A stretch of 64,000 nucleotides of DNA from Streptomyces iakyrus. Lineage in GTDB: Bacteria > Actinomycetota > Actinomycetes > Streptomycetales > Streptomycetaceae. Positions 1 through 64,000 of the stretch are shown piece by piece. The notes under the pieces were generated by a model. That model was given only the letters and a program-made list of their open reading frames with translations, was not told where the DNA came from and ran no database searches. Both the position numbers and the translations under genes were made by a program. Within the stretch, counting starts at the first letter, position 1. Each line of letters starts with the position of its first letter. The stretch covers positions 372,001 through 436,000 of the forward strand of contig NZ_JNXI01000004.1 in the NCBI RefSeq assembly GCF_000717055.1, given 5' to 3'.

Positions 1-831
1 GGCGTCGGCGCCGGCGACGATCACCACCCCGTCGCCCTCGCGGTAGAAGATGCGGCCGGGCGTGCCGCCGTAGCGGCCCTCGGACACGAACGAGGCCAGG
101 ACGTCGAGCCGCTTGCCCTTGTGGAAGGTGTAGGCGCTGGGGTACGGCTCGGACTGGGCGCGCACCAGGCGCTCCAGGTCCTCGGCCGGCCAGCTCCAGT
201 CGATGCGGCTGTCGTCGTCGGCGCGCTTGTGGAAGAAGGACGCCTGGGAGCGGTCCTGCCGGGTGAACTCGGTCTGCCCGGCGGCGATCAGGTCCAGTGC
301 GCCGATGGTGACCGGGGCGATGAGGTCGACGGTCTTGTGGAAGAGGTCCGTCGCGGTGTCCTTCGGGCCGACCGGCACGGCCTCCTGCCGGACGATGTCG
401 CCGGCGTCGAGCTCGTCGTTCATCATGTGCGCGGTGACGCCCACTTCGGGTTCGCCGTTGATGAGCGCCCAGATCAGCGGGGAGAACCCGGCGTACTTCG
501 GCAGCAGCGAGTCGTGCACGTTCAGCGTGCCCCGGCGGGGCAGGCCGAAGATGCGCGGGGGGATCCACGTACGCCAGTTGTTGGCCACGATGATGTCCGG
601 GTCGGCCTCCTTGAGGCGCTCGAACAGCTCGTCGTCGTCCGGGCGGTTGCGGATCAGCACCGGGACGCCGTGCTCCTCGGCGAGGTCCGCGACGGAGTCG
701 CTCCAGATCTTCTCGTAGGCGTGCTCGCTCTTGGGGTGGGTCACGACCAGCACCACGTCGTGCTCGGACTCCAGGAGGGCTTGCAGGGTGCGGTGCCCCC
801 AGGTCTGGTAACCGAACATGACGACCCGCAT
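1..831 (-). CDS. cchA: Hydroxyornithine formyltransferase, coelichelin CchA (partial)
   Basis: This is a formyl-tetrahydrofolate-dependent transferase of the methionyl-tRNA formyltransferase fold, expected to N-formylate delta-N-hydroxyornithine for coelichelin. The reverse strand reads M-R-V-V-M-F-G-Y-Q from an ATG at 831, with GAGGAGGA about 7 bases upstream. The catalytic signature is visible: an Asn in ANNWRTW, the His of NVHDSLLP, and the Asp of LDAGDIV. The gene runs off the left edge with 277 codons present, so its C-terminus is missing. It is transcribed divergently from cchB across a control region carrying two iron boxes. The order and partners match the S. coelicolor cch locus. Confidence 0.93.
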   Translation of the reverse strand, partial: MRVVMFGYQTWGHRTLQALLESEHDVVLVVTHPKSEHAYEKIWSDSVADLAEEHGVPVLIRNRPDDDELFERLKEADPDIIVANNWRTWIPPRIFGLPRRGTLNVHDSLLPKYAGFSPLIWALINGEPEVGVTAHMMNDELDAGDIVRQEAVPVGPKDTATDLFHKTVDLIAPVTIGALDLIAAGQTEFTRQDRSQASFFHKRADDDSRIDWSWPAEDLERLVRAQSEPYPSAYTFHKGKRLDVLASFVSEGRYGGTPGRIFYREGDGVVIVAGADA

Positions 832-869
832 GGGGTTCCTCCTCAGAGCAAGGTGTTGGCCGAGGCAAG

Positions 870-888
870 TAAAGCAAGGCTTACCTTA
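870..888. promoter_or_regulatory. Iron box (DmdR/IdeR-type operator) before cchA
   Basis: The sequence TAAAGCAAGGCTTACCTTA is an imperfect 19-bp palindrome close to the actinobacterial iron-box consensus TTAGGTTAGGCTAACCTAA. It lies 39 bases upstream of the cchA start. By family knowledge it would bind an Fe(II)-loaded DtxR-family repressor and silence the gene when iron is sufficient. Confidence 0.8.
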
Positions 889-973
889 GTCCGCAACGGG
901 TGGGTGTTCCGCCGCAGTTGAGAGGCCCTGTGCGTCCGGCTGTCCGTTTTGCCCTGTCGACACCCTCGCGGGT

Positions 974-992
974 TTAGCTTAGGCTCACCTAA
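974..992. promoter_or_regulatory. Iron box before cchB
   Basis: The sequence TTAGCTTAGGCTCACCTAA differs from the consensus iron box at only a few positions. It lies about 90 bases upstream of the cchB start, on the other side of the cchA/cchB divergent control region. It probably controls the cchB-cchC-cchD run. Confidence 0.88.
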
Positions 993-1079
993 GTTCCCTT
1001 GGGGTGCTGCATCGTCTGCATGCCCATCTTTCGTTCCCTCCGCACCTGACACGCGGCTGCCCCGCACGATGGGAGTGAC

Positions 1080-2438
1080 ATGTCGCAGGTTCTTCCTGAT
1101 GACGCATCACCGGTCCATGACCTGATCGGTATCGGCTTCGGGCCGTCCAATGTGGCCATGGCGATCGCGCTCCGCGAGCACAACACCCGCGTCGGCAGGC
1201 AGGAGGCGATCACCGCTCACTTCTTCGAGCAGCAGCCCCGTTTCGGCTGGCACCGCGGCATGCTCATCGACGACGCCACCATGCAGGTCTCCTTCCTCAA
1301 GGACCTGGTGACGCTGCGGAACCCGGCCAGCGAGTACAGCTTCCTCTGCTACCTGCAGAGCAAGGGCCGGCTGATCGACTTCATCAACCACAAGAACCTG
1401 TTCCCGCTGCGCGTGGAGTTCCACGACTACTTCGAGTGGGCCGCGTCCCAGGTCGACGACATGGTCTCCTACGGCCACGAGGTCGTCGGGGTCGCGCCCG
1501 TGACCCGGGACGGCGTCGTGGAGTACCTGGAGGTGACCGTCCGCTCGGGCGGCGGTCTGGAGGTCCACCGGGCCCGCAACCTCGTCATCGGCACCGGCCT
1601 GCGCCCCCTCATGCCCGAGGGCGTGGAGCGCGGCGAACGCGTCTGGCACAACTCCGAACTCCTGGCGCGAGTCGACGAGTTGGAGGGCACCTCGCCCTCC
1701 CGGTTCGTCGTCGTGGGGGCCGGCCAGAGCGCCGCCGAGAACGTCGCCTACCTGCACCGCCGCTTCCCCGGGGCCGAGGTCTGCGCCGTCTTCTCCCGCT
1801 ACGGCTACAGCCCCGCCGACGACAGCAGCTTCGCCAACCGGATCTTCGACCCCCAGGCCGTCGACGAGTACTTCGTGGCGCCCGAGGACGTCAAGCGCCG
1901 CCTGATGGACTACCACGGCAACACCAACTACTCCGTGGTGGACATCGACCTGATCGACGACCTCTACCGGCAGTCGTACCAGGAGAAGGTCCTCGGCACC
2001 GAGCGCCTGCGCTTCCTCAACGTCTCCCGCCTCACCGCCGTCAAGGAGACGCCCACCAGCGCCCTGGCGACGGTGAAGTCCCTCGTCACCGGCGAGGACA
2101 CCGAACTCGACGCCGACGTCGTCGTGTTCGCCACCGGCTACAGCCCCGCCGACCCCACCGGTCTGCTCGGCGAGGTCGCCGACCGCTGCGTCCGCGACGA
2201 GGAGGGCCGCGTGCGCGTCGAGCGCGACTGGCGCATCGCGACCGACCCCGCCCTGCGCTGCGGCATCTACCTCCAGGGCGGCACGGAACACACGCACGGC
2301 ATCACCTCGTCCCTGCTGTCCAACACGGCCATCAGGGTGGGCGAGATCCTGGACTCGCTCCTCGGACGCGGCTCCGCTCCCGCCGCCGACGAGGCCCGCA
2401 CGCTCGCCGACGGAACGGGCAGCACGGCCCGTCCGTAA
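1080..2438 (+). CDS. cchB: L-ornithine N5-monooxygenase, coelichelin CchB
   Basis: This is a flavin- and NADPH-dependent N-hydroxylase that converts ornithine to delta-N-hydroxyornithine. The 452-aa length is normal for the family. The FAD motif GIGFGPSN is at about residues 19-26. GWHRGMLIDDATMQVSFLKD is the conserved N-hydroxylase block. The NADPH motif GAGQSAAE is near residue 213, and the C-terminal ATGY motif and the TEHTHGI stretch are also present. The ATG at 1080 follows GGGAGTGAC. It is the first gene of a rightward unit behind an iron box. A second N-hydroxylase with the same motifs lies at 40238. Confidence 0.95.
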   Translation: MSQVLPDDASPVHDLIGIGFGPSNVAMAIALREHNTRVGRQEAITAHFFEQQPRFGWHRGMLIDDATMQVSFLKDLVTLRNPASEYSFLCYLQSKGRLIDFINHKNLFPLRVEFHDYFEWAASQVDDMVSYGHEVVGVAPVTRDGVVEYLEVTVRSGGGLEVHRARNLVIGTGLRPLMPEGVERGERVWHNSELLARVDELEGTSPSRFVVVGAGQSAAENVAYLHRRFPGAEVCAVFSRYGYSPADDSSFANRIFDPQAVDEYFVAPEDVKRRLMDYHGNTNYSVVDIDLIDDLYRQSYQEKVLGTERLRFLNVSRLTAVKETPTSALATVKSLVTGEDTELDADVVVFATGYSPADPTGLLGEVADRCVRDEEGRVRVERDWRIATDPALRCGIYLQGGTEHTHGITSSLLSNTAIRVGEILDSLLGRGSAPAADEARTLADGTGSTARP

Positions 2439-2489
2439 ACACCGCGCTCGATCAACTCACCGCCGGCGCAAGGGATAACGTACGTCCAC

Positions 2490-3551
2490 ATGGGCACGAC
2501 TGCTGTGATGGAGCGCCCCGCGCCCGGGGGCTTGTCGAAGACCCGTCGGCGACGGGTCACGGGTCTGGGCATCCTGCTGGCGGTCCTCGTGGTCGCCGCG
2601 GCGCTGTCGCTCGCCGTCGGCGCCCGGGCGCTGAGTCCCGCCGAAGTCTGGCACGGGCTCTTCGGGGCCCCGACGTCCGACCAGCGGCTCACGGAGATCC
2701 GGCTCATCGTGGAGACCGTCCGGGTGCCCCGTACGGTGCTCGCGATCGTGGCGGGCATCGCCCTGGGGATCGGCGGGGCACTCATCCAGGGGTTCACCCG
2801 CAACCCGATCGCCGACACCGGCCTGCTCGGCGTGAACACCGGCGCGTCGTTCGCGGTGGTGTCGGTGATCGCGGTCTTCGGGTTCTCCGACCCCTTCCAG
2901 TACGTCTGGTTCGCCTTCCTCGGTGCGGCGGTCGCCGGTGTCGTGGTGTTCGGTCTCGCGAGCATCGGCCGGGGCGCCGGCAACCCGCTGACCCTGGCCC
3001 TGGCCGGGCAGGGGATCACGGTCTTCCTGATGGCGATGACCACGGCGGTCGCGCTGTCGAACCAGGCCTCGCTGAACGCCCTTCGGTTCTGGAACGCGGG
3101 CTCCGTGGCCGGCGTCGGCTTCGACGTCATCTGGCCGGTGACCGCGTTCGTCGCCGTCGGCGTGGTGCTGGGGCTGACCACGTTGCCCTCGCTCAACCTG
3201 CTCAATCTCGGTGACGACGTGGCGCGGGGGCTCGGCGTGAACATCGCGCTGAGCCGGACCGTCGGCATCACCGCCGTCACGCTGCTGGCGGGGGCGGCGA
3301 CGGCCGCGTGCGGCCCCATCGCCTTCCTCGGCCTCATGGTGGCCCACGTGGCCCGCCACCTGACCGGCCCGGACTACCGCTGGCTGGTGCCCTGCGCCGG
3401 ACTCCTCGGCGCCGTCGTCCTGCTGGTCTGCGACATCATCGGCCGACTGGTGGTCAGGCCGGGCGAGCTGGACGCGGGGGTCGTCGTGGCGCTCCTCGGC
3501 GCCCCCTTCTTCGCGGTGCTCGTCTGGCGCGGAAAGTTCAGGAGCGCATGA
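2490..3551 (+). CDS. cchC: Ferric-siderophore ABC permease CchC (FecCD family)
   Basis: This is an inner-membrane permease subunit for ferric coelichelin uptake. Its 353 residues contain about ten hydrophobic segments. The family signature around IALGIGGALIQGFTRNPIAD (residues ~90-109) and GPIAFLGLMVAHVARHLTG near residue 275 are typical of BtuC/FecCD proteins. The basic N-terminus (KTRRRR) fits a cytoplasmic start. The ATG at 2490 has only a weak ribosome site; an in-frame ATG at 2508 is possible. The stop overlaps the cchD start by 4 bases, so the two permeases should be translated together as a heterodimer. Confidence 0.93.
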   Translation: MGTTAVMERPAPGGLSKTRRRRVTGLGILLAVLVVAAALSLAVGARALSPAEVWHGLFGAPTSDQRLTEIRLIVETVRVPRTVLAIVAGIALGIGGALIQGFTRNPIADTGLLGVNTGASFAVVSVIAVFGFSDPFQYVWFAFLGAAVAGVVVFGLASIGRGAGNPLTLALAGQGITVFLMAMTTAVALSNQASLNALRFWNAGSVAGVGFDVIWPVTAFVAVGVVLGLTTLPSLNLLNLGDDVARGLGVNIALSRTVGITAVTLLAGAATAACGPIAFLGLMVAHVARHLTGPDYRWLVPCAGLLGAVVLLVCDIIGRLVVRPGELDAGVVVALLGAPFFAVLVWRGKFRSA

Positions 3552-4618
3552 AGGTGACCGACCTGACCGAAGTGAAGCCGTCGCTGCCGCCGGGCGTGCG
3601 GCTGGGCCGGGTGTCGTTCTTCTGGCGGCCCTGGCTGGTGGGCGTCTCGCTGCTGCTGGCGGCGGCCGCCTTCCTGGTCTTCTGCGTGTCCATCGGCGTC
3701 GGGGACTTCCCCATCGGCCTGCCGCAGGTGATCCGCACGCTCCTGGGGCGGGGCGAACAGGTCGACGAGTTCGTCATCATGGACCTGCGGATGCCGCGCG
3801 CCCTGGCCGGGCTCGTCGTGGGGATCGCGCTCGGGGTGTCCGGGGCGATCACCCAGTCCATCGCCCGGAACCCCCTGGCCAGCCCGGACGTTCTGGGTAT
3901 CACCACGGGCGCGAGCGCGGTCGCGGTGTTCCTCGTGACGGTGTCGGGCGGGGCCGCCGCGGCCGTGACCGAGACCGTGGGCCTGTCGGCGGCGGCGCTC
4001 GCCGGCGGTCTGGGCACGGGGCTGCTGGTGTACTTCCTTGCCTGGCGGCGCGGGATCGACGGCTTCCGGCTCATCCTCATCGGCATCTCGGTGAGCGCCG
4101 TGATGGAGGCCGTCACCACCTGGCTGCTCGTCAGGGCCGACATCAGGGACGTGGCCCAGGCGCAGGCCTGGCTGGTCGGCTCGCTCGACGACCGCTCGTG
4201 GGGCGAGGTCGAAGTGGCCCTGTGGGGCACGCTCGTGCTGCTGGTCGTCGTGGCCGCCGTGGCGTTCCAGTTCAAGCCGATGCACTTCGGCGACGAGGTC
4301 GCCGCCGGGCTCGGGGTGCGGTACGCGGCCGTGCGGGCGGTCCTGCTGCTGTGCGCGGTGCTGCTGGCCGGTGTGGCGGTGAGCGCGGCGGGCCCGGTCC
4401 CGTTCGTCGCGCTGGTCGCCCCCCAGGTGGCGATGCGGCTGGCGCGCTGCCCGACACCGCCGATGCTCGCCTCGGGCCTGGTGGGGGCGCTGCTGCTGAT
4501 CGGCTCGGACCTGGTCGCACGGGCCGTCCTGCCGGTCTCGCTCCCGGTCGGCGTGGTCACCGCCGCGATCGGCGGGCCCTTCCTCGTCTACCTGCTGGTG
4601 CGGGCCAACCTCCGGTAG
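3548..4618 (+). CDS. cchD: Ferric-siderophore ABC permease CchD (FecCD family)
   Basis: This is the second permease subunit of the coelichelin importer, 356 residues. The start is the ATG at 3548 inside ATGA, overlapping the cchC stop and preceded by AGGAGCGC. The conserved BtuC-type block reads GVSGAITQSIARNPLASPD, and a second family motif near the C-terminus reads GPVPFVALVAPQVA. About ten membrane segments are visible. The stop (TAG at 4616-4618) is 39 bases before the proposed cchE start. Confidence 0.93.
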   Translation: MKVTDLTEVKPSLPPGVRLGRVSFFWRPWLVGVSLLLAAAAFLVFCVSIGVGDFPIGLPQVIRTLLGRGEQVDEFVIMDLRMPRALAGLVVGIALGVSGAITQSIARNPLASPDVLGITTGASAVAVFLVTVSGGAAAAVTETVGLSAAALAGGLGTGLLVYFLAWRRGIDGFRLILIGISVSAVMEAVTTWLLVRADIRDVAQAQAWLVGSLDDRSWGEVEVALWGTLVLLVVVAAVAFQFKPMHFGDEVAAGLGVRYAAVRAVLLLCAVLLAGVAVSAAGPVPFVALVAPQVAMRLARCPTPPMLASGLVGALLLIGSDLVARAVLPVSLPVGVVTAAIGGPFLVYLLVRANLR

Positions 4619-4657
4619 ATGTACAAGAGTCAGGTGAACCTAAGCAAGGGGGGACCC

Positions 4658-5515
4658 GTGGTCGCACAGTCCGTCACCGAGGCCGCGGTCGGCGACGCCT
4701 CGCGTCTGGCAGCCCGAGACGTCACGGTCGGCTACGGCGGCCGGACCGTCATCGACGGCCTCGACGTGGCGATACCGCCCGGGGTCGTCACCACGATCAT
4801 CGGCCCCAACGGCTGCGGGAAGTCCACCCTGTTGCGGACCCTGTCACGGCTGCTCAAGCCCACCCGGGGGACGGTCGTCCTGGACGGCGAGGACATCGGC
4901 AGACTGCGGACCCGGGACGTCGCGAAGAAGCTCGGCCTGTTGCCGCAGGCGCCGGTCGCGCCGGAGGGGCTGACAGTGGCCGACCTGGTCGCCCGGGGCC
5001 GGCACCCGCACCAGAGCTGGCTGCGGCAGTGGTCCTCGGACGACGCCGAGGTCGTGGAGCGCGCGCTCGCCATGACCGGCGTGGCCGACCTGGCCGACCG
5101 CCCGGTCGACTCGCTCTCCGGCGGGCAACGGCAGCGCGTGTGGATTTCCATGACGCTGGCTCAGGGCACCGATCTGCTCCTCCTGGACGAGCCGACGACC
5201 TATCTGGACCTGGCCCACGCGGTCGACGTCCTGGACCTGGTCGACGATCTGCACGAGTCGGGCTGCACCGTCGTCATGGTGCTCCACGACCTCAACCTCG
5301 CCGTGCGCTACAGCGACCACCTCGTCGTGATGCGGGAGGGGTCGATCCTCGCCCAGGGCCATCCGCACGACGTCGTCACCGCCGAACTGCTGGACGACGC
5401 CTTCGGGTTGCGTGCCCAGGTGATCGACGACCCGGTGGGCGACCGGCCGCTGATCGTGCCCATCGGGCGTACGCACGTGCGCCCGGGACACATCCCGATA
5501 AAGGAGCAGAGGTAA
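4658..5515 (+). CDS. cchE: Ferric-siderophore ABC ATPase CchE
   Basis: This is the cytoplasmic ATPase of the coelichelin importer, FepC/FhuC class. It shows Walker A GPNGCGKST, signature [10 protein letters not shown], Walker B LLLLDEPTTYLDLAH and the switch His in VLHDLN. I chose the GTG at 4658, which has AAGGGGGGACCC just upstream, giving 285 residues. The ATG at 4619 would add 13 residues and read through a half-iron-box-like stretch (CAGGTGAACCTAAG). The family usually begins shortly before the LAARDVTVGY strand, which favours 4658. An iron box overlaps its stop codon. Confidence 0.92.
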   Translation: MVAQSVTEAAVGDASRLAARDVTVGYGGRTVIDGLDVAIPPGVVTTIIGPNGCGKSTLLRTLSRLLKPTRGTVVLDGEDIGRLRTRDVAKKLGLLPQAPVAPEGLTVADLVARGRHPHQSWLRQWSSDDAEVVERALAMTGVADLADRPVDSLSGGQRQRVWISMTLAQGTDLLLLDEPTTYLDLAHAVDVLDLVDDLHESGCTVVMVLHDLNLAVRYSDHLVVMREGSILAQGHPHDVVTAELLDDAFGLRAQVIDDPVGDRPLIVPIGRTHVRPGHIPIKEQR

Positions 5516-5531
5516 GGCTAGGCTAACCTCA
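5513..5531. promoter_or_regulatory. Iron box before cchF
   Basis: The sequence TAAGGCTAGGCTAACCTCA overlaps the TAA stop of cchE and lies about 75 bases before cchF. A second partial match (GGTAAGGTTTGCCTG) follows at about 5541. This suggests an internal iron-controlled promoter for cchF-cchG, allowing the binding protein to be made in excess over the permease. Confidence 0.82.
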
Positions 5532-5604
5532 CTCCATCACGGTAAGGTTTGCCTGCCCTTTAGGCGAGGGTGCAGCGAACTAGCGCGAAAGCAAGGGGTT
5601 TTGG

Positions 5605-6663
5605 ATGCTCCTCCATCGAACGACGTCCCGGAAGCCATGGCGGCGGCTGGCGGCGGTCGTGTCCGCGGCCACCCTCGGCGTCGGTCTCCTCGCGGGATGC
5701 GGCTCCGACTCGGCGGACACGGCGGACAGCAAGAACGAGGGCACCCAGTCCGCGGCGGCCGGTGCGTTCCCGGTCACCGTGGAGCACGCGTTCGGATCCA
5801 CGAAGGTCGAGAAGGCACCCCAGCGGGTCGTCTCCGTCGGCTACACCGACGACCAGACCATCCTGGCCTTCGGCATCAAGCCCGTCGGCATGGTCGACCA
5901 GTACCCCAACCCGCCGGGCAAGTCCCCCGACATCAACACCCAGTGGCCCTGGGTGAAGGACAAGTGGGGTGACACCAAGCCCGAGGTCGTCATGAAGAAC
6001 GGCGACTCCGGCCCCAACTACGAGAAGATCGCGGCCCTGCGGCCCGACCTGATCGTCGCCGTCTACTCCGAGATCGACCAGGCCGGCTACGACAAGCTCT
6101 CCAAGATCGCTCCCACGGTGGCCCGCACCAAGGGCGAGAAGGAGCCCTTCAGCGCCCCCTGGCAGGACAACGCCCTGCACATCGCCAAGGCCCTCGGCAA
6201 GGCCGACGAGGGCCAGAAGATGGTCGACGACATCCAGGGCCAGCTGGACACGGCCAAGAAGGAACACCCGGAGCTCGGCAAGCAGACCGCCGTCGCGCTG
6301 TCCTGGTACGAGAACTCCGTGGCGCCGTTCACCTCCACCGACGTGCGCGGCCGGCTCGTCTCGGGCATCGGCTACAAGTACCAGACCGGGATCGACAAGG
6401 TCGCCGGGGGCAGCTTCTACACCAAGCTCTCGCCCGAGCGCATCGACCTCGTCGACGTCGACCACATCTTCGTCATCAACGACAAGGCCGACACCGAGGC
6501 CCTGAAGAAGTTCAAGCTGTTCGCCAACCTCGACGCCGTGAAGAAGGGCAACGTGTCCTACCTGCTCGACAGCGAGGGACCGGCCGTCGGCGCGGCCATC
6601 TCCCAGGGCACCCTGCTGTCCATGCCGTACGCGATCGACGAGCTCGTCAAGTCGGTCGAGTAG
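5605..6663 (+). CDS. cchF: Siderophore-binding lipoprotein CchF
   Basis: This is the cell-surface substrate-binding protein of the coelichelin importer. The N-terminus has a basic stretch (SRKPWRR), a hydrophobic core and a lipobox ending GLLAGC, with the lipidated Cys near residue 32. Two FepB/FhuD-type lobes follow: QRVVSVGYTDDQTILAFGIKPVG in the first, and RIDLVDVDHIFVIND in the second. Its 352-aa length is normal. The ATG at 5605 follows AAGGGG. It is followed after 4 bases by the exporter gene cchG. Confidence 0.93.
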   Translation: MLLHRTTSRKPWRRLAAVVSAATLGVGLLAGCGSDSADTADSKNEGTQSAAAGAFPVTVEHAFGSTKVEKAPQRVVSVGYTDDQTILAFGIKPVGMVDQYPNPPGKSPDINTQWPWVKDKWGDTKPEVVMKNGDSGPNYEKIAALRPDLIVAVYSEIDQAGYDKLSKIAPTVARTKGEKEPFSAPWQDNALHIAKALGKADEGQKMVDDIQGQLDTAKKEHPELGKQTAVALSWYENSVAPFTSTDVRGRLVSGIGYKYQTGIDKVAGGSFYTKLSPERIDLVDVDHIFVINDKADTEALKKFKLFANLDAVKKGNVSYLLDSEGPAVGAAISQGTLLSMPYAIDELVKSVE

Positions 6664-6667
6664 GGAA

Positions 6668-8455
6668 GTGAGCACCACCGACACGCGCGTCGCCCCGGCG
6701 GCCCTGCGCACGACGACCGGACGCGAGGCCGCCCGCTGGGTCGCTGGACACTGCCGCGCCATGCCCGGGCTCTCGGCCGCGACCGTGCTCACCACGGTCG
6801 CGGGGGCGGCGCTCCAGGTGCTCCCGGTGCTCCTGCTCGGCCGGGTGGTCGACGGGGTGGTCGGGGGCGATGACCGTTCGGTCCTGGTCACGATCGGGGT
6901 ACTGATCGGTGCCGCCGCGCTGCTCGGCGCGGCGGCCACCGCGGTCTCCACCTACCTGATCGGACGGCTGGGCGCGGATCTGCTCGCGCGGCTGCGGGAA
7001 GGGGCCGTCCGGGCGGTGCTCGGCATGCCGAGCACACGGATCGAACAGGTCGGCCGGGGAGACGTGCTCTCCCGCGTCGGTGACGACGTGGCCGTCATCT
7101 CCAAGGGCATCCGCACGGCCGTCCCCACGGTGTTCTCGGCCGGCGTCCTGGTCGTCATCGCCACGCTCGGCATGTTCGGCCTTGACTGGCGGCTCGGGCT
7201 GGCCGGCGCCGGCGCGCTGCCCGCGTACGCGCTGGCCCTGCGCTGGTACCTGCCCCGGTCCGCCCCGCTCTACCGCAAGCAGCGCGTGGCCCAGGCCGAC
7301 CGGGCCCAGGCGTTCATCAGCGGCCTGAACGGCATCGACACGGTGCGCGCCTACCGGCTGGAGGGCGCCTTCCGCGAGAAGGTCACCACCGAGTCGTGGC
7401 GGGTGCGCGAGCTAGGGATCGAGGTGTTCCGGTTCTTCGGCCGGTTCGTCGGCCGGGAGAACCGCGCCGAGTTCATCGGCCTGGTCCTGATCCTCGTCGT
7501 GGGGTACGCCCTGCTGGAGGCCGACGCGGCCAGCCTGGGCGAGGTGTCGGCGGCGCCGCTGCTGTTCCACCGGCTGTTCACCCCGCTGGGCGCCATCATG
7601 TTCACCTTCGACGAGGCGCAGAAGTCGGGCGCGAGCCTGACCCGCCTGGTCGGGGTGCTGGGGGAGTCCGCCCAGGAGCGGCTGGTCGGCGATGAGTCGG
7701 TCGCCGCGGCCGAAGCCGGGGCGTACCCGGTGACGGTGGAGGGGCTGACGTTCCGTTACCCCGGCTCGGGGGAACCGGTGCTGCGGGACGTGGACCTGAC
7801 GATCCCGGCGGGCGGATCGCTCGCCTTGGTGGGCGCCACGGGCGCGGGCAAGACGACCCTGGCCGCGCTGATCGCCGGCATCGGCACCCCGGAGGCCGGC
7901 TCGGTACGCATCGGGACGACGGATCTCTCCGGCCTGGACGAGGCCGGGGCGCGGGCCCTGGTGAGCATCCTGACGCAGGAGACACACGTGTTCTCCGGTC
8001 CGCTCGCCGACGACCTGCGGCTGTCCGCGCCGGGGGCGAGCGACGCCGAGCTGATGGACGCCCTGCGCACGGTCGGTGCGGACGGCTGGGTCGGCGCGCT
8101 GCCCTACGGGCTGAACACCCCGGTCGGTGAGGGCGGTGAGCGCCTGGACGTCACCAAGGTCGCCCAGATCGCCCTGGCGCGGCTGGTGCTGGGCCGGGCG
8201 CCGGTGGTGGTGCTCGACGAGTCGACCGCGGAGGCCGGCAGCGAGGGCGCCGCCGAGCTGGAGCGGGCCGTCCTGGCGGCGTGCGCCGGACGCACCACGC
8301 TGTTCGTGGCTCACCGGCTGACCCAGGCGATGGCCGCGGACCGGATCGCCGTGCTCGACGCGGGACGCGTGGTGGAACAGGGGACGCACGAGGAACTGGT
8401 GGCTCTGGGCGGCCGGTACGCACGACTGTGGCGGGCCTGGCGAGAGGGTAGTTAG
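6668..8455 (+). CDS. cchG: ABC half-exporter CchG (membrane domain plus ATPase)
   Basis: This is a fused membrane/ATPase half-transporter of 595 aa, probably exporting apo-coelichelin. Six membrane segments occupy about residues 30-320 and the ATPase domain about 345-595. Walker A is intact (GATGAGKTT, Lys at about 395), as are Walker B with catalytic Glu (VVVLDES) and the switch His (FVAHRL). The ABC signature is not: where LSGGQ is expected there is GGERLDVTK. The partner CchI has the opposite pattern, so the two most likely work as a heterodimer with a single canonical ATP site. The start GTG at 6668 lies 4 bases after the cchF stop. Confidence 0.9.
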   Translation: MSTTDTRVAPAALRTTTGREAARWVAGHCRAMPGLSAATVLTTVAGAALQVLPVLLLGRVVDGVVGGDDRSVLVTIGVLIGAAALLGAAATAVSTYLIGRLGADLLARLREGAVRAVLGMPSTRIEQVGRGDVLSRVGDDVAVISKGIRTAVPTVFSAGVLVVIATLGMFGLDWRLGLAGAGALPAYALALRWYLPRSAPLYRKQRVAQADRAQAFISGLNGIDTVRAYRLEGAFREKVTTESWRVRELGIEVFRFFGRFVGRENRAEFIGLVLILVVGYALLEADAASLGEVSAAPLLFHRLFTPLGAIMFTFDEAQKSGASLTRLVGVLGESAQERLVGDESVAAAEAGAYPVTVEGLTFRYPGSGEPVLRDVDLTIPAGGSLALVGATGAGKTTLAALIAGIGTPEAGSVRIGTTDLSGLDEAGARALVSILTQETHVFSGPLADDLRLSAPGASDAELMDALRTVGADGWVGALPYGLNTPVGEGGERLDVTKVAQIALARLVLGRAPVVVLDESTAEAGSEGAAELERAVLAACAGRTTLFVAHRLTQAMAADRIAVLDAGRVVEQGTHEELVALGGRYARLWRAWREGS

Positions 8456-8466
8456 GCAACCCTAAT

Positions 8467-8485
8467 TTAGGTTAGCCTAACTCCA
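8467..8485. promoter_or_regulatory. Iron box before cchH
   Basis: TTAGGTTAGCCTAACTCCA is a near-consensus iron box. A partial second match, GTTAGGCAACCCTAA, lies directly upstream at 8451-8465. The box is 27 bases before the cchH start and should control the cchH-cchI unit. Confidence 0.88.
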
Positions 8486-8512
8486 TATTCTGGAAGGGAC
8501 GCTGAGTCTTCG

Positions 8513-11500
8513 ATGATGGAACCGCGCGCTCGTCTCGCACTGCTTTCGCCCACGCGCCTGGCCGATGTCCGCCGGCGGACCGGCGACTACCCGGACAGGA
8601 CCATCACCGAGGCCTGCGCCATCGGCCTGGCGTACTGGGCGACCGGCCGCAGCCCCGAGGGCATCGGCCTCACCCCGGGCACGCTCTTCGCCGACGTCCT
8701 CGGCTGGGTCGACAACGGCGGTCGTGCGCCCGGTGGTTGGGAGATCAGCCCCGACGGCCGCGGCATCACCGTCCCCGACGGCGTCGACGCCGAGGACGCA
8801 CAGCTCGCGCTGGACGACCTGGCCGACTTCCCGGACCGGCCGCTCGGCACCATCGGCCCTTCCGGCGTCGAGGCCAGGCTCCGCACCCTGGCCGAGTGGA
8901 ACGACAACCGGGCCGACCGGGTCCGGCCCACCATCGTGGAGATGTTCCACGAGCAGGTCCGTACCCGGCCGGACGCCGTGGCCGTCGTCGACGAGCACCG
9001 CACCCTGACCTACCGTGAAGCGGCCGAGTCGTCCGGCCAGTTGGCCCACCACCTGCTCGCCCGCGGACTCGGCGCCGAACAGGTCGTGGGCATCTCCCTG
9101 ACCCGCTCCGCCGACATGGTCATCGGGCTGCTCGCCGTGCTCCAGGCCGGGTGCGCCTTCGTACCGCTCGACCCGCAGTGGCCCGCCGCGCGCCGGGCCG
9201 TCGTCATCGAGGACGCCCGGGTCGTCCTCCAGCTCAACGCCTCGGGCGAGCACGACCCGGCCGAACCGGACGCCGTGGCCGTCGACCTCGGCGACTGGCG
9301 GTACGGCGCGTACCCGGCCGAGGGGCCCGGCGTCACCGTCCCCGGCGACGCACTGGCCTACGTGATCTTCACCTCCGGCTCCACCGGCCGCCCCAAGGGT
9401 GCGATGATCCGGCACGAGGCGATCAGCGAGCGCCTGCTGTGGCAGGTGAACGAGATCCTCGGCTTCGGCCACGACGACGCCTCCCTGTTCAAGGCCCCGC
9501 TGTCCTTCGACATCTCCATCAACGAGATCTTCCTGCCGCTGGTCTGCGGCGGCCGGCTCGTCGTCCTGCGGCCCGGCGGCGAACGCGACCCGCACCACCT
9601 GCTGAGCGTCATCGCCGAACACCGCGTCACCTTCACGTACCTGGTGTCGTCCATGCTCGACGTGCTGCTGGAGATGGCCGGCGACTCCGGCCGCCTGGAC
9701 AGCCTGCGGCACGTGTGGTGCGGCGGCGAAGTGCTCACCCCCGAGCTGTACGAGCGGTTCCGCGCCAAGCTCGGCGACGTCCCCATGTACCACGGCTACG
9801 GCCCCGCCGAGACGACCATCGGCGTCTCCCACGTCATCTACCGGGGCGCCGCGGAGCGCCTGTCGACGTCCATCGGCAAGGCCAACCCCAACACCCAGCT
9901 CTACGTCCTCGACGACGAACTGCGCCCCGTTCCGGTCGGCGTCGGCGGCGAACTCTACGTCGGCGGCTTCCTCCTGGGCCGCGGCTACGTGGGCGCACCG
10001 GGCCTGACCGCCTCCCGCTTCGTCGCCAACCCCTTCGCGAACGACGGCTCCCGCCTCTACCGCACCGGCGACCTCGCCCGCTTCGCCCCCGACGGATCGC
10101 TGGACTTCCTCGGCCGCGCCGACAACCAGATCAAGATCCGCGGCATGCGGCTGGAGATCGAGGACGTCGAGGTCGGCCTCGCCGAGCACCCCCGTGTACG
10201 GCACACCTGCGTCGTCGCGAAGAAGAACGCGGCCGGCGGCACCTACCTCGTCGGCTACGTCATACCCGCCGCCGGCGGCGCGGAGGACCTGCGGGCGGAC
10301 GAGGTCAAGGCGTGGGCAGCGGCACACATGGTCGAGTACATGGTGCCCGCCCACATCGTCGTGCTGGAGGAGTTCCCGCTCACCGCCAACGGCAAGCTCG
10401 ACCGCAACGCCCTGCCCGAGCCGGTGATCGAGACGGGCTCCCTCGTCCGCCCCGCCACCGACGACGAACGGGCGGTGTGCGCCGCGGTCGCGGAGGTGCT
10501 GCGCCTCGAAGAGGTCGGGGTCGACCAGGACTTCTTCCAGCTCGGCGGCGACAGCATCCTGGCGATCTCCCTGCTGAGCGCACTGCGCGAGCGCGGCCTG
10601 CACGTCACGGCACGGCAGATCTTCACCCACAGCACCGTGGGCGCGCTGGCAGCGGTCGCGAGCCGCGAGGACGTCTCCACCGTCGACCACGCCGACGTCG
10701 CCACCGGCACCGTCGTGGGCTCGCCCATCGTGCAGTGGCTCGGTCAGACCACGGACGCCGTCGACGGCTTCGTCCAGTCGGTCGTCCTGAACACCCCGGC
10801 GGACCTGACCGCCGACGCCCTCGACGCCCTCCTCACCGCCCTCGTCGCCCGGCACGACATGCTCCGCGCCCGGCTGGTGCGCGGCGAGCGCTGGAGCTTC
10901 GACATCCCCGACGCCGACCGGGCCGTGCCCACCCCGCAGCAGAGCGACCTGCCGCTGGACGAGTGCGTCGCCCTGGCCACCGCCGGCCTGGACCCCGCGA
11001 ACGGCGTGATGCTCCGGGCCGTCTGGCGCCCTTCGGCCCGGCAACTCGTCCTCGTCGCCCACCACGTGGTCGTCGACGGCATCTCCTGGCGCGTCCTGAT
11101 GGAGGACCTGGCCACCGCCTGGCGGCAGTTCAGCTCGGGCGAGTCCATCGAACTCCCCCCGGTGGGAACGTCGTTCCGGCGTTGGACCCAGCTGCTGGAG
11201 CGCGCCGCGTTCGACGCCGACAGCTCCTACTACCGGCGCCCCCTGCCCGGCGAGGACCAGCCGCTGGCCCGCCGAGCCCTGTCCGGGACCGACACCGTCG
11301 CGAACGAATGCCTCCGGACCGTCTCGGTCGGCCCCGAGATCACGGCCGCGCTGCTGAACGAGATCCCCGCGAAGTTCCACGCCGGCGTCAACGACGTGCT
11401 GCTCACCGCGCTCACCGTCGCCCTCGCCCGACGGCGCCGCGACCTCGGCCAGGACCAGACCTTCGCCCACATCGAACTCGAAGGCCACGGCCGCGAGGGC

Positions 11501-14500
11501 CAGTTCGCCGCCGGTCCGGCCGGCTTCGAACCGGAACTGTCGCGCACGGTCGGCTGGTTCACCACCCTCTTCCCGGTGACCGTGGACCCCGGCACGGCGC
11601 CCGACTTCACCACGCCCCAGTACCTGACCGCCGCGCTCAAGGCGGTCAAGGAGGACCTCGCCCGGGTACCGGACAACGGCGTCTCCTACGGCGCCCTGCG
11701 CTACCTCACCCACACCGAGTTCGACGCCCCAGCACCCCAGGTGCTCTTCAACTACCTCGGCCGCTTCGCCGCCGGCGCCCCCGGTGACTGGCAGCTCGCC
11801 GGCACCACCGGCCAGCTGGGCGAGAAGCGCGACCCCCGGATGCGCCTGCCGCGCGCCCTGGAGTTCAACGCGATCGCCGAACCCGACGCCTCCGGCGCGT
11901 ACGAGCTGGTCACCACCATCTCGTGGCCCGACGGCCTGTTCACCGACGCCGACATCACGGCCCTGAGCGACTACTTCCGCACGGCCCTGGCCGGACTCGC
12001 CGCACTCGACCAGGGCGGCCACTCGCCCAGCGACTTCCCCCTGGTCCCCCTCACGCAGGCCGACGTCGACGCCCTGGACGGCCCGTCGCTGCGGGACGTC
12101 CTGCCGCTGACCCCGCTCCAGGAAGGCCTCTACTTCCACTCGGTCTTCGACGACGACTCCGCGGGCGCCTATGTCGAGCAGCAACTGCTCACCCTGGACG
12201 GCGAGGTCGACGCCGGCCGGCTCGCCGCGGCGGCCACCCGGCTGCTCACCCTGTTCCCGAACCTGGCCGCGCGCTTCACGGCCCTGGCCGACGGCCGCGT
12301 GGTCTCCGTCCTGGAGAACGGCGTCGAGGCCCCCTTCACCACGCTGGACCGCCCCGAGATCACCGACGCGGAGATACGCGACCTCGCCGAACGGGACCGC
12401 CGCACCGGCTTCGACCTGGCCACCGGCCCCCTCATGCGGTACACGCTCATCCGCACCGGCCCCGCGCGCAGCGTCCTGGTGCAGACCGTGCACCACATCA
12501 TCGCCGACGGCTGGTCGGTGCCGTCCATGCTCCGCGCGCTGCTCGCCGAGTACCACGCCCCCGGCACCGTCTACCCGGCCGGCGGTTTCGCCGACTACCT
12601 CCACTGGCTCGCCGGCCGCGACGCCGACGAGAGCGACCGCGTCTGGCGCGAGGAACTCGCCGGACTGCCCGGCCCCTCGCTGGCCGCCGAGGGGCACACC
12701 CCCTCCGACCGGTTCGCCGACACCGCCCTGGAGCCGGAGGGCGACATCGACACGGCCGCCCGCGAGGCCGGTGTGCCGCTGAGCGTCGCCGTGCACAGCG
12801 CCTGGGCCGTCACCCTCGGCGGCATCCTCCAGGGCCGGGACGTGGTGTTCGGCTCCACGGTCTCCGGCCGCGACGCCGACGTGCCCGGCATCGGGGACAT
12901 GGTGGGCCTGTTCATCAACACCGTCCCGGTAAGAGCCCGTTGGACCTCCGAGAGCACGGCGGGCGACCTGCTCTCCGCGGTGCGGGACCACCAGAGCGCC
13001 GTCCTGCCGCACCAGCACGTCTCCCTGGCGCGCATCGGCCGCCAGGCCGGCGCCGGCTCCCTCTTCGACACGCTCGTGGTGTTCGACGTGGCCACCGACG
13101 TGGCCTCACTCCGGCGCCCCGGCGACACCCTGACCATCACGGACCTCGTCAACGAGGGCGCCCCGCACTACCCGCTGACCCTGGTGGTCGAGCGAGCGCT
13201 CGACGGCCGCCCCCGCTTCAACCTCATCTACGACGGCGAACTGCTGGGCGAGACGACCGCCCGGACGGTCCTGCACACGTTCACCCGCACCCTGACCGGC
13301 CTGCTCACCCACCCGGACAGCCCGGTCGACGACCTGACGCCCGCGAGCGAGCGGCGTCCCGCACCGGTCACCCCGGCCACCCTGGGCGCACTGTTCGACG
13401 CCGCCGCCCGCCGCGACCCGGCGGCCACCGCCGTCACCCAGTGCGGCCTCGACGGCGTCACCCGTTCCCTGACCTACGGCGAACTGTCCGACCGCAAGGA
13501 CGACCTGGCCGCCGCCCTGCGCGCGGCCGGGGTCGGCCCCGGCAAGCGGGTCGCCGTGGCCCTCCCGCGCTCCCTGGAGCAGGTCGTCGCCCTGGTCGCG
13601 ATCGTCAGCGCGGGCGGTGCGTACGTCCCGCTGGACCTGGCCTACCCGGACGAACGGCTGGAGTACGTCCTCGCCGACGCCGCCCCGCAGGTCGTCCTCG
13701 TGGACCGGGACCAGCGCGACCGCTGCACGGAACTCCTGACCCGGGCCGGTGTACCCGCCCCCGTCCTGGTGCAGGGCGAAGAACCCCCGGCCGCCGCCCC
13801 GGAGCCCGCTCCGGAGCCCGACTGGCACACCCCCGCCTATGTGATCTACACGTCCGGGTCGACCGGCCGCCCCAAGGGCGTCGTCGTCCCGCACTCCAGC
13901 GTGGTGTCCCTGCTCGCGAACACCCGGCCGGACATGGACTTCGGCCCGGACGACGTCTGGGTCCAGTTCCACTCCTTCTCCTTCGACTTCGCCGTCTGGG
14001 AGCTGTGGGGCGCGCTGGTGCACGGCGGTGAGCTGCTGGTGCCCGAGTACGCACTGACGCGCTCCCCGGTGGACTTCCACCGGCTGGTCCGGGAGCGGGG
14101 CGTGACCGTTCTCAACCAGACCCCCTCGGCCTTCTACCAGTTCATCGAGGCCGACCGGCTCGCCGGCGAACCGCTGCCCGCGCTGCGCCGGGTCATCTTC
14201 GGCGGCGAGGCACTGGACCTCGGGCGGCTGCGCGGCTGGATCGAGCGGCACGGCACGGCCGCTCCCGAGCTGGTCAACATGTACGGCATCACCGAGACCA
14301 CCGTCCACGTCACCCACCGGGTGCTGACCGACGACGACTTCGGCTCCGGCGACGACATCAGCCCTATCGGCGGTCCGATCCCCGGCCTGGTCACCTACCT
14401 GCTCGACGACCGGCTCCGCCCGGTGCCGCCGGGCCGGGAAGGCGCCATCTACGTCGCCGGCGACCAGGTCTCCCTCGGCTACCTGGGCAGGCCCGGGCTC

Positions 14501-17500
14501 ACGGCGGGCCGCTTCGTGGCGAACCCGTTCACGGCCGACGGCTCCCGCATGTACCACACGGGCGACCTCGCGGTCCGCACCCTCGACGGCGAACTCCGCT
14601 TCACCGGCCGCGCCGACGACCAGGTCCAGCTCAAGGGTTTCCGCATCGAGCTGGTGGAGGTGGAGACCGCGATCAGGGACCTGGACGGCGTGACCGACGT
14701 GGCGGTGACGGTGGCGGACACCGGCGACCACTTGGTGGCGCACGTGGTGGGCACCGTGCCGGGTGATTTCGAGGGCCTGTTGGCACAGAAGCTGCCCGTT
14801 CACATGATCCCGGGCAGGGTCCTGACGACCGATGCCCTACCACTGACGGTGAACGGCAAACTGGATCGAAAGGCGCTGGTGGAGCGTGCCCTTAAGGGCG
14901 CGGGGCTGTATCGACTTGCGGCTCCGCCGCGGGGCGCGACAAGCCACAACGCACCCGCGGAGAAACACTCTGCGCTGGCCACGCTCGTCGGGATCTTCAC
15001 TCAGACGCTGCCCGGCGCAGACGTGACCGCCGACACCGACTTCTTCCGCGCCGGAGGCGACAGCATCATCGCCATCACGGTCGTGAACAGGGCCCGGGCG
15101 CTGGGCCTGCCCGTAGCCCCCCGGGACGTCTTCCTGCTCAAGACGCCCCGCGCCCTGGCCGAACACCTGGGATCAAGCACATCCCAGTCCATCCCGGAGA
15201 CCACCCGCCGGGAAGACGGCCCGCTGCCCCCCACCCCGATCATCCTCCGCCAACGCGAACTCGGCGGCTCCCTCACCCGCTTCGCCCAGGCCAGGACACT
15301 CCAGGCCCCCGAAGGCACGGGATACGCCGACGCCGTACGCGCCGCGAACGCCGTGGTCGCCGCCCACCCGGCCCTGCGGCTGAGGCTCCGCACAGAGCAC
15401 GGCGTGTGGACCCTCCGCACCGAACCCGCCCGCGACATCACCGTCGTACGCCCGGACACCACCGACGCGACAGCCGTCGCGAACGAGGCCGCCGGACACC
15501 TCGGCCCCGAGTCGGGCGAAGTGATCGCGTTCGCGTGGCTGGAGTCGAGCAGGACCCTCGTCGTCACCGTGCACCACCTCGCCGTCGACGCGGTCTCCTG
15601 GCTGATCCTGCTCGACGACCTGGCCACGGCCCTGCGCGGCGAGCCCCTCGCCCCGCCGACCACTTCGTACGCCGAGTACGCCGAAGCCCAGACCCTCCGG
15701 TCGGCCCAGAACACGCACGACCTCGGCCACTGGATCACGACCCTCCAGGCGCCCGGACTGCTGCCCGCCCCCGGGGCTCTGCGCGAGACCACCGTCGTCC
15801 TCGACCCCGAGTCGAGCGAGCAGCTCACCCGCACAGCGCCCGCAGCACTCGGCCTCGGCCTCACCGAGCTGCTGTGCGGCGCCCTGCGCACCGCGCTGAC
15901 CCGGATCCAGCCGTCGCCCACCGACCTCGCGATCGACCTGGAGCGCCACGGCCGGGTGCCGGTCCTCGAACAGCACGACTACACCCGGACGGTCGGCTGG
16001 TTCACCTCCATCGCACCCGTACGGCTCACCCCGCACACCGACCCCGTCGCGGCCGCGCGCGAGGTCGTGGAGCGTCAGCCGGACGAGGACGGGCACGTAG
16101 CCTACGGCCGGCTCAGGTACCTCAACCCGCAGACGGCCCCGCTGCTGACCGCCCGTCCGCAGGTGCTGTTCAACTACCTCGGCCGGGGCAGCGAGTCCCA
16201 GGCGCTGCTCCTCTCCGGCGGCGACCAGGGCAGCCCGTACGCCGTCGAGGTCAACGCGTGGACCGACGAGGCCACCGGCAGCCTGCTCGCGGAGTTCGTC
16301 CTCGCCGAGGGCGTTCCCGACGAGATCACCGAGCACTGGCGCAGCGCGCTGAAGCACCTCGCGGACGCCGCGACGACGGCCGAGCGCACCGCTCCGGTCA
16401 CCCCCCTCCAGCGCGGCCTGTTCTTCCAGGCCCAGATGGCGGGTTCGGCCGGACATTACGTCGCGCAGAACTGGTTCACCTTCGACCGGCGCCTGGACAC
16501 CGATGCGCTGGCCGAGGCGATGGCCCATGTGATCGCACGGCACCCGGTCGTCGGCGCCGGCTTCGGCACCGACGACGGCGGAAACCCGGTGCAGCTCCTC
16601 AAGGCGGGCCGCGAGGTCGACGTCCGCACGATCGCCCTGGCGACGGACGCGGAGGTCGACGCCCTGCGCGCCCGGGACCGCGACACGGGCTTCGACCCGG
16701 GCGAGCCGCCGCTGATCCGGCTGACCGTCGTGCACCTGCCCGGCGACCGGGACGGCCTGCTGCTCAGCTACCACCTGCTCCTGTGGGACGGCTGGTCCCG
16801 GGAGATCGTGCTGCGGGACCTCTTCGACGCCTACCGTGCCGTCCTGGCGGGTGAGCCCCTCGATCCGGCACCGGCGGTCCCGAGCTTCGAGGAGCACGCC
16901 CGCGCGCTCGCCGCCGAGGACCCGGCGGTGTCGGAGCGCTTCTGGGCGGATCACCTGGCCGGTCTCCCCGGACCCACCCTGCTCGCCGGACCGGCTCCGT
17001 CGTTCTCGGACGATCTGCCGAAGGCCCTCGTGCACACCCTGTCCGCCGAGCAGTCCGCGCTCGTCCGGGAAGCGGCCCGGACGCACGGCGTCACCCTGAA
17101 CTCGGTGCTGACCGGCGCGTTCGGCCTGCTGCTCGGCGCGCACACCGGCCGTAGCGACGCCGTGTTCGGTGTGACCGTCTCCGGCCGCGACGGCGAGGGG
17201 CTGGACGGCATCGTCGGCGTGCTGCTCAACACCGTGCCGATGTGGACCCGGGCCCGCCCGGACGACACGGTCCGCGCCTACCTTTCGGCCGTCCAGGCGG
17301 CCAGGGTCGAGGCGATGGAGCACGAGCACCTCGGGCTCGGCGAGATTCAGCGGGCCAGCGGACACGACACTCTGTTCGACAACCTCTTCGTGCTCCAGAA
17401 CTTCCTGGACATGGACGCGTTCGCCGAGATGAACGCCCGCCACGGCATCACCTCGGTCAAGGCGGACGACTCCACGCACTACCCCTTCACCTGGGTCGTC

Positions 17501-19444
17501 ACCCCCGGCGACCGGCTCACGGTCAAGCTGGAGTACCGCGACGGCGACACGGGCAACGCCCGCCGTCTCCTGGACGACTACCTGAGCGTGCTGGAGGACG
17601 TGGCCCGGGCGACCGGGCCGGTCGGCGCCCTGCCGGGCCTGGGGCCGGTGCCCGAGCCGGGCGAACGCACCGACGTCGGCACCGACACCGTCGTCGACCG
17701 CTTCGACCAGGCGGCGGACCGCGATCCGCAGCGGGTGGCGCTCGTCGCCCACGGCTCGACCATGACGTTCGCCGAACTCCGGGACCGCAGCCGGGCCGTG
17801 GCGGGTGTGCTCGCCGCGCGCGGCATCGGCCCCGAGACGACCGTCGGGCTGGCGATCCCGCGCTCCCTCGACTGGATCGTGGCCCTGTTCGCCGTCCTGC
17901 GGGTCGGCGCGGCGTACGTGCCGCTGGAGCTGGACCACCCGGACGAGCGGATCGCCGCCATCGTCGAGGACGCCGGGCCGGAGGTGACCCTCACCGTGAG
18001 CGGTGTGTCGCCCCGGCTGACCGGCGAGCTGATCGAACTCGACCGGCCGCTTCCCGAGGCCGAGCCGTATCTGACGTTCGCGCCGGACGACCCCGACCGG
18101 CTGCGGCACCCCGCGTACACGATCTACACCTCCGGTTCCACCGGCAAGCCCAAGGGGGTGGTGACCGAGTACGCCGGGCTCACCAACATGCTGATCAACC
18201 ATCAGCGCCGGATCTTCGAGCCGGTGCTGGCCGAGCACGGCCACCGGATCTTCCGGATCGCGCACACCGTGTCGTTCGCGTTCGACATGTCGTGGGAGGA
18301 GCTGCTGTGGCTCGCCGACGGCCACGAAGTGCACATCTGCGACGAGGAGTTGCGCCGGGACGCGCCCCGGCTGGTCGAGTACTGCCTGGAGCACGGGATC
18401 GACGTCGTCAACGTGACCCCGACCTACGCCCAGCAGCTGGTGGCCGAGGGCCTGCTCGACAGCCCGGAGCGGCGGCCGGCGCTGGTGCTGCTCGGCGGTG
18501 AGGCCGTCACGCCGACCCTGTGGCAGCGGCTCGCCGACACCGAGGGCACGGTCGGCTACAACCTGTACGGGCCCACTGAGTACACCATCAACACCCTCGG
18601 CGTCGGCACCTTCGAGTGCGAGGACCCGGTGGTGGGCGTCGCCATCGACAACACGGACGTGTACGTCCTGGACCCCTGGCTGCGGCCCCTGCCGGACGGC
18701 GTCCCCGGTGAGCTGTACGTGTCGGGCATCGGCATCGCACGCGGCTACCTCGGGCAGCCCGCCCAGAGCGCGCACCGCTTCGTCGCCTGCCCGTTCGGCG
18801 CGCCCGGCGAGCGCATGTACCGCACCGGCGACCTGGTGGTCCGCCGTCCGGACGGCAACCTGATGTACCTGGGCCGCACCGACCAGCAGGTCAAGATCCG
18901 CGGCCACCGGGTCGAACTCGGCGAGGTCGAGGCCGTGTTCGCCGCGCACCCGGCGGTTCGGTTCGCCGCCGCGGTCGCTCAGCCCGATCCGCAGGTCGAC
19001 GGCGCCCACCGGCTGGCCGCCTACCTGGTCCTGGACGGGGCGGACCTGGCGACCGTCGCAGCCGAGGTGGGCGCCGGACTGCCGGACTTCCTGCGGCCCA
19101 CGCACTACGCCCAGGTCGACAGCATCCCGCTCACGGTGAACGGGAAGGCTGACACCAAGGCGCTGCCCGAGCCCAGGCCGCTGGGCGCGCTGACCACGGT
19201 GGGGGAGCGGGGGCCCGCGACCGAGACCGAGACCGTGGTGTGCGAGTACTTCGCCGAGGCACTGGATCTGGACGACGACGAGGTGAGCGCGGTGAGCGAC
19301 TTCGTTTCCCTGGGAGGACACTCCATGCTGGCGGTACGGCTCGTCGGGCTGCTCCGCCGCGAGTACGGTCCCGTGATCACGATCCGCGATCTGTTCACCC
19401 TGCGAACCCCGGAAGCGATTGCCCGCCACCTCGATGACAACTGA
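8513..19444 (+). CDS. cchH: Trimodular coelichelin NRPS CchH
   Basis: This is a 3643-aa nonribosomal peptide synthetase, the length I recall for the S. coelicolor enzyme. The visible domain order is A1 (~130-640; SGSTGRPKG near 287), PCP1 (LGGDSI near 676), E1 ([10 protein letters not shown] near 849, FNYLGRF near 1079), C2 (HHIIADGWS near 1326), A2 (~1630-2120), PCP2 (GGDSI near 2179), E2 ([10 protein letters not shown] near 2353), C3 (~2620-3040), A3 (~3060-3555) and PCP3 (LGGHSM near 3599). There is no thioesterase. In C3 the expected HHxxxDG reads YHLLLWDG, so the first His is Tyr. Known coelichelin logic is that A1 uses formyl-hydroxyornithine, A2 Thr and A3 hydroxyornithine, with one module used twice and release by CchJ. 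The start is ATG 8513 (or 8516). The ribosome site is weak. Confidence 0.95.
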
Positions 19445-21134
19445 CACGCAGCGGCCCCGTGAAGGGGCCGCCATCCTCCGCACCGCCCTGCGCCGCAACA
19501 TCGGCGCCATGGCTTGGGGCACCCTCCTCATGGGTCTCTACCAGGCCGGGGAAACGGCCTTCCCCATCGCGCTCGGCCTGATCGTCGAGCACACGATGCG
19601 GGACGGCCGCAGCCTCCAGGCGCTCGCCCTGTCGATCGGCGCGCTGGCCGTGATCATCACGACGGTGTCGCTGTCGTGGCGGTTCGGCATGCGGATCCTG
19701 CAGAAGGCCAACACGACCGAGGCGCACCGCTGGCGGGTGAAGGTCGCTGCCTGCGGTCTGCAGCCCGTGGCCCGGGACGTCGACCTCAAGTCCGGCGAGG
19801 TGCTGACCATCGCCACCGAGGACGCCGACCAGACCGCCGACATCATCGAGGTGGTGCCGCTGCTGATCAGCTCGCTGGTCGCGGTGCTGGTCGCGGCGGT
19901 CGCGCTGGGCCTGGCCGACATCCGGCTCGGACTGCTGGTGATCGTGGGCACCGTCGCGATCCTGTCGGTCCTCAGCGTGATGTCGAAGCGGATCGGCAGC
20001 AGCACCCAGGAGCAGCAGGCCCGGGTGGCGCGGGCGGGCGCGAAGGTCGCCGACCTGATCACCGGCCTGCGTCCGCTGCACGGCTTCGGCGGCAACCACG
20101 CGGCGTTCCGGTCCTACCGGAAGGTCAGCACGGAGGCGAAGCACCAGGCGATCACCGTGGCCAAGGTGAACGGCGCCTACGCCGGGACCGCGCTGGCCCT
20201 CAACGCCGTCCTCGCCGGCGCCGTGACCCTGACGGCGGGCTGGCTGGCGTTCGAGGGCCGGATCACCATCGGGGAACTGGTCATGGCCGTCGGGCTGGCG
20301 CAGTTCATCATGGAGCCGCTCAAGCTGTTCTCGGAGATGCCCAAGTACGTGATGATCGCGCGTGCCTCGGCCGAGCGGATGGCGCTGGTGCTGTCGGCCC
20401 CGCCGGTCATGACCCCGGGCTCCGGACACCCGTCCCCGGGCGGCGACCTGGAGGTCGACTGCGTCCGCCACGGCACCCTGGCCGACCTGACGTTCCGGGT
20501 GAAGGCGGGGGAGTTCGTCGCCATCGCCCCCTACCAGCCCCGCGCGGCGGCCGACCTCGCCGCCCTCCTGGCCGTGCGCGTCCCGCCGGCCGCGTACGGG
20601 GGGACGGTGCGGATCGGCGGCCGGGAGCTGGCCGACCTCTCGGTGGAGGCGGTCCGGGAGCACCTGCTGGTCAACCCGTACGACGGGGAGATCTTCGCGG
20701 GCACCCTGCGCACGAACATCGACCCCTCGGGCACCAGCCGGACGGTCCCCGACGCCGTCGAGGCGTCCATGCTGACCGATGTCGTGGCCCTGCACCGCGA
20801 GGGCCTCGACTACGGCGTCCGCGACCGCGGCGCCAACCTCTCCGGCGGCCAGCGCCAACGCCTCTCCCTGGCCCGTGCCCTGGCCGCCGACACCGACGTC
20901 CTCGTTCTGCACGACCCGACGACGGCGGTGGACGCGGTGACGGAACAACTCATCGCCCGCAATGTCGCCGAACTGCGCCGGGGCCGCACGACGATCGTCA
21001 TCACGAGCAGCCCGGCATTCCTGGACGCGGCGGACCGGGTCCTGGTCCTGGACGACGGAGTCATCGCCGCGGAGGACACTCACCGCAACCTGCTGGCAAG
21101 AGACCAGGACTACTGCTCGGCGGTGGCACGCTGA
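19434..21134 (+). CDS. cchI: ABC half-exporter CchI with degenerate ATP site
   Basis: This is a membrane/ATPase half-transporter of 566 aa from the ATG at 19434, overlapping the last codons of cchH. Membrane segments fill about residues 25-310. In the ATPase domain the Walker A position (~361-376) reads [10 protein letters not shown], with no GxxGxGKS and no Lys. Walker B reads VLVLHDPTT, without the catalytic Glu. The switch region reads VITSSPAF, without His. The signature [10 protein letters not shown] near 470 is intact. These losses mirror those of CchG. It probably pairs with CchG as the non-hydrolytic half of a siderophore exporter. Confidence 0.9.
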
Positions 21135-21165
21135 CCTTCTTGTCAGGCATGCGGGGCTGAGTCGC

Positions 21166-21570
21166 GCCCTCAGGGGCGCGGGGAACTGCGCGACCGGCCC
21201 CGACACACCCGCACCCGGCAACGGCGCTGGGCGCGAAGCGCCGTGGCCGCGTGTGACTCTCAAGGGGCCGGGGGACCGTGCCCTCAGGGGCGCGGGGAAC
21301 TGCGCGACCGGCCCCCACGCACCCGCATCCGGCAACGGCGCTGGGCGCGAAGCGCCGTGGCCGCGTGTGACTCTCAAGGGGCCGGGGGCCATGCCCTCAG
21401 GGGCGCGGGGAACTGCGCGACCGGCCCCGACACACCCGCATCCGGCAACGGCGCTGGGCGCGAAGCGCCGTGGCCGCGTGTGACTTCTCAAGGGGCCGGG
21501 GAGCATGCCCTCAGGGGCGCGGGGAACTGCGCGACCGGCCCCGACACACCCGCACCCGACTACGACCCGA
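21166..21570. repeat. Tandem repeat, about 3.5 copies of a 113-114 bp unit
   Basis: A unit beginning GCCCTCAGGGGCGCGGGG starts at 21166, 21280, 21393 and 21507. The first three copies are about 113-114 bp and the last is cut at about 21570, where it reaches the cchJ stop. Copies differ by a few substitutions only. Each unit holds short inverted repeats such as GGCGCTGGGCGCGAAGCGCC. It fills the space between the convergent genes cchI and cchJ. No open reading frame in it looks genuine. Confidence 0.88.
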
Positions 21571-22666
21571 GGGCCCAGCCGACATCCCTGAGCAGCGCAT
21601 GACGCCACCCGGCCCGGTCATGCCCCGACGCGGACCGGGAGACCCGCACGGTCGCCCCGGCCCGCTCCACCAAGCCCTCGGTCAGCTCGCAGTGAGGCAG
21701 CATCCGGTCCTCGTGGGCCCCGACGTCGAAGGCGATCCTGAGCCCGGAGAGATCAACACCCGCCCGCAGCCGCTCGGCGATCACACCCCCGACCGGACCC
21801 CCCAACGGATCAGCCGCCCGCAGGGCATCCGGCGTCCACCAGAACGACCCCGACTGACACGCCACCCGCGACACCAACTCGGGATACTCCAGCGCCGCGT
21901 ACACCGCACTGAGCCCCCCGAGACTCTGCCCGGCGACCACCAGCCGCTCCAGGTCGGCGGTGACGCCCGACTCCGCCACCAGCGGCAGCAGTTCGTCGCG
22001 CACCGCCTCCCACAACTCCGGCCGGCACGTGAACTCGGCCGCCCGGTCCTTGGCAGGCAGGAACACCAGCGTGACCGGCGGCATGTCCCCGGCCGCCACG
22101 GCCGCGTCGAACGCGGTCACGGCCGGATGCAGATACAGCCAGTCGTCCCCGTCGAGCAGCAGCACCACCGGCCCGCCACCCCCCGCGGGATGCACCCGCA
22201 CCGTACGCCGCCCGCCCAGCCGCTCACTCGCCCAGCGCATCCGCGTACGCGGCACGGGCAGCACCGCATCGGCCCCGAGGACGGGCCAGTGCGGCTGCTC
22301 CGGGGCGTCCGGCGTCGCGACGATGGAGCGTTCGCCGCCCGCCCCGGCCGGGTTGAAGGGATCGGCATGGGATACGTCCCCCGCCACGAACCGGTAGGTC
22401 ACGCGCAGCCGTTCGGGCATGCACACCTCGGCGTACCAGCAGTCGGTGTCCTTCCAGCGGCTCAGGGCGACCGGCTCCGACCAGCTCTCGAACTCGACGG
22501 TCACCGGCGACGACCCGCGCCACAGGAACAGGGTCACCCAACCGCCGCCCTCGGCCGGCACCGATGAGGGCGCCCCCACCGCGGCCCAGAACACCTCACC
22601 GCCGGGCGCGCCCGGCAGCCCGAACCCGGCGAACGCGCCCTCCCTGTCGGCCGCGGCCACGTGCAT
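21560..22666 (-). CDS. cchJ: Siderophore esterase CchJ (Fes family)
   Basis: This alpha/beta-hydrolase is related to enterobactin esterase, and is thought to release the coelichelin tetrapeptide from the NRPS or hydrolyse the ferric form. The N-terminal beta-rich Fes domain (~25-135; VTLFLWRG, WYAEVCMPERLRVTYRF, DPFNP) precedes the catalytic domain. That domain has nucleophile Ser in VAGQSLGG, an acidic residue region near DVGAHEDRM and His in SASGHDRAGWR. I chose ATG 22666, preceded by AAGGAGACGTTC, giving 368 aa. It is divergent from cchK across an iron box. Confidence 0.92.
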   Translation of the reverse strand: MHVAAADREGAFAGFGLPGAPGGEVFWAAVGAPSSVPAEGGGWVTLFLWRGSSPVTVEFESWSEPVALSRWKDTDCWYAEVCMPERLRVTYRFVAGDVSHADPFNPAGAGGERSIVATPDAPEQPHWPVLGADAVLPVPRTRMRWASERLGGRRTVRVHPAGGGGPVVLLLDGDDWLYLHPAVTAFDAAVAAGDMPPVTLVFLPAKDRAAEFTCRPELWEAVRDELLPLVAESGVTADLERLVVAGQSLGGLSAVYAALEYPELVSRVACQSGSFWWTPDALRAADPLGGPVGGVIAERLRAGVDLSGLRIAFDVGAHEDRMLPHCELTEGLVERAGATVRVSRSASGHDRAGWRHALLRDVGWALGS

Positions 22667-22713
22667 GAACGTCTCCTTGTGAGAGGGAAGGACCAAAGGC
22701 TAAGCTCCGTCAA

Positions 22714-22732
22714 TTAGGCGAGCCTAACCTAA
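22714..22732. promoter_or_regulatory. Iron box between cchJ and cchK
   Basis: TTAGGCGAGCCTAACCTAA is a strong iron box in the 93-bp gap between divergent cchJ and cchK. It is placed to repress both: 48 bases before the cchJ start and 28 bases before the cchK start. Confidence 0.88.
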
Positions 22733-22759
22733 TCTTGGCCTTCCGAGGAGGCACAGCGC

Positions 22760-22972
22760 ATGAGCACCAACCCCTTCGACGACAACGACGGCCGGTTCCT
22801 GGTCCTGGTGAACGACGAGGGCCAGCACTCCCTCTGGCCGTCCTTCGCCGAGGTGCCCGGGGGATGGACGGTCGCCTTCGCCGAGAACACCCGCGAGGCA
22901 TGCCTGGACTACGTCGAGACCCACTGGACGGACCTGCGCCCCCGGTCCCTCGCCGCTTCCCAGGACGCCTGA
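22760..22972 (+). CDS. cchK: MbtH-like NRPS helper CchK
   Basis: This is a 70-aa MbtH-family protein that binds adenylation domains and activates them, here presumably those of CchH. The conserved pattern [19 protein letters not shown] and the later [12 protein letters not shown] are textbook family features, including the invariant tryptophans. The ATG at 22760 follows GAGGAGGCACAGCGC. The next gene starts 8 bases after its stop. Confidence 0.96.
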
Positions 22973-22980
22973 CACCGCCG

Positions 22981-24555
22981 ATGCTGTGCACCAGGCTGAC
23001 CAACGCCCGTTTCCTCACCATGGATCCGGACCATCCGGTCGCTCATGACCTGGGCATCTGGCAGGGCCGGATCGTGGGCCTCGACGAGGCCGTGACCGCC
23101 CTGCCCGCCCGGGAGGTCGTCGACCTCCAGGGCGCCACGGTGCTGCCGGGGTTCATCGACGCCCATGTCCACCTCGCCTGGACCGGGTTCAAGCAGAACA
23201 CCCCGAGCATCGCGGGCCTCACCCGCGTCGACGACGTGCTCGCGGTCGTGGCCGAGGCCGTCGCCCGCACTCGCGCACCCGGCGACTGGGTGAGCATCGC
23301 CGGCTACGACCAGCGCGCCCTGGGCCGCCATCTGACCGCCGCCGACCTCGACAAGGTCAGCGACGGACGCAAGCTCTACCTGCTGCACGACTCCGGGCAC
23401 GGCTGCGTGGTCAACACCGCCGTCCTGGACCTGCTCCCCGCCGGCATCCCGCACGAGAACGGCTTCCTCGCCGAGCAGGCCATGGGCGCCGCCCGCGCCC
23501 TGCGTCTGCCGCACTCCCAGGCGGATCTGGCCGAGGCGATCGGCCGCGCGGCCCGCACCTGCCTCACCGAGGGCGTCACCGCCTGCGCCGAAGCGGGCAT
23601 CGGCGGCACCCTGTTCGGACACAGCCCCGTCGAACTCGGCGCCTACCAACTCGCCCGGGACCAGCGCCTGCTGCCGCTGCGCGTCCAGCTCATGGTGTCG
23701 GCGGACCGGCTGAACCCGGTCGCCGCGCACGACAGCGACGGCATCCCGCGCGCCCTCGACCTCGGCCTGCGCTCCGGGTTCGGCGACGACCGGCTCTCCG
23801 TCGGCGCGCTGAAGGTATACACCGACGGTGGCATGATGGCCCGGACGGCCGCGCTGACCAGCCCGTACGAAGGGCTCGGCCACGCCGGGCAGTTGCAGGA
23901 CGACCCGGAGGCGCTCACCGGCCTCATCGTGGACGGCCATCTCGCCGGCTGGCAGCTCGCCGTGCACGCGATCGGCGACCGCGCGGCGGACATCGCCCTC
24001 GACGCGATCGAGCGCGCCCAGCGGATCCGGCCCCGGCCCGGGGCACGCCACCGCATCGAGCACGCCGGACTGATCCGGCCCGACCAGCTCCCGCGCATGG
24101 CGCGGCTCGGCGTCGGCGCGGTCGTCCAGCCGAACTTCCTGCGGTACTTCGGCGACGACTACGCCTCGATCATGGGCGAGGAACGGGCGCCCTGGATGTA
24201 CCGGGGCCGGGCCTTCCTGGACCACGGCATTCCCCTCGTGGGCAGCTCCGACCGGCCGGTGGCCGACGGATCGCCCCTGCGCGCCGTCCAGTTCATGGTC
24301 GAGCGCGCCTCGGCCTCCGGGCAGCTCATCGGCCAGGACGAAGCCGTCACCGTCGATGAGGCCCTGCACGCCCACACCGTCGCCGGCGCCCGAGCCTGCC
24401 ACTGGGACGACCGCCTGGGCAGCCTCACCCCCGGCAAACACGCCGACCTGGTCGTCCTCGGCGACGACCCCCGGAGCGTCGACACCTCGCGCATCGGCGA
24501 CATCGAGGTGGTGGAGGCGTACGTCGCCGGCCGCCCGAGCCGTCCGCTCGACTGA
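22981..24555 (+). CDS. Amidohydrolase family protein (YtcJ-like)
   Basis: This is a 524-aa metal-dependent hydrolase of the amidohydrolase_3 group. An N-terminal beta-sandwich (~1-60) leads into the TIM barrel at LPGFIDAHVHLAW, where the HxH metal ligands lie near residues 61-63. Further metal and acid-base residues are in HAIGDRA, RHRIEHAG and SSDRPVADGS. The substrate cannot be told from the sequence; relatives act on cyclic amides and N-substituted compounds. It starts 8 bases after cchK without a clear ribosome site, so it is probably coupled to cchK and shares its iron box. Whether it acts on coelichelin is unknown. Confidence 0.82.
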   Translation: MLCTRLTNARFLTMDPDHPVAHDLGIWQGRIVGLDEAVTALPAREVVDLQGATVLPGFIDAHVHLAWTGFKQNTPSIAGLTRVDDVLAVVAEAVARTRAPGDWVSIAGYDQRALGRHLTAADLDKVSDGRKLYLLHDSGHGCVVNTAVLDLLPAGIPHENGFLAEQAMGAARALRLPHSQADLAEAIGRAARTCLTEGVTACAEAGIGGTLFGHSPVELGAYQLARDQRLLPLRVQLMVSADRLNPVAAHDSDGIPRALDLGLRSGFGDDRLSVGALKVYTDGGMMARTAALTSPYEGLGHAGQLQDDPEALTGLIVDGHLAGWQLAVHAIGDRAADIALDAIERAQRIRPRPGARHRIEHAGLIRPDQLPRMARLGVGAVVQPNFLRYFGDDYASIMGEERAPWMYRGRAFLDHGIPLVGSSDRPVADGSPLRAVQFMVERASASGQLIGQDEAVTVDEALHAHTVAGARACHWDDRLGSLTPGKHADLVVLGDDPRSVDTSRIGDIEVVEAYVAGRPSRPLD

Positions 24556-24585
24556 TCCCCGGTCCGGAACCGAGGAAGGAACCCC

Positions 24586-25107
24586 TTGACCACGGCCATG
24601 CCGCGCCCTGCCGCGCTGCCCCGCGCCCTTGACGCAGCGATGCCCGCCCCGCGCACCGCCCGCCCGGACGAGGCCGCCGCCCTCGCCGCCCTGTCCCGGC
24701 CCTTCGTGCGCTCCGGCGCACTGCGCGAACGCCCCGTCGCCCTCTACGCCTCCCACGCGGCCGACTTCCTGGTCCTTCAGGCCCCTGATGGCACGCTCGA
24801 CGGCTGCGTGGGCCTGCGCGCCTACCCCACGGACACGCGGGAGGACGGTGAACTCGCGGGCGTCGTCTACAACTTCTGCGTGGCGGCACACCGGCAGGGA
24901 AGCGGAGCGGGAGCCGGGCTCTTACGCGCGGCGCTCGTCACGGCGCGCGCCCGGTCGCTCGGCGCCCTGTTCACGGCGACCACCGGGAGCGCCGGACTGT
25001 TCCTCCGCCACGGCTTCACGCCCACGACCGCGCACCGTGCGCCGCGGACCTGGGCGCAGTCCCTGGACCCGCGGCGCGACGCACGCGTCCTGATCAGGAC
25101 CTGGTGA
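24586..25107 (+). CDS. GNAT acetyltransferase, N-acetylglutamate synthase-like
   Basis: This is a 173-aa GNAT protein. The acetyl-CoA loop is visible at about residues 94-110 ([20 protein letters not shown]), followed by [21 protein letters not shown]. The latter resembles the C-terminal pattern of actinobacterial N-acetylglutamate synthases. The start is TTG 24586 with GAGGAAGGAACCCC upstream. It ends 14 bases inside the convergent argB paralogue, which would act on its product. Together they suggest an ornithine-supply pair. Codon 113 is TTA (24922-24924), which in Streptomyces needs the bldA tRNA. The substrate assignment is inference. Confidence 0.68.
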
Positions 25108-25981
25108 CGGCGTCGGGCACCACGGTGGTGCCCGGGCTGGTCTCGGCGAGGACGCTGCGCAGCACCGCGTGCGGCACGCGCCCGTCCACCACGTGCGCCT
25201 TGCGCACCCCGCCGCGGACGGCCCGCAGACAGCCCTCCATCTTCGGCAGCATCCCGCTCGCCAGCCCGGGCAGCAGTCCGTCCAGCGCACGGGCCGTCAG
25301 ACGCCCGATGACCTCGGTACTGCGCGGCCAGTCCGCGTACAGCCCCTCGACATCGGTGAGCATCACCAGCCGCTCCGCGTCGAGAGCGACGGCGAGGGCC
25401 GCGGCCGCGAGATCGGCGTTCACGTTGTAGACCTGCCCGTCCGCGCCCCGGGCCACGGGGGAGACGACGGGGATGTGGTCCTGCTCCAACAGGGCGCGCA
25501 CCATGGCCGGGTTGACGTCCACGACGTCGCCGACGAGACCGATGTCCACGGTCTCACCGCCCACGCGGGCCGGCAGCCGCACGGCCGTCATCGTGTGCGC
25601 GTCCTCCCCTGTCAGCCCCACCGCGAAGGGGCCGTGGGCGTTGATGTGCCCGACCAGCTCCCGCTGGACGCGCCCCGTCAGCACCATGCGTACCACGTCC
25701 ATGGTCTCGGGCGTGGTCACCCGCAGCCCGGCCTCGAACCGGGTCTCCAGTCCGAGCCGGTCGAGCATCGCGCTGATCTGCGGCCCACCGCCGTGCACGA
25801 CGACCGGCCGCAGGCCCGCGTGCCACAGCTCCACCACGTCCTGCGCGAAGGTCAGTTGAAGCCCCGGGTCCACCATGGCGTTCCCGCCGAACTTGACGAC
25901 GACCACGCTGCCGCGCAGGTCCTCGGGCCAGGGCAGCGCCCAGGCGAACGGACCTTCTTCTCGGGTTGCTGTCACGCTCAC
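25094..25981 (-). CDS. argB: Acetylglutamate kinase (argB paralogue), iron-regulated
   Basis: This is a 295-aa kinase that phosphorylates N-acetylglutamate, the second step toward ornithine. Motifs seen are [12 protein letters not shown] near the N-terminus (phosphate-binding Lys and GG), [10 protein letters not shown], and [35 protein letters not shown] 25981 follows GGAACGGAGTGACC. The gene is preceded by a strong iron box and lies next to the coelichelin locus. It is therefore more likely a dedicated paralogue feeding hydroxyornithine synthesis than the housekeeping argB, which normally sits in an arg operon. Confidence 0.9.
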
Positions 25982-26021
25982 GCGGTCACTCCGTTCCGGT
26001 CCGGACGCCCCGGGAGTTTTA

Positions 26022-26040
26022 TTAACTTAGCCTAACCTAA
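26022..26040. promoter_or_regulatory. Iron box before the argB paralogue
   Basis: TTAACTTAGCCTAACCTAA lies 41 bases upstream of the argB start and closely matches the other iron boxes in this window. It also lies about 100 bases before the forward gene at 26142, but the spacing favours control of argB. Confidence 0.86.
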
Positions 26041-26141
26041 CTTGAAGATGTACATCGGGTCTAGATCACGCAAAGTTCATGGTCATGACAGTGCCCGGAA
26101 GGCCAAGATCCTCTTCACATCCGTGACCTACTGATGGAGCT

Positions 26142-26651
26142 GTGATGAGGAGTGCCCGCTTCAGGGCCAAGTCGGCCGCCTTCGTCATGTCCTTCGCGGC
26201 CGTGACGGTGACCGCCCACCCGGCGAACGCGGCCGAGTACACCGTTACGGACAACTGTGACGTCCCGTGGATCACCTGCTCCTACGGCGATCTTTGGCTG
26301 TTCTACAACTCCAAGGACATCGCCGTCCAGGGCGGCTACATCAAGTCGGCGTACACGACGTTCTACGGCAACGTGTCCGACCACTGGGGCACGAGCCAGT
26401 ACCAGGGATCGTCACTGACGACCTACCGGTACGTCTTCGGCAATGGCGGCAACGGCAACGGCCAGTACATGAAGAACAATGCGGCGTCCGTGCAGAACTG
26501 CGCCCCGGACGACAACTACCGCGTGTACTTCAGCTCCGGCTACGGCGGCACCTCTCAGTACTTCGCGAAGAACGGTCCGTACGGGGACTGCAACATCACG
26601 AACCTGATCACCGCCTTGAAGAACAACAACGCTTCCTCCCACTTCGCATAA
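26142..26651 (+). CDS. Secreted hypothetical protein
   Basis: This is a 169-aa protein with a Sec-type signal peptide: a basic start (RSARFRAK), a hydrophobic core and a likely cleavage after HPANAA near residue 29. The mature part is rich in Gly, Asn, Tyr and Ser and contains four cysteines, probably two disulfides. The pattern NCDVPWITCSYGDLWLFYNS loosely recalls the small beta-rich peptidase-inhibitor I36/crystallin-like folds, but this is weak. Its function is not recognised. It is the first of six forward genes with close spacing, most of them exported. Confidence 0.7.
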   Translation: MMRSARFRAKSAAFVMSFAAVTVTAHPANAAEYTVTDNCDVPWITCSYGDLWLFYNSKDIAVQGGYIKSAYTTFYGNVSDHWGTSQYQGSSLTTYRYVFGNGGNGNGQYMKNNAASVQNCAPDDNYRVYFSSGYGGTSQYFAKNGPYGDCNITNLITALKNNNASSHFA

Positions 26652-26673
26652 GACTGCATAAGAAGGAACCCGC

Positions 26674-27681
26674 GTGAAGCGCATCAAGCGGACGGCCACC
26701 GCGGTCGCCCTGACCGCCTCGGCTCTCCTGGTCGGTGCCTGCTCCTCCGGCGCCGCCCCGGCCACCACCCAGAACGCGGCCGACGACAAACCGATCGTGA
26801 ACAAGGAGAACTGGCCCGAGAAGGTTCCCACTTCCGGCCTGACCAAGAACTTGACTCTGCCGCTGGAGGCGTACATGGCCTCCTACGAGGACCAGGTCAC
26901 CATCGAGCAGGCCGCAAGTGATCTCCAGCAGTCCTGCATGAAGGACTACGGCATCGACCTGACGCTGCCGAAGGCCGGCGCCAACCCGCCGCCCAGCGAC
27001 AACGATGCCAACATCGAACGCCGTTACGGCATTTCCGACCGGGCCGAGGCCGAGAAGTACGGCTACGAGCTGCCCCCGGCGTTGCGGGAGCACACCGAGC
27101 AGGCCATGCGTGATCTGTCCGGGGTCGAGGTCGAGGTCCTGACCGGTCACACCAAGCCCGAGGCTCCCGCGGCGGCCAAGGGGGGTCAGCCGGTCGCCGC
27201 CCCCGCCCAGGGCGTGAAGCCCGCCCGGGCGGACTACAACGGGAAGGCGCTGAAGCCGGGCGGCTGCATCGGGTGGTCCAAGGACCGGCTCGGTGTGAAG
27301 GACGCCGACCCGGTCGTCGTCGCGCAGCTCGCCGGGGACAGCCTGACGGAGTCGATGAAGGACGAGAAGGTCGTCAAGGCCACCGCCGCGTGGTCCTCCT
27401 GCATGGCCGGCAAGGGGCACGCGGGACTCGCCGATCCTTACAAGGCGATGGACCAGGGCGTCACGGCGGACGGCGAGCCGACGAAGGAGTCCATCGCCCT
27501 CGCGGTCGACGACATCGACTGCAAGGAGCAGACCGGCCTGGTGAAGATCTGGTTCGCAGTGGAGTCGGCGATCCAGAACCGGCAGATCGCCGACGACCGG
27601 AGCCAGTTGACCGCCATCAAGCAGCAGTACGGCACGGAGGTCGCCGCGGCGCGCAAGCAGATGGCGGCCTCCGCGCGATGA
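26674..27681 (+). CDS. Putative lipoprotein, hypothetical
   Basis: This is a 335-aa protein from GTG 26674, which follows AGAAGGAACCCGC. It has a basic N-terminus and a lipobox LLVGAC, with the lipidated Cys near residue 23. The rest is soluble and charged, with a low-complexity Ala/Pro linker near residue 170 (APAAAKGGQPVAAPAQG). Cysteines occur in SCMKDYGIDL, GGCIGW, SSCMAGKGH and DIDCKEQTG, spaced as in small secreted Streptomyces lipoproteins of unknown function. Its stop overlaps the next start by 4 bases. Confidence 0.78.
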   Translation: MKRIKRTATAVALTASALLVGACSSGAAPATTQNAADDKPIVNKENWPEKVPTSGLTKNLTLPLEAYMASYEDQVTIEQAASDLQQSCMKDYGIDLTLPKAGANPPPSDNDANIERRYGISDRAEAEKYGYELPPALREHTEQAMRDLSGVEVEVLTGHTKPEAPAAAKGGQPVAAPAQGVKPARADYNGKALKPGGCIGWSKDRLGVKDADPVVVAQLAGDSLTESMKDEKVVKATAAWSSCMAGKGHAGLADPYKAMDQGVTADGEPTKESIALAVDDIDCKEQTGLVKIWFAVESAIQNRQIADDRSQLTAIKQQYGTEVAAARKQMAASAR

Positions 27682-28172
27682 GGAGCGGCTCGGCAGTGCC
27701 CGCATCGCGCCTGGTGCGGGCCCTGTGCCTGATCGCGGCAGGCCTGCTGGCCGCGGGGTGTACGGACGCGGCCGCCGGCCCGGCCCCTATCCCGTCGCAG
27801 CGGCCGGCGACTCCGAGCGCGGAGCAGAGCAGTCCGCAGGCGCGCCCGTCGCCGGTGGCCTCGGTCCACCCCGAGGGCCGTACCCGAGTCCTGGAGTACG
27901 GAGACCTGCGCGTACGCGCCACGCCGGAAAGCGACGGTGTGCGTACCGAGATCGAGGTGGCCAACACCTACGAGCGCAATACGACGTACTCGGTCCAGAT
28001 CAGCATCGCCGACGGCAAGGGCTGGACCGCCTACAACCGCTTCTGGCTTCAGGACGTCCCCCCGGGAAAAACCGGCCGGGACGAAGCGGTGATCGGCTCC
28101 AGGGACATGGGCCCGATTCCGCAGGAACCGAAGATATTCGTCGACGAGTTCACCCCCATCACCGACCGGTAA
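27678..28172 (+). CDS. Putative small lipoprotein, hypothetical
   Basis: This is a 164-aa protein starting at ATG 27678 within ATGA, coupled to the preceding lipoprotein gene. The lipobox is LLAAGC near residue 26. A Pro/Ser/Ala linker follows (~30-65). A compact beta-type domain then starts around TRVLEYGDLRVRATPESDGV and continues through VEVANTYERNTTYSVQISIADGKGW. That domain resembles the FxLD/DUF4352-type extracellular beta-sandwiches seen on actinobacterial lipoproteins. The exact family is not recognised. Confidence 0.72.
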   Translation: MRSGSAVPASRLVRALCLIAAGLLAAGCTDAAAGPAPIPSQRPATPSAEQSSPQARPSPVASVHPEGRTRVLEYGDLRVRATPESDGVRTEIEVANTYERNTTYSVQISIADGKGWTAYNRFWLQDVPPGKTGRDEAVIGSRDMGPIPQEPKIFVDEFTPITDR

Positions 28173-28196
28173 CAGAACGAAGGGCTGCTTGTCGCC

Positions 28197-30575
28197 ATGG
28201 CTGACGAAATGGTGCTCCAAGCTCAGAAATGGGTCAACGCCACCTACAAGAACGTTTCCGGCTACAACCTTGTCACGGAAGACGGCAAGACCGGCTGGAA
28301 CACCATGTACTCCCTGACGCGCGCGCTGCAACACGAACTCGGCATCACCGCACTGTCCAACGCGTTCGGGCCGACGACGCTGTCGACGCTTCAGGCCAAG
28401 GGCTCCATCAAGGTCGGCGAGTCCAACGAGAACATCGTCAAGATCATCCAGTGCGCGATGTACTGCAAGGGCTACAGCGCCGGCGCCATCGACGGGCAGA
28501 TGTCCCAGGCGACCCAGACCGGCATCAACACGATGATGCAGCACATGGGTCTTTCGGCGGTCTACCTCGACGGCACCGTACGCCCCAAGGTGTTCAAGGC
28601 CCTGCTGACCATGGACGCCTACATATTCCTGTCCGGCGGACTGGAACAGATCCGCTTCATGCAGCAGTGGCTCAACGGCCGCTACTTCGAGAAGTCCACG
28701 TTCTTCATCGGCCCGTGCGACGGATTCTTCTCCCGGGACGCCCAGCAGGCGCTGATGAAGGGGATCCAGTACGAGTCGGGCATCCCCGAGGACCAGGCCA
28801 CCGGTGTGTTCGGTCCCGGCACCGTCGCCGGCCTGAAGGCCCACACCCTCGCGCAGGGCGACAGCGGCACGTGGGTGCAGCTCTTCACCGGCGCGTGCGT
28901 GGCGAACGGCCCCTCCAACACCAGTGGTGACATCGCCACGTTCGGCAACACCTTCGACGCGGACCTCACGGACTGGGTCAAGAAGTTCCAGAGCTTCTCC
29001 GCGATCAGCGAGACCGGCAAGGCCGACTTCGACACCTGGGCACAGCTGCTGGTCTCCTACGGCAACCCCGATCGCCCGGTCAACGCCTGCGACACCCGCT
29101 TCACCATCACCGCCGAGCGGGCGGCGGCCCTCTACGACGCGGGATACCGCGCCGTGGGCCGCTACCTCGACGAGCCGGCCGGAAGCACCCTCAACAAGGA
29201 GATCCAGCCGGGCGAGCTGGAGGCCATCTTCTCCGCCGGGCTGAGCGTCATACCCATCTGGCAGTACGACGCGAGCAGTCTCGCTGACTTCAAGTACAGC
29301 AACGGCTACCTGCATGGCAGCCTTGCGCACGGCCGGGCCGAGGGGTACGGCTTCAACAGGAGCACGGTCATCTACTTCGCGGTCGACTACGACGCCACCG
29401 CGGCCGACATGGACCGGATCATCGACTACTTCTCCGGTGTGAACGACGCCCTCAAGAGCAATGGCAGCAAGTACATAGCCGGCGTCTACGGCTCACGAAA
29501 CGTGTGCGCCAGCGTTTCCGGGGGCGCCTATGTACCGTACGCGTACGTCTCCGGTATGTCCTACGGATTCTCCGGCAACCTCGGCTTCCCCCTGCCGCAG
29601 AACTGGACGTTCAACCAGATCAAGGAGTTCGACTTCGCCAGCGGGTCGGACACCTTCGGACTGGACCGGGTGGCGCACCGCCCCGGATCCGACTTCGGTC
29701 AGAAGTCGGTCAACGACACGGGCACCTCGGCGGCCGAAGAGTTCATCGCCTACGTCCAGCAGGTCTACGACGCCGCGGTCTCCTACGGCAAGGGCGATCC
29801 GGACGAACTCTCCTTGCAGTTCATGCGCTGGGACAAGTACACCGACTCCCGCTGGAGAGCGCTGTTCGGAGAGGTGGACGACGCGTTCATCACCTACGCC
29901 TCCGGCCGGGGGATCGGCCGGTCGAGAGACCTCGCCTACGCGGACCCGTCCATGGGTGTCGTCATCAATCCGGACCACCTGGTGGCGAGCGCCAGTGGGT
30001 ACTTCCTCAAGGGAAATGCCGGAGTGGGGAAGGCCAACCGCGCCGAACTGGCGAGCTGGGGCGGAGACCTGCTCACCTTCTACGGCGAGTGGAGCCGCTC
30101 GGACAACGCGTCACCGCTGGACTTCTGTCGCAAGACGCTGTGCCGCCCCGATGTGGCATCGACGTTCGCGCTGGGCGACCTCATCGAGGACATCGACGGC
30201 TTCCTGGTCGCTCAGCGCCTGAAGGACAACAGCGGGACGACCATCGTCGACGAACTGAAGAGAATCCTCATCGGCACAGGACATCTGACACGGTTCAGCG
30301 ACTTCAAGCTGTACCGGTTCGGGGGTGTCACGAGCAACATCGGAACGACGGCGAAGGCATTCCTGGAGGACCAGATCGACGACACCCTGCTGTCTTCCAC
30401 CCGTGCGCTCCTCATCCAGCGGAACTGCCCCCTGGGTAAGGAGCCGTGGAACGAGTCCGACTCCGTCATGAGCGAGTTCTACGCCGGTTTCACCGAGACA
30501 CTGCAGAATCTCATCGATCAGCAAGTGGCCCGCCGAGCGGAGTTCCTTGCCGCGCAGAAGGCGGAAAAGAGGTAG
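28197..30575 (+). CDS. DUF1906 glycoside-hydrolase-like protein with peptidoglycan-binding repeats
   Basis: This is a 792-aa protein with no signal peptide. The first ~290 residues contain three peptidoglycan-binding-like repeats (for example SLTRALQHELGI and CAMYCKGYSAGAIDGQMSQATQTGI). Residues ~300-500 form a DUF1906/Rv2525c-like TIM barrel that starts CDTRFTITAERAAALYDAGYRAVGRYLD and contains VIPIWQYDA and VIYFAVDYD. DUF1906 is related to GH25 lysozymes and is linked to the envelope in mycobacteria. The C-terminal ~280 residues have no match I recognise. Its neighbours are exported or membrane proteins, so a role in the cell wall is likely. How it leaves the cell, if it does, is not visible. 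Confidence 0.78.
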   Translation: MADEMVLQAQKWVNATYKNVSGYNLVTEDGKTGWNTMYSLTRALQHELGITALSNAFGPTTLSTLQAKGSIKVGESNENIVKIIQCAMYCKGYSAGAIDGQMSQATQTGINTMMQHMGLSAVYLDGTVRPKVFKALLTMDAYIFLSGGLEQIRFMQQWLNGRYFEKSTFFIGPCDGFFSRDAQQALMKGIQYESGIPEDQATGVFGPGTVAGLKAHTLAQGDSGTWVQLFTGACVANGPSNTSGDIATFGNTFDADLTDWVKKFQSFSAISETGKADFDTWAQLLVSYGNPDRPVNACDTRFTITAERAAALYDAGYRAVGRYLDEPAGSTLNKEIQPGELEAIFSAGLSVIPIWQYDASSLADFKYSNGYLHGSLAHGRAEGYGFNRSTVIYFAVDYDATAADMDRIIDYFSGVNDALKSNGSKYIAGVYGSRNVCASVSGGAYVPYAYVSGMSYGFSGNLGFPLPQNWTFNQIKEFDFASGSDTFGLDRVAHRPGSDFGQKSVNDTGTSAAEEFIAYVQQVYDAAVSYGKGDPDELSLQFMRWDKYTDSRWRALFGEVDDAFITYASGRGIGRSRDLAYADPSMGVVINPDHLVASASGYFLKGNAGVGKANRAELASWGGDLLTFYGEWSRSDNASPLDFCRKTLCRPDVASTFALGDLIEDIDGFLVAQRLKDNSGTTIVDELKRILIGTGHLTRFSDFKLYRFGGVTSNIGTTAKAFLEDQIDDTLLSSTRALLIQRNCPLGKEPWNESDSVMSEFYAGFTETLQNLIDQQVARRAEFLAAQKAEKR

Positions 30576-30580
30576 CACAC

Positions 30581-31006
30581 ATGGTCCTGATGGGCGCGTT
30601 GCTCGTCGTCAGCGCGGTCACCGCGGTGGTGGGCGTCGTAGTGATCCTCATCCTGCTGAACCACCCGCCGCTGCCTGTGGCGAAGGTCTACGCGCTCATC
30701 GCCCTGATCCTTTTCTCCCTGGCGGTGGCGCTGTACTGCTACGGCTGGTTCTCGGTCAGCCTGGGAGGTCCCTTTCCCGAACTGTGCAAGAGCCGGAACG
30801 ACGCCGGAGCCGAACTGGCGGCCATCAAGCAGCAGTACTGGCCCCTTCGCAGTTCCTGCCTGTACTCCGACGGGTCCACCGTGGAGTACGTCTCGATGTC
30901 GATCACCGTGGTCGTGTGCCTGCTGGCGGGCTCCGGCCTCGTCTCGGCCGGCACCTCCGTATTCCTGCGCAAGCGTGTCGGACAATCTCCTGGAGTTACT
31001 TCATGA
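30581..31006 (+). CDS. Small membrane protein, hypothetical
   Basis: This is a 141-aa protein from ATG 30581, preceded by AGAGGTAGCACAC. There are three clear membrane segments: ~3-27, ~35-58 and ~104-130. Between the second and third lies a loop with two Cys (ELCKSRND and RSSCLYSDG) that could form an extracellular disulfide. The C-terminus is basic (FLRKRVG). It starts 5 bases after the DUF1906 gene and overlaps the next start by 4 bases, so it belongs to that unit. It may anchor the soluble partner. Confidence 0.7.
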   Translation: MVLMGALLVVSAVTAVVGVVVILILLNHPPLPVAKVYALIALILFSLAVALYCYGWFSVSLGGPFPELCKSRNDAGAELAAIKQQYWPLRSSCLYSDGSTVEYVSMSITVVVCLLAGSGLVSAGTSVFLRKRVGQSPGVTS

Positions 31007-31692
31007 ACGCCAAGTTCTCGCGCCGCAGCGTGCTGAAACAATTCACCGGGGTCGTGGCCGGAGCGGCACTGCTCACCACCGGGGAAGGCCTTCTCACCCC
31101 CCTCACCGCCCAAGCTGCCGACAACTCGTGGCGCAAGTCGAGATCGGCCAACGGCTGGGATGTCCTCGCCCAAGGCTCCTCGGGCACCGCCACCTGCGAC
31201 ATTCCGGGAACGAATCTCCAAGTCACCCTGCGCGAGGGAGACGTGGGCACAGTCCTGTCCTATGTGGCACAACGCTTCCACTACGACGTCACCGAACTCG
31301 AAGCGGACCGCGGCCAGATCATCGGCTACAGCGATGCTCTGCACGTGAAGGCGGACTTCGAATCCAACCATCTGTCGGGTACAGCGCTGGCACTGTACCC
31401 GGAGAACTGTCCACTCGGCGTGAAGGGAAATCTCTTCCCCTACCAGGTCACGGCGATCCGGGACATCCTCGCAGAGTTGCAGGGTGTCATCAGATGGGGC
31501 GGCGACATGGAGCCGGCCAAGGAGTCGACCTTCTTCGTCGACGTCCCCCCGGGGTCGGCGAAGCTCGCCCAGGTCGCGCAGACCCTCAGGCAGTGGAGAA
31601 TCACTCCCGGCAAGGGGGCCGGGACCCAGAACATCCAGGAGCCCAAGCGCATCACAGCGGCGAAGAAACTGGCGAGCGAGCAGGCGGCCTGA
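31003..31692 (+). CDS. Tat-exported M15-like protein lacking zinc ligands
   Basis: This is a 229-aa protein with a twin-arginine signal (SRRSVLKQF at 6-14, hydrophobic core, Ala-x-Ala near 38). The C-terminal part resembles D-Ala-D-Ala carboxypeptidases of family M15: SNHLSGTALAL at 121-131, CPLGVKGNLFPYQVTAIRDIL and VIRWGGD. The canonical zinc Asp of SNHxxGxAxD is Ala130, and the last His (in HFE) is replaced by Phe in STFFVDV. It therefore probably binds wall peptides without cutting them. ATG 31003 overlaps the preceding stop. A perfect terminator hairpin follows. Confidence 0.72.
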   Translation: MNAKFSRRSVLKQFTGVVAGAALLTTGEGLLTPLTAQAADNSWRKSRSANGWDVLAQGSSGTATCDIPGTNLQVTLREGDVGTVLSYVAQRFHYDVTELEADRGQIIGYSDALHVKADFESNHLSGTALALYPENCPLGVKGNLFPYQVTAIRDILAELQGVIRWGGDMEPAKESTFFVDVPPGSAKLAQVAQTLRQWRITPGKGAGTQNIQEPKRITAAKKLASEQAA

Positions 31693-31709
31693 TCGCAGGC
31701 GCAGGCTCG

Positions 31710-31740
31710 GGTGGCCGGGGCGATTCCTTCCCCGGCCACC
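31710..31740. terminator. Hairpin terminator between convergent genes
   Basis: GGTGGCCGGGG (31710-31720) and CCCCGGCCACC (31730-31740) form a perfect 11-bp stem around a 9-base loop. It lies between the forward envelope cassette and the reverse threonine aldolase gene and could stop transcription from both sides. Confidence 0.85.
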
Positions 31741-31757
31741 TTCGCCTTCGCCGCCGG

Positions 31758-32957
31758 CTACTTCGTCCTGCGCTTCGCGGAGAGGGCAGGCTCTTTCCCC
31801 AGCAGGTCGATCGTCTCCTCCATCTCGCGGACCTTGCGGCGCAGTTGCACCAGTTCCTCGCGCTCCGCCACGGACAGCGCGCCCGCCGCCCCCTGCCCTC
31901 GCTCCGCCGCCAGCTCCTCCGCGATCGCCGTCGCGAACGCGTCCACGTCGCCCTCGGTGGTGTCGAAGGAGGTCATCCAGCGGACCTCGCCCGCCTGTTC
32001 GTCCCAGGTGTAGAAGCGGAAGCGCTTCTGGAGACGCTCGGTGACGGCCGGAGGCAGGACGGCGAAGATCTGGTTGGCCTGCACCGGGCGGGCGATCTCC
32101 AGGCCCGGCAGGTCGCGCACCGCCTCGTACAGCCGCTGGGTCATCGCGTTGGAGCGGGCCGCCGAGCGCAGCCACAGGTCGCCGCCGAGCAGCGCCTCGA
32201 ACTGCACCGACATGAAACGCATCTTGGAGCCCAGCTGCATGCTCGTCTTGCGCAGGTGGGCCATGCCGCGCACCGCGTCCTCGTTGAGCACGATCACTGC
32301 CTCGCCGAAGAGCAGCCCGTTCTTGGTGCCGCCGAGCGAGAGGACGTCCACGCCCGCGTCGGTGGTCATCTCGCGCAGGGACACGCCGAGGGTGGCGGCC
32401 GCGTTCGCGAGCCGGGCGCCGTCCAGGTAGACGAGCATGCCGAGGCCGTGCGCGTGGTCGCAGATGGCACGGATCTCGTCCGGCGTGTAGCAGGTGCCGA
32501 GCTCGGTGGACTGGGCGATCGAGACGACCCTCGGCCTGGCCCGGTGCTCGTCCTCGAAGCCCCATGCCTGACGGTCGATCAGGTCAGGGGTGAGCTTGCC
32601 GTCCCATGCGGGCACCGTCAGGAGCTTGATCCCGGCGACCTTCTCGGGCGCCCCGCCCTCGTCGACGTTGACGTGGGCCGACTCGGCGCAGACCACGGCG
32701 TCCCAGCGGTCGAGCATGGTCTGGAGCGCGACCACGTTCGCGCCGGTGCCGTTGAAGACCGGGTACGTGTGCGCGGTGGGGCCGAAGTGGCCGCGCACCA
32801 CGTCCTGGAGGCGCTCGGTGTAGACGTCGGCGCCGTAGCTGACCTGATGGCCGCCGTTGGCCACGGCGATCGCCGCAAGGATCTCGGGGTGCACACCCGC
32901 GTAGTTGTCGCTGGCGAAGCCGCGCTCGTCCGGGTCGTGTCGTCGCTGTACGGTCAT
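31758..32957 (-). CDS. Low-specificity threonine aldolase with C-terminal coiled coil
   Basis: This is a 399-aa PLP enzyme of the beta-eliminating lyase/threonine aldolase family, cleaving threonine (and allo-threonine) to glycine and acetaldehyde. It shows FASDNYAG at the start, FNGTGANVVALQ, HVNVDEGGAP, YLDGARLANA and the PLP Lys in SLGGTKNG. The core ends near residue 355. A tail of about 45 residues then forms a predicted coiled coil (EREELVQLRRKVREMEETI), which is not typical of the family and resembles leucine-zipper tails of transposase OrfA proteins. It could supply glycine for the N-N cluster at 34777-54247. That link is inference from position. Confidence 0.9.
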   Translation of the reverse strand: MTVQRRHDPDERGFASDNYAGVHPEILAAIAVANGGHQVSYGADVYTERLQDVVRGHFGPTAHTYPVFNGTGANVVALQTMLDRWDAVVCAESAHVNVDEGGAPEKVAGIKLLTVPAWDGKLTPDLIDRQAWGFEDEHRARPRVVSIAQSTELGTCYTPDEIRAICDHAHGLGMLVYLDGARLANAAATLGVSLREMTTDAGVDVLSLGGTKNGLLFGEAVIVLNEDAVRGMAHLRKTSMQLGSKMRFMSVQFEALLGGDLWLRSAARSNAMTQRLYEAVRDLPGLEIARPVQANQIFAVLPPAVTERLQKRFRFYTWDEQAGEVRWMTSFDTTEGDVDAFATAIAEELAAERGQGAAGALSVAEREELVQLRRKVREMEETIDLLGKEPALSAKRRTK

Positions 32958-33027
32958 GGTGCTCGCCTACTTGTTTCGGTCGGAACGGGTGTGACAGTTG
33001 TGGTCCGGACGGGTGCCGGCCGGCCGC

Positions 33028-34140
33028 TCAGGCCGCAGCCGGCTCCGTCCGCGCACGGGCCTTCTCCAGGCCGCGCACCAACGGCGGCGCGGCGAGCCCG
33101 AGCAGGGCGAAGAGCGCGGCGAGGACCAGCCAGCCGGTCCCCGCCGCGCCGACGACCAGGGAGGTCATCAGCCACGGCCCGGCGAACTGCTGGAACCCGC
33201 GCCCCAGGGAGAACACCGCCTGGTACTCGCCCTGCCGACCCGCCGGGGCGAGCCCGAAGGACAGGCCCCAGCTCGCCGACGCCTGGTACAGCTCGCCGAG
33301 GACGAGCACCAGCGCGCCGCCCAGCAGGGCCACGCTGTCCAGGAGCGCGCCGTGCCCCCCGCTCACCGCGAAGACCAGGCAGGACGCCCCCAGCGCCCAT
33401 CCGGCCCAGCGCAGCATACGTGCCGCTCCCGCCGGGGTACGCGCGCCCTTGCTGACCGCGACCTGGAACAACAGCACCAGCACGGTGTCCAGGATCAGCA
33501 GTCCCGACACCAGCAGCGCCGGCGCGTCGGTGGCGGTGACGATCCACAGCGGCAGACCGACCGTCAGCAGCGGGTGGTACAGCTCCAAGGCGCCGCACAC
33601 CAGCGCGACCGCCACGTAGCGCACGTCCCGCAGCGCGGCGCTGCGCAGCACCCCGCCCGGCGCCTCGACGGCGGTGGCCAGGGGCCCGGCGCCCGCGGGC
33701 AGCCGCATCCCGAGCAGCACGGCGACGGAGACCAGCTGGAGGGCCGCGTTGGCGAGGACCGTGGCGTACAGGGCGGTCGGGGTGCCGGCCGCGATGGCGG
33801 CTCCGGCCAGTGCGGCGCCACCGAGGAAGCCCAGGTTGAACAGGCTGCGCATCTGCGCGCTCACCCTGACCCGCTCGGCCTCGCCCACCAGCGCGTCGGT
33901 GAGCGATGCCTGGAGCGCGCCCGCCGAGGTCTCCAGGACCGCGATGGCACAGGCGACCGCGAGGAACGCGGCGAAGCCGTCCACCAGGCAGTACGCGGTG
34001 AAGCCGACGGCAGCGAGCAGGAAGTTGGCGGTGAGCACCCGGCCCGCGCCGAGCCGGTCCGCGAGCCGGCCGATGGGCACGGTGCAGAGCAGACCGCAGA
34101 GCCCGGCGACCGACAGGGCGAGGCCCACGCGCTGGGCGGG
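33028..34140 (-). pseudogene. MFS transporter lacking its first membrane segment
   Basis: The reverse strand encodes about 370 residues of a major-facilitator protein. The recognisable sequence begins at PAQRVGLALSVAGLCGLLCTVPIGRLADRLG, which is the end of the first loop, segment 2 and the signature loop of MFS proteins. About 35-40 residues with segment 1 are missing. Eleven further hydrophobic segments follow to the stop at 33028. Upstream the reading frame is joined, out of frame, to the beginning of an ATP-grasp gene. The internal GTG at 34128 could start a shortened product, but it is unlikely to be a working transporter. Confidence 0.75.
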
Positions 34141-34373
34141 GGCAGTGCGAGCACGGCCCCTTCGAGGGCGGCCTGGTCGTTGGTCTCCACCGTCAGCACC
34201 GAGTCGGCCGCCGCGCGCACGGCGTCGGACAGCCGGCGGTCGCCGGAGTCGGCGGTGGCGACGACGACCCGCAGCCCCATCTCGGCCGCGACGCCGATCA
34301 GGGTGGCGCCTCCGGAGGAGGCGGGTTCGACCACGAGGACGCGGGCAGGACGAAGTGCATCTGTGTGCGGCAA
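34141..34373 (-). pseudogene. ATP-grasp ligase, N-terminal fragment only
   Basis: From TTG 34373, preceded by GGGGGATTTCGC, the reverse strand encodes about 75 residues typical of the N-terminal domain of peptide-forming ATP-grasp ligases: ARVLVVEPASSGGATLIGVA, then MGLRVVVATADSGDRRL and VLTVETNDQAAL. The sequence then passes into the MFS gene in a different frame, and the ATP-binding domain is entirely absent. This is best explained by a deletion of roughly 1 kb or more that removed the rest of the ligase and the start of the transporter. The same ligase-plus-exporter pairing is intact at 49526-53399. Confidence 0.75.
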
Positions 34374-34776
34374 AGCGAAATCCCCCGGGCAGAGCTGTGA
34401 GGACCGGACTGACGATCGCGATCCTGGTCGCGATGTTTCTATCCGGGCGTCTTGGCCCTGGTCAATGGATCACCGCAAAATATTCTGCGAGAGGGAGTCT
34501 GAGCCGTACATTTTCCGGAACGAGAGCCTCATCAGTGCCTGTTCGACTCCCGGAGCCGCCCCCACTGGCCGCGGTCCCCGTGCTCTACCCGTACGACCTG
34601 GTTGCCGGGCTCGCCGGTGCCACCGCGGCCGTGCATCACAAGAACGTGCGGCCGACGGACCGACGGAGCCTTCAGCCCGGACGCCCGCCCCGGCCGAGCA
34701 CAAGGAGGACGACCAGTGAGTCTCACCCTTCGGCCCCACTCCCCAGTGGGGCCGTCCGGAGGGGGCCTTGACCGGG
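34374..34776. other. Gene-free stretch with hairpin
   Basis: I see no convincing gene in these 403 bases. It holds the upstream region of the broken ligase/MFS unit and the end of the leftward N-N operon. A perfect stem GGCCCCACT (34732-34740)/AGTGGGGCC (34745-34753) with loop CCCC probably terminates the leftward operon that ends at 34777. A ribosome-site-like AAGGAGGACGACCAGTG at 34702-34718 starts only a 24-codon frame that runs through the hairpin. It may be a leader-like relic. Confidence 0.6.
34732..34753. terminator. Hairpin terminator after the leftward operon
   Basis: A 9-bp perfect stem, GGCCCCACT with AGTGGGGCC, and a 4-base loop lie 24 bases downstream of the stop of the split-barrel gene (34777). 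It is GC-rich and without a U-tract, as is usual for Streptomyces. Confidence 0.75.
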
Positions 34777-35460
34777 TCACGGCGCATTGAGCCGCCGCAG
34801 ATGCGGGGGAAGCGGTACATCCGGTGGCAGCGCCGGGTCCGGCTGGGGAGTGCCGCGCACGTTGATCAGAGGGACGACTCCCGCCCACAGACCGAGATCG
34901 GCGTCGGGGCCGTCGCCGTCGTCCGGAGGCCCCGTGCGCACCTTGACCGACGCCTCGTCGAGCGGCAGTGCGAGCAGGGTGGTCGCGGCCATTTCCTTCC
35001 GGGTGGGCCGGCGGACGTAGTCCCACTGCCCGCGCATCGCCTGCTCCGTCAGCACCCGCAGCCCCAGCAGCTTCCCGTCATCCTCGACGACCAGCCGGGG
35101 GACCCCGTAGATCATGGCACTGCGGTAGTTGACCGAATGCTCGAAGGCGGACCGGGCCAGGACGATTCCGTCGACGTGCGTGACGGTGAGGCACACGACA
35201 TCTTCCGACGCCGCCACCAGGCTGCGGCTGGCTACCGAACCGTGGAAGTACACCGTGTCGTCAGTGGCGCCGTACACGGTGGGCACCACCATGGGTGTGC
35301 CGTCGACGACGACACCGAGGTGGCACACGAACCCGTCGGCGAGCATCGCATGGAGCTCGGCCCTTGCCGTTCTGCCTTTGTCCTTACCACGACGGAGCCG
35401 CGTACGCTCGGTGACCAGCAGCTCGGCGTCATTGGTTTCACGGTCGGAGCCAGCACTCAC
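34777..35460 (-). CDS. Pyridoxamine 5'-phosphate oxidase-family (FMN split-barrel) protein
   Basis: This is a 227-residue protein of the nitroimidazole-resistance/PNPOx-like split-barrel family. The core runs from ARAELHAMLADGFVCHLGVVVDGTPMVVPTVYG through VYFHGSVASRSL, VCLTVTHVDGIVLARSAFEHSVNYRSAMIYG and KEMAATTLLALPLDEASVKVR, a pattern usually associated with FMN or F420. I chose GTG 35460, which has GGAGG upstream and overlaps the preceding stop by 4 bases. As the last gene of the cupin/MetRS-like/oxidase operon, it may be a redox partner or act on a late hydrazine or azo intermediate. That role is inference. Confidence 0.82.
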   Translation of the reverse strand: MSAGSDRETNDAELLVTERTRLRRGKDKGRTARAELHAMLADGFVCHLGVVVDGTPMVVPTVYGATDDTVYFHGSVASRSLVAASEDVVCLTVTHVDGIVLARSAFEHSVNYRSAMIYGVPRLVVEDDGKLLGLRVLTEQAMRGQWDYVRRPTRKEMAATTLLALPLDEASVKVRTGPPDDGDGPDADLGLWAGVVPLINVRGTPQPDPALPPDVPLPPHLRRLNAP

Positions 35461-37424
35461 CGGCGTGCCTCCAGCAGATGGTTTACCGCCGCGGCTGCCT
35501 CGGCAGCGGCGCCGGGTGCGGTCTTGAACCCGGATCCCGACCAACAAGCAGCGACGACAGTCCGGGGCTCGCCTGGAAGAAGCCCGATGAACGGGCCGTC
35601 CGGGTGATAGAGGTCGGTGCCGAATCGGCCTCCCATGACAGGTGCGTGGGCAAGCCACGGCCAGCGGTGGGCGGCGCCTTCGCGGATGTAGGCGATCTGC
35701 TCCTCGGCGAGTGCGTCGCCGCCGGTGGGGCTTACGTCCCATTCCTCGACCGGTCGCCCTGTGAGGTGGCCACCGGCCGCCTCACCGTCCACTTGAGGCC
35801 TGCCCCAGACCCCGGTCGTCAGGTCGTTCACAGCCGGCAGCTCCCTGTCACCCCGGTCGAAGAAGGCGTATCGGATGTGCCGTGTACGGGGAGCCGAGGT
35901 ACCGGGGCGAAACCTCAGACGGTCGCCGAGCAGGGCCGCGCTTCCGGTGCCCGCGGCGACGACCACGCAGCCGGCGGTGAGGGTGGCTCCGTCCATGACG
36001 ACGCCGGCCCCGCGCCGATGGGGGAGCAGTGCGTGTACGGGACCGTACGGCAGTGACGTGGCTCCGGACCGTAGGGCCCTGGTGCGGAACGCCGCCGCCG
36101 TGGCCTGTGGACTCGCGTAGCCACCGTCCGGTTCCCACAGCGCCGCGACGATGTCCTCGACGGCCAGGTCCGGCCAGCGGGATGAGACTTCCTCAGCGGG
36201 CAGCAGGTCCGCCACGATACCTGCGGCCCGTAGCTGCGTGAGCCCGCGCTCGGCCTCGGGCAGATCGTCCGGGCCCAGCAGCACGAGCGAACCGGTGCGA
36301 CGGAAGCCGCAGGAGGCGGCCAGTTCGGGGTCGGCACCCCACAGGAGCTGGTGGCTGCGGATGGCCAGGGACCGGAGCACTGGCTGAGGCTCGTATGCGC
36401 GCACCAGCCCCCCTGACTGAGCGGTGGCCGCGGGAGCGTCCGGCCCGAGGGAGGCCAGTGCTACCGATCGGCCGGACGCAGCGAGTTCGGCGGCGATGGC
36501 GCAGCCGACAACGCCGTCTCCGACGACGATCACATCCGCGCCCGGAACCCTCCCCCTCGCCGGGGGCGGGGTGTGTGAGGACATCTTCGTCAAGGGCACG
36601 ACCTCCCATGCGGACGGGGCGCCGGCGTCGACCGCGTCCCCCCGGGCGTCGAAGCCGATCCCGGCGTGTTTCCTGAGGGCGGTGAGCAGTTCGTCGCCCC
36701 TGGAGCCCGGGTTCGCGGTGAGGGCATCGACGAGGCAGTCGAACGCCGCCTCCACATGGCGGCGGGCACCTCCCCGCAGCCGTACCACGTGGGCCTCGCC
36801 CGCGCCAGCGCCGAGCAGGTCAGGGAAGTCGTGAACGGCGCAGTCGTCGGTGAACAGGAACCGGCCACCGAACCCCTCCGCCCGGAGTCGGCGAGCCGTG
36901 GCGGCGGCTCCGGCGTGGGTACCGCACACGATCACGGCGTCCAGCGGGCCTCCGGGGCCGGAGCAGGGCAGCAGATCTCTGAATCGATCCGCGAGCCGGC
37001 GTCCGTAGGTGCTGCCGTCATCAGCGATGTGAGGTGCTCGGTGACCGAGACGCCGGGCCGCTTGGACCAGCGCCTCCACTTGGCCGGTGTCGTGGGCGCA
37101 CCACCGCAGCGCCCCGGGCTCGGTGAGCAGGCCTGGAGCGGTGGCCAGCGGCAGCAGGAGCGGTAGGCCGGCGGCACGGTAGCGGTCCACCACCCGTGCT
37201 GCGCCCATGCTGTTGAAGTGTCCGACGACTGCGGTGAAGCCACCGTCGGCCACGATCGCGTCGCCCACCTTCGCCGCGGTGCCGGCATCACCCCGGTCAT
37301 CGTGTGGCTCCCAGGAGATTCCGGAATCGAGGCGTGACGTCATGGCGTCCGTCAGCAGTCGCCCCCAGGAAGCGCGGGGCCCGCTGAACGGGCCGACCAC
37401 GGCCACGCGTGTCGGCTCACCCAT
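35457..37424 (-). CDS. Fusion of periplasmic-binding-fold domain and FAD-dependent oxidase
   Basis: This 655-aa protein has two parts. Residues ~1-280 look like a type-1 periplasmic-binding (LivJ/amide-sensor) fold: TRVAVVGPFSGPRASWGRLL, GFTAVVGHFNSMGAARV, DAVIVCGTHAGAAATARRL, GFGGRFLFTDDC. There is no signal peptide. Residues ~297-655 are a DAO-type FAD oxidase: VIVVGDGVVG with Gly302/304/307, SGGLVRAYEP, LWEPDGGYASPQAT and SGSGFKTAPG. The oxidase half is a paralogue of the protein at 41589. I chose ATG 37424, which overlaps the upstream stop (ATGGGTGA), over a further upstream start. In hydrazine pathways FAD oxidases cleave or oxidise the N-N intermediate; the binding-fold half may sense or hold an amino-acid-like ligand. 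Confidence 0.82.
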   Translation of the reverse strand: MGEPTRVAVVGPFSGPRASWGRLLTDAMTSRLDSGISWEPHDDRGDAGTAAKVGDAIVADGGFTAVVGHFNSMGAARVVDRYRAAGLPLLLPLATAPGLLTEPGALRWCAHDTGQVEALVQAARRLGHRAPHIADDGSTYGRRLADRFRDLLPCSGPGGPLDAVIVCGTHAGAAATARRLRAEGFGGRFLFTDDCAVHDFPDLLGAGAGEAHVVRLRGGARRHVEAAFDCLVDALTANPGSRGDELLTALRKHAGIGFDARGDAVDAGAPSAWEVVPLTKMSSHTPPPARGRVPGADVIVVGDGVVGCAIAAELAASGRSVALASLGPDAPAATAQSGGLVRAYEPQPVLRSLAIRSHQLLWGADPELAASCGFRRTGSLVLLGPDDLPEAERGLTQLRAAGIVADLLPAEEVSSRWPDLAVEDIVAALWEPDGGYASPQATAAAFRTRALRSGATSLPYGPVHALLPHRRGAGVVMDGATLTAGCVVVAAGTGSAALLGDRLRFRPGTSAPRTRHIRYAFFDRGDRELPAVNDLTTGVWGRPQVDGEAAGGHLTGRPVEEWDVSPTGGDALAEEQIAYIREGAAHRWPWLAHAPVMGGRFGTDLYHPDGPFIGLLPGEPRTVVAACWSGSGFKTAPGAAAEAAAAVNHLLEARR

Positions 37425-39021
37425 GGAGCGCACCGGTGAAGACCGGGGCCGTCGGCGCGGTGATGGAAGCACCGGGCTCGGGGAGGCAGAGGGCACTGGC
37501 GTCCACGGGGCGGTGGGCAGGGAAGCCCACCGCGGCCGCGAGCCGTGCCGCCCCCCGCGGCATCACTGGCGCCGACCAGGCCGTGAGGGCCGCAGCGACT
37601 CCCAACTGGCCGCGCAGCGCGGCCCGGTAGGAGGAGTCGCCCGCGGGCCGGTCACGCTCGTGGGCGTGCACGTGGCCGAAATCGGAAGCGCAGGCGACGG
37701 CCTCGTCGAGGAGGGCCACTGCCCGACGAGGGTCGAATCCGCTCACACTGTATGCCTCACGCAGTTCGCCGGCGATTCTCCCGAGTCGCTGGGTGAGCCG
37801 CTCCCAGGACTGGCCGGTGGGCTCCTCTCGAGGAACACGGCCCGCACAGTCCTCCTCGACAGCGGTGAACAAATGCGCCAGCCAGTCGTCCCACAAGGAG
37901 GCGAGGTGGTTCCGGGTGCGCTCCAACGCCGGGAGGCTGAAGCTGGTCTCGCGGCCGTTCGGCCGGTCGGCGAGCACATGGTGGCGCAGTACGTCGGAGC
38001 CGACCAGCGCGAGTGCCTCGTGCGCCCAGACGGCATGCCTCCGGCTCGTGGAGAACTTCAACCCCTCGAGCTGATAGAACTCGTTGACGATGAAGGCGCG
38101 GGGCAGCGGGGTTCGGGCGTCGTAGGCGAGGAACAGGGCCGGGAAGAGCACCGCGTGGAAGTAGCCGTTGTCGAAACCGAAGAATTGCACCGGACCGGAC
38201 TGAGGCAGCGTTTCTCCCGCAGGGTCGTACTCCCTCAAGTAGCCGGGAGCCATCTCGAACCAGACGAAGACCCGCTGGTCCGTGAAGCCGGCGACGGGTA
38301 CCGGGATTCCCCAGCCGGCGGGGTGGCTGACGGCGATCTCGGGCAGTCCGTCCGTCAGCATGCGTTCACACAGCGCCCGCAGGTGGGGCGGCATGTCGAC
38401 ACGCTGCCAGAAGGCTGCCAGCTGGTCGGCGAAGGGCGCCAGAGGGAAGTACAGCCGGGTGACGTCGCGCAGCTCGGCCTTTTCACGGCAGGTGGCGCAG
38501 TGCGGGTCGGTGAGGTCACTGCAGTCGTTGGGGCGACCGCACGGCTCGCAGGAGTTGCCGCTGGAAGAAGCTCCGCAGTGCGGGCAACCGCCGGTGACGT
38601 GCCCCTCGTACAGCCAACGGGCACAGGGCGTGCAGTAGGGCAAGGGACGGGTGCGCTCTACGATGTGCCCCTCGTCGTACAGACGCTGGAAGAAGTCCTG
38701 GACGAACAGCGTGTATCCCGGATCGGCGCGCGGACGCAGGACATCGTCGAACTCGACGGCCGCGTCCCGCCAGACCCGTACGATCGATTCACCGTAGCGA
38801 TCGGCTGTCTCTTCCGGCTTCCGGTCACCGCCCTTCAAAGCGCGCACCTCGACGTAGCCCTGGTGGTCGTCGAGCCCGGTGGTCAGGCGGACGTCGTGGC
38901 TGTCGGCGCGCAGGAAGCGGCCGAGTACGTCAGCCGCGACATAGGGGCCGGCCAGGTGACCGACATGAAGGTCGCCATTGGGAGTCGGTGGTGTGGCGGT
39001 GATCCAGGTGCGGGTGGTCAT
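37417..39021 (-). CDS. Methionyl-tRNA synthetase-like protein, probable hydrazine-synthetase ligase subunit
   Basis: This is a 534-aa class I synthetase-like protein. The HIGH motif is HVGH at residues 19-22. The connective region has four Cys-x2-Cys knuckles (CTPC, CPHC, CEPC, CATC). The KMSKS loop reads KFSTS (in GLKFSTSRR). A short helical C-terminal domain follows. A second MetRS inside an operon with a cupin, an N-hydroxylase and FAD oxidases is the hallmark of hydrazine synthetases. There this domain activates an amino acid and esterifies it onto an N-hydroxyamine. ATG 39021 overlaps the cupin stop (ATGA) and follows GGGAGG. Confidence 0.84.
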   Translation of the reverse strand: MTTRTWITATPPTPNGDLHVGHLAGPYVAADVLGRFLRADSHDVRLTTGLDDHQGYVEVRALKGGDRKPEETADRYGESIVRVWRDAAVEFDDVLRPRADPGYTLFVQDFFQRLYDEGHIVERTRPLPYCTPCARWLYEGHVTGGCPHCGASSSGNSCEPCGRPNDCSDLTDPHCATCREKAELRDVTRLYFPLAPFADQLAAFWQRVDMPPHLRALCERMLTDGLPEIAVSHPAGWGIPVPVAGFTDQRVFVWFEMAPGYLREYDPAGETLPQSGPVQFFGFDNGYFHAVLFPALFLAYDARTPLPRAFIVNEFYQLEGLKFSTSRRHAVWAHEALALVGSDVLRHHVLADRPNGRETSFSLPALERTRNHLASLWDDWLAHLFTAVEEDCAGRVPREEPTGQSWERLTQRLGRIAGELREAYSVSGFDPRRAVALLDEAVACASDFGHVHAHERDRPAGDSSYRAALRGQLGVAAALTAWSAPVMPRGAARLAAAVGFPAHRPVDASALCLPEPGASITAPTAPVFTGALHG

Positions 39022-39395
39022 GCGGTGGCCTCCCTCTCGGGCTCGTGCAGGGGCCAGTACACGGAGAGCCACGACAGCGGCGCGTCGGTGGGGTTGCTGA
39101 CGACATGCTCGTTGTTGCGGGGCAGTACCAGCAGGTCACCGGTGGTGAAGTCAGCGGTCTCACCGGCGAGCTGAAGCGTGCCGGACCCAGAGAGGATCAC
39201 CATGACCTCGTCCTGGTCGTGGCAGTCGGGCTCGGAGCTGGAGCCGGCGGCCAGGAAGCAGGCCATCGCGCCGACGGGCGGCTCACCGTCGGCTTGGGTG
39301 GGCTGCCAGGGAATCAGCCGTTGACAAGCCATGCCGAATTCGTCGGAGGCGCTCGTCGCGGAGATATGAATTTTGGTGATCAAGGTGCCTCTCAA
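39018..39395 (-). CDS. Free-standing cupin, probable hydrazine-synthetase rearrangement subunit
   Basis: This is a 125-aa single-domain cupin. Motif 1 reads CHDQDEVMVILSGSG, giving likely metal ligands His59, Gln61 and Glu63. Motif 2, GDLLVLPRNNEHVVSN, gives His97. In known hydrazine synthetases a Zn-cupin domain, fused to the MetRS-like domain, converts the aminoacyl-hydroxylamine ester into the N-N bonded product. Here it is a separate gene whose stop overlaps the start of the MetRS-like gene. The start is uncertain: TTG 39395 gives the full frame, and TTG 39383 follows GAGAGGCACC. It is the first gene of the leftward operon. Confidence 0.8.
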   Translation of the reverse strand: MRGTLITKIHISATSASDEFGMACQRLIPWQPTQADGEPPVGAMACFLAAGSSSEPDCHDQDEVMVILSGSGTLQLAGETADFTTGDLLVLPRNNEHVVSNPTDAPLSWLSVYWPLHEPEREATA

Positions 39396-40237
39396 CCGTT
39401 GCAGAAACGCCCCGGCAGCGCGGAACGTGTCAGCGTTGGGGGCTTACTTCGGGAGCAAGAAATGAGATGAATCACCCTCTGCACTGCACCGCAGTGGGTC
39501 CTCGGCCGCGTATGCATTGGGAAGGCCCGTGGTGTGCCCTGGAAGGCAACGCCAGGCACCGGAGATTCTCCGCCCCCAGGCACCGAGTCGGCGACAATTT
39601 AACACATGTGTTTGCGCGGTCAATCGCCTTCGCCGACAGCGTTCCGCAAGTTTGAGTTGCGCCGCGACGAACCAGTGGTGGCCGGCTGCCCCCCCGGTCA
39701 GGGGTGCGAGCCCTTGCTCGCCGGAATCTCACCCCTCCCGCGCCGGTGGTCTTGCACAAGCGCCCGGACACCGGCACGCGAACCGGACTTACCCCTGGTA
39801 GCGCCCGGGGTGGTGGTGCCGGTACGCAGGCCCTTCAGGTACGTGGGGTGACCATCGACACACCCTGCGTTGTCTCGATCTCGACGCGATTTTCGTCCGG
39901 TTTGGTGGATATTGATGGGCTCATCGTGATCGCTCATGGCCTGATACCGTCTTGATCCACTTCCCGAATCCTGTGCATGATTGGCCACGCCACACGTCAC
40001 AACGGGGGGACATGTAGTGCGTTCGCTATTGCCTTGCGATGTTGTTTTCCGGCGCGGTTGTCTTCACCGCGGCAGCGTCGCTAGTTGATCCGTAATTTCG
40101 CCCAGCATCCGATGCCCTGTCGTTGACCGCCTCATGGCTTCCGGTCGGGCTGCACACCGGCCGTTGCACAGAACCGGCCGCATCGGCTGCGAAGTTACTT
40201 CTCCACTTACGGACACGACTTTTTGCAGAGGATGAGA
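39396..40237. promoter_or_regulatory. 842-bp divergent control region of the N-N cluster
   Basis: No genuine gene is visible here. The region separates the leftward cupin operon from the rightward N-hydroxylase operon and must hold both promoters. A perfect 12-bp palindrome AACACATGTGTT (39601-39612) is the best operator candidate. No copy of the iron box is present, unlike at the siderophore genes. Open frames of 60-100 codons here have poor codon patterns and no ribosome sites. Confidence 0.6.
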
Positions 40238-41596
40238 ATGTCCGAAACAGAACCACTCGCGGAGCGCGAACCTGTCTATGACGTGGTCGGCATCGGCTTC
40301 GGCCCGTCGAATCTCGCGCTGGCCATCGCGCTGGAGGAGCACAACGAGACGTCGGAGCGCGAGCGGGCGGTCACCGGGGTCTTCTTGGAGCGCAAGCCGA
40401 GCTTCGGCTGGCACCGCGGCATGCTGATCGACGGTGCCACGATGCAGGTCTCGTTCCTGAAGGACCTGGCCACGTTGCGCAACCCTGTCAGCCGGTTCGG
40501 CTTCGTGTCATACCTGCATGACAAGGGCCGGCTCGTCGACTTCATCAACCAGAAGACGTTCTTCCCGACACGGGAAGAGTTTCACGACTACCTCGAGTGG
40601 GCCGCCGACGGTGTCGACCACATGGTGCGTTACGACAGCGAGGTGGTATCCGTCCGCACCGTCGCGGAGGGCGGCACGGACGGTGGGGCCGGCCTGTTCG
40701 AGGTGGTCTCCCGGTGTCCCAGGCTCGGCGAGGAGACGGTCCACCGAGCCCGGAACATCGTGGTGGCCTGCGGCCTGCAGCCCGTCCTGCCCGACGGAGT
40801 CACCGCCTCCGAGAGAATCTGGCACAGCGGTGAACTTCTGACCGCCCTGCTCGAGCTCAAGCACGACGTCCCCGAACGCTTCGTCGTGGTCGGGGCGGGC
40901 CAGAGCGCCGCGGAGGTCACCGAGTACCTGCATCGCACCTACCCCTCCGCCGAAGTGTGCGCGGTGCTCTCTCGGTTCGGCTACAGCCCGGCGGACGACA
41001 GCCCGTACGCCAACCGCGTCTTCGACCCGGAAGCGGTCGGGCTCTGGTTCGACGCCCCCGAGCCGGTCAGAGACCAGCTCATGGCTTATCACCGCAACAC
41101 CAACTACTCCGTTGCCGACCTCGACCTCATCGAGGACCTCTACCGCAGGGAGTACCGGGAGAAGGTCCGTGGCGAGCATCGGCTGCGTGTGCTGCGCGCC
41201 TCCCGGGTCACCGACGTGCACGAGGACGACTCAGGGGTCACGGTGCGCGTCAAGGACCTGCCGACCGCGACCCACGCGGAACTCCGGGCCGACGCCGTGG
41301 TGTTCGCCACCGGATACCAGCCCTCCGACCTCACCGCACTGCTCGGCGAGGTCGGTCGGCACTGCCTGCGTGACGCGAACGGGCGGCTGAGCGTCGCACG
41401 TGACTACCGACTGCGCACCAGCCCTGCAATCCGCGCCGGGATCTACCTCCAGGGCGGAACCGAGCACACGCACGGCATCACTTCATCCCTGCTGTCCATG
41501 GTCGCGGTCCGGGCCGGTGAGATCCTCACCTCCATCCAGGAGGACCGCGAAGCCCGGGCATCCGTGCCGACCGCCCTCAGCGGAACCCATGAGTGA
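40238..41596 (+). CDS. L-lysine/L-ornithine N-monooxygenase of the N-N cluster
   Basis: This is a 452-aa FAD/NADPH N-hydroxylase, clearly homologous to CchB along its length. It has FAD motif VVGIGFGPSNLALA, conserved block FGWHRGMLIDGATMQVSFLKD, NADPH motif VVGAGQSAAE, ATGYQPSDLT, and the C-terminal TEHTHGITSS. I chose ATG 40238 after CAGAGGATGAGA. Whether the substrate is lysine or ornithine cannot be read from the sequence. In hydrazine pathways N6-hydroxylysine is usual; the similarity to CchB leaves ornithine possible. It heads the rightward operon and overlaps the next gene by 8 bases. Confidence 0.9.
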   Translation: MSETEPLAEREPVYDVVGIGFGPSNLALAIALEEHNETSERERAVTGVFLERKPSFGWHRGMLIDGATMQVSFLKDLATLRNPVSRFGFVSYLHDKGRLVDFINQKTFFPTREEFHDYLEWAADGVDHMVRYDSEVVSVRTVAEGGTDGGAGLFEVVSRCPRLGEETVHRARNIVVACGLQPVLPDGVTASERIWHSGELLTALLELKHDVPERFVVVGAGQSAAEVTEYLHRTYPSAEVCAVLSRFGYSPADDSPYANRVFDPEAVGLWFDAPEPVRDQLMAYHRNTNYSVADLDLIEDLYRREYREKVRGEHRLRVLRASRVTDVHEDDSGVTVRVKDLPTATHAELRADAVVFATGYQPSDLTALLGEVGRHCLRDANGRLSVARDYRLRTSPAIRAGIYLQGGTEHTHGITSSLLSMVAVRAGEILTSIQEDREARASVPTALSGTHE

Positions 41597-42668
41597 GCTG
41601 CCCCCCGCCGACGTGGTCGTGGTCGGCGCCGGCATCATCGGGGCGGCCGTATTTCACGCACTGGCCGACGGCGGCGTCAAGGTCACCGCCGTCGACGCCC
41701 ATCGGGGCGGTGGTGGCACCACCGCGCGATGCGGAGGCGTCGTCCGCGTCCACCACGACGATCCCGCGCTGCGTGACCGCGCACTCGTCGGCTGGAGGTA
41801 CTTCCACGCGTTCGCCGAGCACACGGGCGTCGATGTGCCATTCCAGGCGTGCGGCTTCCTCTACTTGCCGGCTCTCGACAGAGGGCAGTACGCGGAAACG
41901 GAGTGCGCCCGAATCGCTGCCACCGGGTACCCCATCGAGTGGCTGTCAGGTGCGGAGCTGGCCCGGCGGTTCGGTGACATCGTCAAGGGCCAGGCATGTG
42001 GCGCTGTCTGGGAGCCGCAAGCCGGCTACATCGACGCGGAGGAAACCACGCGAGGCTTCCTGACGGCCGGACAGCGTAAGGGCGGCCGGCTCGTCGAGGG
42101 CGTCGCGGTCCGCGGCCTGAGCCGGCAAGCCGGCAGGATCGTGGGGGTCGACACCGACAGCGGCATGGTCCGCGCTCGCACCGTCGTCCTCGCCACCGGT
42201 GCCTGGACGCCTGCGCTGCTCACCTCCTGGGGCGTGCCGCACGACCTGTGGGCGCAGGCGATCCAGGTGGACCTGCGACTCCCCGCGGCCCCGGTGACCG
42301 AACATCCCGCTTACACGGATGACGTGTACGACCTCAACGGCCGACCCCACCCGGAGTCCACCGGTGTCTACGTGGGTCACCCCACGGGCCGCCGCTGCGC
42401 CGGAGACGCACCCCAGCCCCTCGACCCGGCGCATTCACACCGGATCAAGGCAGCGGCGGCACAGCGGCTGCGCTGGGCCGACAACAGCCGAAGCTGCGGC
42501 GGCCTGCGTGCCGCCGAGTGCTACGCCCCCGACGCCCGGGCACGGGTCGGCCCCATGGCCGGCGACCCGGCACTTGTGCTCGCCACCGGGTTCAGCGGAG
42601 GCGGTTTCAAGATGGCCCCCTGGGCCGCCGCCGAAGTGGCCCGCCTCGTCACCGGAGCGGCACCGTGA
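41589..42668 (+). CDS. FAD-dependent amino acid oxidase (DAO family)
   Basis: This is a 359-aa glycine/D-amino-acid-oxidase-type flavoprotein. The FAD motif VVVVGAGIIGAAVFHAL is at the N-terminus, followed by ARCGGVVRVHHDD, AVWEPQAGYIDAEET, VLATGAWTP and the C-terminal FSGGGFKMAPWAAAEV. It is a paralogue of the oxidase half of the fusion at 35457. In s56-p1- and triacsin-type pathways one such oxidase releases a hydrazino acid from the lysine backbone. The presence of two here may mean two oxidation steps. ATG 41589 overlaps the N-hydroxylase stop. Confidence 0.88.
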   Translation: MSELPPADVVVVGAGIIGAAVFHALADGGVKVTAVDAHRGGGGTTARCGGVVRVHHDDPALRDRALVGWRYFHAFAEHTGVDVPFQACGFLYLPALDRGQYAETECARIAATGYPIEWLSGAELARRFGDIVKGQACGAVWEPQAGYIDAEETTRGFLTAGQRKGGRLVEGVAVRGLSRQAGRIVGVDTDSGMVRARTVVLATGAWTPALLTSWGVPHDLWAQAIQVDLRLPAAPVTEHPAYTDDVYDLNGRPHPESTGVYVGHPTGRRCAGDAPQPLDPAHSHRIKAAAAQRLRWADNSRSCGGLRAAECYAPDARARVGPMAGDPALVLATGFSGGGFKMAPWAAAEVARLVTGAAP

Positions 42669-42700
42669 CCTCCATCCCCACGCGATCACAGGAACATGCG

Positions 42701-43636
42701 ATGACCCACCGAACCAGCGACACAGGCGACATCACCGGCGTCCTGCCCGTGATCCTCATGCCCTACACGGAACAAGGCACCATCGACGAAGAGGACTTCC
42801 TCGCACAGACGGAGCACATGTTCGACGTCGGGTGCGACGGGTTCGTTGTCGGACAGGTCTCCGAGGTGCTGCGCCTGACCCATGCCGAACGGCTGCGTGT
42901 CGCAGAGCTCTGTGCCAAGGCTGCCACCGGCCGCGGCGTCTCCGTGATGAGCACGGGCGCCGAGACGGCCGAGGCCGCGATCGGGTACTCGCGCCATGCA
43001 CAGAGCGCTGGTGTCGACGCACTGCTCGTGATGCATCCCGCCACCGTCGGACTCGGCGACGAGGAGATGGTGGATTACTACCGGCGGATCATCACCTCCG
43101 TAGACATTCCCGTCATCGTTCACCACGCCAAGAGCCTGGCCAAGGTACCGCTGTCCGTCGCCGCTCAGGCCCGGCTGCTCGAGGAGTTCGGCGAGGACCG
43201 GGTGCTGTTCAAGCCCGAGGCCCAACCCACCCCGCCTCGGGTCAGCCAGCTGCGCGACGCCACCGGTGGACGGGCCCGGATCTTCGAGGGCGACGGCGGG
43301 ATGATGCTGCTCGACTGTCATCGCAGGGGCCTGGTCGGCACGATCCCCGCCACCGAGATCGCCGAGATCGTCGTAGTGCTGTGGCGCTTGCTCGAGGAGG
43401 GCCGTCGAGCCGAGGCCGAACGCATCGGACACCCCCTCTCCTACCTCATGTGCCACATGATGAACAGCACCGACTACTACCTCTCCATAGCCAAACGCTT
43501 CTTGAAGGAGCGCGGGATCGTCAAGAACACGATCATCCGAGGCCCGAGCCGCCATGTGCTCGACGAGGAGACCTGGACAGAGGTCCGGCACACGTACGAG
43601 AACCTTCTCCACCTCACCAAGGAGCTCTCACGATGA
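42701..43636 (+). CDS. Dihydrodipicolinate synthase/N-acetylneuraminate lyase family enzyme
   Basis: This is a 311-aa class I aldolase-type TIM barrel. It shows GVLPVILMPYTEQGTIDEEDF at the start, a Tyr in DYYRRIITS and the Schiff-base Lys in DRVLFKPEAQ. The pyruvate-binding GxxE-type motif of DHDPS is changed to GQVSEVLRLT, so the keto-acid partner may not be pyruvate with aspartate semialdehyde. I chose ATG 42701 (AGGAAC upstream). GTG 42665, overlapping the previous stop, is an alternative. It probably makes or breaks a C-C bond in the non-hydrazine part of the product. Confidence 0.82.
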   Translation: MTHRTSDTGDITGVLPVILMPYTEQGTIDEEDFLAQTEHMFDVGCDGFVVGQVSEVLRLTHAERLRVAELCAKAATGRGVSVMSTGAETAEAAIGYSRHAQSAGVDALLVMHPATVGLGDEEMVDYYRRIITSVDIPVIVHHAKSLAKVPLSVAAQARLLEEFGEDRVLFKPEAQPTPPRVSQLRDATGGRARIFEGDGGMMLLDCHRRGLVGTIPATEIAEIVVVLWRLLEEGRRAEAERIGHPLSYLMCHMMNSTDYYLSIAKRFLKERGIVKNTIIRGPSRHVLDEETWTEVRHTYENLLHLTKELSR

Positions 43637-44019
43637 AAAACCACGCCTTCACCATCCGGCTCAAGGACGAGGCGGCTGCCGAGAAGTACATCGCCCTGCA
43701 CCGCGAGGTCTGGCCTGAGATCGTGGGGCCTGGGGGCGCCCTCGAGACCATCGGAGTGCGCAAGCTGCAGATCTTCTACATCGACCCGCTGACGCTGTTC
43801 ATGTACGTCGAGGCCGAGGACCACTTCGAGCCTGTGCGGGACTTCCTGCGCGCCAACGACCTCCACCCCAAGGTCCAGGAATGGGACGACATGATGCACA
43901 CCGACGGCGGTCTGCTCGTGCGCCACCCGGGCAACGACGGGAAGCTCAACTGGGCGCCCATGCGGCGCATCCACCACGTGGACTTCACCAATACGCTGCC
44001 CGACCTGGAGGAGGCGTGA
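43633..44019 (+). CDS. L-rhamnose mutarotase-like (DUF718) protein
   Basis: This is a 128-aa dimeric alpha/beta-barrel-type protein. The family pattern KNHAFTIRLKDEAAAEKYIALHREVWPEIV and the following short strands with ALETIGVRKLQIFYIDPLTLFMYVEAE match RhaM/DUF718 proteins, which contain a conserved His in the LHREVWPE helix. RhaM catalyses sugar anomer exchange; here there is no rhamnose pathway, so it may bind an aldose-like or keto-acid intermediate. ATG 43633 overlaps the previous stop, and its own stop overlaps the next start. Confidence 0.8.
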   Translation: MKNHAFTIRLKDEAAAEKYIALHREVWPEIVGPGGALETIGVRKLQIFYIDPLTLFMYVEAEDHFEPVRDFLRANDLHPKVQEWDDMMHTDGGLLVRHPGNDGKLNWAPMRRIHHVDFTNTLPDLEEA

Positions 44020-45047
44020 GCACAGGCGACCGGAGCGCAGTCACCGTACTCGACTGCACCCTGCGGGACGGCGGCTACTACACCAACTGGGACTTCGACG
44101 GGGTTCTGGTGGAGGAGTACCTCGCCGCATGCGCCGCCGTCGGCATCGACGTCGTCGAACTCGGCTACGCCACGCTCACCGACAACGACCGGGGTCCCTA
44201 CGGAAAGCTTCCCGCTGGATTGACGTCTCCTGTGCGAGCCGCACTGACCGCGAACCGCGCTGTGCGGGTCGCGGTCATGGTGGACGCCGGTCCGCTGCTC
44301 CATGGTCAGGAGGCCGCCGATGCGGGAGCGCGGCTCGCCGAGCGGCTGTCGGCCGCGCCGCTGCCCGTAGACCTGGTGCGCGTCGCCGTGCACTACGCCA
44401 GGGTGGCCGCGTGCACCCCCCTGGTGGATGCGCTGCGAGCGGCCGGTTTCGGCGTCTGTCTCAACCTGATGCAGATCGACCTCGCCGATGACCAAGGCGT
44501 CGACGAGACCATCGCGCATGTGGCCGCCATGGGCTCTCTGCAAGCGGTCTACGTCGCCGACTCGCTCGGCTCCATGCACGCGGCCCGGGTGAAGGACCTG
44601 GTCGACCGCTTCCGTACCGGCCAGGACAACCCCGTGGGTATCCACGCCCATGACAACCAGGGCTTCGCGTTGCACAACACGCTGGCCGCCGCGGAGGCCG
44701 GTGCCCTCTGGCTGGACTCCACCGTCCTCGGTATGGGCCGTGGAGCGGGCAACGCCCGGACGGAGCAACTGCTGGCCGCGCTCGGCCAGCCGGCCGACCG
44801 GTTGCGGCCGTTCCTGGAGACTGCCGCCCGCCACTTCCTGGCCTTGCTGGACAAGCATCGGTGGGGAGCCAGTCCGCTCTACGCCATCGCCGGCATGTAC
44901 GGCGTGCACCCCAGCTACGTCCAGAACCTGGAAGCGGTGCCGGACCACAGCCCGGACACCAGGCTGCGGGCACTGTGGTCGCTCGCCGCTGAGGGGGCGA
45001 ACGCCTTCTCGGCTGAGAAGCTGCGTCGCGTACTGGCCCATGACTGA
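44016..45047 (+). CDS. DRE-TIM metallolyase (HMGL-like aldolase)
   Basis: This is a 343-aa TIM-barrel aldolase of the HMG-CoA lyase/4-hydroxy-2-oxovalerate aldolase group. VTVLDCTLRDGGYYTNWDF carries the catalytic Arg17 and metal ligand Asp18 region. HAHDNQGFALHNTLAA gives the HxH metal ligands, and GMGRGAGNARTE is the conserved loop. The CTLRDGGYY variant is common in polysaccharide and natural-product clusters alongside HAD phosphatases, as here. GTG 44016 overlaps the preceding stop. It probably forms a carbon skeleton by aldol addition to a keto acid. Confidence 0.85.
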   Translation: MSTGDRSAVTVLDCTLRDGGYYTNWDFDGVLVEEYLAACAAVGIDVVELGYATLTDNDRGPYGKLPAGLTSPVRAALTANRAVRVAVMVDAGPLLHGQEAADAGARLAERLSAAPLPVDLVRVAVHYARVAACTPLVDALRAAGFGVCLNLMQIDLADDQGVDETIAHVAAMGSLQAVYVADSLGSMHAARVKDLVDRFRTGQDNPVGIHAHDNQGFALHNTLAAAEAGALWLDSTVLGMGRGAGNARTEQLLAALGQPADRLRPFLETAARHFLALLDKHRWGASPLYAIAGMYGVHPSYVQNLEAVPDHSPDTRLRALWSLAAEGANAFSAEKLRRVLAHD

Positions 45048-45786
45048 CGGTCTCCTCGACTGGCTCTCCGGTCATGACACGGTCGTCTTCGACCTCGACG
45101 GAGTGCTGGTGGACTCCAACGAGGTGAAGGTCGCCTGCATGCGGTCCGCGCTGGCGGACTTCGGTGACGCACTCGTGGAGGACTTCCTCCACGAGTTCCG
45201 CCGGACCTTCGGCCGGTCGAGGCGAGAACATTTCGCGGCGTTTCACCGTGACCGGCTCGGCGGCAGTGACGAGGGGCCCGGATTCGAGGAGTTTCTGGCC
45301 CGCTACTCCGGGCACTACGCCGAACTCATCGCAGAACGCTATCGGCAGGCTCCTCTGTGCGCGGGGGCCGCCGAGCTGGTCCGGGCTCTGCAGGGGCGGG
45401 GGACGCCCTTGCACGTGGCAACCGGCACGCTCACGGCGGAGGCCGAGAAGGTGCTCGCCACGGCCGGGCTGGCCTCCGCCTTCACCTCCGTACGGGGCGG
45501 GGAGAGGGCCAAGGCACAGCGCCTCGGCGAGATCCTCCGGGAGACGAAAGCCACCGCCGCGGCGCGGCGGACCGTACTCGTCGGAGACTCCCGGCAAGAC
45601 CTGCTCGCCGCAGCGCAAGCCGGCACGGCATTCCTGTTCGTCGAGCGGTACGCCTTCTTCCCGTTCGCCCAGGTCCTCACCGGGCCGGAGGCACACGGCT
45701 CATATCGAGTGTGGGACCTGGCCCCCGATACAGCGGTGCTGTCCGGCCCATCCCACGACAGCCGACCGAAGGAGGCAACTCCATGA
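45040..45786 (+). CDS. HAD-family phosphatase (Gph/beta-PGM-like)
   Basis: This is a 248-aa haloacid dehalogenase-superfamily hydrolase with a helical cap. Motif I is VVFDLDGVLVDS (nucleophile Asp18, acid-base Asp20). Motif II is in VATGTLT, a conserved Lys is near ERAKAQRL, and motif IV reads VLVGDSRQDLLAA. It would remove a phosphate from a small metabolite, presumably after the aldol step. ATG 45040 overlaps the previous stop by 8 bases and its own stop overlaps the next start by 4. Confidence 0.87.
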   Translation: MTDGLLDWLSGHDTVVFDLDGVLVDSNEVKVACMRSALADFGDALVEDFLHEFRRTFGRSRREHFAAFHRDRLGGSDEGPGFEEFLARYSGHYAELIAERYRQAPLCAGAAELVRALQGRGTPLHVATGTLTAEAEKVLATAGLASAFTSVRGGERAKAQRLGEILRETKATAAARRTVLVGDSRQDLLAAAQAGTAFLFVERYAFFPFAQVLTGPEAHGSYRVWDLAPDTAVLSGPSHDSRPKEATP

Positions 45787-46490
45787 GCTCCCGATACCCC
45801 GTCGTCATATCCGGTGTGACCAAGGGAATGGGCCGGGCCATGGCCCTCCGCTTCGCCGAACTGGGCCATCCCGTCTCGGGATGCGGCCGCTCGGCCGATC
45901 GGGTTGCGCACGTACGCGACCTGCTCGGCCCCGGACACCTGGTCGAAACGGTGGATGTCACCGACGCCGGCTCCGTGCGGCGGTGGGCCCGGAGCACGGT
46001 CTCCGAGCTGGGCGCGCCGGGTTTGGTGATCGCCAATGCCGGCGCCGTTCACGCCCAGCGACCCGCGTGGGAGGTCGAACCGGCCCTGTTCACAGAGGTG
46101 ATGAGGGTCAATGTCGATGGTGTCCACACCATGACTCACGCGTTCCTGCCGCTGCTGCTCACGTCCGGGGGGACGTTCGTCGCCGTCTCCTCCGGCTGGG
46201 GGCGCAATCCCCGCCACCACCTCGCCGCCTACACTGCCGCGAAATTCGCCGTCGAGGGGTACGTCGGCGCCGTCGCGCAGGAGGTTCCTCCTCACGTCAA
46301 GGTGTTCGCCATCGCCCCGGACAGCGCGGTGGACACCGACATGCTGGCCACCTGCCTCCCCGAGGAGCACCACACCTACCCCGGCCCTGAGGAGTGGGCC
46401 CGCACGGCGGTCGACCACCTTCTGCAGGACCTGCCCCACGAGCCATCGGGCGGCGGCCGTTCCTTCCCCGCCCCCGCCCGCCAGATCTGA
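45783..46490 (+). CDS. Short-chain dehydrogenase/reductase 1
   Basis: This is a 235-aa classical SDR. The cofactor motif is ISGVTKGMGRAMA. The structural motif NAG is in VIANAGAV. The active site has Ser in VAVSSGWGRN and the YxxxK motif in AAYTAAKFAVEGY. It oxidises or reduces a hydroxyl/keto group on an intermediate of the pathway. It starts at ATG 45783, coupled to the HAD phosphatase gene. Confidence 0.87.
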   Translation: MSSRYPVVISGVTKGMGRAMALRFAELGHPVSGCGRSADRVAHVRDLLGPGHLVETVDVTDAGSVRRWARSTVSELGAPGLVIANAGAVHAQRPAWEVEPALFTEVMRVNVDGVHTMTHAFLPLLLTSGGTFVAVSSGWGRNPRHHLAAYTAAKFAVEGYVGAVAQEVPPHVKVFAIAPDSAVDTDMLATCLPEEHHTYPGPEEWARTAVDHLLQDLPHEPSGGGRSFPAPARQI

Positions 46491-46519
46491 CCACCCTCTT
46501 ACGCCCTTTGGACACCATT

Positions 46520-47254
46520 GTGAGCAACCGTTTCGCCGACCACCGCGTCGTTGTCACCGGCGCTTCCCGCGACTTCGGCCGCACCCTCGCCATTCGCTTC
46601 GCCCAAGAGGGTGCGGAGGTCTTCCTCTCCGCCCGTACGCTCGCCGGTGCGCAGAAGGTTCAGGACGAGATCCGTGCCCTGGGCCACGCATCGGTGCACG
46701 CCTTCGCCTGCGACCTCACCGATCCCGCCTCCATCAGGGACTTCGCCGCAAAGGTCACCGGTGTCACCGACCGGATCGACATCCTGATCAACAACGCGGC
46801 CCGCTGGCTGGAGGGGACCGACCTCCTCTCCGCCTCGGACGACGACGTCGTCGACACCATCGCCTCCGGTGCCATCGGCACGGTGCTCACCACCAAGAAC
46901 TTCCTGCCGCTGCTCCTCGCCTCCGATCACCCCGACATCGTCACCATGGTGTCCACCTGCGGAGTTGTGGGCTTCGACCGCTCCAGCGCCCACGATGCCT
47001 TCTACGCCGCCAAGCACGCGCAAGCGGGATTCTCCGACATCCTCTCCAAGCGGTTGCGTGACAAGGGGGTACGGGTCATCTCCCTGTACCCGCCGGATTT
47101 CCGGAACACCGATCCACTCTCGGACGCCTGGGGCAGCGCACCTCGCACGTCCGACGACATGCTGACCTCCCAGTCGCTCTCCGAATGCGTGCTCTTCGCG
47201 GTGGGCCAGCCCCGCGACTGTTTCATCAAGTCGTTCCATTTCGAGCAGGTCTGA
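46520..47254 (+). CDS. Short-chain dehydrogenase/reductase 2
   Basis: This is a 244-aa SDR. The cofactor loop reads VTGASRDFGRTLA, with Asp in place of the usual middle Gly. NNAA, a Ser in MVSTCGVVGF, and YxxxK in DAFYAAKHAQ are present. It differs enough from SDR 1 to act at another step. The GTG start at 46520 has only a weak ribosome site (TTTGGAC). The 3-base gap to the next gene keeps it in the operon. Confidence 0.85.
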   Translation: MSNRFADHRVVVTGASRDFGRTLAIRFAQEGAEVFLSARTLAGAQKVQDEIRALGHASVHAFACDLTDPASIRDFAAKVTGVTDRIDILINNAARWLEGTDLLSASDDDVVDTIASGAIGTVLTTKNFLPLLLASDHPDIVTMVSTCGVVGFDRSSAHDAFYAAKHAQAGFSDILSKRLRDKGVRVISLYPPDFRNTDPLSDAWGSAPRTSDDMLTSQSLSECVLFAVGQPRDCFIKSFHFEQV

Positions 47255-47257
47255 CCA

Positions 47258-48193
47258 GTGCTCACGACCGCATCTCGCAGCAAGGCACTGCAGAACGCGA
47301 CGGTCGCCGACGCCGACTCGGCTCTTGCGCTGGATCTCACCGTTGTGGAAAGCCCTGCCGCGCTCGACGACCACCTCAAAGCCGCCACCTCCACCGTCGT
47401 CGTACGCCCGGACATCTCTGCCGAGACCGGCTCCGCGCTGTACCACCGGCCAGGAGCACCACTCGGGGAAGAGGCGACAGCCCATCTGTGGAATCGCGCC
47501 GGTGACCGCGTCGTCGCGCATCCCTTTGTCCCAGGCACCCCACACTTCGCCAATGGCGTGGTGCACCATGGACGCCTCGTGCTCACCGACTGCTGGCGCT
47601 GCTTCACCCTGGAGGAGGGGCCGCGCACCCTGCTCACCAGCGTCATCAATCTCTCCCCGGCCAACCCACTCCTCACCCGGCTCACCACCGGCCTGGAGCC
47701 CCTCGTCAAGGCCGCCGGTATGGACGACGGGCCGGTCCACTTCGAGCTCGTGGTCGGCAAGGACACCTTGAAGGTCGTCAAGTGGGCTGCCCGCCCGGGA
47801 GGTTCACCGCTGCCAGAGCTGTGCTCCCTGCTCGGCGTACCCGGTCAGGCGGGGGCACTGACGACAGGCCGGCCCGTCGCGCTCGCGGACGCGGGGGACA
47901 TCGGCTTCGTGTCCGACTACTCCTTCATCGTTCGCACGCACGGCCGGCTCGTCGAGATCACCGGACTGAGTGATCTGTTGGACCGCCCCTCGTACGTGGC
48001 ACCGGAACGCATCCCGGAACCTGGAGTGCGGCTGACGCCCTCGGTGAACGAGGACCCGGTCATGACGCTGTGGTTGCGCCATGAGGACGAGGCGACCCTC
48101 CTCGCGGACATCGACCACTATCAACAACGCAACCGGGAGGGAGTCTTCGTGCTCAGCGACGGAACAGTCCCCTCCCGTGCCCCGGACCACTAG
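47258..48193 (+). CDS. Degenerate ATP-grasp-like protein lacking its N-terminal domain
   Basis: This is a 311-aa protein that lines up with the central and C-terminal parts of the ATP-grasp ligase encoded next to it. STVVVRPDISAETGSALYH corresponds to RIVVKPVRSSGSDGVRF there, with the ATP-binding Lys replaced by Arg. VVAHPFVPGTPHFANGVVHHGRLVLTD corresponds to LLQEYLFGAEYYVNTVSLDG. GPVHFELVVGKDTLKVVKWAARPGG corresponds to GPAHTELKMTPDGPALIETGARLCGG, with the second metal ligand Glu replaced by Lys. The pre-ATP-grasp domain is absent. It is more likely a partner or regulator of the neighbouring ligases than an enzyme. GTG 47258 is the start. Confidence 0.65.
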   Translation: MLTTASRSKALQNATVADADSALALDLTVVESPAALDDHLKAATSTVVVRPDISAETGSALYHRPGAPLGEEATAHLWNRAGDRVVAHPFVPGTPHFANGVVHHGRLVLTDCWRCFTLEEGPRTLLTSVINLSPANPLLTRLTTGLEPLVKAAGMDDGPVHFELVVGKDTLKVVKWAARPGGSPLPELCSLLGVPGQAGALTTGRPVALADAGDIGFVSDYSFIVRTHGRLVEITGLSDLLDRPSYVAPERIPEPGVRLTPSVNEDPVMTLWLRHEDEATLLADIDHYQQRNREGVFVLSDGTVPSRAPDH

Positions 48194-48207
48194 CAGAAGG
48201 AACAACC

Positions 48208-49464
48208 GTGTCACCGTCCGACCAGCCGACCGTCGCCATCGTCGACGCCTACTCATCGGCGAACCGCCTCGCCCCGCTCCTTCGGGAGCGCGGCTACCGG
48301 ACCGTTCACATCCAGAGCACCGAGCGCATCCCCGCGGTCTCGGCACCCCAGTTCGTGCCGGATGACTTCGCGGTGAACATCGTCCACCGCGGCGACCTGG
48401 CTGTTACGGCCCGTGTCCTCGCCGACGAGCATCGACCTCTGGCAGTCCTGCCCGGCGGAGAGGTGGGGGTGGAACTCGCCGATGCCCTCGGCGAAGCCCT
48501 CGGCCTGCGGACCAATGGCACCGCGCTCAGCCGGGACCGCCGCGACAAGTTCCGCATGATCGAGACGGTCAAGGCCGCCGGACTGCGCGGCACCGAGCAG
48601 TTCGTAGCCACCGACGAGGACCAGGCCGTCGAGTGGTTCGACAAGACGGGCGGGCGGATCGTCGTCAAGCCGGTGCGCAGCTCCGGAAGTGACGGCGTGC
48701 GGTTCTGTGACACCGCCCAGGAGGTGAGATCGGCATTCCGCGGCGTCCTCGGCAAGGGCAACGCCGTGGCATCGCGGAACGAGGCGGTGCTCTTGCAGGA
48801 GTACCTCTTCGGAGCCGAGTACTACGTCAACACCGTCAGCCTGGACGGGCAGCACCATGTGTGTGACATCTGGCAGACCACGCACATCTCGGCCAACGGT
48901 GTGCGGGACCTCCTCGACAGTGCCCACCTGCTGTCCCGTCGCGGCCGCGTGCAGGACGCACTGGTTGCCTACACCTTCGCCGCGCTGGACGCCCTGGGGG
49001 TGGCGAACGGGCCTGCGCACACAGAGCTGAAGATGACGCCCGACGGCCCGGCTTTGATCGAAACCGGTGCCCGGTTGTGCGGCGGCGGCCTCCCGGTGCT
49101 GGTGCGCACCGCGCTCGGAGAGGGCCAACTCGAATGGACCGCCGACGCCTACCTCGCGCCTGACAGATTCCTCGCCCGGTGCGGCGAGGATTACCGGATA
49201 GAGCGGCATGTTGCCTCCGTCGGCCTGATCTCCCCGCGGTCCGGCACGCTCGTGGACTATCCGCGGCTGGCGGAAGTGCGGGCGCTGGAAAGCTTCCACC
49301 AGCTCAAAGTGGGCGTGGCGCCTGGCGATCCAATCCACCGGACCGTCGACGACTTCAAGATCCCGCTCCTCGTCGAGCTCGCTCACGAGGTGGAAGCGGT
49401 CGTTCACCGCGACCGTGGCACCATCCGTCAGCTCGACGGTGAGGGCTTCTACACCATCGCCTGA
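48208..49464 (+). CDS. ATP-grasp amino acid ligase 1
   Basis: This is a 418-aa ATP-dependent carboxylate-amine ligase of the BacD/DdaF class. It has an N-terminal Rossmann-like domain (~1-110), ATP-binding Lys in GGRIVVKPVRSSGSDGV, adenine-pocket residues in AVLLQEYLFGAEYYVNTV, and metal-binding Glu in HTELKMTPDGPALIETGARLCGG. It forms an amide via an acyl phosphate. GTG 48208 follows AGAAGGAACAACC. It is one of three intact ligases here, so the product is probably a di- to tetrapeptide made without an NRPS. Confidence 0.9.
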   Translation: MSPSDQPTVAIVDAYSSANRLAPLLRERGYRTVHIQSTERIPAVSAPQFVPDDFAVNIVHRGDLAVTARVLADEHRPLAVLPGGEVGVELADALGEALGLRTNGTALSRDRRDKFRMIETVKAAGLRGTEQFVATDEDQAVEWFDKTGGRIVVKPVRSSGSDGVRFCDTAQEVRSAFRGVLGKGNAVASRNEAVLLQEYLFGAEYYVNTVSLDGQHHVCDIWQTTHISANGVRDLLDSAHLLSRRGRVQDALVAYTFAALDALGVANGPAHTELKMTPDGPALIETGARLCGGGLPVLVRTALGEGQLEWTADAYLAPDRFLARCGEDYRIERHVASVGLISPRSGTLVDYPRLAEVRALESFHQLKVGVAPGDPIHRTVDDFKIPLLVELAHEVEAVVHRDRGTIRQLDGEGFYTIA

Positions 49465-49525
49465 TCGAGCACCACCTGAACCCCCGGGCCCTCGCGGCAC
49501 AACCACGAAACACGGAATCCGGACG

Positions 49526-50839
49526 ATGGACTCATTTCACGAACGGGCGAGCGGCGGCGTGCTCGTAGTCGTCGGCAGCGGCATACGGCTCTACCGCGAG
49601 TACTTGCTCGCCGGCGCCGCCCGAGAACACCCACTGTGGCTCTTCGACACCGACGAACCGACGTGGCAGTCGCCCTACCTGGCGGGCTTCACCCGCGTGG
49701 ACACTTCTGATCCCGAGGCACTGGTCGCATCTGCCCGGGAACTGTCGGCGGTCCGCCGCATCGACGGCGTCTTCTGCTTCTCCGAGGCGCTCGTCGAGCC
49801 CGCCGCGGCCCTGGTGGAGGAGTTCGGGCTTCCGGGCATGGGCTCCGAGGCGGTGCGCAACTGCCGAGACAAGAGCCGCACCCGCACGCTGCTGGCCTCC
49901 TCCGACGTCGGCCAGCCGCGGTCAGTGGCGGTCTCCTCGTACGACGAGGCCGCGCGCGCGGCGGACGAGTTCGGCTTCCCCTTGGTCCTCAAGCCCCGTG
50001 GCCTGGCGGGGAGCCTCGGCGTGGTCCTGGTGTCCAAGCCTGCCGGGCTGGTCGACGCCTACCGGGAGGCCGCGGCCCCGAACTACCCAGGCGTACCGAC
50101 CTTCGAGGCGTCCGTCCTTGTCGAGGAGTATGCCGACGGTCCCGAGATCAGCGTGGACGGATTGCTGGTAGACGGGGTCTACCGGCCTCTTGTCCTCGCC
50201 CGCAAGAGGGTCGCGATGGAGCCCTACTTCGAGGAGACAGGGCATCTCGTTGATCCCTGGGACCCGCTCCTGTCCTCCGGTGAGCTGCTCACGCTGCTCA
50301 CCGACGCACACCTGGCGCTTGGTGCCACGGGCACCATCACCCACACCGAGGTGCGGCTGACTGCTTCCGGGCCCCGGCTGATCGAGGTCAACGCCCGGCT
50401 GGGCGGCGGGCTCATCCCCTTCCTCGGCAGCCTCGCGACGGGCATCGACCCAGGGCGCTGCGGCGCCCGCGCAGCGCTGGGCAGACCGGTGGAACTGCCC
50501 GTCGCCGAAAGCCGGCAGGTCGCAGGCATCCACTTCGCCTACCCGCCGGAAGACTGCACGGTGGAGTCGGTGCGGGTGCCGGACCGGGACGCACTGCCGG
50601 GACTGCACCAGGCGATATCCCTGGTCACGCCCGGTGACGTCCTCAGGCTCCCGCCCCGCGGCTACATTTCCCGCTACGCCTACGCCATATGCGTCGCTGA
50701 CACCGTCGCGGCCTGTCAGGAGAGGCTGAAGCTCGCCGGCGCCGCCCTCCGTCTCGAACACCGTCCGGCACCCGCCCTCACGACGGATGCGGAGCCGGAA
50801 CTGGCCTGGGCGCCGGTTTCCCCGGGAGCGGCGCGATGA
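49526..50839 (+). CDS. ATP-grasp amino acid ligase 2
   Basis: This is a 437-aa ATP-grasp ligase. Its N-terminal domain starts VLVVVGSGIRLYREYLLAG. The ATP-binding loop is in FPLVLKPRGLAGSLGVVLV, followed by ASVLVEEYADGPEISVDG and the metal-binding acidic residues in ITHTEVRLTASGPRLIEVNARLGGG. The EVNARxGG form is canonical. I chose ATG 49526. The upstream gap of about 60 bases is the largest in this part of the operon. Its stop overlaps the MFS gene start by 4 bases, pairing it with export. Confidence 0.9.
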   Translation: MDSFHERASGGVLVVVGSGIRLYREYLLAGAAREHPLWLFDTDEPTWQSPYLAGFTRVDTSDPEALVASARELSAVRRIDGVFCFSEALVEPAAALVEEFGLPGMGSEAVRNCRDKSRTRTLLASSDVGQPRSVAVSSYDEAARAADEFGFPLVLKPRGLAGSLGVVLVSKPAGLVDAYREAAAPNYPGVPTFEASVLVEEYADGPEISVDGLLVDGVYRPLVLARKRVAMEPYFEETGHLVDPWDPLLSSGELLTLLTDAHLALGATGTITHTEVRLTASGPRLIEVNARLGGGLIPFLGSLATGIDPGRCGARAALGRPVELPVAESRQVAGIHFAYPPEDCTVESVRVPDRDALPGLHQAISLVTPGDVLRLPPRGYISRYAYAICVADTVAACQERLKLAGAALRLEHRPAPALTTDAEPELAWAPVSPGAAR

Positions 50840-52125
50840 CCGAGTCCAAGGGCAAGTCCGACGAGAAGTGGGGTGCCGTCAAGACGTTGCGGCACAGCCC
50901 GCCAGCAGTGCGTTTTCTCCTCCTCGGCATCTTCGTCAACCAAGTCGGCGGCTTCGTCCAGCCGTTCCTCGTGCTCTACATGGTCTGGAGGGGCTTCTCC
51001 ACAGACCAGGCCGGAGTGGCGCTGACCGCCTACGGGGCCGGGACCATCGCCGGTGTCATGTTCGGCGCCGAGCTTGTTCGGCGTCTGGGACCGCGCAGGA
51101 CGATCGTCCTGTCGATGATCTGTGCGGCCCTGCTCACCGGCATCGTGCCGCTGCTGGGTTCCTTCCCCCTGCTTGTCGGCGCCGTCGCCCTCTCGGGTGC
51201 CATGACCCAGGCGTACCGCCCGGCTTCCATGACGCTGCTGACAGACCTCGTCCCCGAGGCCCGCCAGGTGATGGTCTTCTCGATGAACCGCATCGCGCTC
51301 AACCTGGGGGCGACGGTGGGGCGACTGTGCGCGGCCTGGTTGATCATGCTCTCCTGGAATCTGCTCTTCTGGGTGAGCGCGCTGACCTCCCTGGTGTACG
51401 CACTGATCGCGCTCGGCGCGGTGCCGAAGGACACCCCGGGGCGTGCCTCGGCGGCTGAGCCGGAAACCTCCCCGACCGCACGCGTCGGCTATCTGGGCAT
51501 CGCCCGCGACGTCCGCTTCGTGCTGTTTCTCGGGGCGATGTTCCTCAGTGCCGCCATTTTCATCCAGTCGTTCGTGGTCCTGCCGCTCTCCATGACGCAG
51601 GCCGGCTACTCCGCCACGTCCTACACCTGGCTGATCAGCCTGTCGGCGGGCGCCATCATCGCCCTGGAGCTGCTGGTCACCCGGTTCACCCAGCACTGGC
51701 CCGCCTGGCTTGCGGTCTGCGGCGGACTCCTGCTGCTCGGTGTCGGGCGTGCAATGTACGCCATTCCCGAACCGGTGCCACTCCTCGTCGCGGCGACGCT
51801 CGTGGGGGTGCTGGGTTCGATGGTGGGCGGACCCACCATGTGGACCTACCCCGCCAAGCTGGCTCGGCCGGAGACCAAGAGCCGCTATCTCGGGCTCACG
51901 CAGGCCGCCTTCGGTATGGGAACCGCCCTCGGCCCGGCGCTGGGAACTCTCGGCTGGAACGCGCTCGGCGACGGGGTGTGGCTGGTCTGGGGCGCTTTCG
52001 GACTGCTGTCGGTGGCGGCTGCGGCATTCGCGATGCGCCCGCGGGACGACCGTACGCCACCCGAGCCGGCGCCTCCCGAGCCACCTCCGCAGCAGCATGC
52101 CGCCCCCGCGCCACCGCCCCGCTAG
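50836..52125 (+). CDS. MFS exporter
   Basis: This is a 429-aa major-facilitator protein with about 12 membrane segments, similar to drug and peptide exporters. After a basic, soluble N-terminus, segment 1 begins near residue 30 (FLLLGIFVNQVGGFVQPFLV). The loop after segment 2 contains AELVRRLGPRRTIVL, an A-motif-like stretch. The C-terminal tail is proline-rich (PPEPAPPEPPPQQ). Set between two ATP-grasp genes, it most likely exports the finished product and confers self-resistance, as BacE does in the bacilysin locus. Confidence 0.9.
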   Translation: MTESKGKSDEKWGAVKTLRHSPPAVRFLLLGIFVNQVGGFVQPFLVLYMVWRGFSTDQAGVALTAYGAGTIAGVMFGAELVRRLGPRRTIVLSMICAALLTGIVPLLGSFPLLVGAVALSGAMTQAYRPASMTLLTDLVPEARQVMVFSMNRIALNLGATVGRLCAAWLIMLSWNLLFWVSALTSLVYALIALGAVPKDTPGRASAAEPETSPTARVGYLGIARDVRFVLFLGAMFLSAAIFIQSFVVLPLSMTQAGYSATSYTWLISLSAGAIIALELLVTRFTQHWPAWLAVCGGLLLLGVGRAMYAIPEPVPLLVAATLVGVLGSMVGGPTMWTYPAKLARPETKSRYLGLTQAAFGMGTALGPALGTLGWNALGDGVWLVWGAFGLLSVAAAAFAMRPRDDRTPPEPAPPEPPPQQHAAPAPPPR

Positions 52126-52136
52126 GAGATTCCACA

Positions 52137-53399
52137 GTGAGCTTCGACGACCGCCCCGTGATCATCGTGGGATACACGGCGGGCTGGAGAAACGTAGCCG
52201 AGACACATCATCCGCAGGCCACGACCGTTTTCGTCGACACACCGGCCGCCGTGCGTGAGAAGAACCTGAGGGCCGCGCTGTCCGCCGCCGACGCGCCCTG
52301 CGAACTGGTGGTGATGGAGTACGAGGAGGAGGACGCCGCCTCCCGGTTCCACCGGGAGTACAGGAACCGGCCACCGGCAGCCGTCATTCCCGGAATCGAG
52401 TACGCCGTGCCCTTCGCCGCTCGACTTGCCCACCTGTTCGATCTGCCTGGGGCCGGGCCACAGGCCGCGGACCGGCTGCGTGACAAGTGGCTGCTGCGCC
52501 GGGCAACGGCGGGTAGCGACGTGCGCAACCCCGTCTCCCGTGAAGTGTCGAAACCAGGGGACGTACGTGCCCTGATGGCCGAGGTCGGCGGTCCTGTGGT
52601 CCTCAAACCGGCCAACCGACAGGGGGCCATCGGCACGAGGATCGTCCGCAGGCCCGACGACGTGGACGACGCCTGGGCCGAGTGCGTCGTCAACGAGTAC
52701 GCGGCCATGACCGCACAGAGTGTCACACCCGTCCGCATGCTCGCTGAAAGTCACCTCCACGGACCGGAGTTCAGCGTGGAGGCACTCGTGCGTGACGGAC
52801 ATACGCTCTTTCGCAACGTGACCGCCAAGTCGCTCTTTCCGGGGGACCGTCCGGTGGAGCTGGGCCACACCGTACCTGCGAACATCACCGCCGCGATGCA
52901 AGCACGTCTGTGCGCGGCGACTGAACTGGTGCTCAAACAGGTGTGCTTCCAGACCGGCTTCGTGCACTGCGAGTGGATCGTGGTGGAGGGAGAGCCACAC
53001 CTGGTCGAGTGCGCCGGCCGCATGCCCGGCGGGAACATCGTCAAACTGATCGAGCTGGCCTGGAAGGTCGACATCACCCGCGAGTACCTGGCGGTGATGC
53101 GCGGAGCAGCGCCGTCCGCAGCTTTGCCGGAACACCCGGCGGATGGTGCCGCGAGCTGGTTCCTCTCCGCGCAGCCGGGTGAGGTCGTTCAGGTCGACGG
53201 CCTGCCGAAGGCCGTGGACAGTCCAGGAGTCGTCTCAGTCGATCTCATGGTCGATGTCGGATCCCGCGTCCGGGCACCGCGCTCCGGCCGGGACCGGGTC
53301 GGCTGCGTCGTCGCCGCCGACCGCACAGGGGCCGGCGCACGGGAGCGGGCGCGGGATGCCGCGGCACTGATCGACATCCGTGTGCGCCCGGTCCTCTGA
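52137..53399 (+). CDS. ATP-grasp amino acid ligase 3
   Basis: This is a 420-aa ATP-grasp ligase, the third intact one. Its N-terminal domain (VIIVGYTAGWRNVAETHHP) is unlike those of the other two. ATP-binding Lys is in GPVVLKPANRQGAIGTRIV, followed by AESHLHGPEFSVEALV and the metal site in HCEWIVVEGEPHLVECAGRMPGGNI. In the last, ECAGR replaces EINxR, so the second metal ligand Asn is changed to Ala-Gly. GTG 52137 follows TAGGAGATTCCACA. Substrate specificity cannot be predicted. Confidence 0.88.
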   Translation: MSFDDRPVIIVGYTAGWRNVAETHHPQATTVFVDTPAAVREKNLRAALSAADAPCELVVMEYEEEDAASRFHREYRNRPPAAVIPGIEYAVPFAARLAHLFDLPGAGPQAADRLRDKWLLRRATAGSDVRNPVSREVSKPGDVRALMAEVGGPVVLKPANRQGAIGTRIVRRPDDVDDAWAECVVNEYAAMTAQSVTPVRMLAESHLHGPEFSVEALVRDGHTLFRNVTAKSLFPGDRPVELGHTVPANITAAMQARLCAATELVLKQVCFQTGFVHCEWIVVEGEPHLVECAGRMPGGNIVKLIELAWKVDITREYLAVMRGAAPSAALPEHPADGAASWFLSAQPGEVVQVDGLPKAVDSPGVVSVDLMVDVGSRVRAPRSGRDRVGCVVAADRTGAGARERARDAAALIDIRVRPVL

Positions 53400-53431
53400 C
53401 GCATTCACACCGATGGAAGGAATACAAGGAC

Positions 53432-54247
53432 ATGCCCACTCTCCGTGCCGCCACCCCTCGCAGGCTGCTGATGTGCCCACCCCGCCACTTCGACGTCAGG
53501 TACTCCATCAACCCGTGGATGGAGCCGGAGAAGCCGACCGACACCGCTCTCGCCCTCCTGCAGTGGGAACAACTGCGCGGCCTGTTCCAGGAACTGGGAC
53601 ACACCGTGGAGGTCATCGATCCGCTCCCGGGCGTGCCCGACATGGTGTTCGCCGCCAACGGGGCCACCGTTGTGGACGGCAAGGTCCTCGGTGCGCGCTT
53701 CCGCCATGTGCAGCGGACCGCCGAAGGCCCCGCCTACCTCCAGTGGTTCATCCAGCAGGGCTACCGCGAAGTGCTGTGGCCGGAGTACGTCAACGAAGGT
53801 GAGGGGGACTACCTCACGGTCGGCCGGCGCATCCTCGCGGGCACAGGCTTCCGCACGGACCCGCGTTCCCACGCCGAGGCCCAGGAGTTCTTCGGTCTCC
53901 CGGTAACCGGCCTGACACTGGTGAATCCGCGTCACTACCACCTCGACACCGCGTTGGCGGTACTTTCCGATACGGAGATCATGTACTACCCTGCCGCATT
54001 CAGCCCCGGCAGCCAGGCGGTGCTACGGGAGATGTTCCCCGACGCCATCCTCGCCTCGCACGAAGACGCTGCTCTCTTCGGCCTCAATGCTTTCTCGGAC
54101 GGGCTCAACGTCCTGCTTCCCCAAGCCGCGCAGGGGCTGCAGAAGCAGTTGCTGGCCCGCGGGTTCAACCCGATCGGTGTCGACCTCACAGAGCTCCTCA
54201 AGGCGGGCGGCAGCGTGAAGTGCTGCACGCTGGAGCTGCGTGCCTGA
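53432..54247 (+). CDS. DDAH-type amidinohydrolase
   Basis: This is a 271-aa member of the dimethylarginine dimethylaminohydrolase/amidinotransferase superfamily. Catalytic features are an acidic substrate site in PDMVFAANGA, NEGEGDYLTVG, His170 in RHYHLDTAL, and nucleophile Cys264 in GGSVKCCTLEL. The family hydrolyses guanidine groups to ureido groups and amines. ATG 53432 follows GGAAGGAATACAAGGAC. It is the last gene of the rightward operon. It may act on an arginine-derived unit, or supply ornithine or citrulline; which of these is not visible. Confidence 0.85.
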   Translation: MPTLRAATPRRLLMCPPRHFDVRYSINPWMEPEKPTDTALALLQWEQLRGLFQELGHTVEVIDPLPGVPDMVFAANGATVVDGKVLGARFRHVQRTAEGPAYLQWFIQQGYREVLWPEYVNEGEGDYLTVGRRILAGTGFRTDPRSHAEAQEFFGLPVTGLTLVNPRHYHLDTALAVLSDTEIMYYPAAFSPGSQAVLREMFPDAILASHEDAALFGLNAFSDGLNVLLPQAAQGLQKQLLARGFNPIGVDLTELLKAGGSVKCCTLELRA

Positions 54248-55299
54248 CACCTGGCTGATACTCCATCCTGCTATCGCGATCTCAGCCTGGCTCGCTTGTC
54301 CTGCTGACCGTCGCCAGGCGTCTCTACGGGGGAGTGACGTGTCGGACCGTGATCCGGGTGGGCCACGGCCACGCTATGGCCCGCGGCCGTCACACGGTCT
54401 CAGAAGTCCATGCAGCCGAAATCGGGGCACCGGGATCTCCAGCAGCGCTGTGTCGACGACGGTCGAGCGCCTTCGCTCCTGACTACCGTCCAGACCGTCT
54501 GCGTGACGGTCATCACGGACGTCCTCCGGGGGGTGCTGCGTAGGCTTGGGCCGTCGCCACGGTGGGGTCCGCGCGAGCGGGCGAAGCCCTCCCGGCCGGC
54601 CGGCGGAGCGTCTGAGAAGTCGGCAAGCGGGTCAGCATGAGTCCTGAAAAACCTGGGGACAGATGCCCGGACATGCGACTCGTTGTAGGGTATGGAGAGC
54701 CCTTGACCTGCAAAAACGCAGGCAGGGAGCCTACTTTTGGGAGTATCCCGATGCTGCGTACCATGTTCAAGTCCAAGATCTAGCGTTTGGGTGTTTCTGC
54801 AGGTCAGAGGTGTGATGGCACCGCTCGGGTCAGCATCGGGCGCGGGAGCGTCTTGCTGACCAGGTGGCTGCCATGACGGGTGACCTCGACAGGCCTCTGG
54901 CTCCCTCTTGGGACGTTCGCTGCGTACTCGACAGGTCGACCGCGGCATGGGCCCTGACCTCGCACTCCCCGGTGTCCTTCTCGTCCACTGCGCCGGCGCC
55001 ATGGGCCTCGGCTTCGGCACCCTCGTCACTTCCCATACCGCGACCGAAGCCGCAGCCGACTCCACCGCTTCGGCCTTCCACGTGACCTGCTGTGTGATGA
55101 TCACCCGCGCCCGCGAGTGGGCTGGTTCTCGGGTCGGCCCGTTGCCGCGCCACTAGGGGCTGCAGGGTTCAGGCCAAATGCGCTAAGCGGCCATGGGGTG
55201 GGATGACCGAGGGAAGGGCGGGCGGGGCCCGACCCCTACGTACGACAGGGAAGCCCCGTATCCGCCATGCCGCCGCCTCCAAGCAGCGATACTGGATGC
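54248..55299. other. Gene-poor junction segment
   Basis: These 1052 bases contain no convincing gene. They hold a truncated copy of the panD upstream region and first ten codons (54630-54783) and a small hairpin (GACCGTC 54493-54499/GACGGTC 54505-54511). Short frames on either strand lack ribosome sites and look like chance or worn-down sequence. The segment marks the end of the biosynthetic cluster and the start of the accessory segment. Confidence 0.6.
54630..54783 (+). pseudogene. panD: Truncated panD 5' copy with upstream region
   Basis: ATG CTG CGT ACC ATG TTC AAG TCC AAG ATC TAG at 54751-54783 matches the first ten codons of panD at 59943 and then stops. Upstream similarity continues: CCCTTGACCTGC, a GCAGGCAGGGAGCC block and GGTCAGCATGAGTC (54630-54643) all recur before the real gene (59749-59762). 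The two share TGTTCAAGTCCAAGATC at the point where similarity ends. The copies have diverged, so this is not a very recent duplication. Confidence 0.82.
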
Positions 55300-55662
55300 A
55301 TGGACACGACGACCACCGCCCCCCGCGCCGAGGTGCTGCGGGACCGCTACCGCAGCCGACTGCCCGAGCGCTTGCAGGAACTGGCCGGGCCCGTCGAGGG
55401 CACCGTGGACCTGCCGCTCCACATCGTCTGGTCCGGGCGGACGAGCTACAGCCTGGACCGTCCGAAATCCCGCATGACGCTCTACCGCACTGTCCTCGCG
55501 GAAGGACTGAGTGAGGACCTGCTGGCCTTCCTGCACCACCGGCTGCTCACCGAGCAGTGGCCCGTGCTGCGGCGCTTGATCAGCCCCTACATCCGCGAGG
55601 TCTGGGAGGACGCCTTCCCCGAGCTGCTCCGCACCGCTCCGGCCGACACGACCGCCGCGTGA
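55300..55662 (+). CDS. Putative antitoxin partner of AbiEii-like protein
   Basis: This is a 120-aa protein without membrane segments: MDTTTTAPRAEVLRDRYRSRLPERLQELAGPVEG, then HIVWSGRTSYSLDRPKSRMTLYRTVLAEGL and LLTEQWPVLRRLISPYIREVWEDAF. I recognise no family. It is not a typical AbiEi winged-helix antitoxin. Its stop overlaps the start of the nucleotidyltransferase gene (GTGA), an arrangement typical of toxin-antitoxin pairs. A -10-like GATACT at 55288-55293 lies 6 bases before the ATG, which suggests a leaderless transcript. Confidence 0.68.
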   Translation: MDTTTTAPRAEVLRDRYRSRLPERLQELAGPVEGTVDLPLHIVWSGRTSYSLDRPKSRMTLYRTVLAEGLSEDLLAFLHHRLLTEQWPVLRRLISPYIREVWEDAFPELLRTAPADTTAA

Positions 55663-56318
55663 AGCTCACTCCACTCCACGAGCGTCTCCTCGCCGACATC
55701 CTCGACCTCGGCTCCCCCTACCCTCTGGTCCTCACCGGCGGATACGCCGTGCAGGCCCACGGCCTGGTCGAACGCTTCAGCCGTGACCTCGACGTCGCCA
55801 CCGAGAACCCAGCTCCGATGCAGGAGATCGTCGCCTCACTCACAACAGGCCTCAGCGCGCGCGGATGGCGGACCACGCACGTCCAGACCGATCCGCTCAG
55901 CGGCCGGTTCCTCGTCACCGATCCGGACACCGGCGAGGAGTGCGAGGTCGACGTCCTCAAGGAGGCGTTCTGGGCTCCCCCTGCCCAGACACCCTACGGC
56001 CCCGTTCTTTCCCTCGACGACGTGATCGGCACCAAGGTCCGTGCTCTCGCCGACCGCGGCACCGTCCGCGACCTCATCGACGTCCAGGCTGCCTCCCGCC
56101 ACCGCTCCACCGCCGACCTCGAATCCCTGGGCCGCCGTCGCGCCCACGACGAGTTCAGTCTCGAAGACCTCAGGGACCGGCTGATCGGCGCGGACTGGTA
56201 CGAGGATGAGGACTACATCGCGTACGGGCTCACCTCCCGGCAGATCGAAGAACTCAAGGCGTGGGCGCTGGAGTGGGCGGAGGATCTGGGTGCGCGGATC
56301 CATGACGAGAACGCCTGA
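55659..56318 (+). CDS. AbiEii/AbiGii-type nucleotidyltransferase toxin
   Basis: This is a 219-aa protein of the AbiEii nucleotidyltransferase family. The signature is LVLTGGYAVQAHGLVERFSRDLDVATE at about 21-47, with GG and the DxD metal pair. A further conserved Asp is in ECEVDVLKE, and VLSLDDVIGTKVRALADRGTVRDLIDV is the typical helical motif with KxxAL and RDxxDv. Such proteins are toxins of type IV toxin-antitoxin or abortive-infection systems and modify tRNA or nucleotides. GTG 55659 is coupled to the upstream gene. Confidence 0.84.
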   Translation: MKLTPLHERLLADILDLGSPYPLVLTGGYAVQAHGLVERFSRDLDVATENPAPMQEIVASLTTGLSARGWRTTHVQTDPLSGRFLVTDPDTGEECEVDVLKEAFWAPPAQTPYGPVLSLDDVIGTKVRALADRGTVRDLIDVQAASRHRSTADLESLGRRRAHDEFSLEDLRDRLIGADWYEDEDYIAYGLTSRQIEELKAWALEWAEDLGARIHDENA

Positions 56319-56512
56319 AAGGCGGTCATCGCGTCCGTCTCCTCTACCGCCGTTGCAACGAGAGGATGCGCTGTAGCCAGCAGGTTCCAACCTGGAGCCG
56401 TTCACGGTGGGTGGTTGCCTTGCACGGCGGATGTGAAGGGCAGCCGAGCGATACCCCGCAGTCGACTCACGGCGAAACCGGGCTGCGGCAGCGGTCAAAC
56501 ACTGCATCCCGC

Positions 56513-56827
56513 TCACTCCCAGGTCCAGTCCGGGTCCCGACGGTGGAACTCGGTAACGGCCAGCTCGAAGAATTGGTCGGAAGGCTTCCGGCTGGATCCA
56601 TTGACCACCAGTGCTGACAGCATCGGCTCGGGACCGGTGCTGTCTCTGCGGCAGACGTCTGCCAGCGGAAGCGACATCATCCGGCTGTGGTAATGCCCCC
56701 GGTGCTCCGGTGCCACGGCCTCGCTCAGCGCCCTGTAGGTGTCGGTCCGACCCTCTCGGGCCCACCCCTTCAGAATCGCCACCATGGCGTACCAGGCAGC
56801 CGTGTAGTCCGCATCTCCATACTTCAT
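56513..56827 (-). CDS. Small hypothetical protein
   Basis: This is a 104-aa protein from ATG 56827, with a strong ribosome site (GGAGGGGGCTCAC). It begins MKYGDADYTAAWYAMVAILKGWAREGRTDTYRALSEAVAPE and ends in a stretch with EPMLSALVVNGSSRKPSDQFFELA. The second part resembles a small domain I have seen in proteins of restriction and defence loci, with the order MLSAxVV then GFFxLA, but I cannot name it. It points away from the helicase remnant. Its upstream region would cover the place where the helicase's N-terminal part is missing. Confidence 0.65.
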   Translation of the reverse strand: MKYGDADYTAAWYAMVAILKGWAREGRTDTYRALSEAVAPEHRGHYHSRMMSLPLADVCRRDSTGPEPMLSALVVNGSSRKPSDQFFELAVTEFHRRDPDWTWE

Positions 56828-56891
56828 GTGAGCCCCCTCCAGCCTCGGCCTCGAGCCGGCCGAGCCAGCCGAGCCGACTCCTGCCCGGTAC

Positions 56892-59044
56892 GTGCCCAGC
56901 AGCGCGCAGCGCGAGATGCTCGACCGGCTGGACGCCGAGCGTGAGATCCACGACCGGCACCGCAACCTCCTCGTCGCGGTCCCCGGCACCGGCAAGACGG
57001 TCATGTCGGCCTTCGACTACCGGCGTCTGCGCGAGAAGCACCAGCGAGACCTGCGGCTGCTCTTCGTCGCGGACCGCATCGAGCTGCTGGACCAGGCGAG
57101 CCAGGTCTACGAAGACGTCCTCCTGCACCCGGGCTTCGGAGAGTCGCTGTACGGCGGGGCTGTCCCCGCGGGCTGGAACCACGTGTTCGCCACTGTGCAG
57201 TCACTCGGGAGGCACGTGGGCGAACTGGCGCCTGATCACTTCGACGTGATCGTCATCGACGAGTTCCGCGGGGCGGCCACGCCGACGTACCGGAGAATCC
57301 TGGACCACTTCAGGCCGTTGGAACTGCTCGGCCTGACGGCGACTCCCGAACGCGTGAACGGCGTAAATATTCAGGACGTGGTCTTCGACGGCCGTATCGC
57401 CGCGGAGATGCGGTTGCGGGATGCGCTGGAAAGCGATCAGCTCACCCCTCTCCACTACTTCGGTTTCGGCGACGGCACCGACTATCGCTCGCTGGACTGG
57501 AGACGGGGCGAGTACGACGGTGCCGCGCTGTCCAGCCTGCTCTCCGCCGACTGGGCACGGGCACGGCTGGTCCTCCGAGCCGTCCGGGACACGATTGCCG
57601 ACCCGAGGGCCATGCGGGCCGTCGGCTTCTGCGTCTCCGTAGTACATGCCGAATTCATGGCGCAGTGCTTCCGCGGTGCCGGCCTCGACGCCGTGGCCCT
57701 GTCCTCGCGGCTTTCGCACACAAGGCGCCAGGCGGTGGCCTCCTCGCTCCGGGCCGGCGAACTGCAGGCTGTCTTCTGCGTCGACCCGCTCGACGAGCAA
57801 CACCCGATCCCCGAGGTCGACACACTGCTCCTGCTGCGCCCGAAGTCGAGCACGGTGGGGTTCCTTCAGCAACTCTCAGTCGGCCTCCGCCCGCCGCCGA
57901 CAAGGCGGTGCTCACTGTGCTCGACTTCATCGGGTACCACCGCAAGGAGTTTCGCCTCGACAACCAGTTCCGCGCCATGACGAGCCTGACACGCCGACAA
58001 CTGCTGGATCAGATCGAACACTTCCCTCACTTGCCGACCGGCTGCAGCATCGTTCTCGACGACGGGGCCAAGATGCGTCTCGCCGACCACATCAGGGCGC
58101 AGTTGGGGGCCAGTTTCATCGAGCGGGCCCGCGAAGTCGGCGAGTACGAGGAGCCGTTACTCGGGCGGTACCTGCGCAGGAGCGGACGGGAAATCACCGA
58201 GCTCTACCAGGGCAGAAGCGTCTCGTGGACCGGGCTGTTGCGCCGCACCCATCTGCTGCCGGGCGATCCTCCGGACGGAGAGGAGGCACTCCTGGCGCGG
58301 GTCCGTGCCTTCCTCCACGTGGACGACCCAGAGCGGGTCCAGGCCTACACACGCATGCTGGAGGACGACGCCCCGCACTACGGCGATCTGGATGAGCGGG
58401 ACCGGGTGTACGCCCGCATGCTCTTCTTCCAGCTCTGGCCGCTTGGCGGCATCACGCGTGACGGTTTCACCAGCTACGACGAGGGTTTCGCGGCCCTGCG
58501 CCGACAACACGCGTTCCGGGCAGAACTTCGCCAAGTCCTGGCGTACAACCTGGAATGCACCACGCGTGTCCCGATTCCCCTGCGCGCCGTGGGCGGCAGG
58601 CGCGACGTCCCTCTGACCGTCCACGCCTCCTACACCCGGGAAGAGATCCTCTCGGCATTGAATGAGGTGGAAATCCGCGGCCCGTTGCCGACCGATTTCC
58701 GTCAAGGCGTGAAGTGGTGCGAGTCCACGAGGACCGACGCGCTGTTCATCACGCGGGCGAAGGACTACGCGCTGAGCCCCACCCTGTTCCACTGGGAATC
58801 CCCGAGCCACACCTCCGAGACGTCCCGCACGGGGTTGCGGTACCGGAACCACGTCGAGATGGGCACGGATGTCCTGCTGTTCCTCCGGCCGGACAGGACC
58901 AGCGACATCGGTAGCCCACAGCCCTGGACGTTCCTCGGCCCGGCCGAGTACGCCAGCCACACCGGCAGCAGCCCCATGGCCGTCACCTGGAGGCTGCGGC
59001 GCGAGCTCCCGGCGGCCGTCTGGTCGTACGCGCGGATCTCCTGA
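56892..59044 (+). pseudogene. SF2 helicase (DUF3427 type), 5'-truncated and frameshifted
   Basis: Two frames together encode about 715 residues of a DEAD/DEAH helicase. Frame one (56892 to ~57890) has Walker A AVPGTGKTVM, Walker B variant VIVIDEFRGAA (DEF instead of DEAH/DECH) and GLTATPER. It breaks near 57890 at FLQQLSVGLRP, where motif VI (QxxGRGLR) is expected. The following frame continues with DKAVLTVLDFIGYHRKEFRLDNQFRA and the DUF3427 C-terminal region to 59044. One base appears to be missing in the GC-rich run at about 57890. The usual N-terminal phospholipase-D-like nuclease is absent; the frame opens only at 56832. A TTA codon occurs in the stretch EEPLLGRY. Confidence 0.78.
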
Positions 59045-59245
59045 ACCGCCAGTATGAGGACCTTGACGGCGTGCCTCGGCCGTGTCCATGACCTCGGGCC
59101 AATGCATTTTCGTTCTGGCCGACATCCTCGCGGGAGCGCCGCGGTAACCGTCTAGCGATCGACACGAGGCTAAGGGGTCCTTTCGGAATGATCTTCCTGG
59201 GGCAGGGTGGAAGTGGAAGTGATTCCGTCCTTGTGGGGGTGGTCC

Positions 59246-59700
59246 GTGGCGCGGCGGAAGCCGTGGGAGATCAGTGACGAGCTGTGGGCGGTCGTCGAGC
59301 CGCTGCTGCCGAAGCATGAGCGGCGGTTCCGGTATCCGGTGCGCAAGCGGATCGATGACCGCAAGACGCTGCAGGGTGTGCTGTTCGTCCTCTACACCGG
59401 GATCCAGTGGGAGTACCTGCCGCAGGAGTTGGGGTTCGGTTCCGGGCCTCCCTGCTGGCGGCGGCTGGCCGAGTGGCAGGAGGCCGGGGTGTGGGAGGAA
59501 CTCCAGCGGGTGCTGCTGGAGCGGCTGCGGGCGGCGGACCGCCTGGACTTCTCCCGCGTCACCGTTGACGCCTCGCACGTGCAGGCCAAGCGAGGTCGAA
59601 GCAGCCCAAAAGGCGGCCCGAGTCCGGTTGACCGTGCACGGCCGGGCTCGAAGCACCACGTCCTCACCGACGCGCACGGCACCCCGCGTCGTCCGTGTGC
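59246..59700 (+). mobile_element. IS5-family transposase fragment
   Basis: From GTG 59246 the frame encodes the N-terminal DUF4096 domain of IS5-group transposases (WEISDELWAVVEPLLPKHERR, DDRKTLQGVLFVLYTGIQWEYLPQELGFGSG) and the first catalytic Asp in VTVDASHVQAKRG. It continues through GPSPVDRARPGSKHHVLTDAHGTP. The family sequence then ends at about 59690 and unrelated residues follow. The remaining catalytic residues are absent. A likely left end lies near 59174 (GGGGTCCTTTCGGAATGATC). It is an inactive remnant. Confidence 0.85.
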
Positions 59701-59748
59701 AGAGTGGTCTCCCACATCTTTGATGGCTCACCAGGTAAGTCAGCATCC

Positions 59749-59973
59749 GGTCAGCATGAGTCGCCGGGCTTTTCCCGGAGGGTCGCCCGAGCAGGCGCCG
59801 GCGCGAAAGCCCAGGTGTGAAGCCGTCTTGCCCGAGCGGAGCGATGTTCCTCACAATCCTCGGCCGGCGTATCCCGGTGTACAGTCGAGACCGCCCTTGA
59901 CCTGCACAGAGCAGGCAGGGAGCCGTCCTTCAGGAGTCCAAAGTGCTGCGTACTCTGTTCAAGTCCAAGATCC
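59749..59973. repeat. panD upstream repeat, right copy
   Basis: This is the partner of the diverged repeat at 54630-54783. Shared elements, in order, are GGTCAGCATGAGTC, a TAnnnT element before CCCTTGACCTGC, the GCAGGCAGGGAGCC block, and the first codons ending TGTTCAAGTCCAAGATC. The stem CCTGC-loop-GCAGG is kept in both copies while the loop differs (ACAGA here, AAAAAC in the left copy). This copy is the working upstream region of panD. Confidence 0.75.
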
Positions 59974-60362
59974 ACCGAGCCACCGTCACCCAGGCCGACC
60001 TGCACTACGTGGGATCCGTGACCATCGACGCCGATCTGCTCGACGCCGCCGATCTGCTGCCCGGCGAGCTCGTGCACATCGTGGACATCACCAACGGGGC
60101 CCGGCTGGAGACGTACGTCATCGAGGGCGAGCGCGGATCCGGTGTGATCGGGATCAACGGGGCCGCGGCCCATCTCGTCCACCCCGGCGACCTCGTGATC
60201 ATCATCAGTTACGCCCAGGTGACGGACGCCGAGGCGCGGGCACTCACCCCCCGGGTCGTGCACGTGGACCACGACAACCGGATCGTGGCCCTCGGCGCCG
60301 ACCCGTCCGAGCCGGTGCCCGGCTCGGACCAGCAGCGCAGCCCGCAGGCCGTCAAGGCCTGA
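59943..60362 (+). CDS. panD: Aspartate 1-decarboxylase
   Basis: This is a 139-aa pyruvoyl enzyme that converts aspartate to beta-alanine for pantothenate and CoA. The self-cleavage site Gly24-Ser25 is visible in HYVGSVTID, Lys9 is in [10 protein letters not shown], and the small-chain motifs [11 protein letters not shown] and [26 protein letters not shown] are typical. GTG 59943 is preceded by CAGGAGTCCAAA. A truncated, diverged second copy of its upstream region and first ten codons lies 5.2 kb to the left. Confidence 0.96.
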
Positions 60363-60395
60363 CCCGGGCGGCCGGAACCGAGGAGGAGCGTGTCC

Positions 60396-60740
60396 ATGAG
60401 CGACCCTGAGATCCGCGACGACCGGGCGGCGGGCCGGCTGGAGGCCGTGTCCGGCGGTGAAGTCGTCGGCCGCATCGAGTACTTCGTGCTCGAAAGCCCC
60501 GAGCGCGCGCTCGTGCCCGTCCACACGATCGTCGAGCCGGCCCACGAGGGCAAAGGCATCGCCGGCTCGCTCGCACGCGAGCTCTACGCCCTCGCCGGCC
60601 GCGAGCGCAGCGCCGTCGCCTCGCTCTGCCCGTACGTCACCAAGTGGGCCGAACGCCACCCGGACGAGGCCCAGCCGGCCGACGAGGCGCTCCTCGCGGC
60701 GGCGAAGGACTGGCTGAGGGCGCATCCCGGCCGCTTCTGA
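60396..60740 (+). CDS. Small GNAT (YjdJ-like) acetyltransferase
   Basis: This is a 114-aa minimal N-acetyltransferase. The core reads GRIEYFVLESPERALVPVHTIVEPAHEGKGIAGSLARELYALA, with the acetyl-CoA loop EGKGIAGSL, then LCPYVTKWAERHPDE, the pattern of YjdJ/GTNAT proteins. I chose ATG 60396 because AGGAGGAG lies 8 bases upstream; GTG 60390 is too close to it. The substrate is unknown. Confidence 0.88.
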   Translation: MSDPEIRDDRAAGRLEAVSGGEVVGRIEYFVLESPERALVPVHTIVEPAHEGKGIAGSLARELYALAGRERSAVASLCPYVTKWAERHPDEAQPADEALLAAAKDWLRAHPGRF

Positions 60741-60896
60741 GATCCCGGCCGCTTTCGAGGGCCGCTCCGTCCTTCCCCCGGCACCCGCTACCCCACCTGG
60801 TCCCCTCCCGTCCCGCTGGGGAGTGACTGCGGAGGCGGGTGCCGGGTAGGCGGGGGTAGTCCAGAGCCGGAGCCGTCCTACTGGCTGGAGGACCTG

Positions 60897-61148
60897 ATGA
60901 CGAACCCGATCCCCGACCCCGTGCCGCCGGCGCCGACACCGGGCCCCGATCCCCAGCGCCCGGACCCTCATCCCGACCCGGTGCCGAACCCACAGCCCCC
61001 GCCGGGCCCGGAGCCGACCCCTCCGCCACCCGCGCCCACCCCGCCGGCGCCCCCGGGCCCCGACCCCGTGCCGGGTCCCGACCCGTCCCCGATTCCCCCG
61101 GGGCCGGAGCCCGTGCCGAACCCGGAGCCCGGCCCGCCACTGTCCTGA
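60897..61148 (+). CDS. Proline-rich small protein
   Basis: This is an 83-aa protein made almost entirely of Pro, Gly, Asp, Glu and Asn in loose PxP/PDP repeats (for example PDPVPPAPTPGPDPQRPDPH). It has no signal peptide or membrane segment. ATG 60897 has a very good ribosome site (GGAGGACCTG), which argues for a real gene despite the low complexity. The function is unknown; an extended, possibly surface- or partner-binding polypeptide is likely. It is followed directly by a strong terminator. Confidence 0.6.
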   Translation: MTNPIPDPVPPAPTPGPDPQRPDPHPDPVPNPQPPPGPEPTPPPPAPTPPAPPGPDPVPGPDPSPIPPGPEPVPNPEPGPPLS

Positions 61149-61159
61149 CCCCCGTATGC

Positions 61160-61204
61160 GAGCGGGGCGGTGGACGGCGCCTCGTGCCGTCCACCGCCCC
61201 GCTC
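61160..61204. terminator. Strong bidirectional terminator
   Basis: A perfect 19-bp stem, GAGCGGGGCGGTGGACGGC (61160-61178) with its complement at 61186-61204, and a 7-base loop lie between the convergent proline-rich gene and gnd. It is the clearest terminator in the window. Confidence 0.93.
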
Positions 61205-61224
61205 ACCTTCCTGAGCGGCAGCGC

Positions 61225-64000
<2,776 letters not shown>

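What the first reader, a model, noticed from the sequence alone, without database searches (positions are those of the whole stretch)
34777..54247. Undescribed N-N bond (hydrazine) biosynthetic cluster with NRPS-free peptide assembly
Seen: two divergent operons together encode a cupin, a MetRS-like protein, an N-hydroxylase, two paralogous FAD oxidases, and then a DHDPS-type lyase, a DRE-TIM aldolase, a RhaM-like protein, HAD, two SDRs, three ATP-grasp ligases, an MFS exporter and a DDAH-type hydrolase. Known: N-hydroxylase + cupin/MetRS-like + FAD oxidase is the hydrazine-forming set of s56-p1 and triacsin biosynthesis, where N6-hydroxylysine is joined to glycine. Inference: this cluster makes a hydrazine, hydrazide or diazo-type building block and ligates it to a separately built unit. 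I know of no characterised cluster with this combination.
Basis: partly seen in the sequence, partly recalled or inferred. Interest (0 to 1): 0.93.

Follow-up and report, generated by a model that had tools for sequence, protein, structure and literature searches.

The report
Orphan hydrazine-peptide gene cluster in Streptomyces
This stretch of a Streptomyces genome carries a conserved, apparently undescribed set of about 18 genes that probably joins two nitrogen atoms starting from a modified amino acid (more likely ornithine than lysine), builds a small reactive unit on them and ligates it into an exported peptide.

Summary
The genes reported are there, and the stated limits (34777-54247) hold: five flanking genes are absent from the core relatives examined. 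The MetRS-like protein is not a housekeeping MetRS: it separates from six of those with full support, sits beside a cupin with the Zn/catalytic residue spacing of RHS1, and a normal MetRS lies elsewhere in the genome. A hydrazine-forming cluster with ATP-grasp peptide assembly is well supported. It is not unique: eight further loci share its DHDPS-RhaM-HMGL-HAD-SDR core, and a compact version occurs in ten more. The product is unknown; an ornithine-derived pyridazine (pyridazomycin-like) is the boldest reading not excluded. New variant of a known kind.

The parts
34777..35460 (-). A: PNPOx/NimA-like FMN split-barrel protein (227 aa)
   Evidence: PF12900 131 bits; in 6 of 9 core loci, 11 of 11 compact rows, 3 of 71 other loci; a PNPOx domain is fused to the B1 domain in P0143 and P0153
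35457..37424 (-). B: type-I periplasmic-binding-like domain (about residues 1-285) fused to a DAO-type FAD oxidase
   Evidence: PF13458 + PF01266; AF2 pLDDT 87.5, Foldseek best matches glycine/sarcosine oxidases for the oxidase part; 96 protein clusters with the first domain in a capped search; two separate ORFs in G113
37417..39021 (-). C: MetRS-like half of a split hydrazine synthetase (534 aa), HVGH and KFSTS motifs kept
   Evidence: PF09334 241 bits; 24% to housekeeping MetRS, separated from six of them with support 1.0; motifs
39018..39383 (-). D: stand-alone cupin half of the hydrazine synthetase; D53-x-H55-x3-E59 ... H93
   Evidence: Cupin_2 54 bits; same residue spacing as RHS1 D63/H65/E69/H103; RHS1 structure 5uqp 27 bits
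39384..40237 (.). divergent promoter region; a LuxR-family regulator gene that stands here in G012 and G387 is absent
   Evidence: flanks align to G012, middle missing, no regulator match in window
40238..41596 (+). E: flavin N-hydroxylase of the KtzI/siderophore clade (probably L-ornithine N5)
   Evidence: PF13434 363 bits; KtzI 417 bits; 59% to NMO2 of the adjacent NRPS cluster
41589..42668 (+). F: second DAO-type FAD oxidase
   Evidence: PF01266 171 bits; in 8 of 9 core loci, 0 of 11 compact rows
42701..43636 (+). G: DHDPS/NAL-family Schiff-base lyase or dehydratase; position of DapA Tyr133 is Ala
   Evidence: PF00701 99 bits; alignment (DapA numbering recalled)
43633..44019 (+). H: RhaM-like mutarotase-fold protein (128 aa), 86-96% identical in the 8 core relatives
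   Evidence: PF05336 60.7 bits
44016..45047 (+). I: HMGL/DRE-TIM metallolyase, LRDG and HAHDN motifs kept
   Evidence: PF00682 84 bits; 3dxi putative aldolase 127 bits
45040..45786 (+). J: HAD-family hydrolase (probable phosphatase)
   Evidence: PF00702 71 bits
45783..46490 (+). K: short-chain dehydrogenase 1
   Evidence: PF00106 114 bits
46508..47254 (+). L: short-chain dehydrogenase 2
   Evidence: PF00106 114 bits
47258..48193 (+). M: degenerate ATP-grasp-fold protein found only in the core loci; invariant C112-W113-x-C115 in 12 aligned sequences
   Evidence: no Pfam match; AF2 pLDDT 91.1; Foldseek L-amino acid ligase 3vot E 2.4e-17; 9 of 9 core and 0 of 83 other loci; 11 proteins found in a capped search
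48208..49464 (+). N: ATP-grasp ligase (PRK07206/DdaF-like)
   Evidence: NF005543 352 bits, cut-off 302
49526..50839 (+). O: ATP-grasp L-amino acid ligase-like
   Evidence: PF13535 56 bits
50836..52125 (+). P: MFS transporter (probable exporter)
   Evidence: PF07690 147 bits
52137..53399 (+). Q: ATP-grasp L-amino acid ligase with LAL_C2 domain
   Evidence: PF13535 57 bits, PF18603 73 bits
53432..54247 (+). R: dimethylargininase/arginine dihydrolase-like hydrolase, cluster-specific clade
   Evidence: NF045659 447 bits; Sll1336 162 bits; 55% to the second genomic copy, 65-89% to 15 copies in other hydrazine-synthetase loci

Best explanation
An orphan biosynthetic cluster that makes and exports a small hydrazine-derived peptide. 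Proposed route: R releases L-ornithine from L-arginine; E hydroxylates its N5; C adenylates an unidentified amino acid X and transfers it to the N-OH as an ester; the Zn-cupin D rearranges the ester to an N-N bond. The sarcosine/glycine-oxidase-like enzymes B and F oxidise one or both C-N bonds beside the hydrazine, with A as a flavin helper and the B1 domain binding an intermediate. A pyruvate-derived carbon chain is built or trimmed by I (aldol), J (dephosphorylation), G (Schiff-base aldol or dehydration), H, K and L, and condensed with the hydrazine. N, O and Q, with pseudo-ligase M, join it to amino acids; P exports the product. Shown here from sequence: gene identities, motifs, family and limits. 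Inferred: every enzymatic step, ornithine rather than lysine, and the order. Unknown: X and the product.
For: Split hydrazine synthetase with the known catalytic motifs and apart from housekeeping MetRS. E in the KtzI/siderophore clade: KtzI 417, 4b63 (SidA) 280, 3s5w (PvdA) 273 bits, against 203 for a lysine 6-monooxygenase (5cqf) and 24 for 4d7e (Lys monooxygenase; the names SidA, PvdA, NbtG are recalled); the azaserine-like control L137 gives KtzI only 139 bits. E is 59% to NMO2 of the window's NRPS cluster, whose one extractable A-domain code reads DMETVLLIN, close to the hydroxyornithine code recalled as DMENLGLIN. R's nearest solved relatives are Sll1336 and Alr4995, recalled as the arginine dihydrolases ArgZ and AgrE, and R occurs in 8 of 9 core loci. 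Fusion link B1 to a PNPOx domain. Ligases N and Q over curated cut-offs. Gene set conserved in 9 loci.
Against: R passes the NCBIfam dimethylargininase cut-off (447 vs 300) and falls below the arginine-dihydrolase one (192 vs 450), so ornithine supply is an inference; the compact clusters have the same N-hydroxylase clade but no R within the 20 kb seen. The nearest N-hydroxylase structure, 9nns, is named 'L-lysine N6-monooxygenase MbtG' (possibly an automatic name; not checked). The azaserine-like control does not score high against any lysine enzyme either (best 187 bits, 6xbb), and that L137 is azaserine-like is my reading of gene order. The N-hydroxylases of G113 and G026 group with NMO2 rather than with E. 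Most hydrazine synthetases in the review passages read use lysine or DABA hydroxylamines. B and F are only 26-37% identical to DAO enzymes of other such loci, so their cleavage site cannot be transferred. N is missing from 3, P and Q from 6 of 9 core loci, O from 5. The in-cluster regulator is absent, so the cluster may be silent.
Confidence: 0.55

Rival explanations
1. One reading: E makes N6-hydroxylysine, C/D join it to glycine, B frees hydrazinoacetic acid (as in s56-p1, triacsin, azaserine), which the ATP-grasp enzymes ligate.
For: Same three functions; HAD/aldolase genes could make a separate partner; the azaserine cluster also has an ATP-grasp and an MFS gene (PMC10445470, passages).
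Against: E about 30% to the azaserine-like N-hydroxylase L137 and in another clade. Pocket motifs VWFEMAPGYL/GFDNGYFH against VWPEMS[YH]GFL/GYDNSFYH in L137-L141. Synthetase split, not fused. No AMP ligase, carrier protein or acetyltransferase domain (the HAA loading genes of azs/tri) among the 18 genes.
Confidence: 0.25
2. The two FAD oxidases act in turn on both sides of the hydrazine and release free hydrazine, which is then ligated (albofungin logic).
For: Two DAO paralogues in 7 of 9 core loci (L009 is cut before B; G255b lacks F). An AsnB homologue, the family of the albofungin hydrazine transferase Afn14 (review PMC11705231, section read), stands in 4 of 9 core loci.
Against: No AsnB in the window cluster; F has no counterpart in the compact clusters.
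Confidence: 0.1
3. The MetRS-like protein is a resistant duplicate MetRS and the neighbouring genes are an unrelated peptide pathway.
For: HIGH and KMSKS-like motifs retained.
Against: 24% to the housekeeping MetRS, which lies on contig C41; altered pocket; cupin gene in 9 of 9 core loci and 11 of 11 compact rows.
Confidence: 0.03
4. R is a resistance or detoxifying enzyme that hydrolyses an amidine or guanidine-like product, not a supplier of ornithine.
For: A second, 55% identical copy lies elsewhere in the genome; R also occurs in 7 loci of a different hydrazine-synthetase lineage that all have ATP-grasp O and mostly MFS P, suggesting a link to the exported product.
Against: Present also in core loci without O, P or Q; the motifs around the catalytic Cys, His and Asn align with Sll1336/Alr4995.
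Confidence: 0.25

Closest known systems
Zn-cupin/MetRS-like hydrazine synthetases (Spb40, Tri28, AzsN, PyrN, RHS1 + partner, Afn8/Afn9, Apy9)
   Same: MetRS-like adenylating protein, Zn cupin with D-H-E-H residues as in RHS1, flavin N-hydroxylase, DAO-type FAD oxidase
   Different: split proteins (as RHS1 and Afn8/9); N-hydroxylase of the KtzI clade; amino-acid pocket unlike azaserine-like loci; oxidase fused to a periplasmic-binding domain
azaserine cluster azs (PMC10445470, passages read)
   Same: hydrazine synthetase, N-hydroxylase, FAD oxidase, one ATP-grasp and one MFS gene
   Different: no NRPS, carrier proteins or succinyl-HAA genes here; has aldolase/SDR/HAD set and three to four ATP-grasp proteins
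pyridazomycin (no gene cluster found in the held papers; precursors believed to be ornithine, oxaloacetate and glycine, PMC7347517, passages read)
   Same: predicted ornithine N-hydroxylation and N-N coupling to an amino acid
   Different: no gene cluster available for comparison; no AsnB for the carboxamide in the window, though four core loci have one
piperazate biosynthesis (KtzI/KtzT)
   Same: ornithine N-hydroxylase clade
   Different: no KtzT-like gene; N-N bond predicted to be made by cupin + MetRS-like
L-amino acid ligases (BacD, 3vot, RizA, DdaF)
   Same: ATP-grasp folds of N, O, Q and M
   Different: M appears to have lost metal-binding residues; substrates unknown

Membership tests
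cupin/MetRS-like hydrazine synthetase cluster | MetRS-like protein distinct from housekeeping MetRS, with adenylation motifs | tested here: met
   HVGH, KFSTS; housekeeping copy on C41; 32 MetRS-like against 6 housekeeping-type, support 1.0
cupin/MetRS-like hydrazine synthetase cluster | cupin with four Zn/catalytic residues | tested here: met
   D53, H55, E59, H93 with RHS1 spacing; residues also seen in 15 relatives printed, seven of them with one extra residue before the last His
cupin/MetRS-like hydrazine synthetase cluster | adjacent N-hydroxylase | tested here: met
cupin/MetRS-like hydrazine synthetase cluster | N-N product formed in vitro or in vivo | not testable with these tools
   needs enzymes and LC-MS
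hydrazinoacetic acid type (s56-p1, triacsin, azaserine) | lysine N-hydroxylase of the Spb38/Tri26/AzsL type | tested here: not met
   E about 30% to azaserine-like L137, separate clade; L137 stands in for AzsL by gene order, AzsL itself was not compared
hydrazinoacetic acid type (s56-p1, triacsin, azaserine) | glycine-specific pocket | tested here: inconclusive
   motifs differ from azaserine-like loci; specificity code not available
piperazate synthase pathway | KtzT-type heme synthase in the cluster | tested here: not met
   none among the 18 genes by Pfam and fold
KinJ/NegJ heme hydrazine formers (negamycin) | KinJ-type heme protein | tested here: not met
   every gene has another family or fold; M is ATP-grasp fold; no KinJ sequence was compared directly
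housekeeping methionyl-tRNA synthetase | main MetRS of the genome, canonical methionine pocket | tested here: not met
pyridazomycin-type pathway | ornithine N5-hydroxylation | tested here: inconclusive
   clade and score evidence only
pyridazomycin-type pathway | homology to the producer's cluster | not testable with these tools
   no cluster in the listing of the four held papers that name it
ATP-grasp L-amino acid ligases | family model above cut-off | tested here: met
   Q LAL_C2 73 vs 29.4 bits; N NF005543 352 vs 302; O ATP-grasp_4 56 vs 27 but LAL_C2 28 vs 29.4

The most novel reading that the evidence does not exclude
The family makes N5-aminated ornithine by a cupin/MetRS hydrazine synthetase and closes it with a 1,4-dicarbonyl made by the HMGL, HAD and DHDPS-type enzymes into a pyridazine or pyridazinium amino acid, which each subfamily decorates differently (ATP-grasp peptide here, AsnB amide in four relatives). 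It would supply the missing genetics of pyridazomycin-type compounds, believed from earlier work to come from ornithine, oxaloacetate and glycine.
Probability: 0.12. Interest if true: 0.85.

Novelty: new variant of a known kind. Interest (0 to 1): 0.6.

Why it matters
It defines an unassigned branch of hydrazine biosynthesis with a testable switch from lysine to ornithine as the N-hydroxy substrate, an oxidase fused to a periplasmic-binding domain, and modular ATP-grasp assembly and export. Compact and full versions in related strains let the minimal set be separated from the decoration. N-N compounds of this origin (azaserine, triacsins, pyrazomycin) are known bioactive metabolites.

Tried and rejected
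Housekeeping or resistant MetRS: rejected. My first tree for this was rooted on a single housekeeping sequence, which made its 0.89 support empty; one search repeats it with six (from own, G012, G207, G113, G111, G255). Negamycin and fosfazinomycin/kinamycin routes: set aside, they use KinJ-type heme proteins (PMC12154649, passages read) and no gene here fits. Lysine route of azaserine type: weakened. DDAH as an unrelated neighbour: rejected, it is in 8 of 9 core loci and in its own clade. Window flanks as part of the cluster: rejected. Identity of the coupled amino acid from the pocket: not possible, because the published eight-residue code is not in the held text. Named producers: no link found; pyridazomycin is named in four held papers; I read passages of one (PMC7347517) and saw only listings of the other three. 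Plasmid searches gave one useful relative, L136. The papers on ArgZ and AgrE are not held. PMC13061610 and PMC11429834 (passages) describe other N-N clusters and gave no match. My notebook gives 87 loci for the matrix; the recount is 92. In it L011 and L162 are the same DNA, and G255 has two loci. Loci are 13-41 kb, so absence can be an edge effect (L009 ends inside MetRS). The loci were found through MetRS or HMGL matches, so tallies are conditional on these genes; protein searches scored capped candidate lists.


Full report
Observation. The 18 genes listed under parts were placed by ORF, codon-position and family scans.

Hydrazine synthetase. C has 241.7 bits to the MetRS catalytic model, while a second gene on contig C41 with 509 bits is the housekeeping enzyme. 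C is 24% identical to that enzyme and 33-52% to 17 other MetRS-like proteins from N-N-type or related loci. A tree with six housekeeping-type MetRS (23-24% to C) separates them from all 32 MetRS-like proteins with support 1.0. HVGH and KFSTS are kept. The cupin residues D53, H55, E59, H93 have the 2-4-34 spacing of RHS1 D63, H65, E69, H103, each of which was needed for activity (PMC8664883, sections 10, 12 and 24 read, plus abstract and passages). The standalone arrangement is known from RHS1 and albofungin (PMC8664883; PMC11705231, section 15 part 1 and passages; albofungin also in PMC9469721, passages).

Family. In a 392-genome sample of the genus, 102 carry a MetRS-like match at E <= 1e-60. 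I compared 92 loci with the cluster proteins. DHDPS, RhaM, HAD, SDR1 and M occur in 9 of 92: the window, G012 (17 of 18 genes in the 40 kb examined, A missing), G387 (18 of 18), G255 (two loci), G357, G113, L009 (Streptomyces sp. ISL-87) and L136 (Streptomyces sp. NBC_01483 linear plasmid). A compact version, HMGL-cupin-MetRS-B-permease-N-hydroxylase-PNPOx, occurs in 11 rows (10 distinct loci; S. litmocidini, S. tanashiensis, S. wedmorensis, S. nymphaeiformis among them). The periplasmic-binding domain of B is in 8 of 9 core loci (L009 is cut before it), in G026 and in 11 of 11 compact rows, and in 0 of the other 71. A capped protein search found 96 clusters with this domain. Two of them join it to a PNPOx domain instead of the oxidase (P0143, P0153), which suggests that A and B work together. 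In G113 the binding protein and oxidase are two ORFs.

Ornithine rather than lysine. E scores 557 bits to 9nns (named a lysine N6-monooxygenase), 417 to KtzI (ornithine), 280 to 4b63 and 273 to 3s5w (both ornithine), 203 to the lysine 6-monooxygenase 5cqf and 24 to 4d7e, a lysine monooxygenase. An N-hydroxylase from a locus that I read as azaserine-like (L137) scores only 139 to KtzI; its best match is 187 (6xbb), so it is no close match to any solved lysine enzyme either. In a tree of 80 N-hydroxylases E lies with NMO2 of the neighbouring NRPS siderophore-type cluster (59% identity), far from the azaserine-like set (30%); the G113 and G026 enzymes fall next to NMO2; branch supports were not read out. 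The one A-domain code I could extract there, DMETVLLIN, resembles the hydroxyornithine code as I recall it. R scores best against Sll1336 and Alr4995, recalled as the arginine dihydrolases ArgZ and AgrE. The 15 copies of R in other hydrazine-synthetase-type loci are 65-89% identical to the window copy, while the second genomic copy is 55%. But R also exceeds the dimethylargininase cut-off and not the dihydrolase one. The review reports that Apy9 accepts N5-hydroxyornithine and that Por11 joins N4-hydroxy-DABA or N5-hydroxyornithine with glycine, so ornithine would be a rare but not unheard-of partner.

Carbon unit. I keeps its metal motifs and is nearest to 3dxi, a 'putative aldolase'. G keeps a lysine in the expected strand (my reading; the printed alignment is shifted by one there) but has Ala where DapA has Tyr133 and GQVSE where DapA has GTTGE (DapA numbering recalled), so it is not a normal DHDPS. 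Its best solved matches are nevertheless DHDPS enzymes (71 bits); one full-length match further down is L-2-keto-3-deoxyarabonate dehydratase (47.6 bits). H and G are among the most conserved proteins in the 8 core relatives (86-96% and 77-89%). From this I infer, without test, aldol building with pyruvate, dephosphorylation by J and a Schiff-base step by G, possibly to a 1,4-dicarbonyl that a hydrazine would close to a pyridazine ring.

Assembly. N and Q exceed curated ligase cut-offs and O the ATP-grasp one. M has no Pfam hit, an ATP-grasp fold (AF2 pLDDT 91.1; 3vot, E 2.4e-17), lost second metal ligands by inspection and an invariant CWxC in 12 sequences; 11 proteins were found in a capped search, not all of known context. 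It may be a pseudo-ligase or carrier. Core loci vary here: N is in 6 of 9, O in 4 (one at 28%), Q in 3, P in 3, AsnB in 4 of 9.

Regulation. G012 and G387 have a LuxR-family gene between D and E; homologues of 32-34% identity lie near the compact operons in 11 of 11 rows; the window has none, and since G012 is its sister in the MetRS tree loss is likelier than absence from the start.

Novelty. Ten literature searches (nine on N-N products and one on arginine dihydrolase) listed no paper that by title, abstract or the passages read describes a cluster of this content. Many subscription papers are not held. I rate it a new variant of a known kind. Pyridazomycin, believed to come from ornithine, oxaloacetate and glycine through N5-hydroxyornithine (PMC7347517, passages read), is the most attractive known product to test.

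Noticed in passing
L093, L109, L123, L163, L164, L166, L168, L171, L177 (other Streptomyces): MetRS-like paralogues about 46-57% identical to C, beside an SDR2 homologue. In the two aligned (L093, L109) KMSKS and the pocket Trp are lost, and they group with the window family (support 0.89). No cupin or N-hydroxylase match in the seven loci of 15-20 kb. In L123 (G310) the operon is AsnB, PrpF-like, SDR, MetRS-like, near a gene I read as mshA: probably a repurposed or dead adenylating enzyme.
   Followed up: partly
L010-L014, L021, L158-L161, near the HMGL gene: All 10 distinct compact clusters carry a small secreted-type peptide with two or three DTGWG repeats; in L010 and L014 its gene ends 5 bp before or overlaps the HMGL reading frame. 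Possible signalling peptide or precursor.
   Followed up: partly
G111, G020, G207, L208, L213, L214, L217: A different hydrazine-synthetase lineage shares the R-type hydrolase (65-80%) and the ATP-grasp O (44-51%), six of the seven also the MFS P: a ligation/export/hydrolase module moves between lineages; G207 adds FkbH-, ACP- and KASIII-like genes by my reading.
   Followed up: partly
window 1080-21134: NRPS siderophore-type cluster with its own N-hydroxylase (59% to E), transporter-like genes and a 3643-aa NRPS with an A-domain code DMETVLLIN.
   Followed up: partly
window 55267-60409: AbiEii-type nucleotidyltransferase gene, helicase/DUF3427 pieces in two frames (56892-57980, 57665-59044) and an IS transposase-like ORF right of the cluster.
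   Followed up: no
window 39630-40121: Probable loss of a LuxR regulator present in the two nearest relatives.
   Followed up: yes
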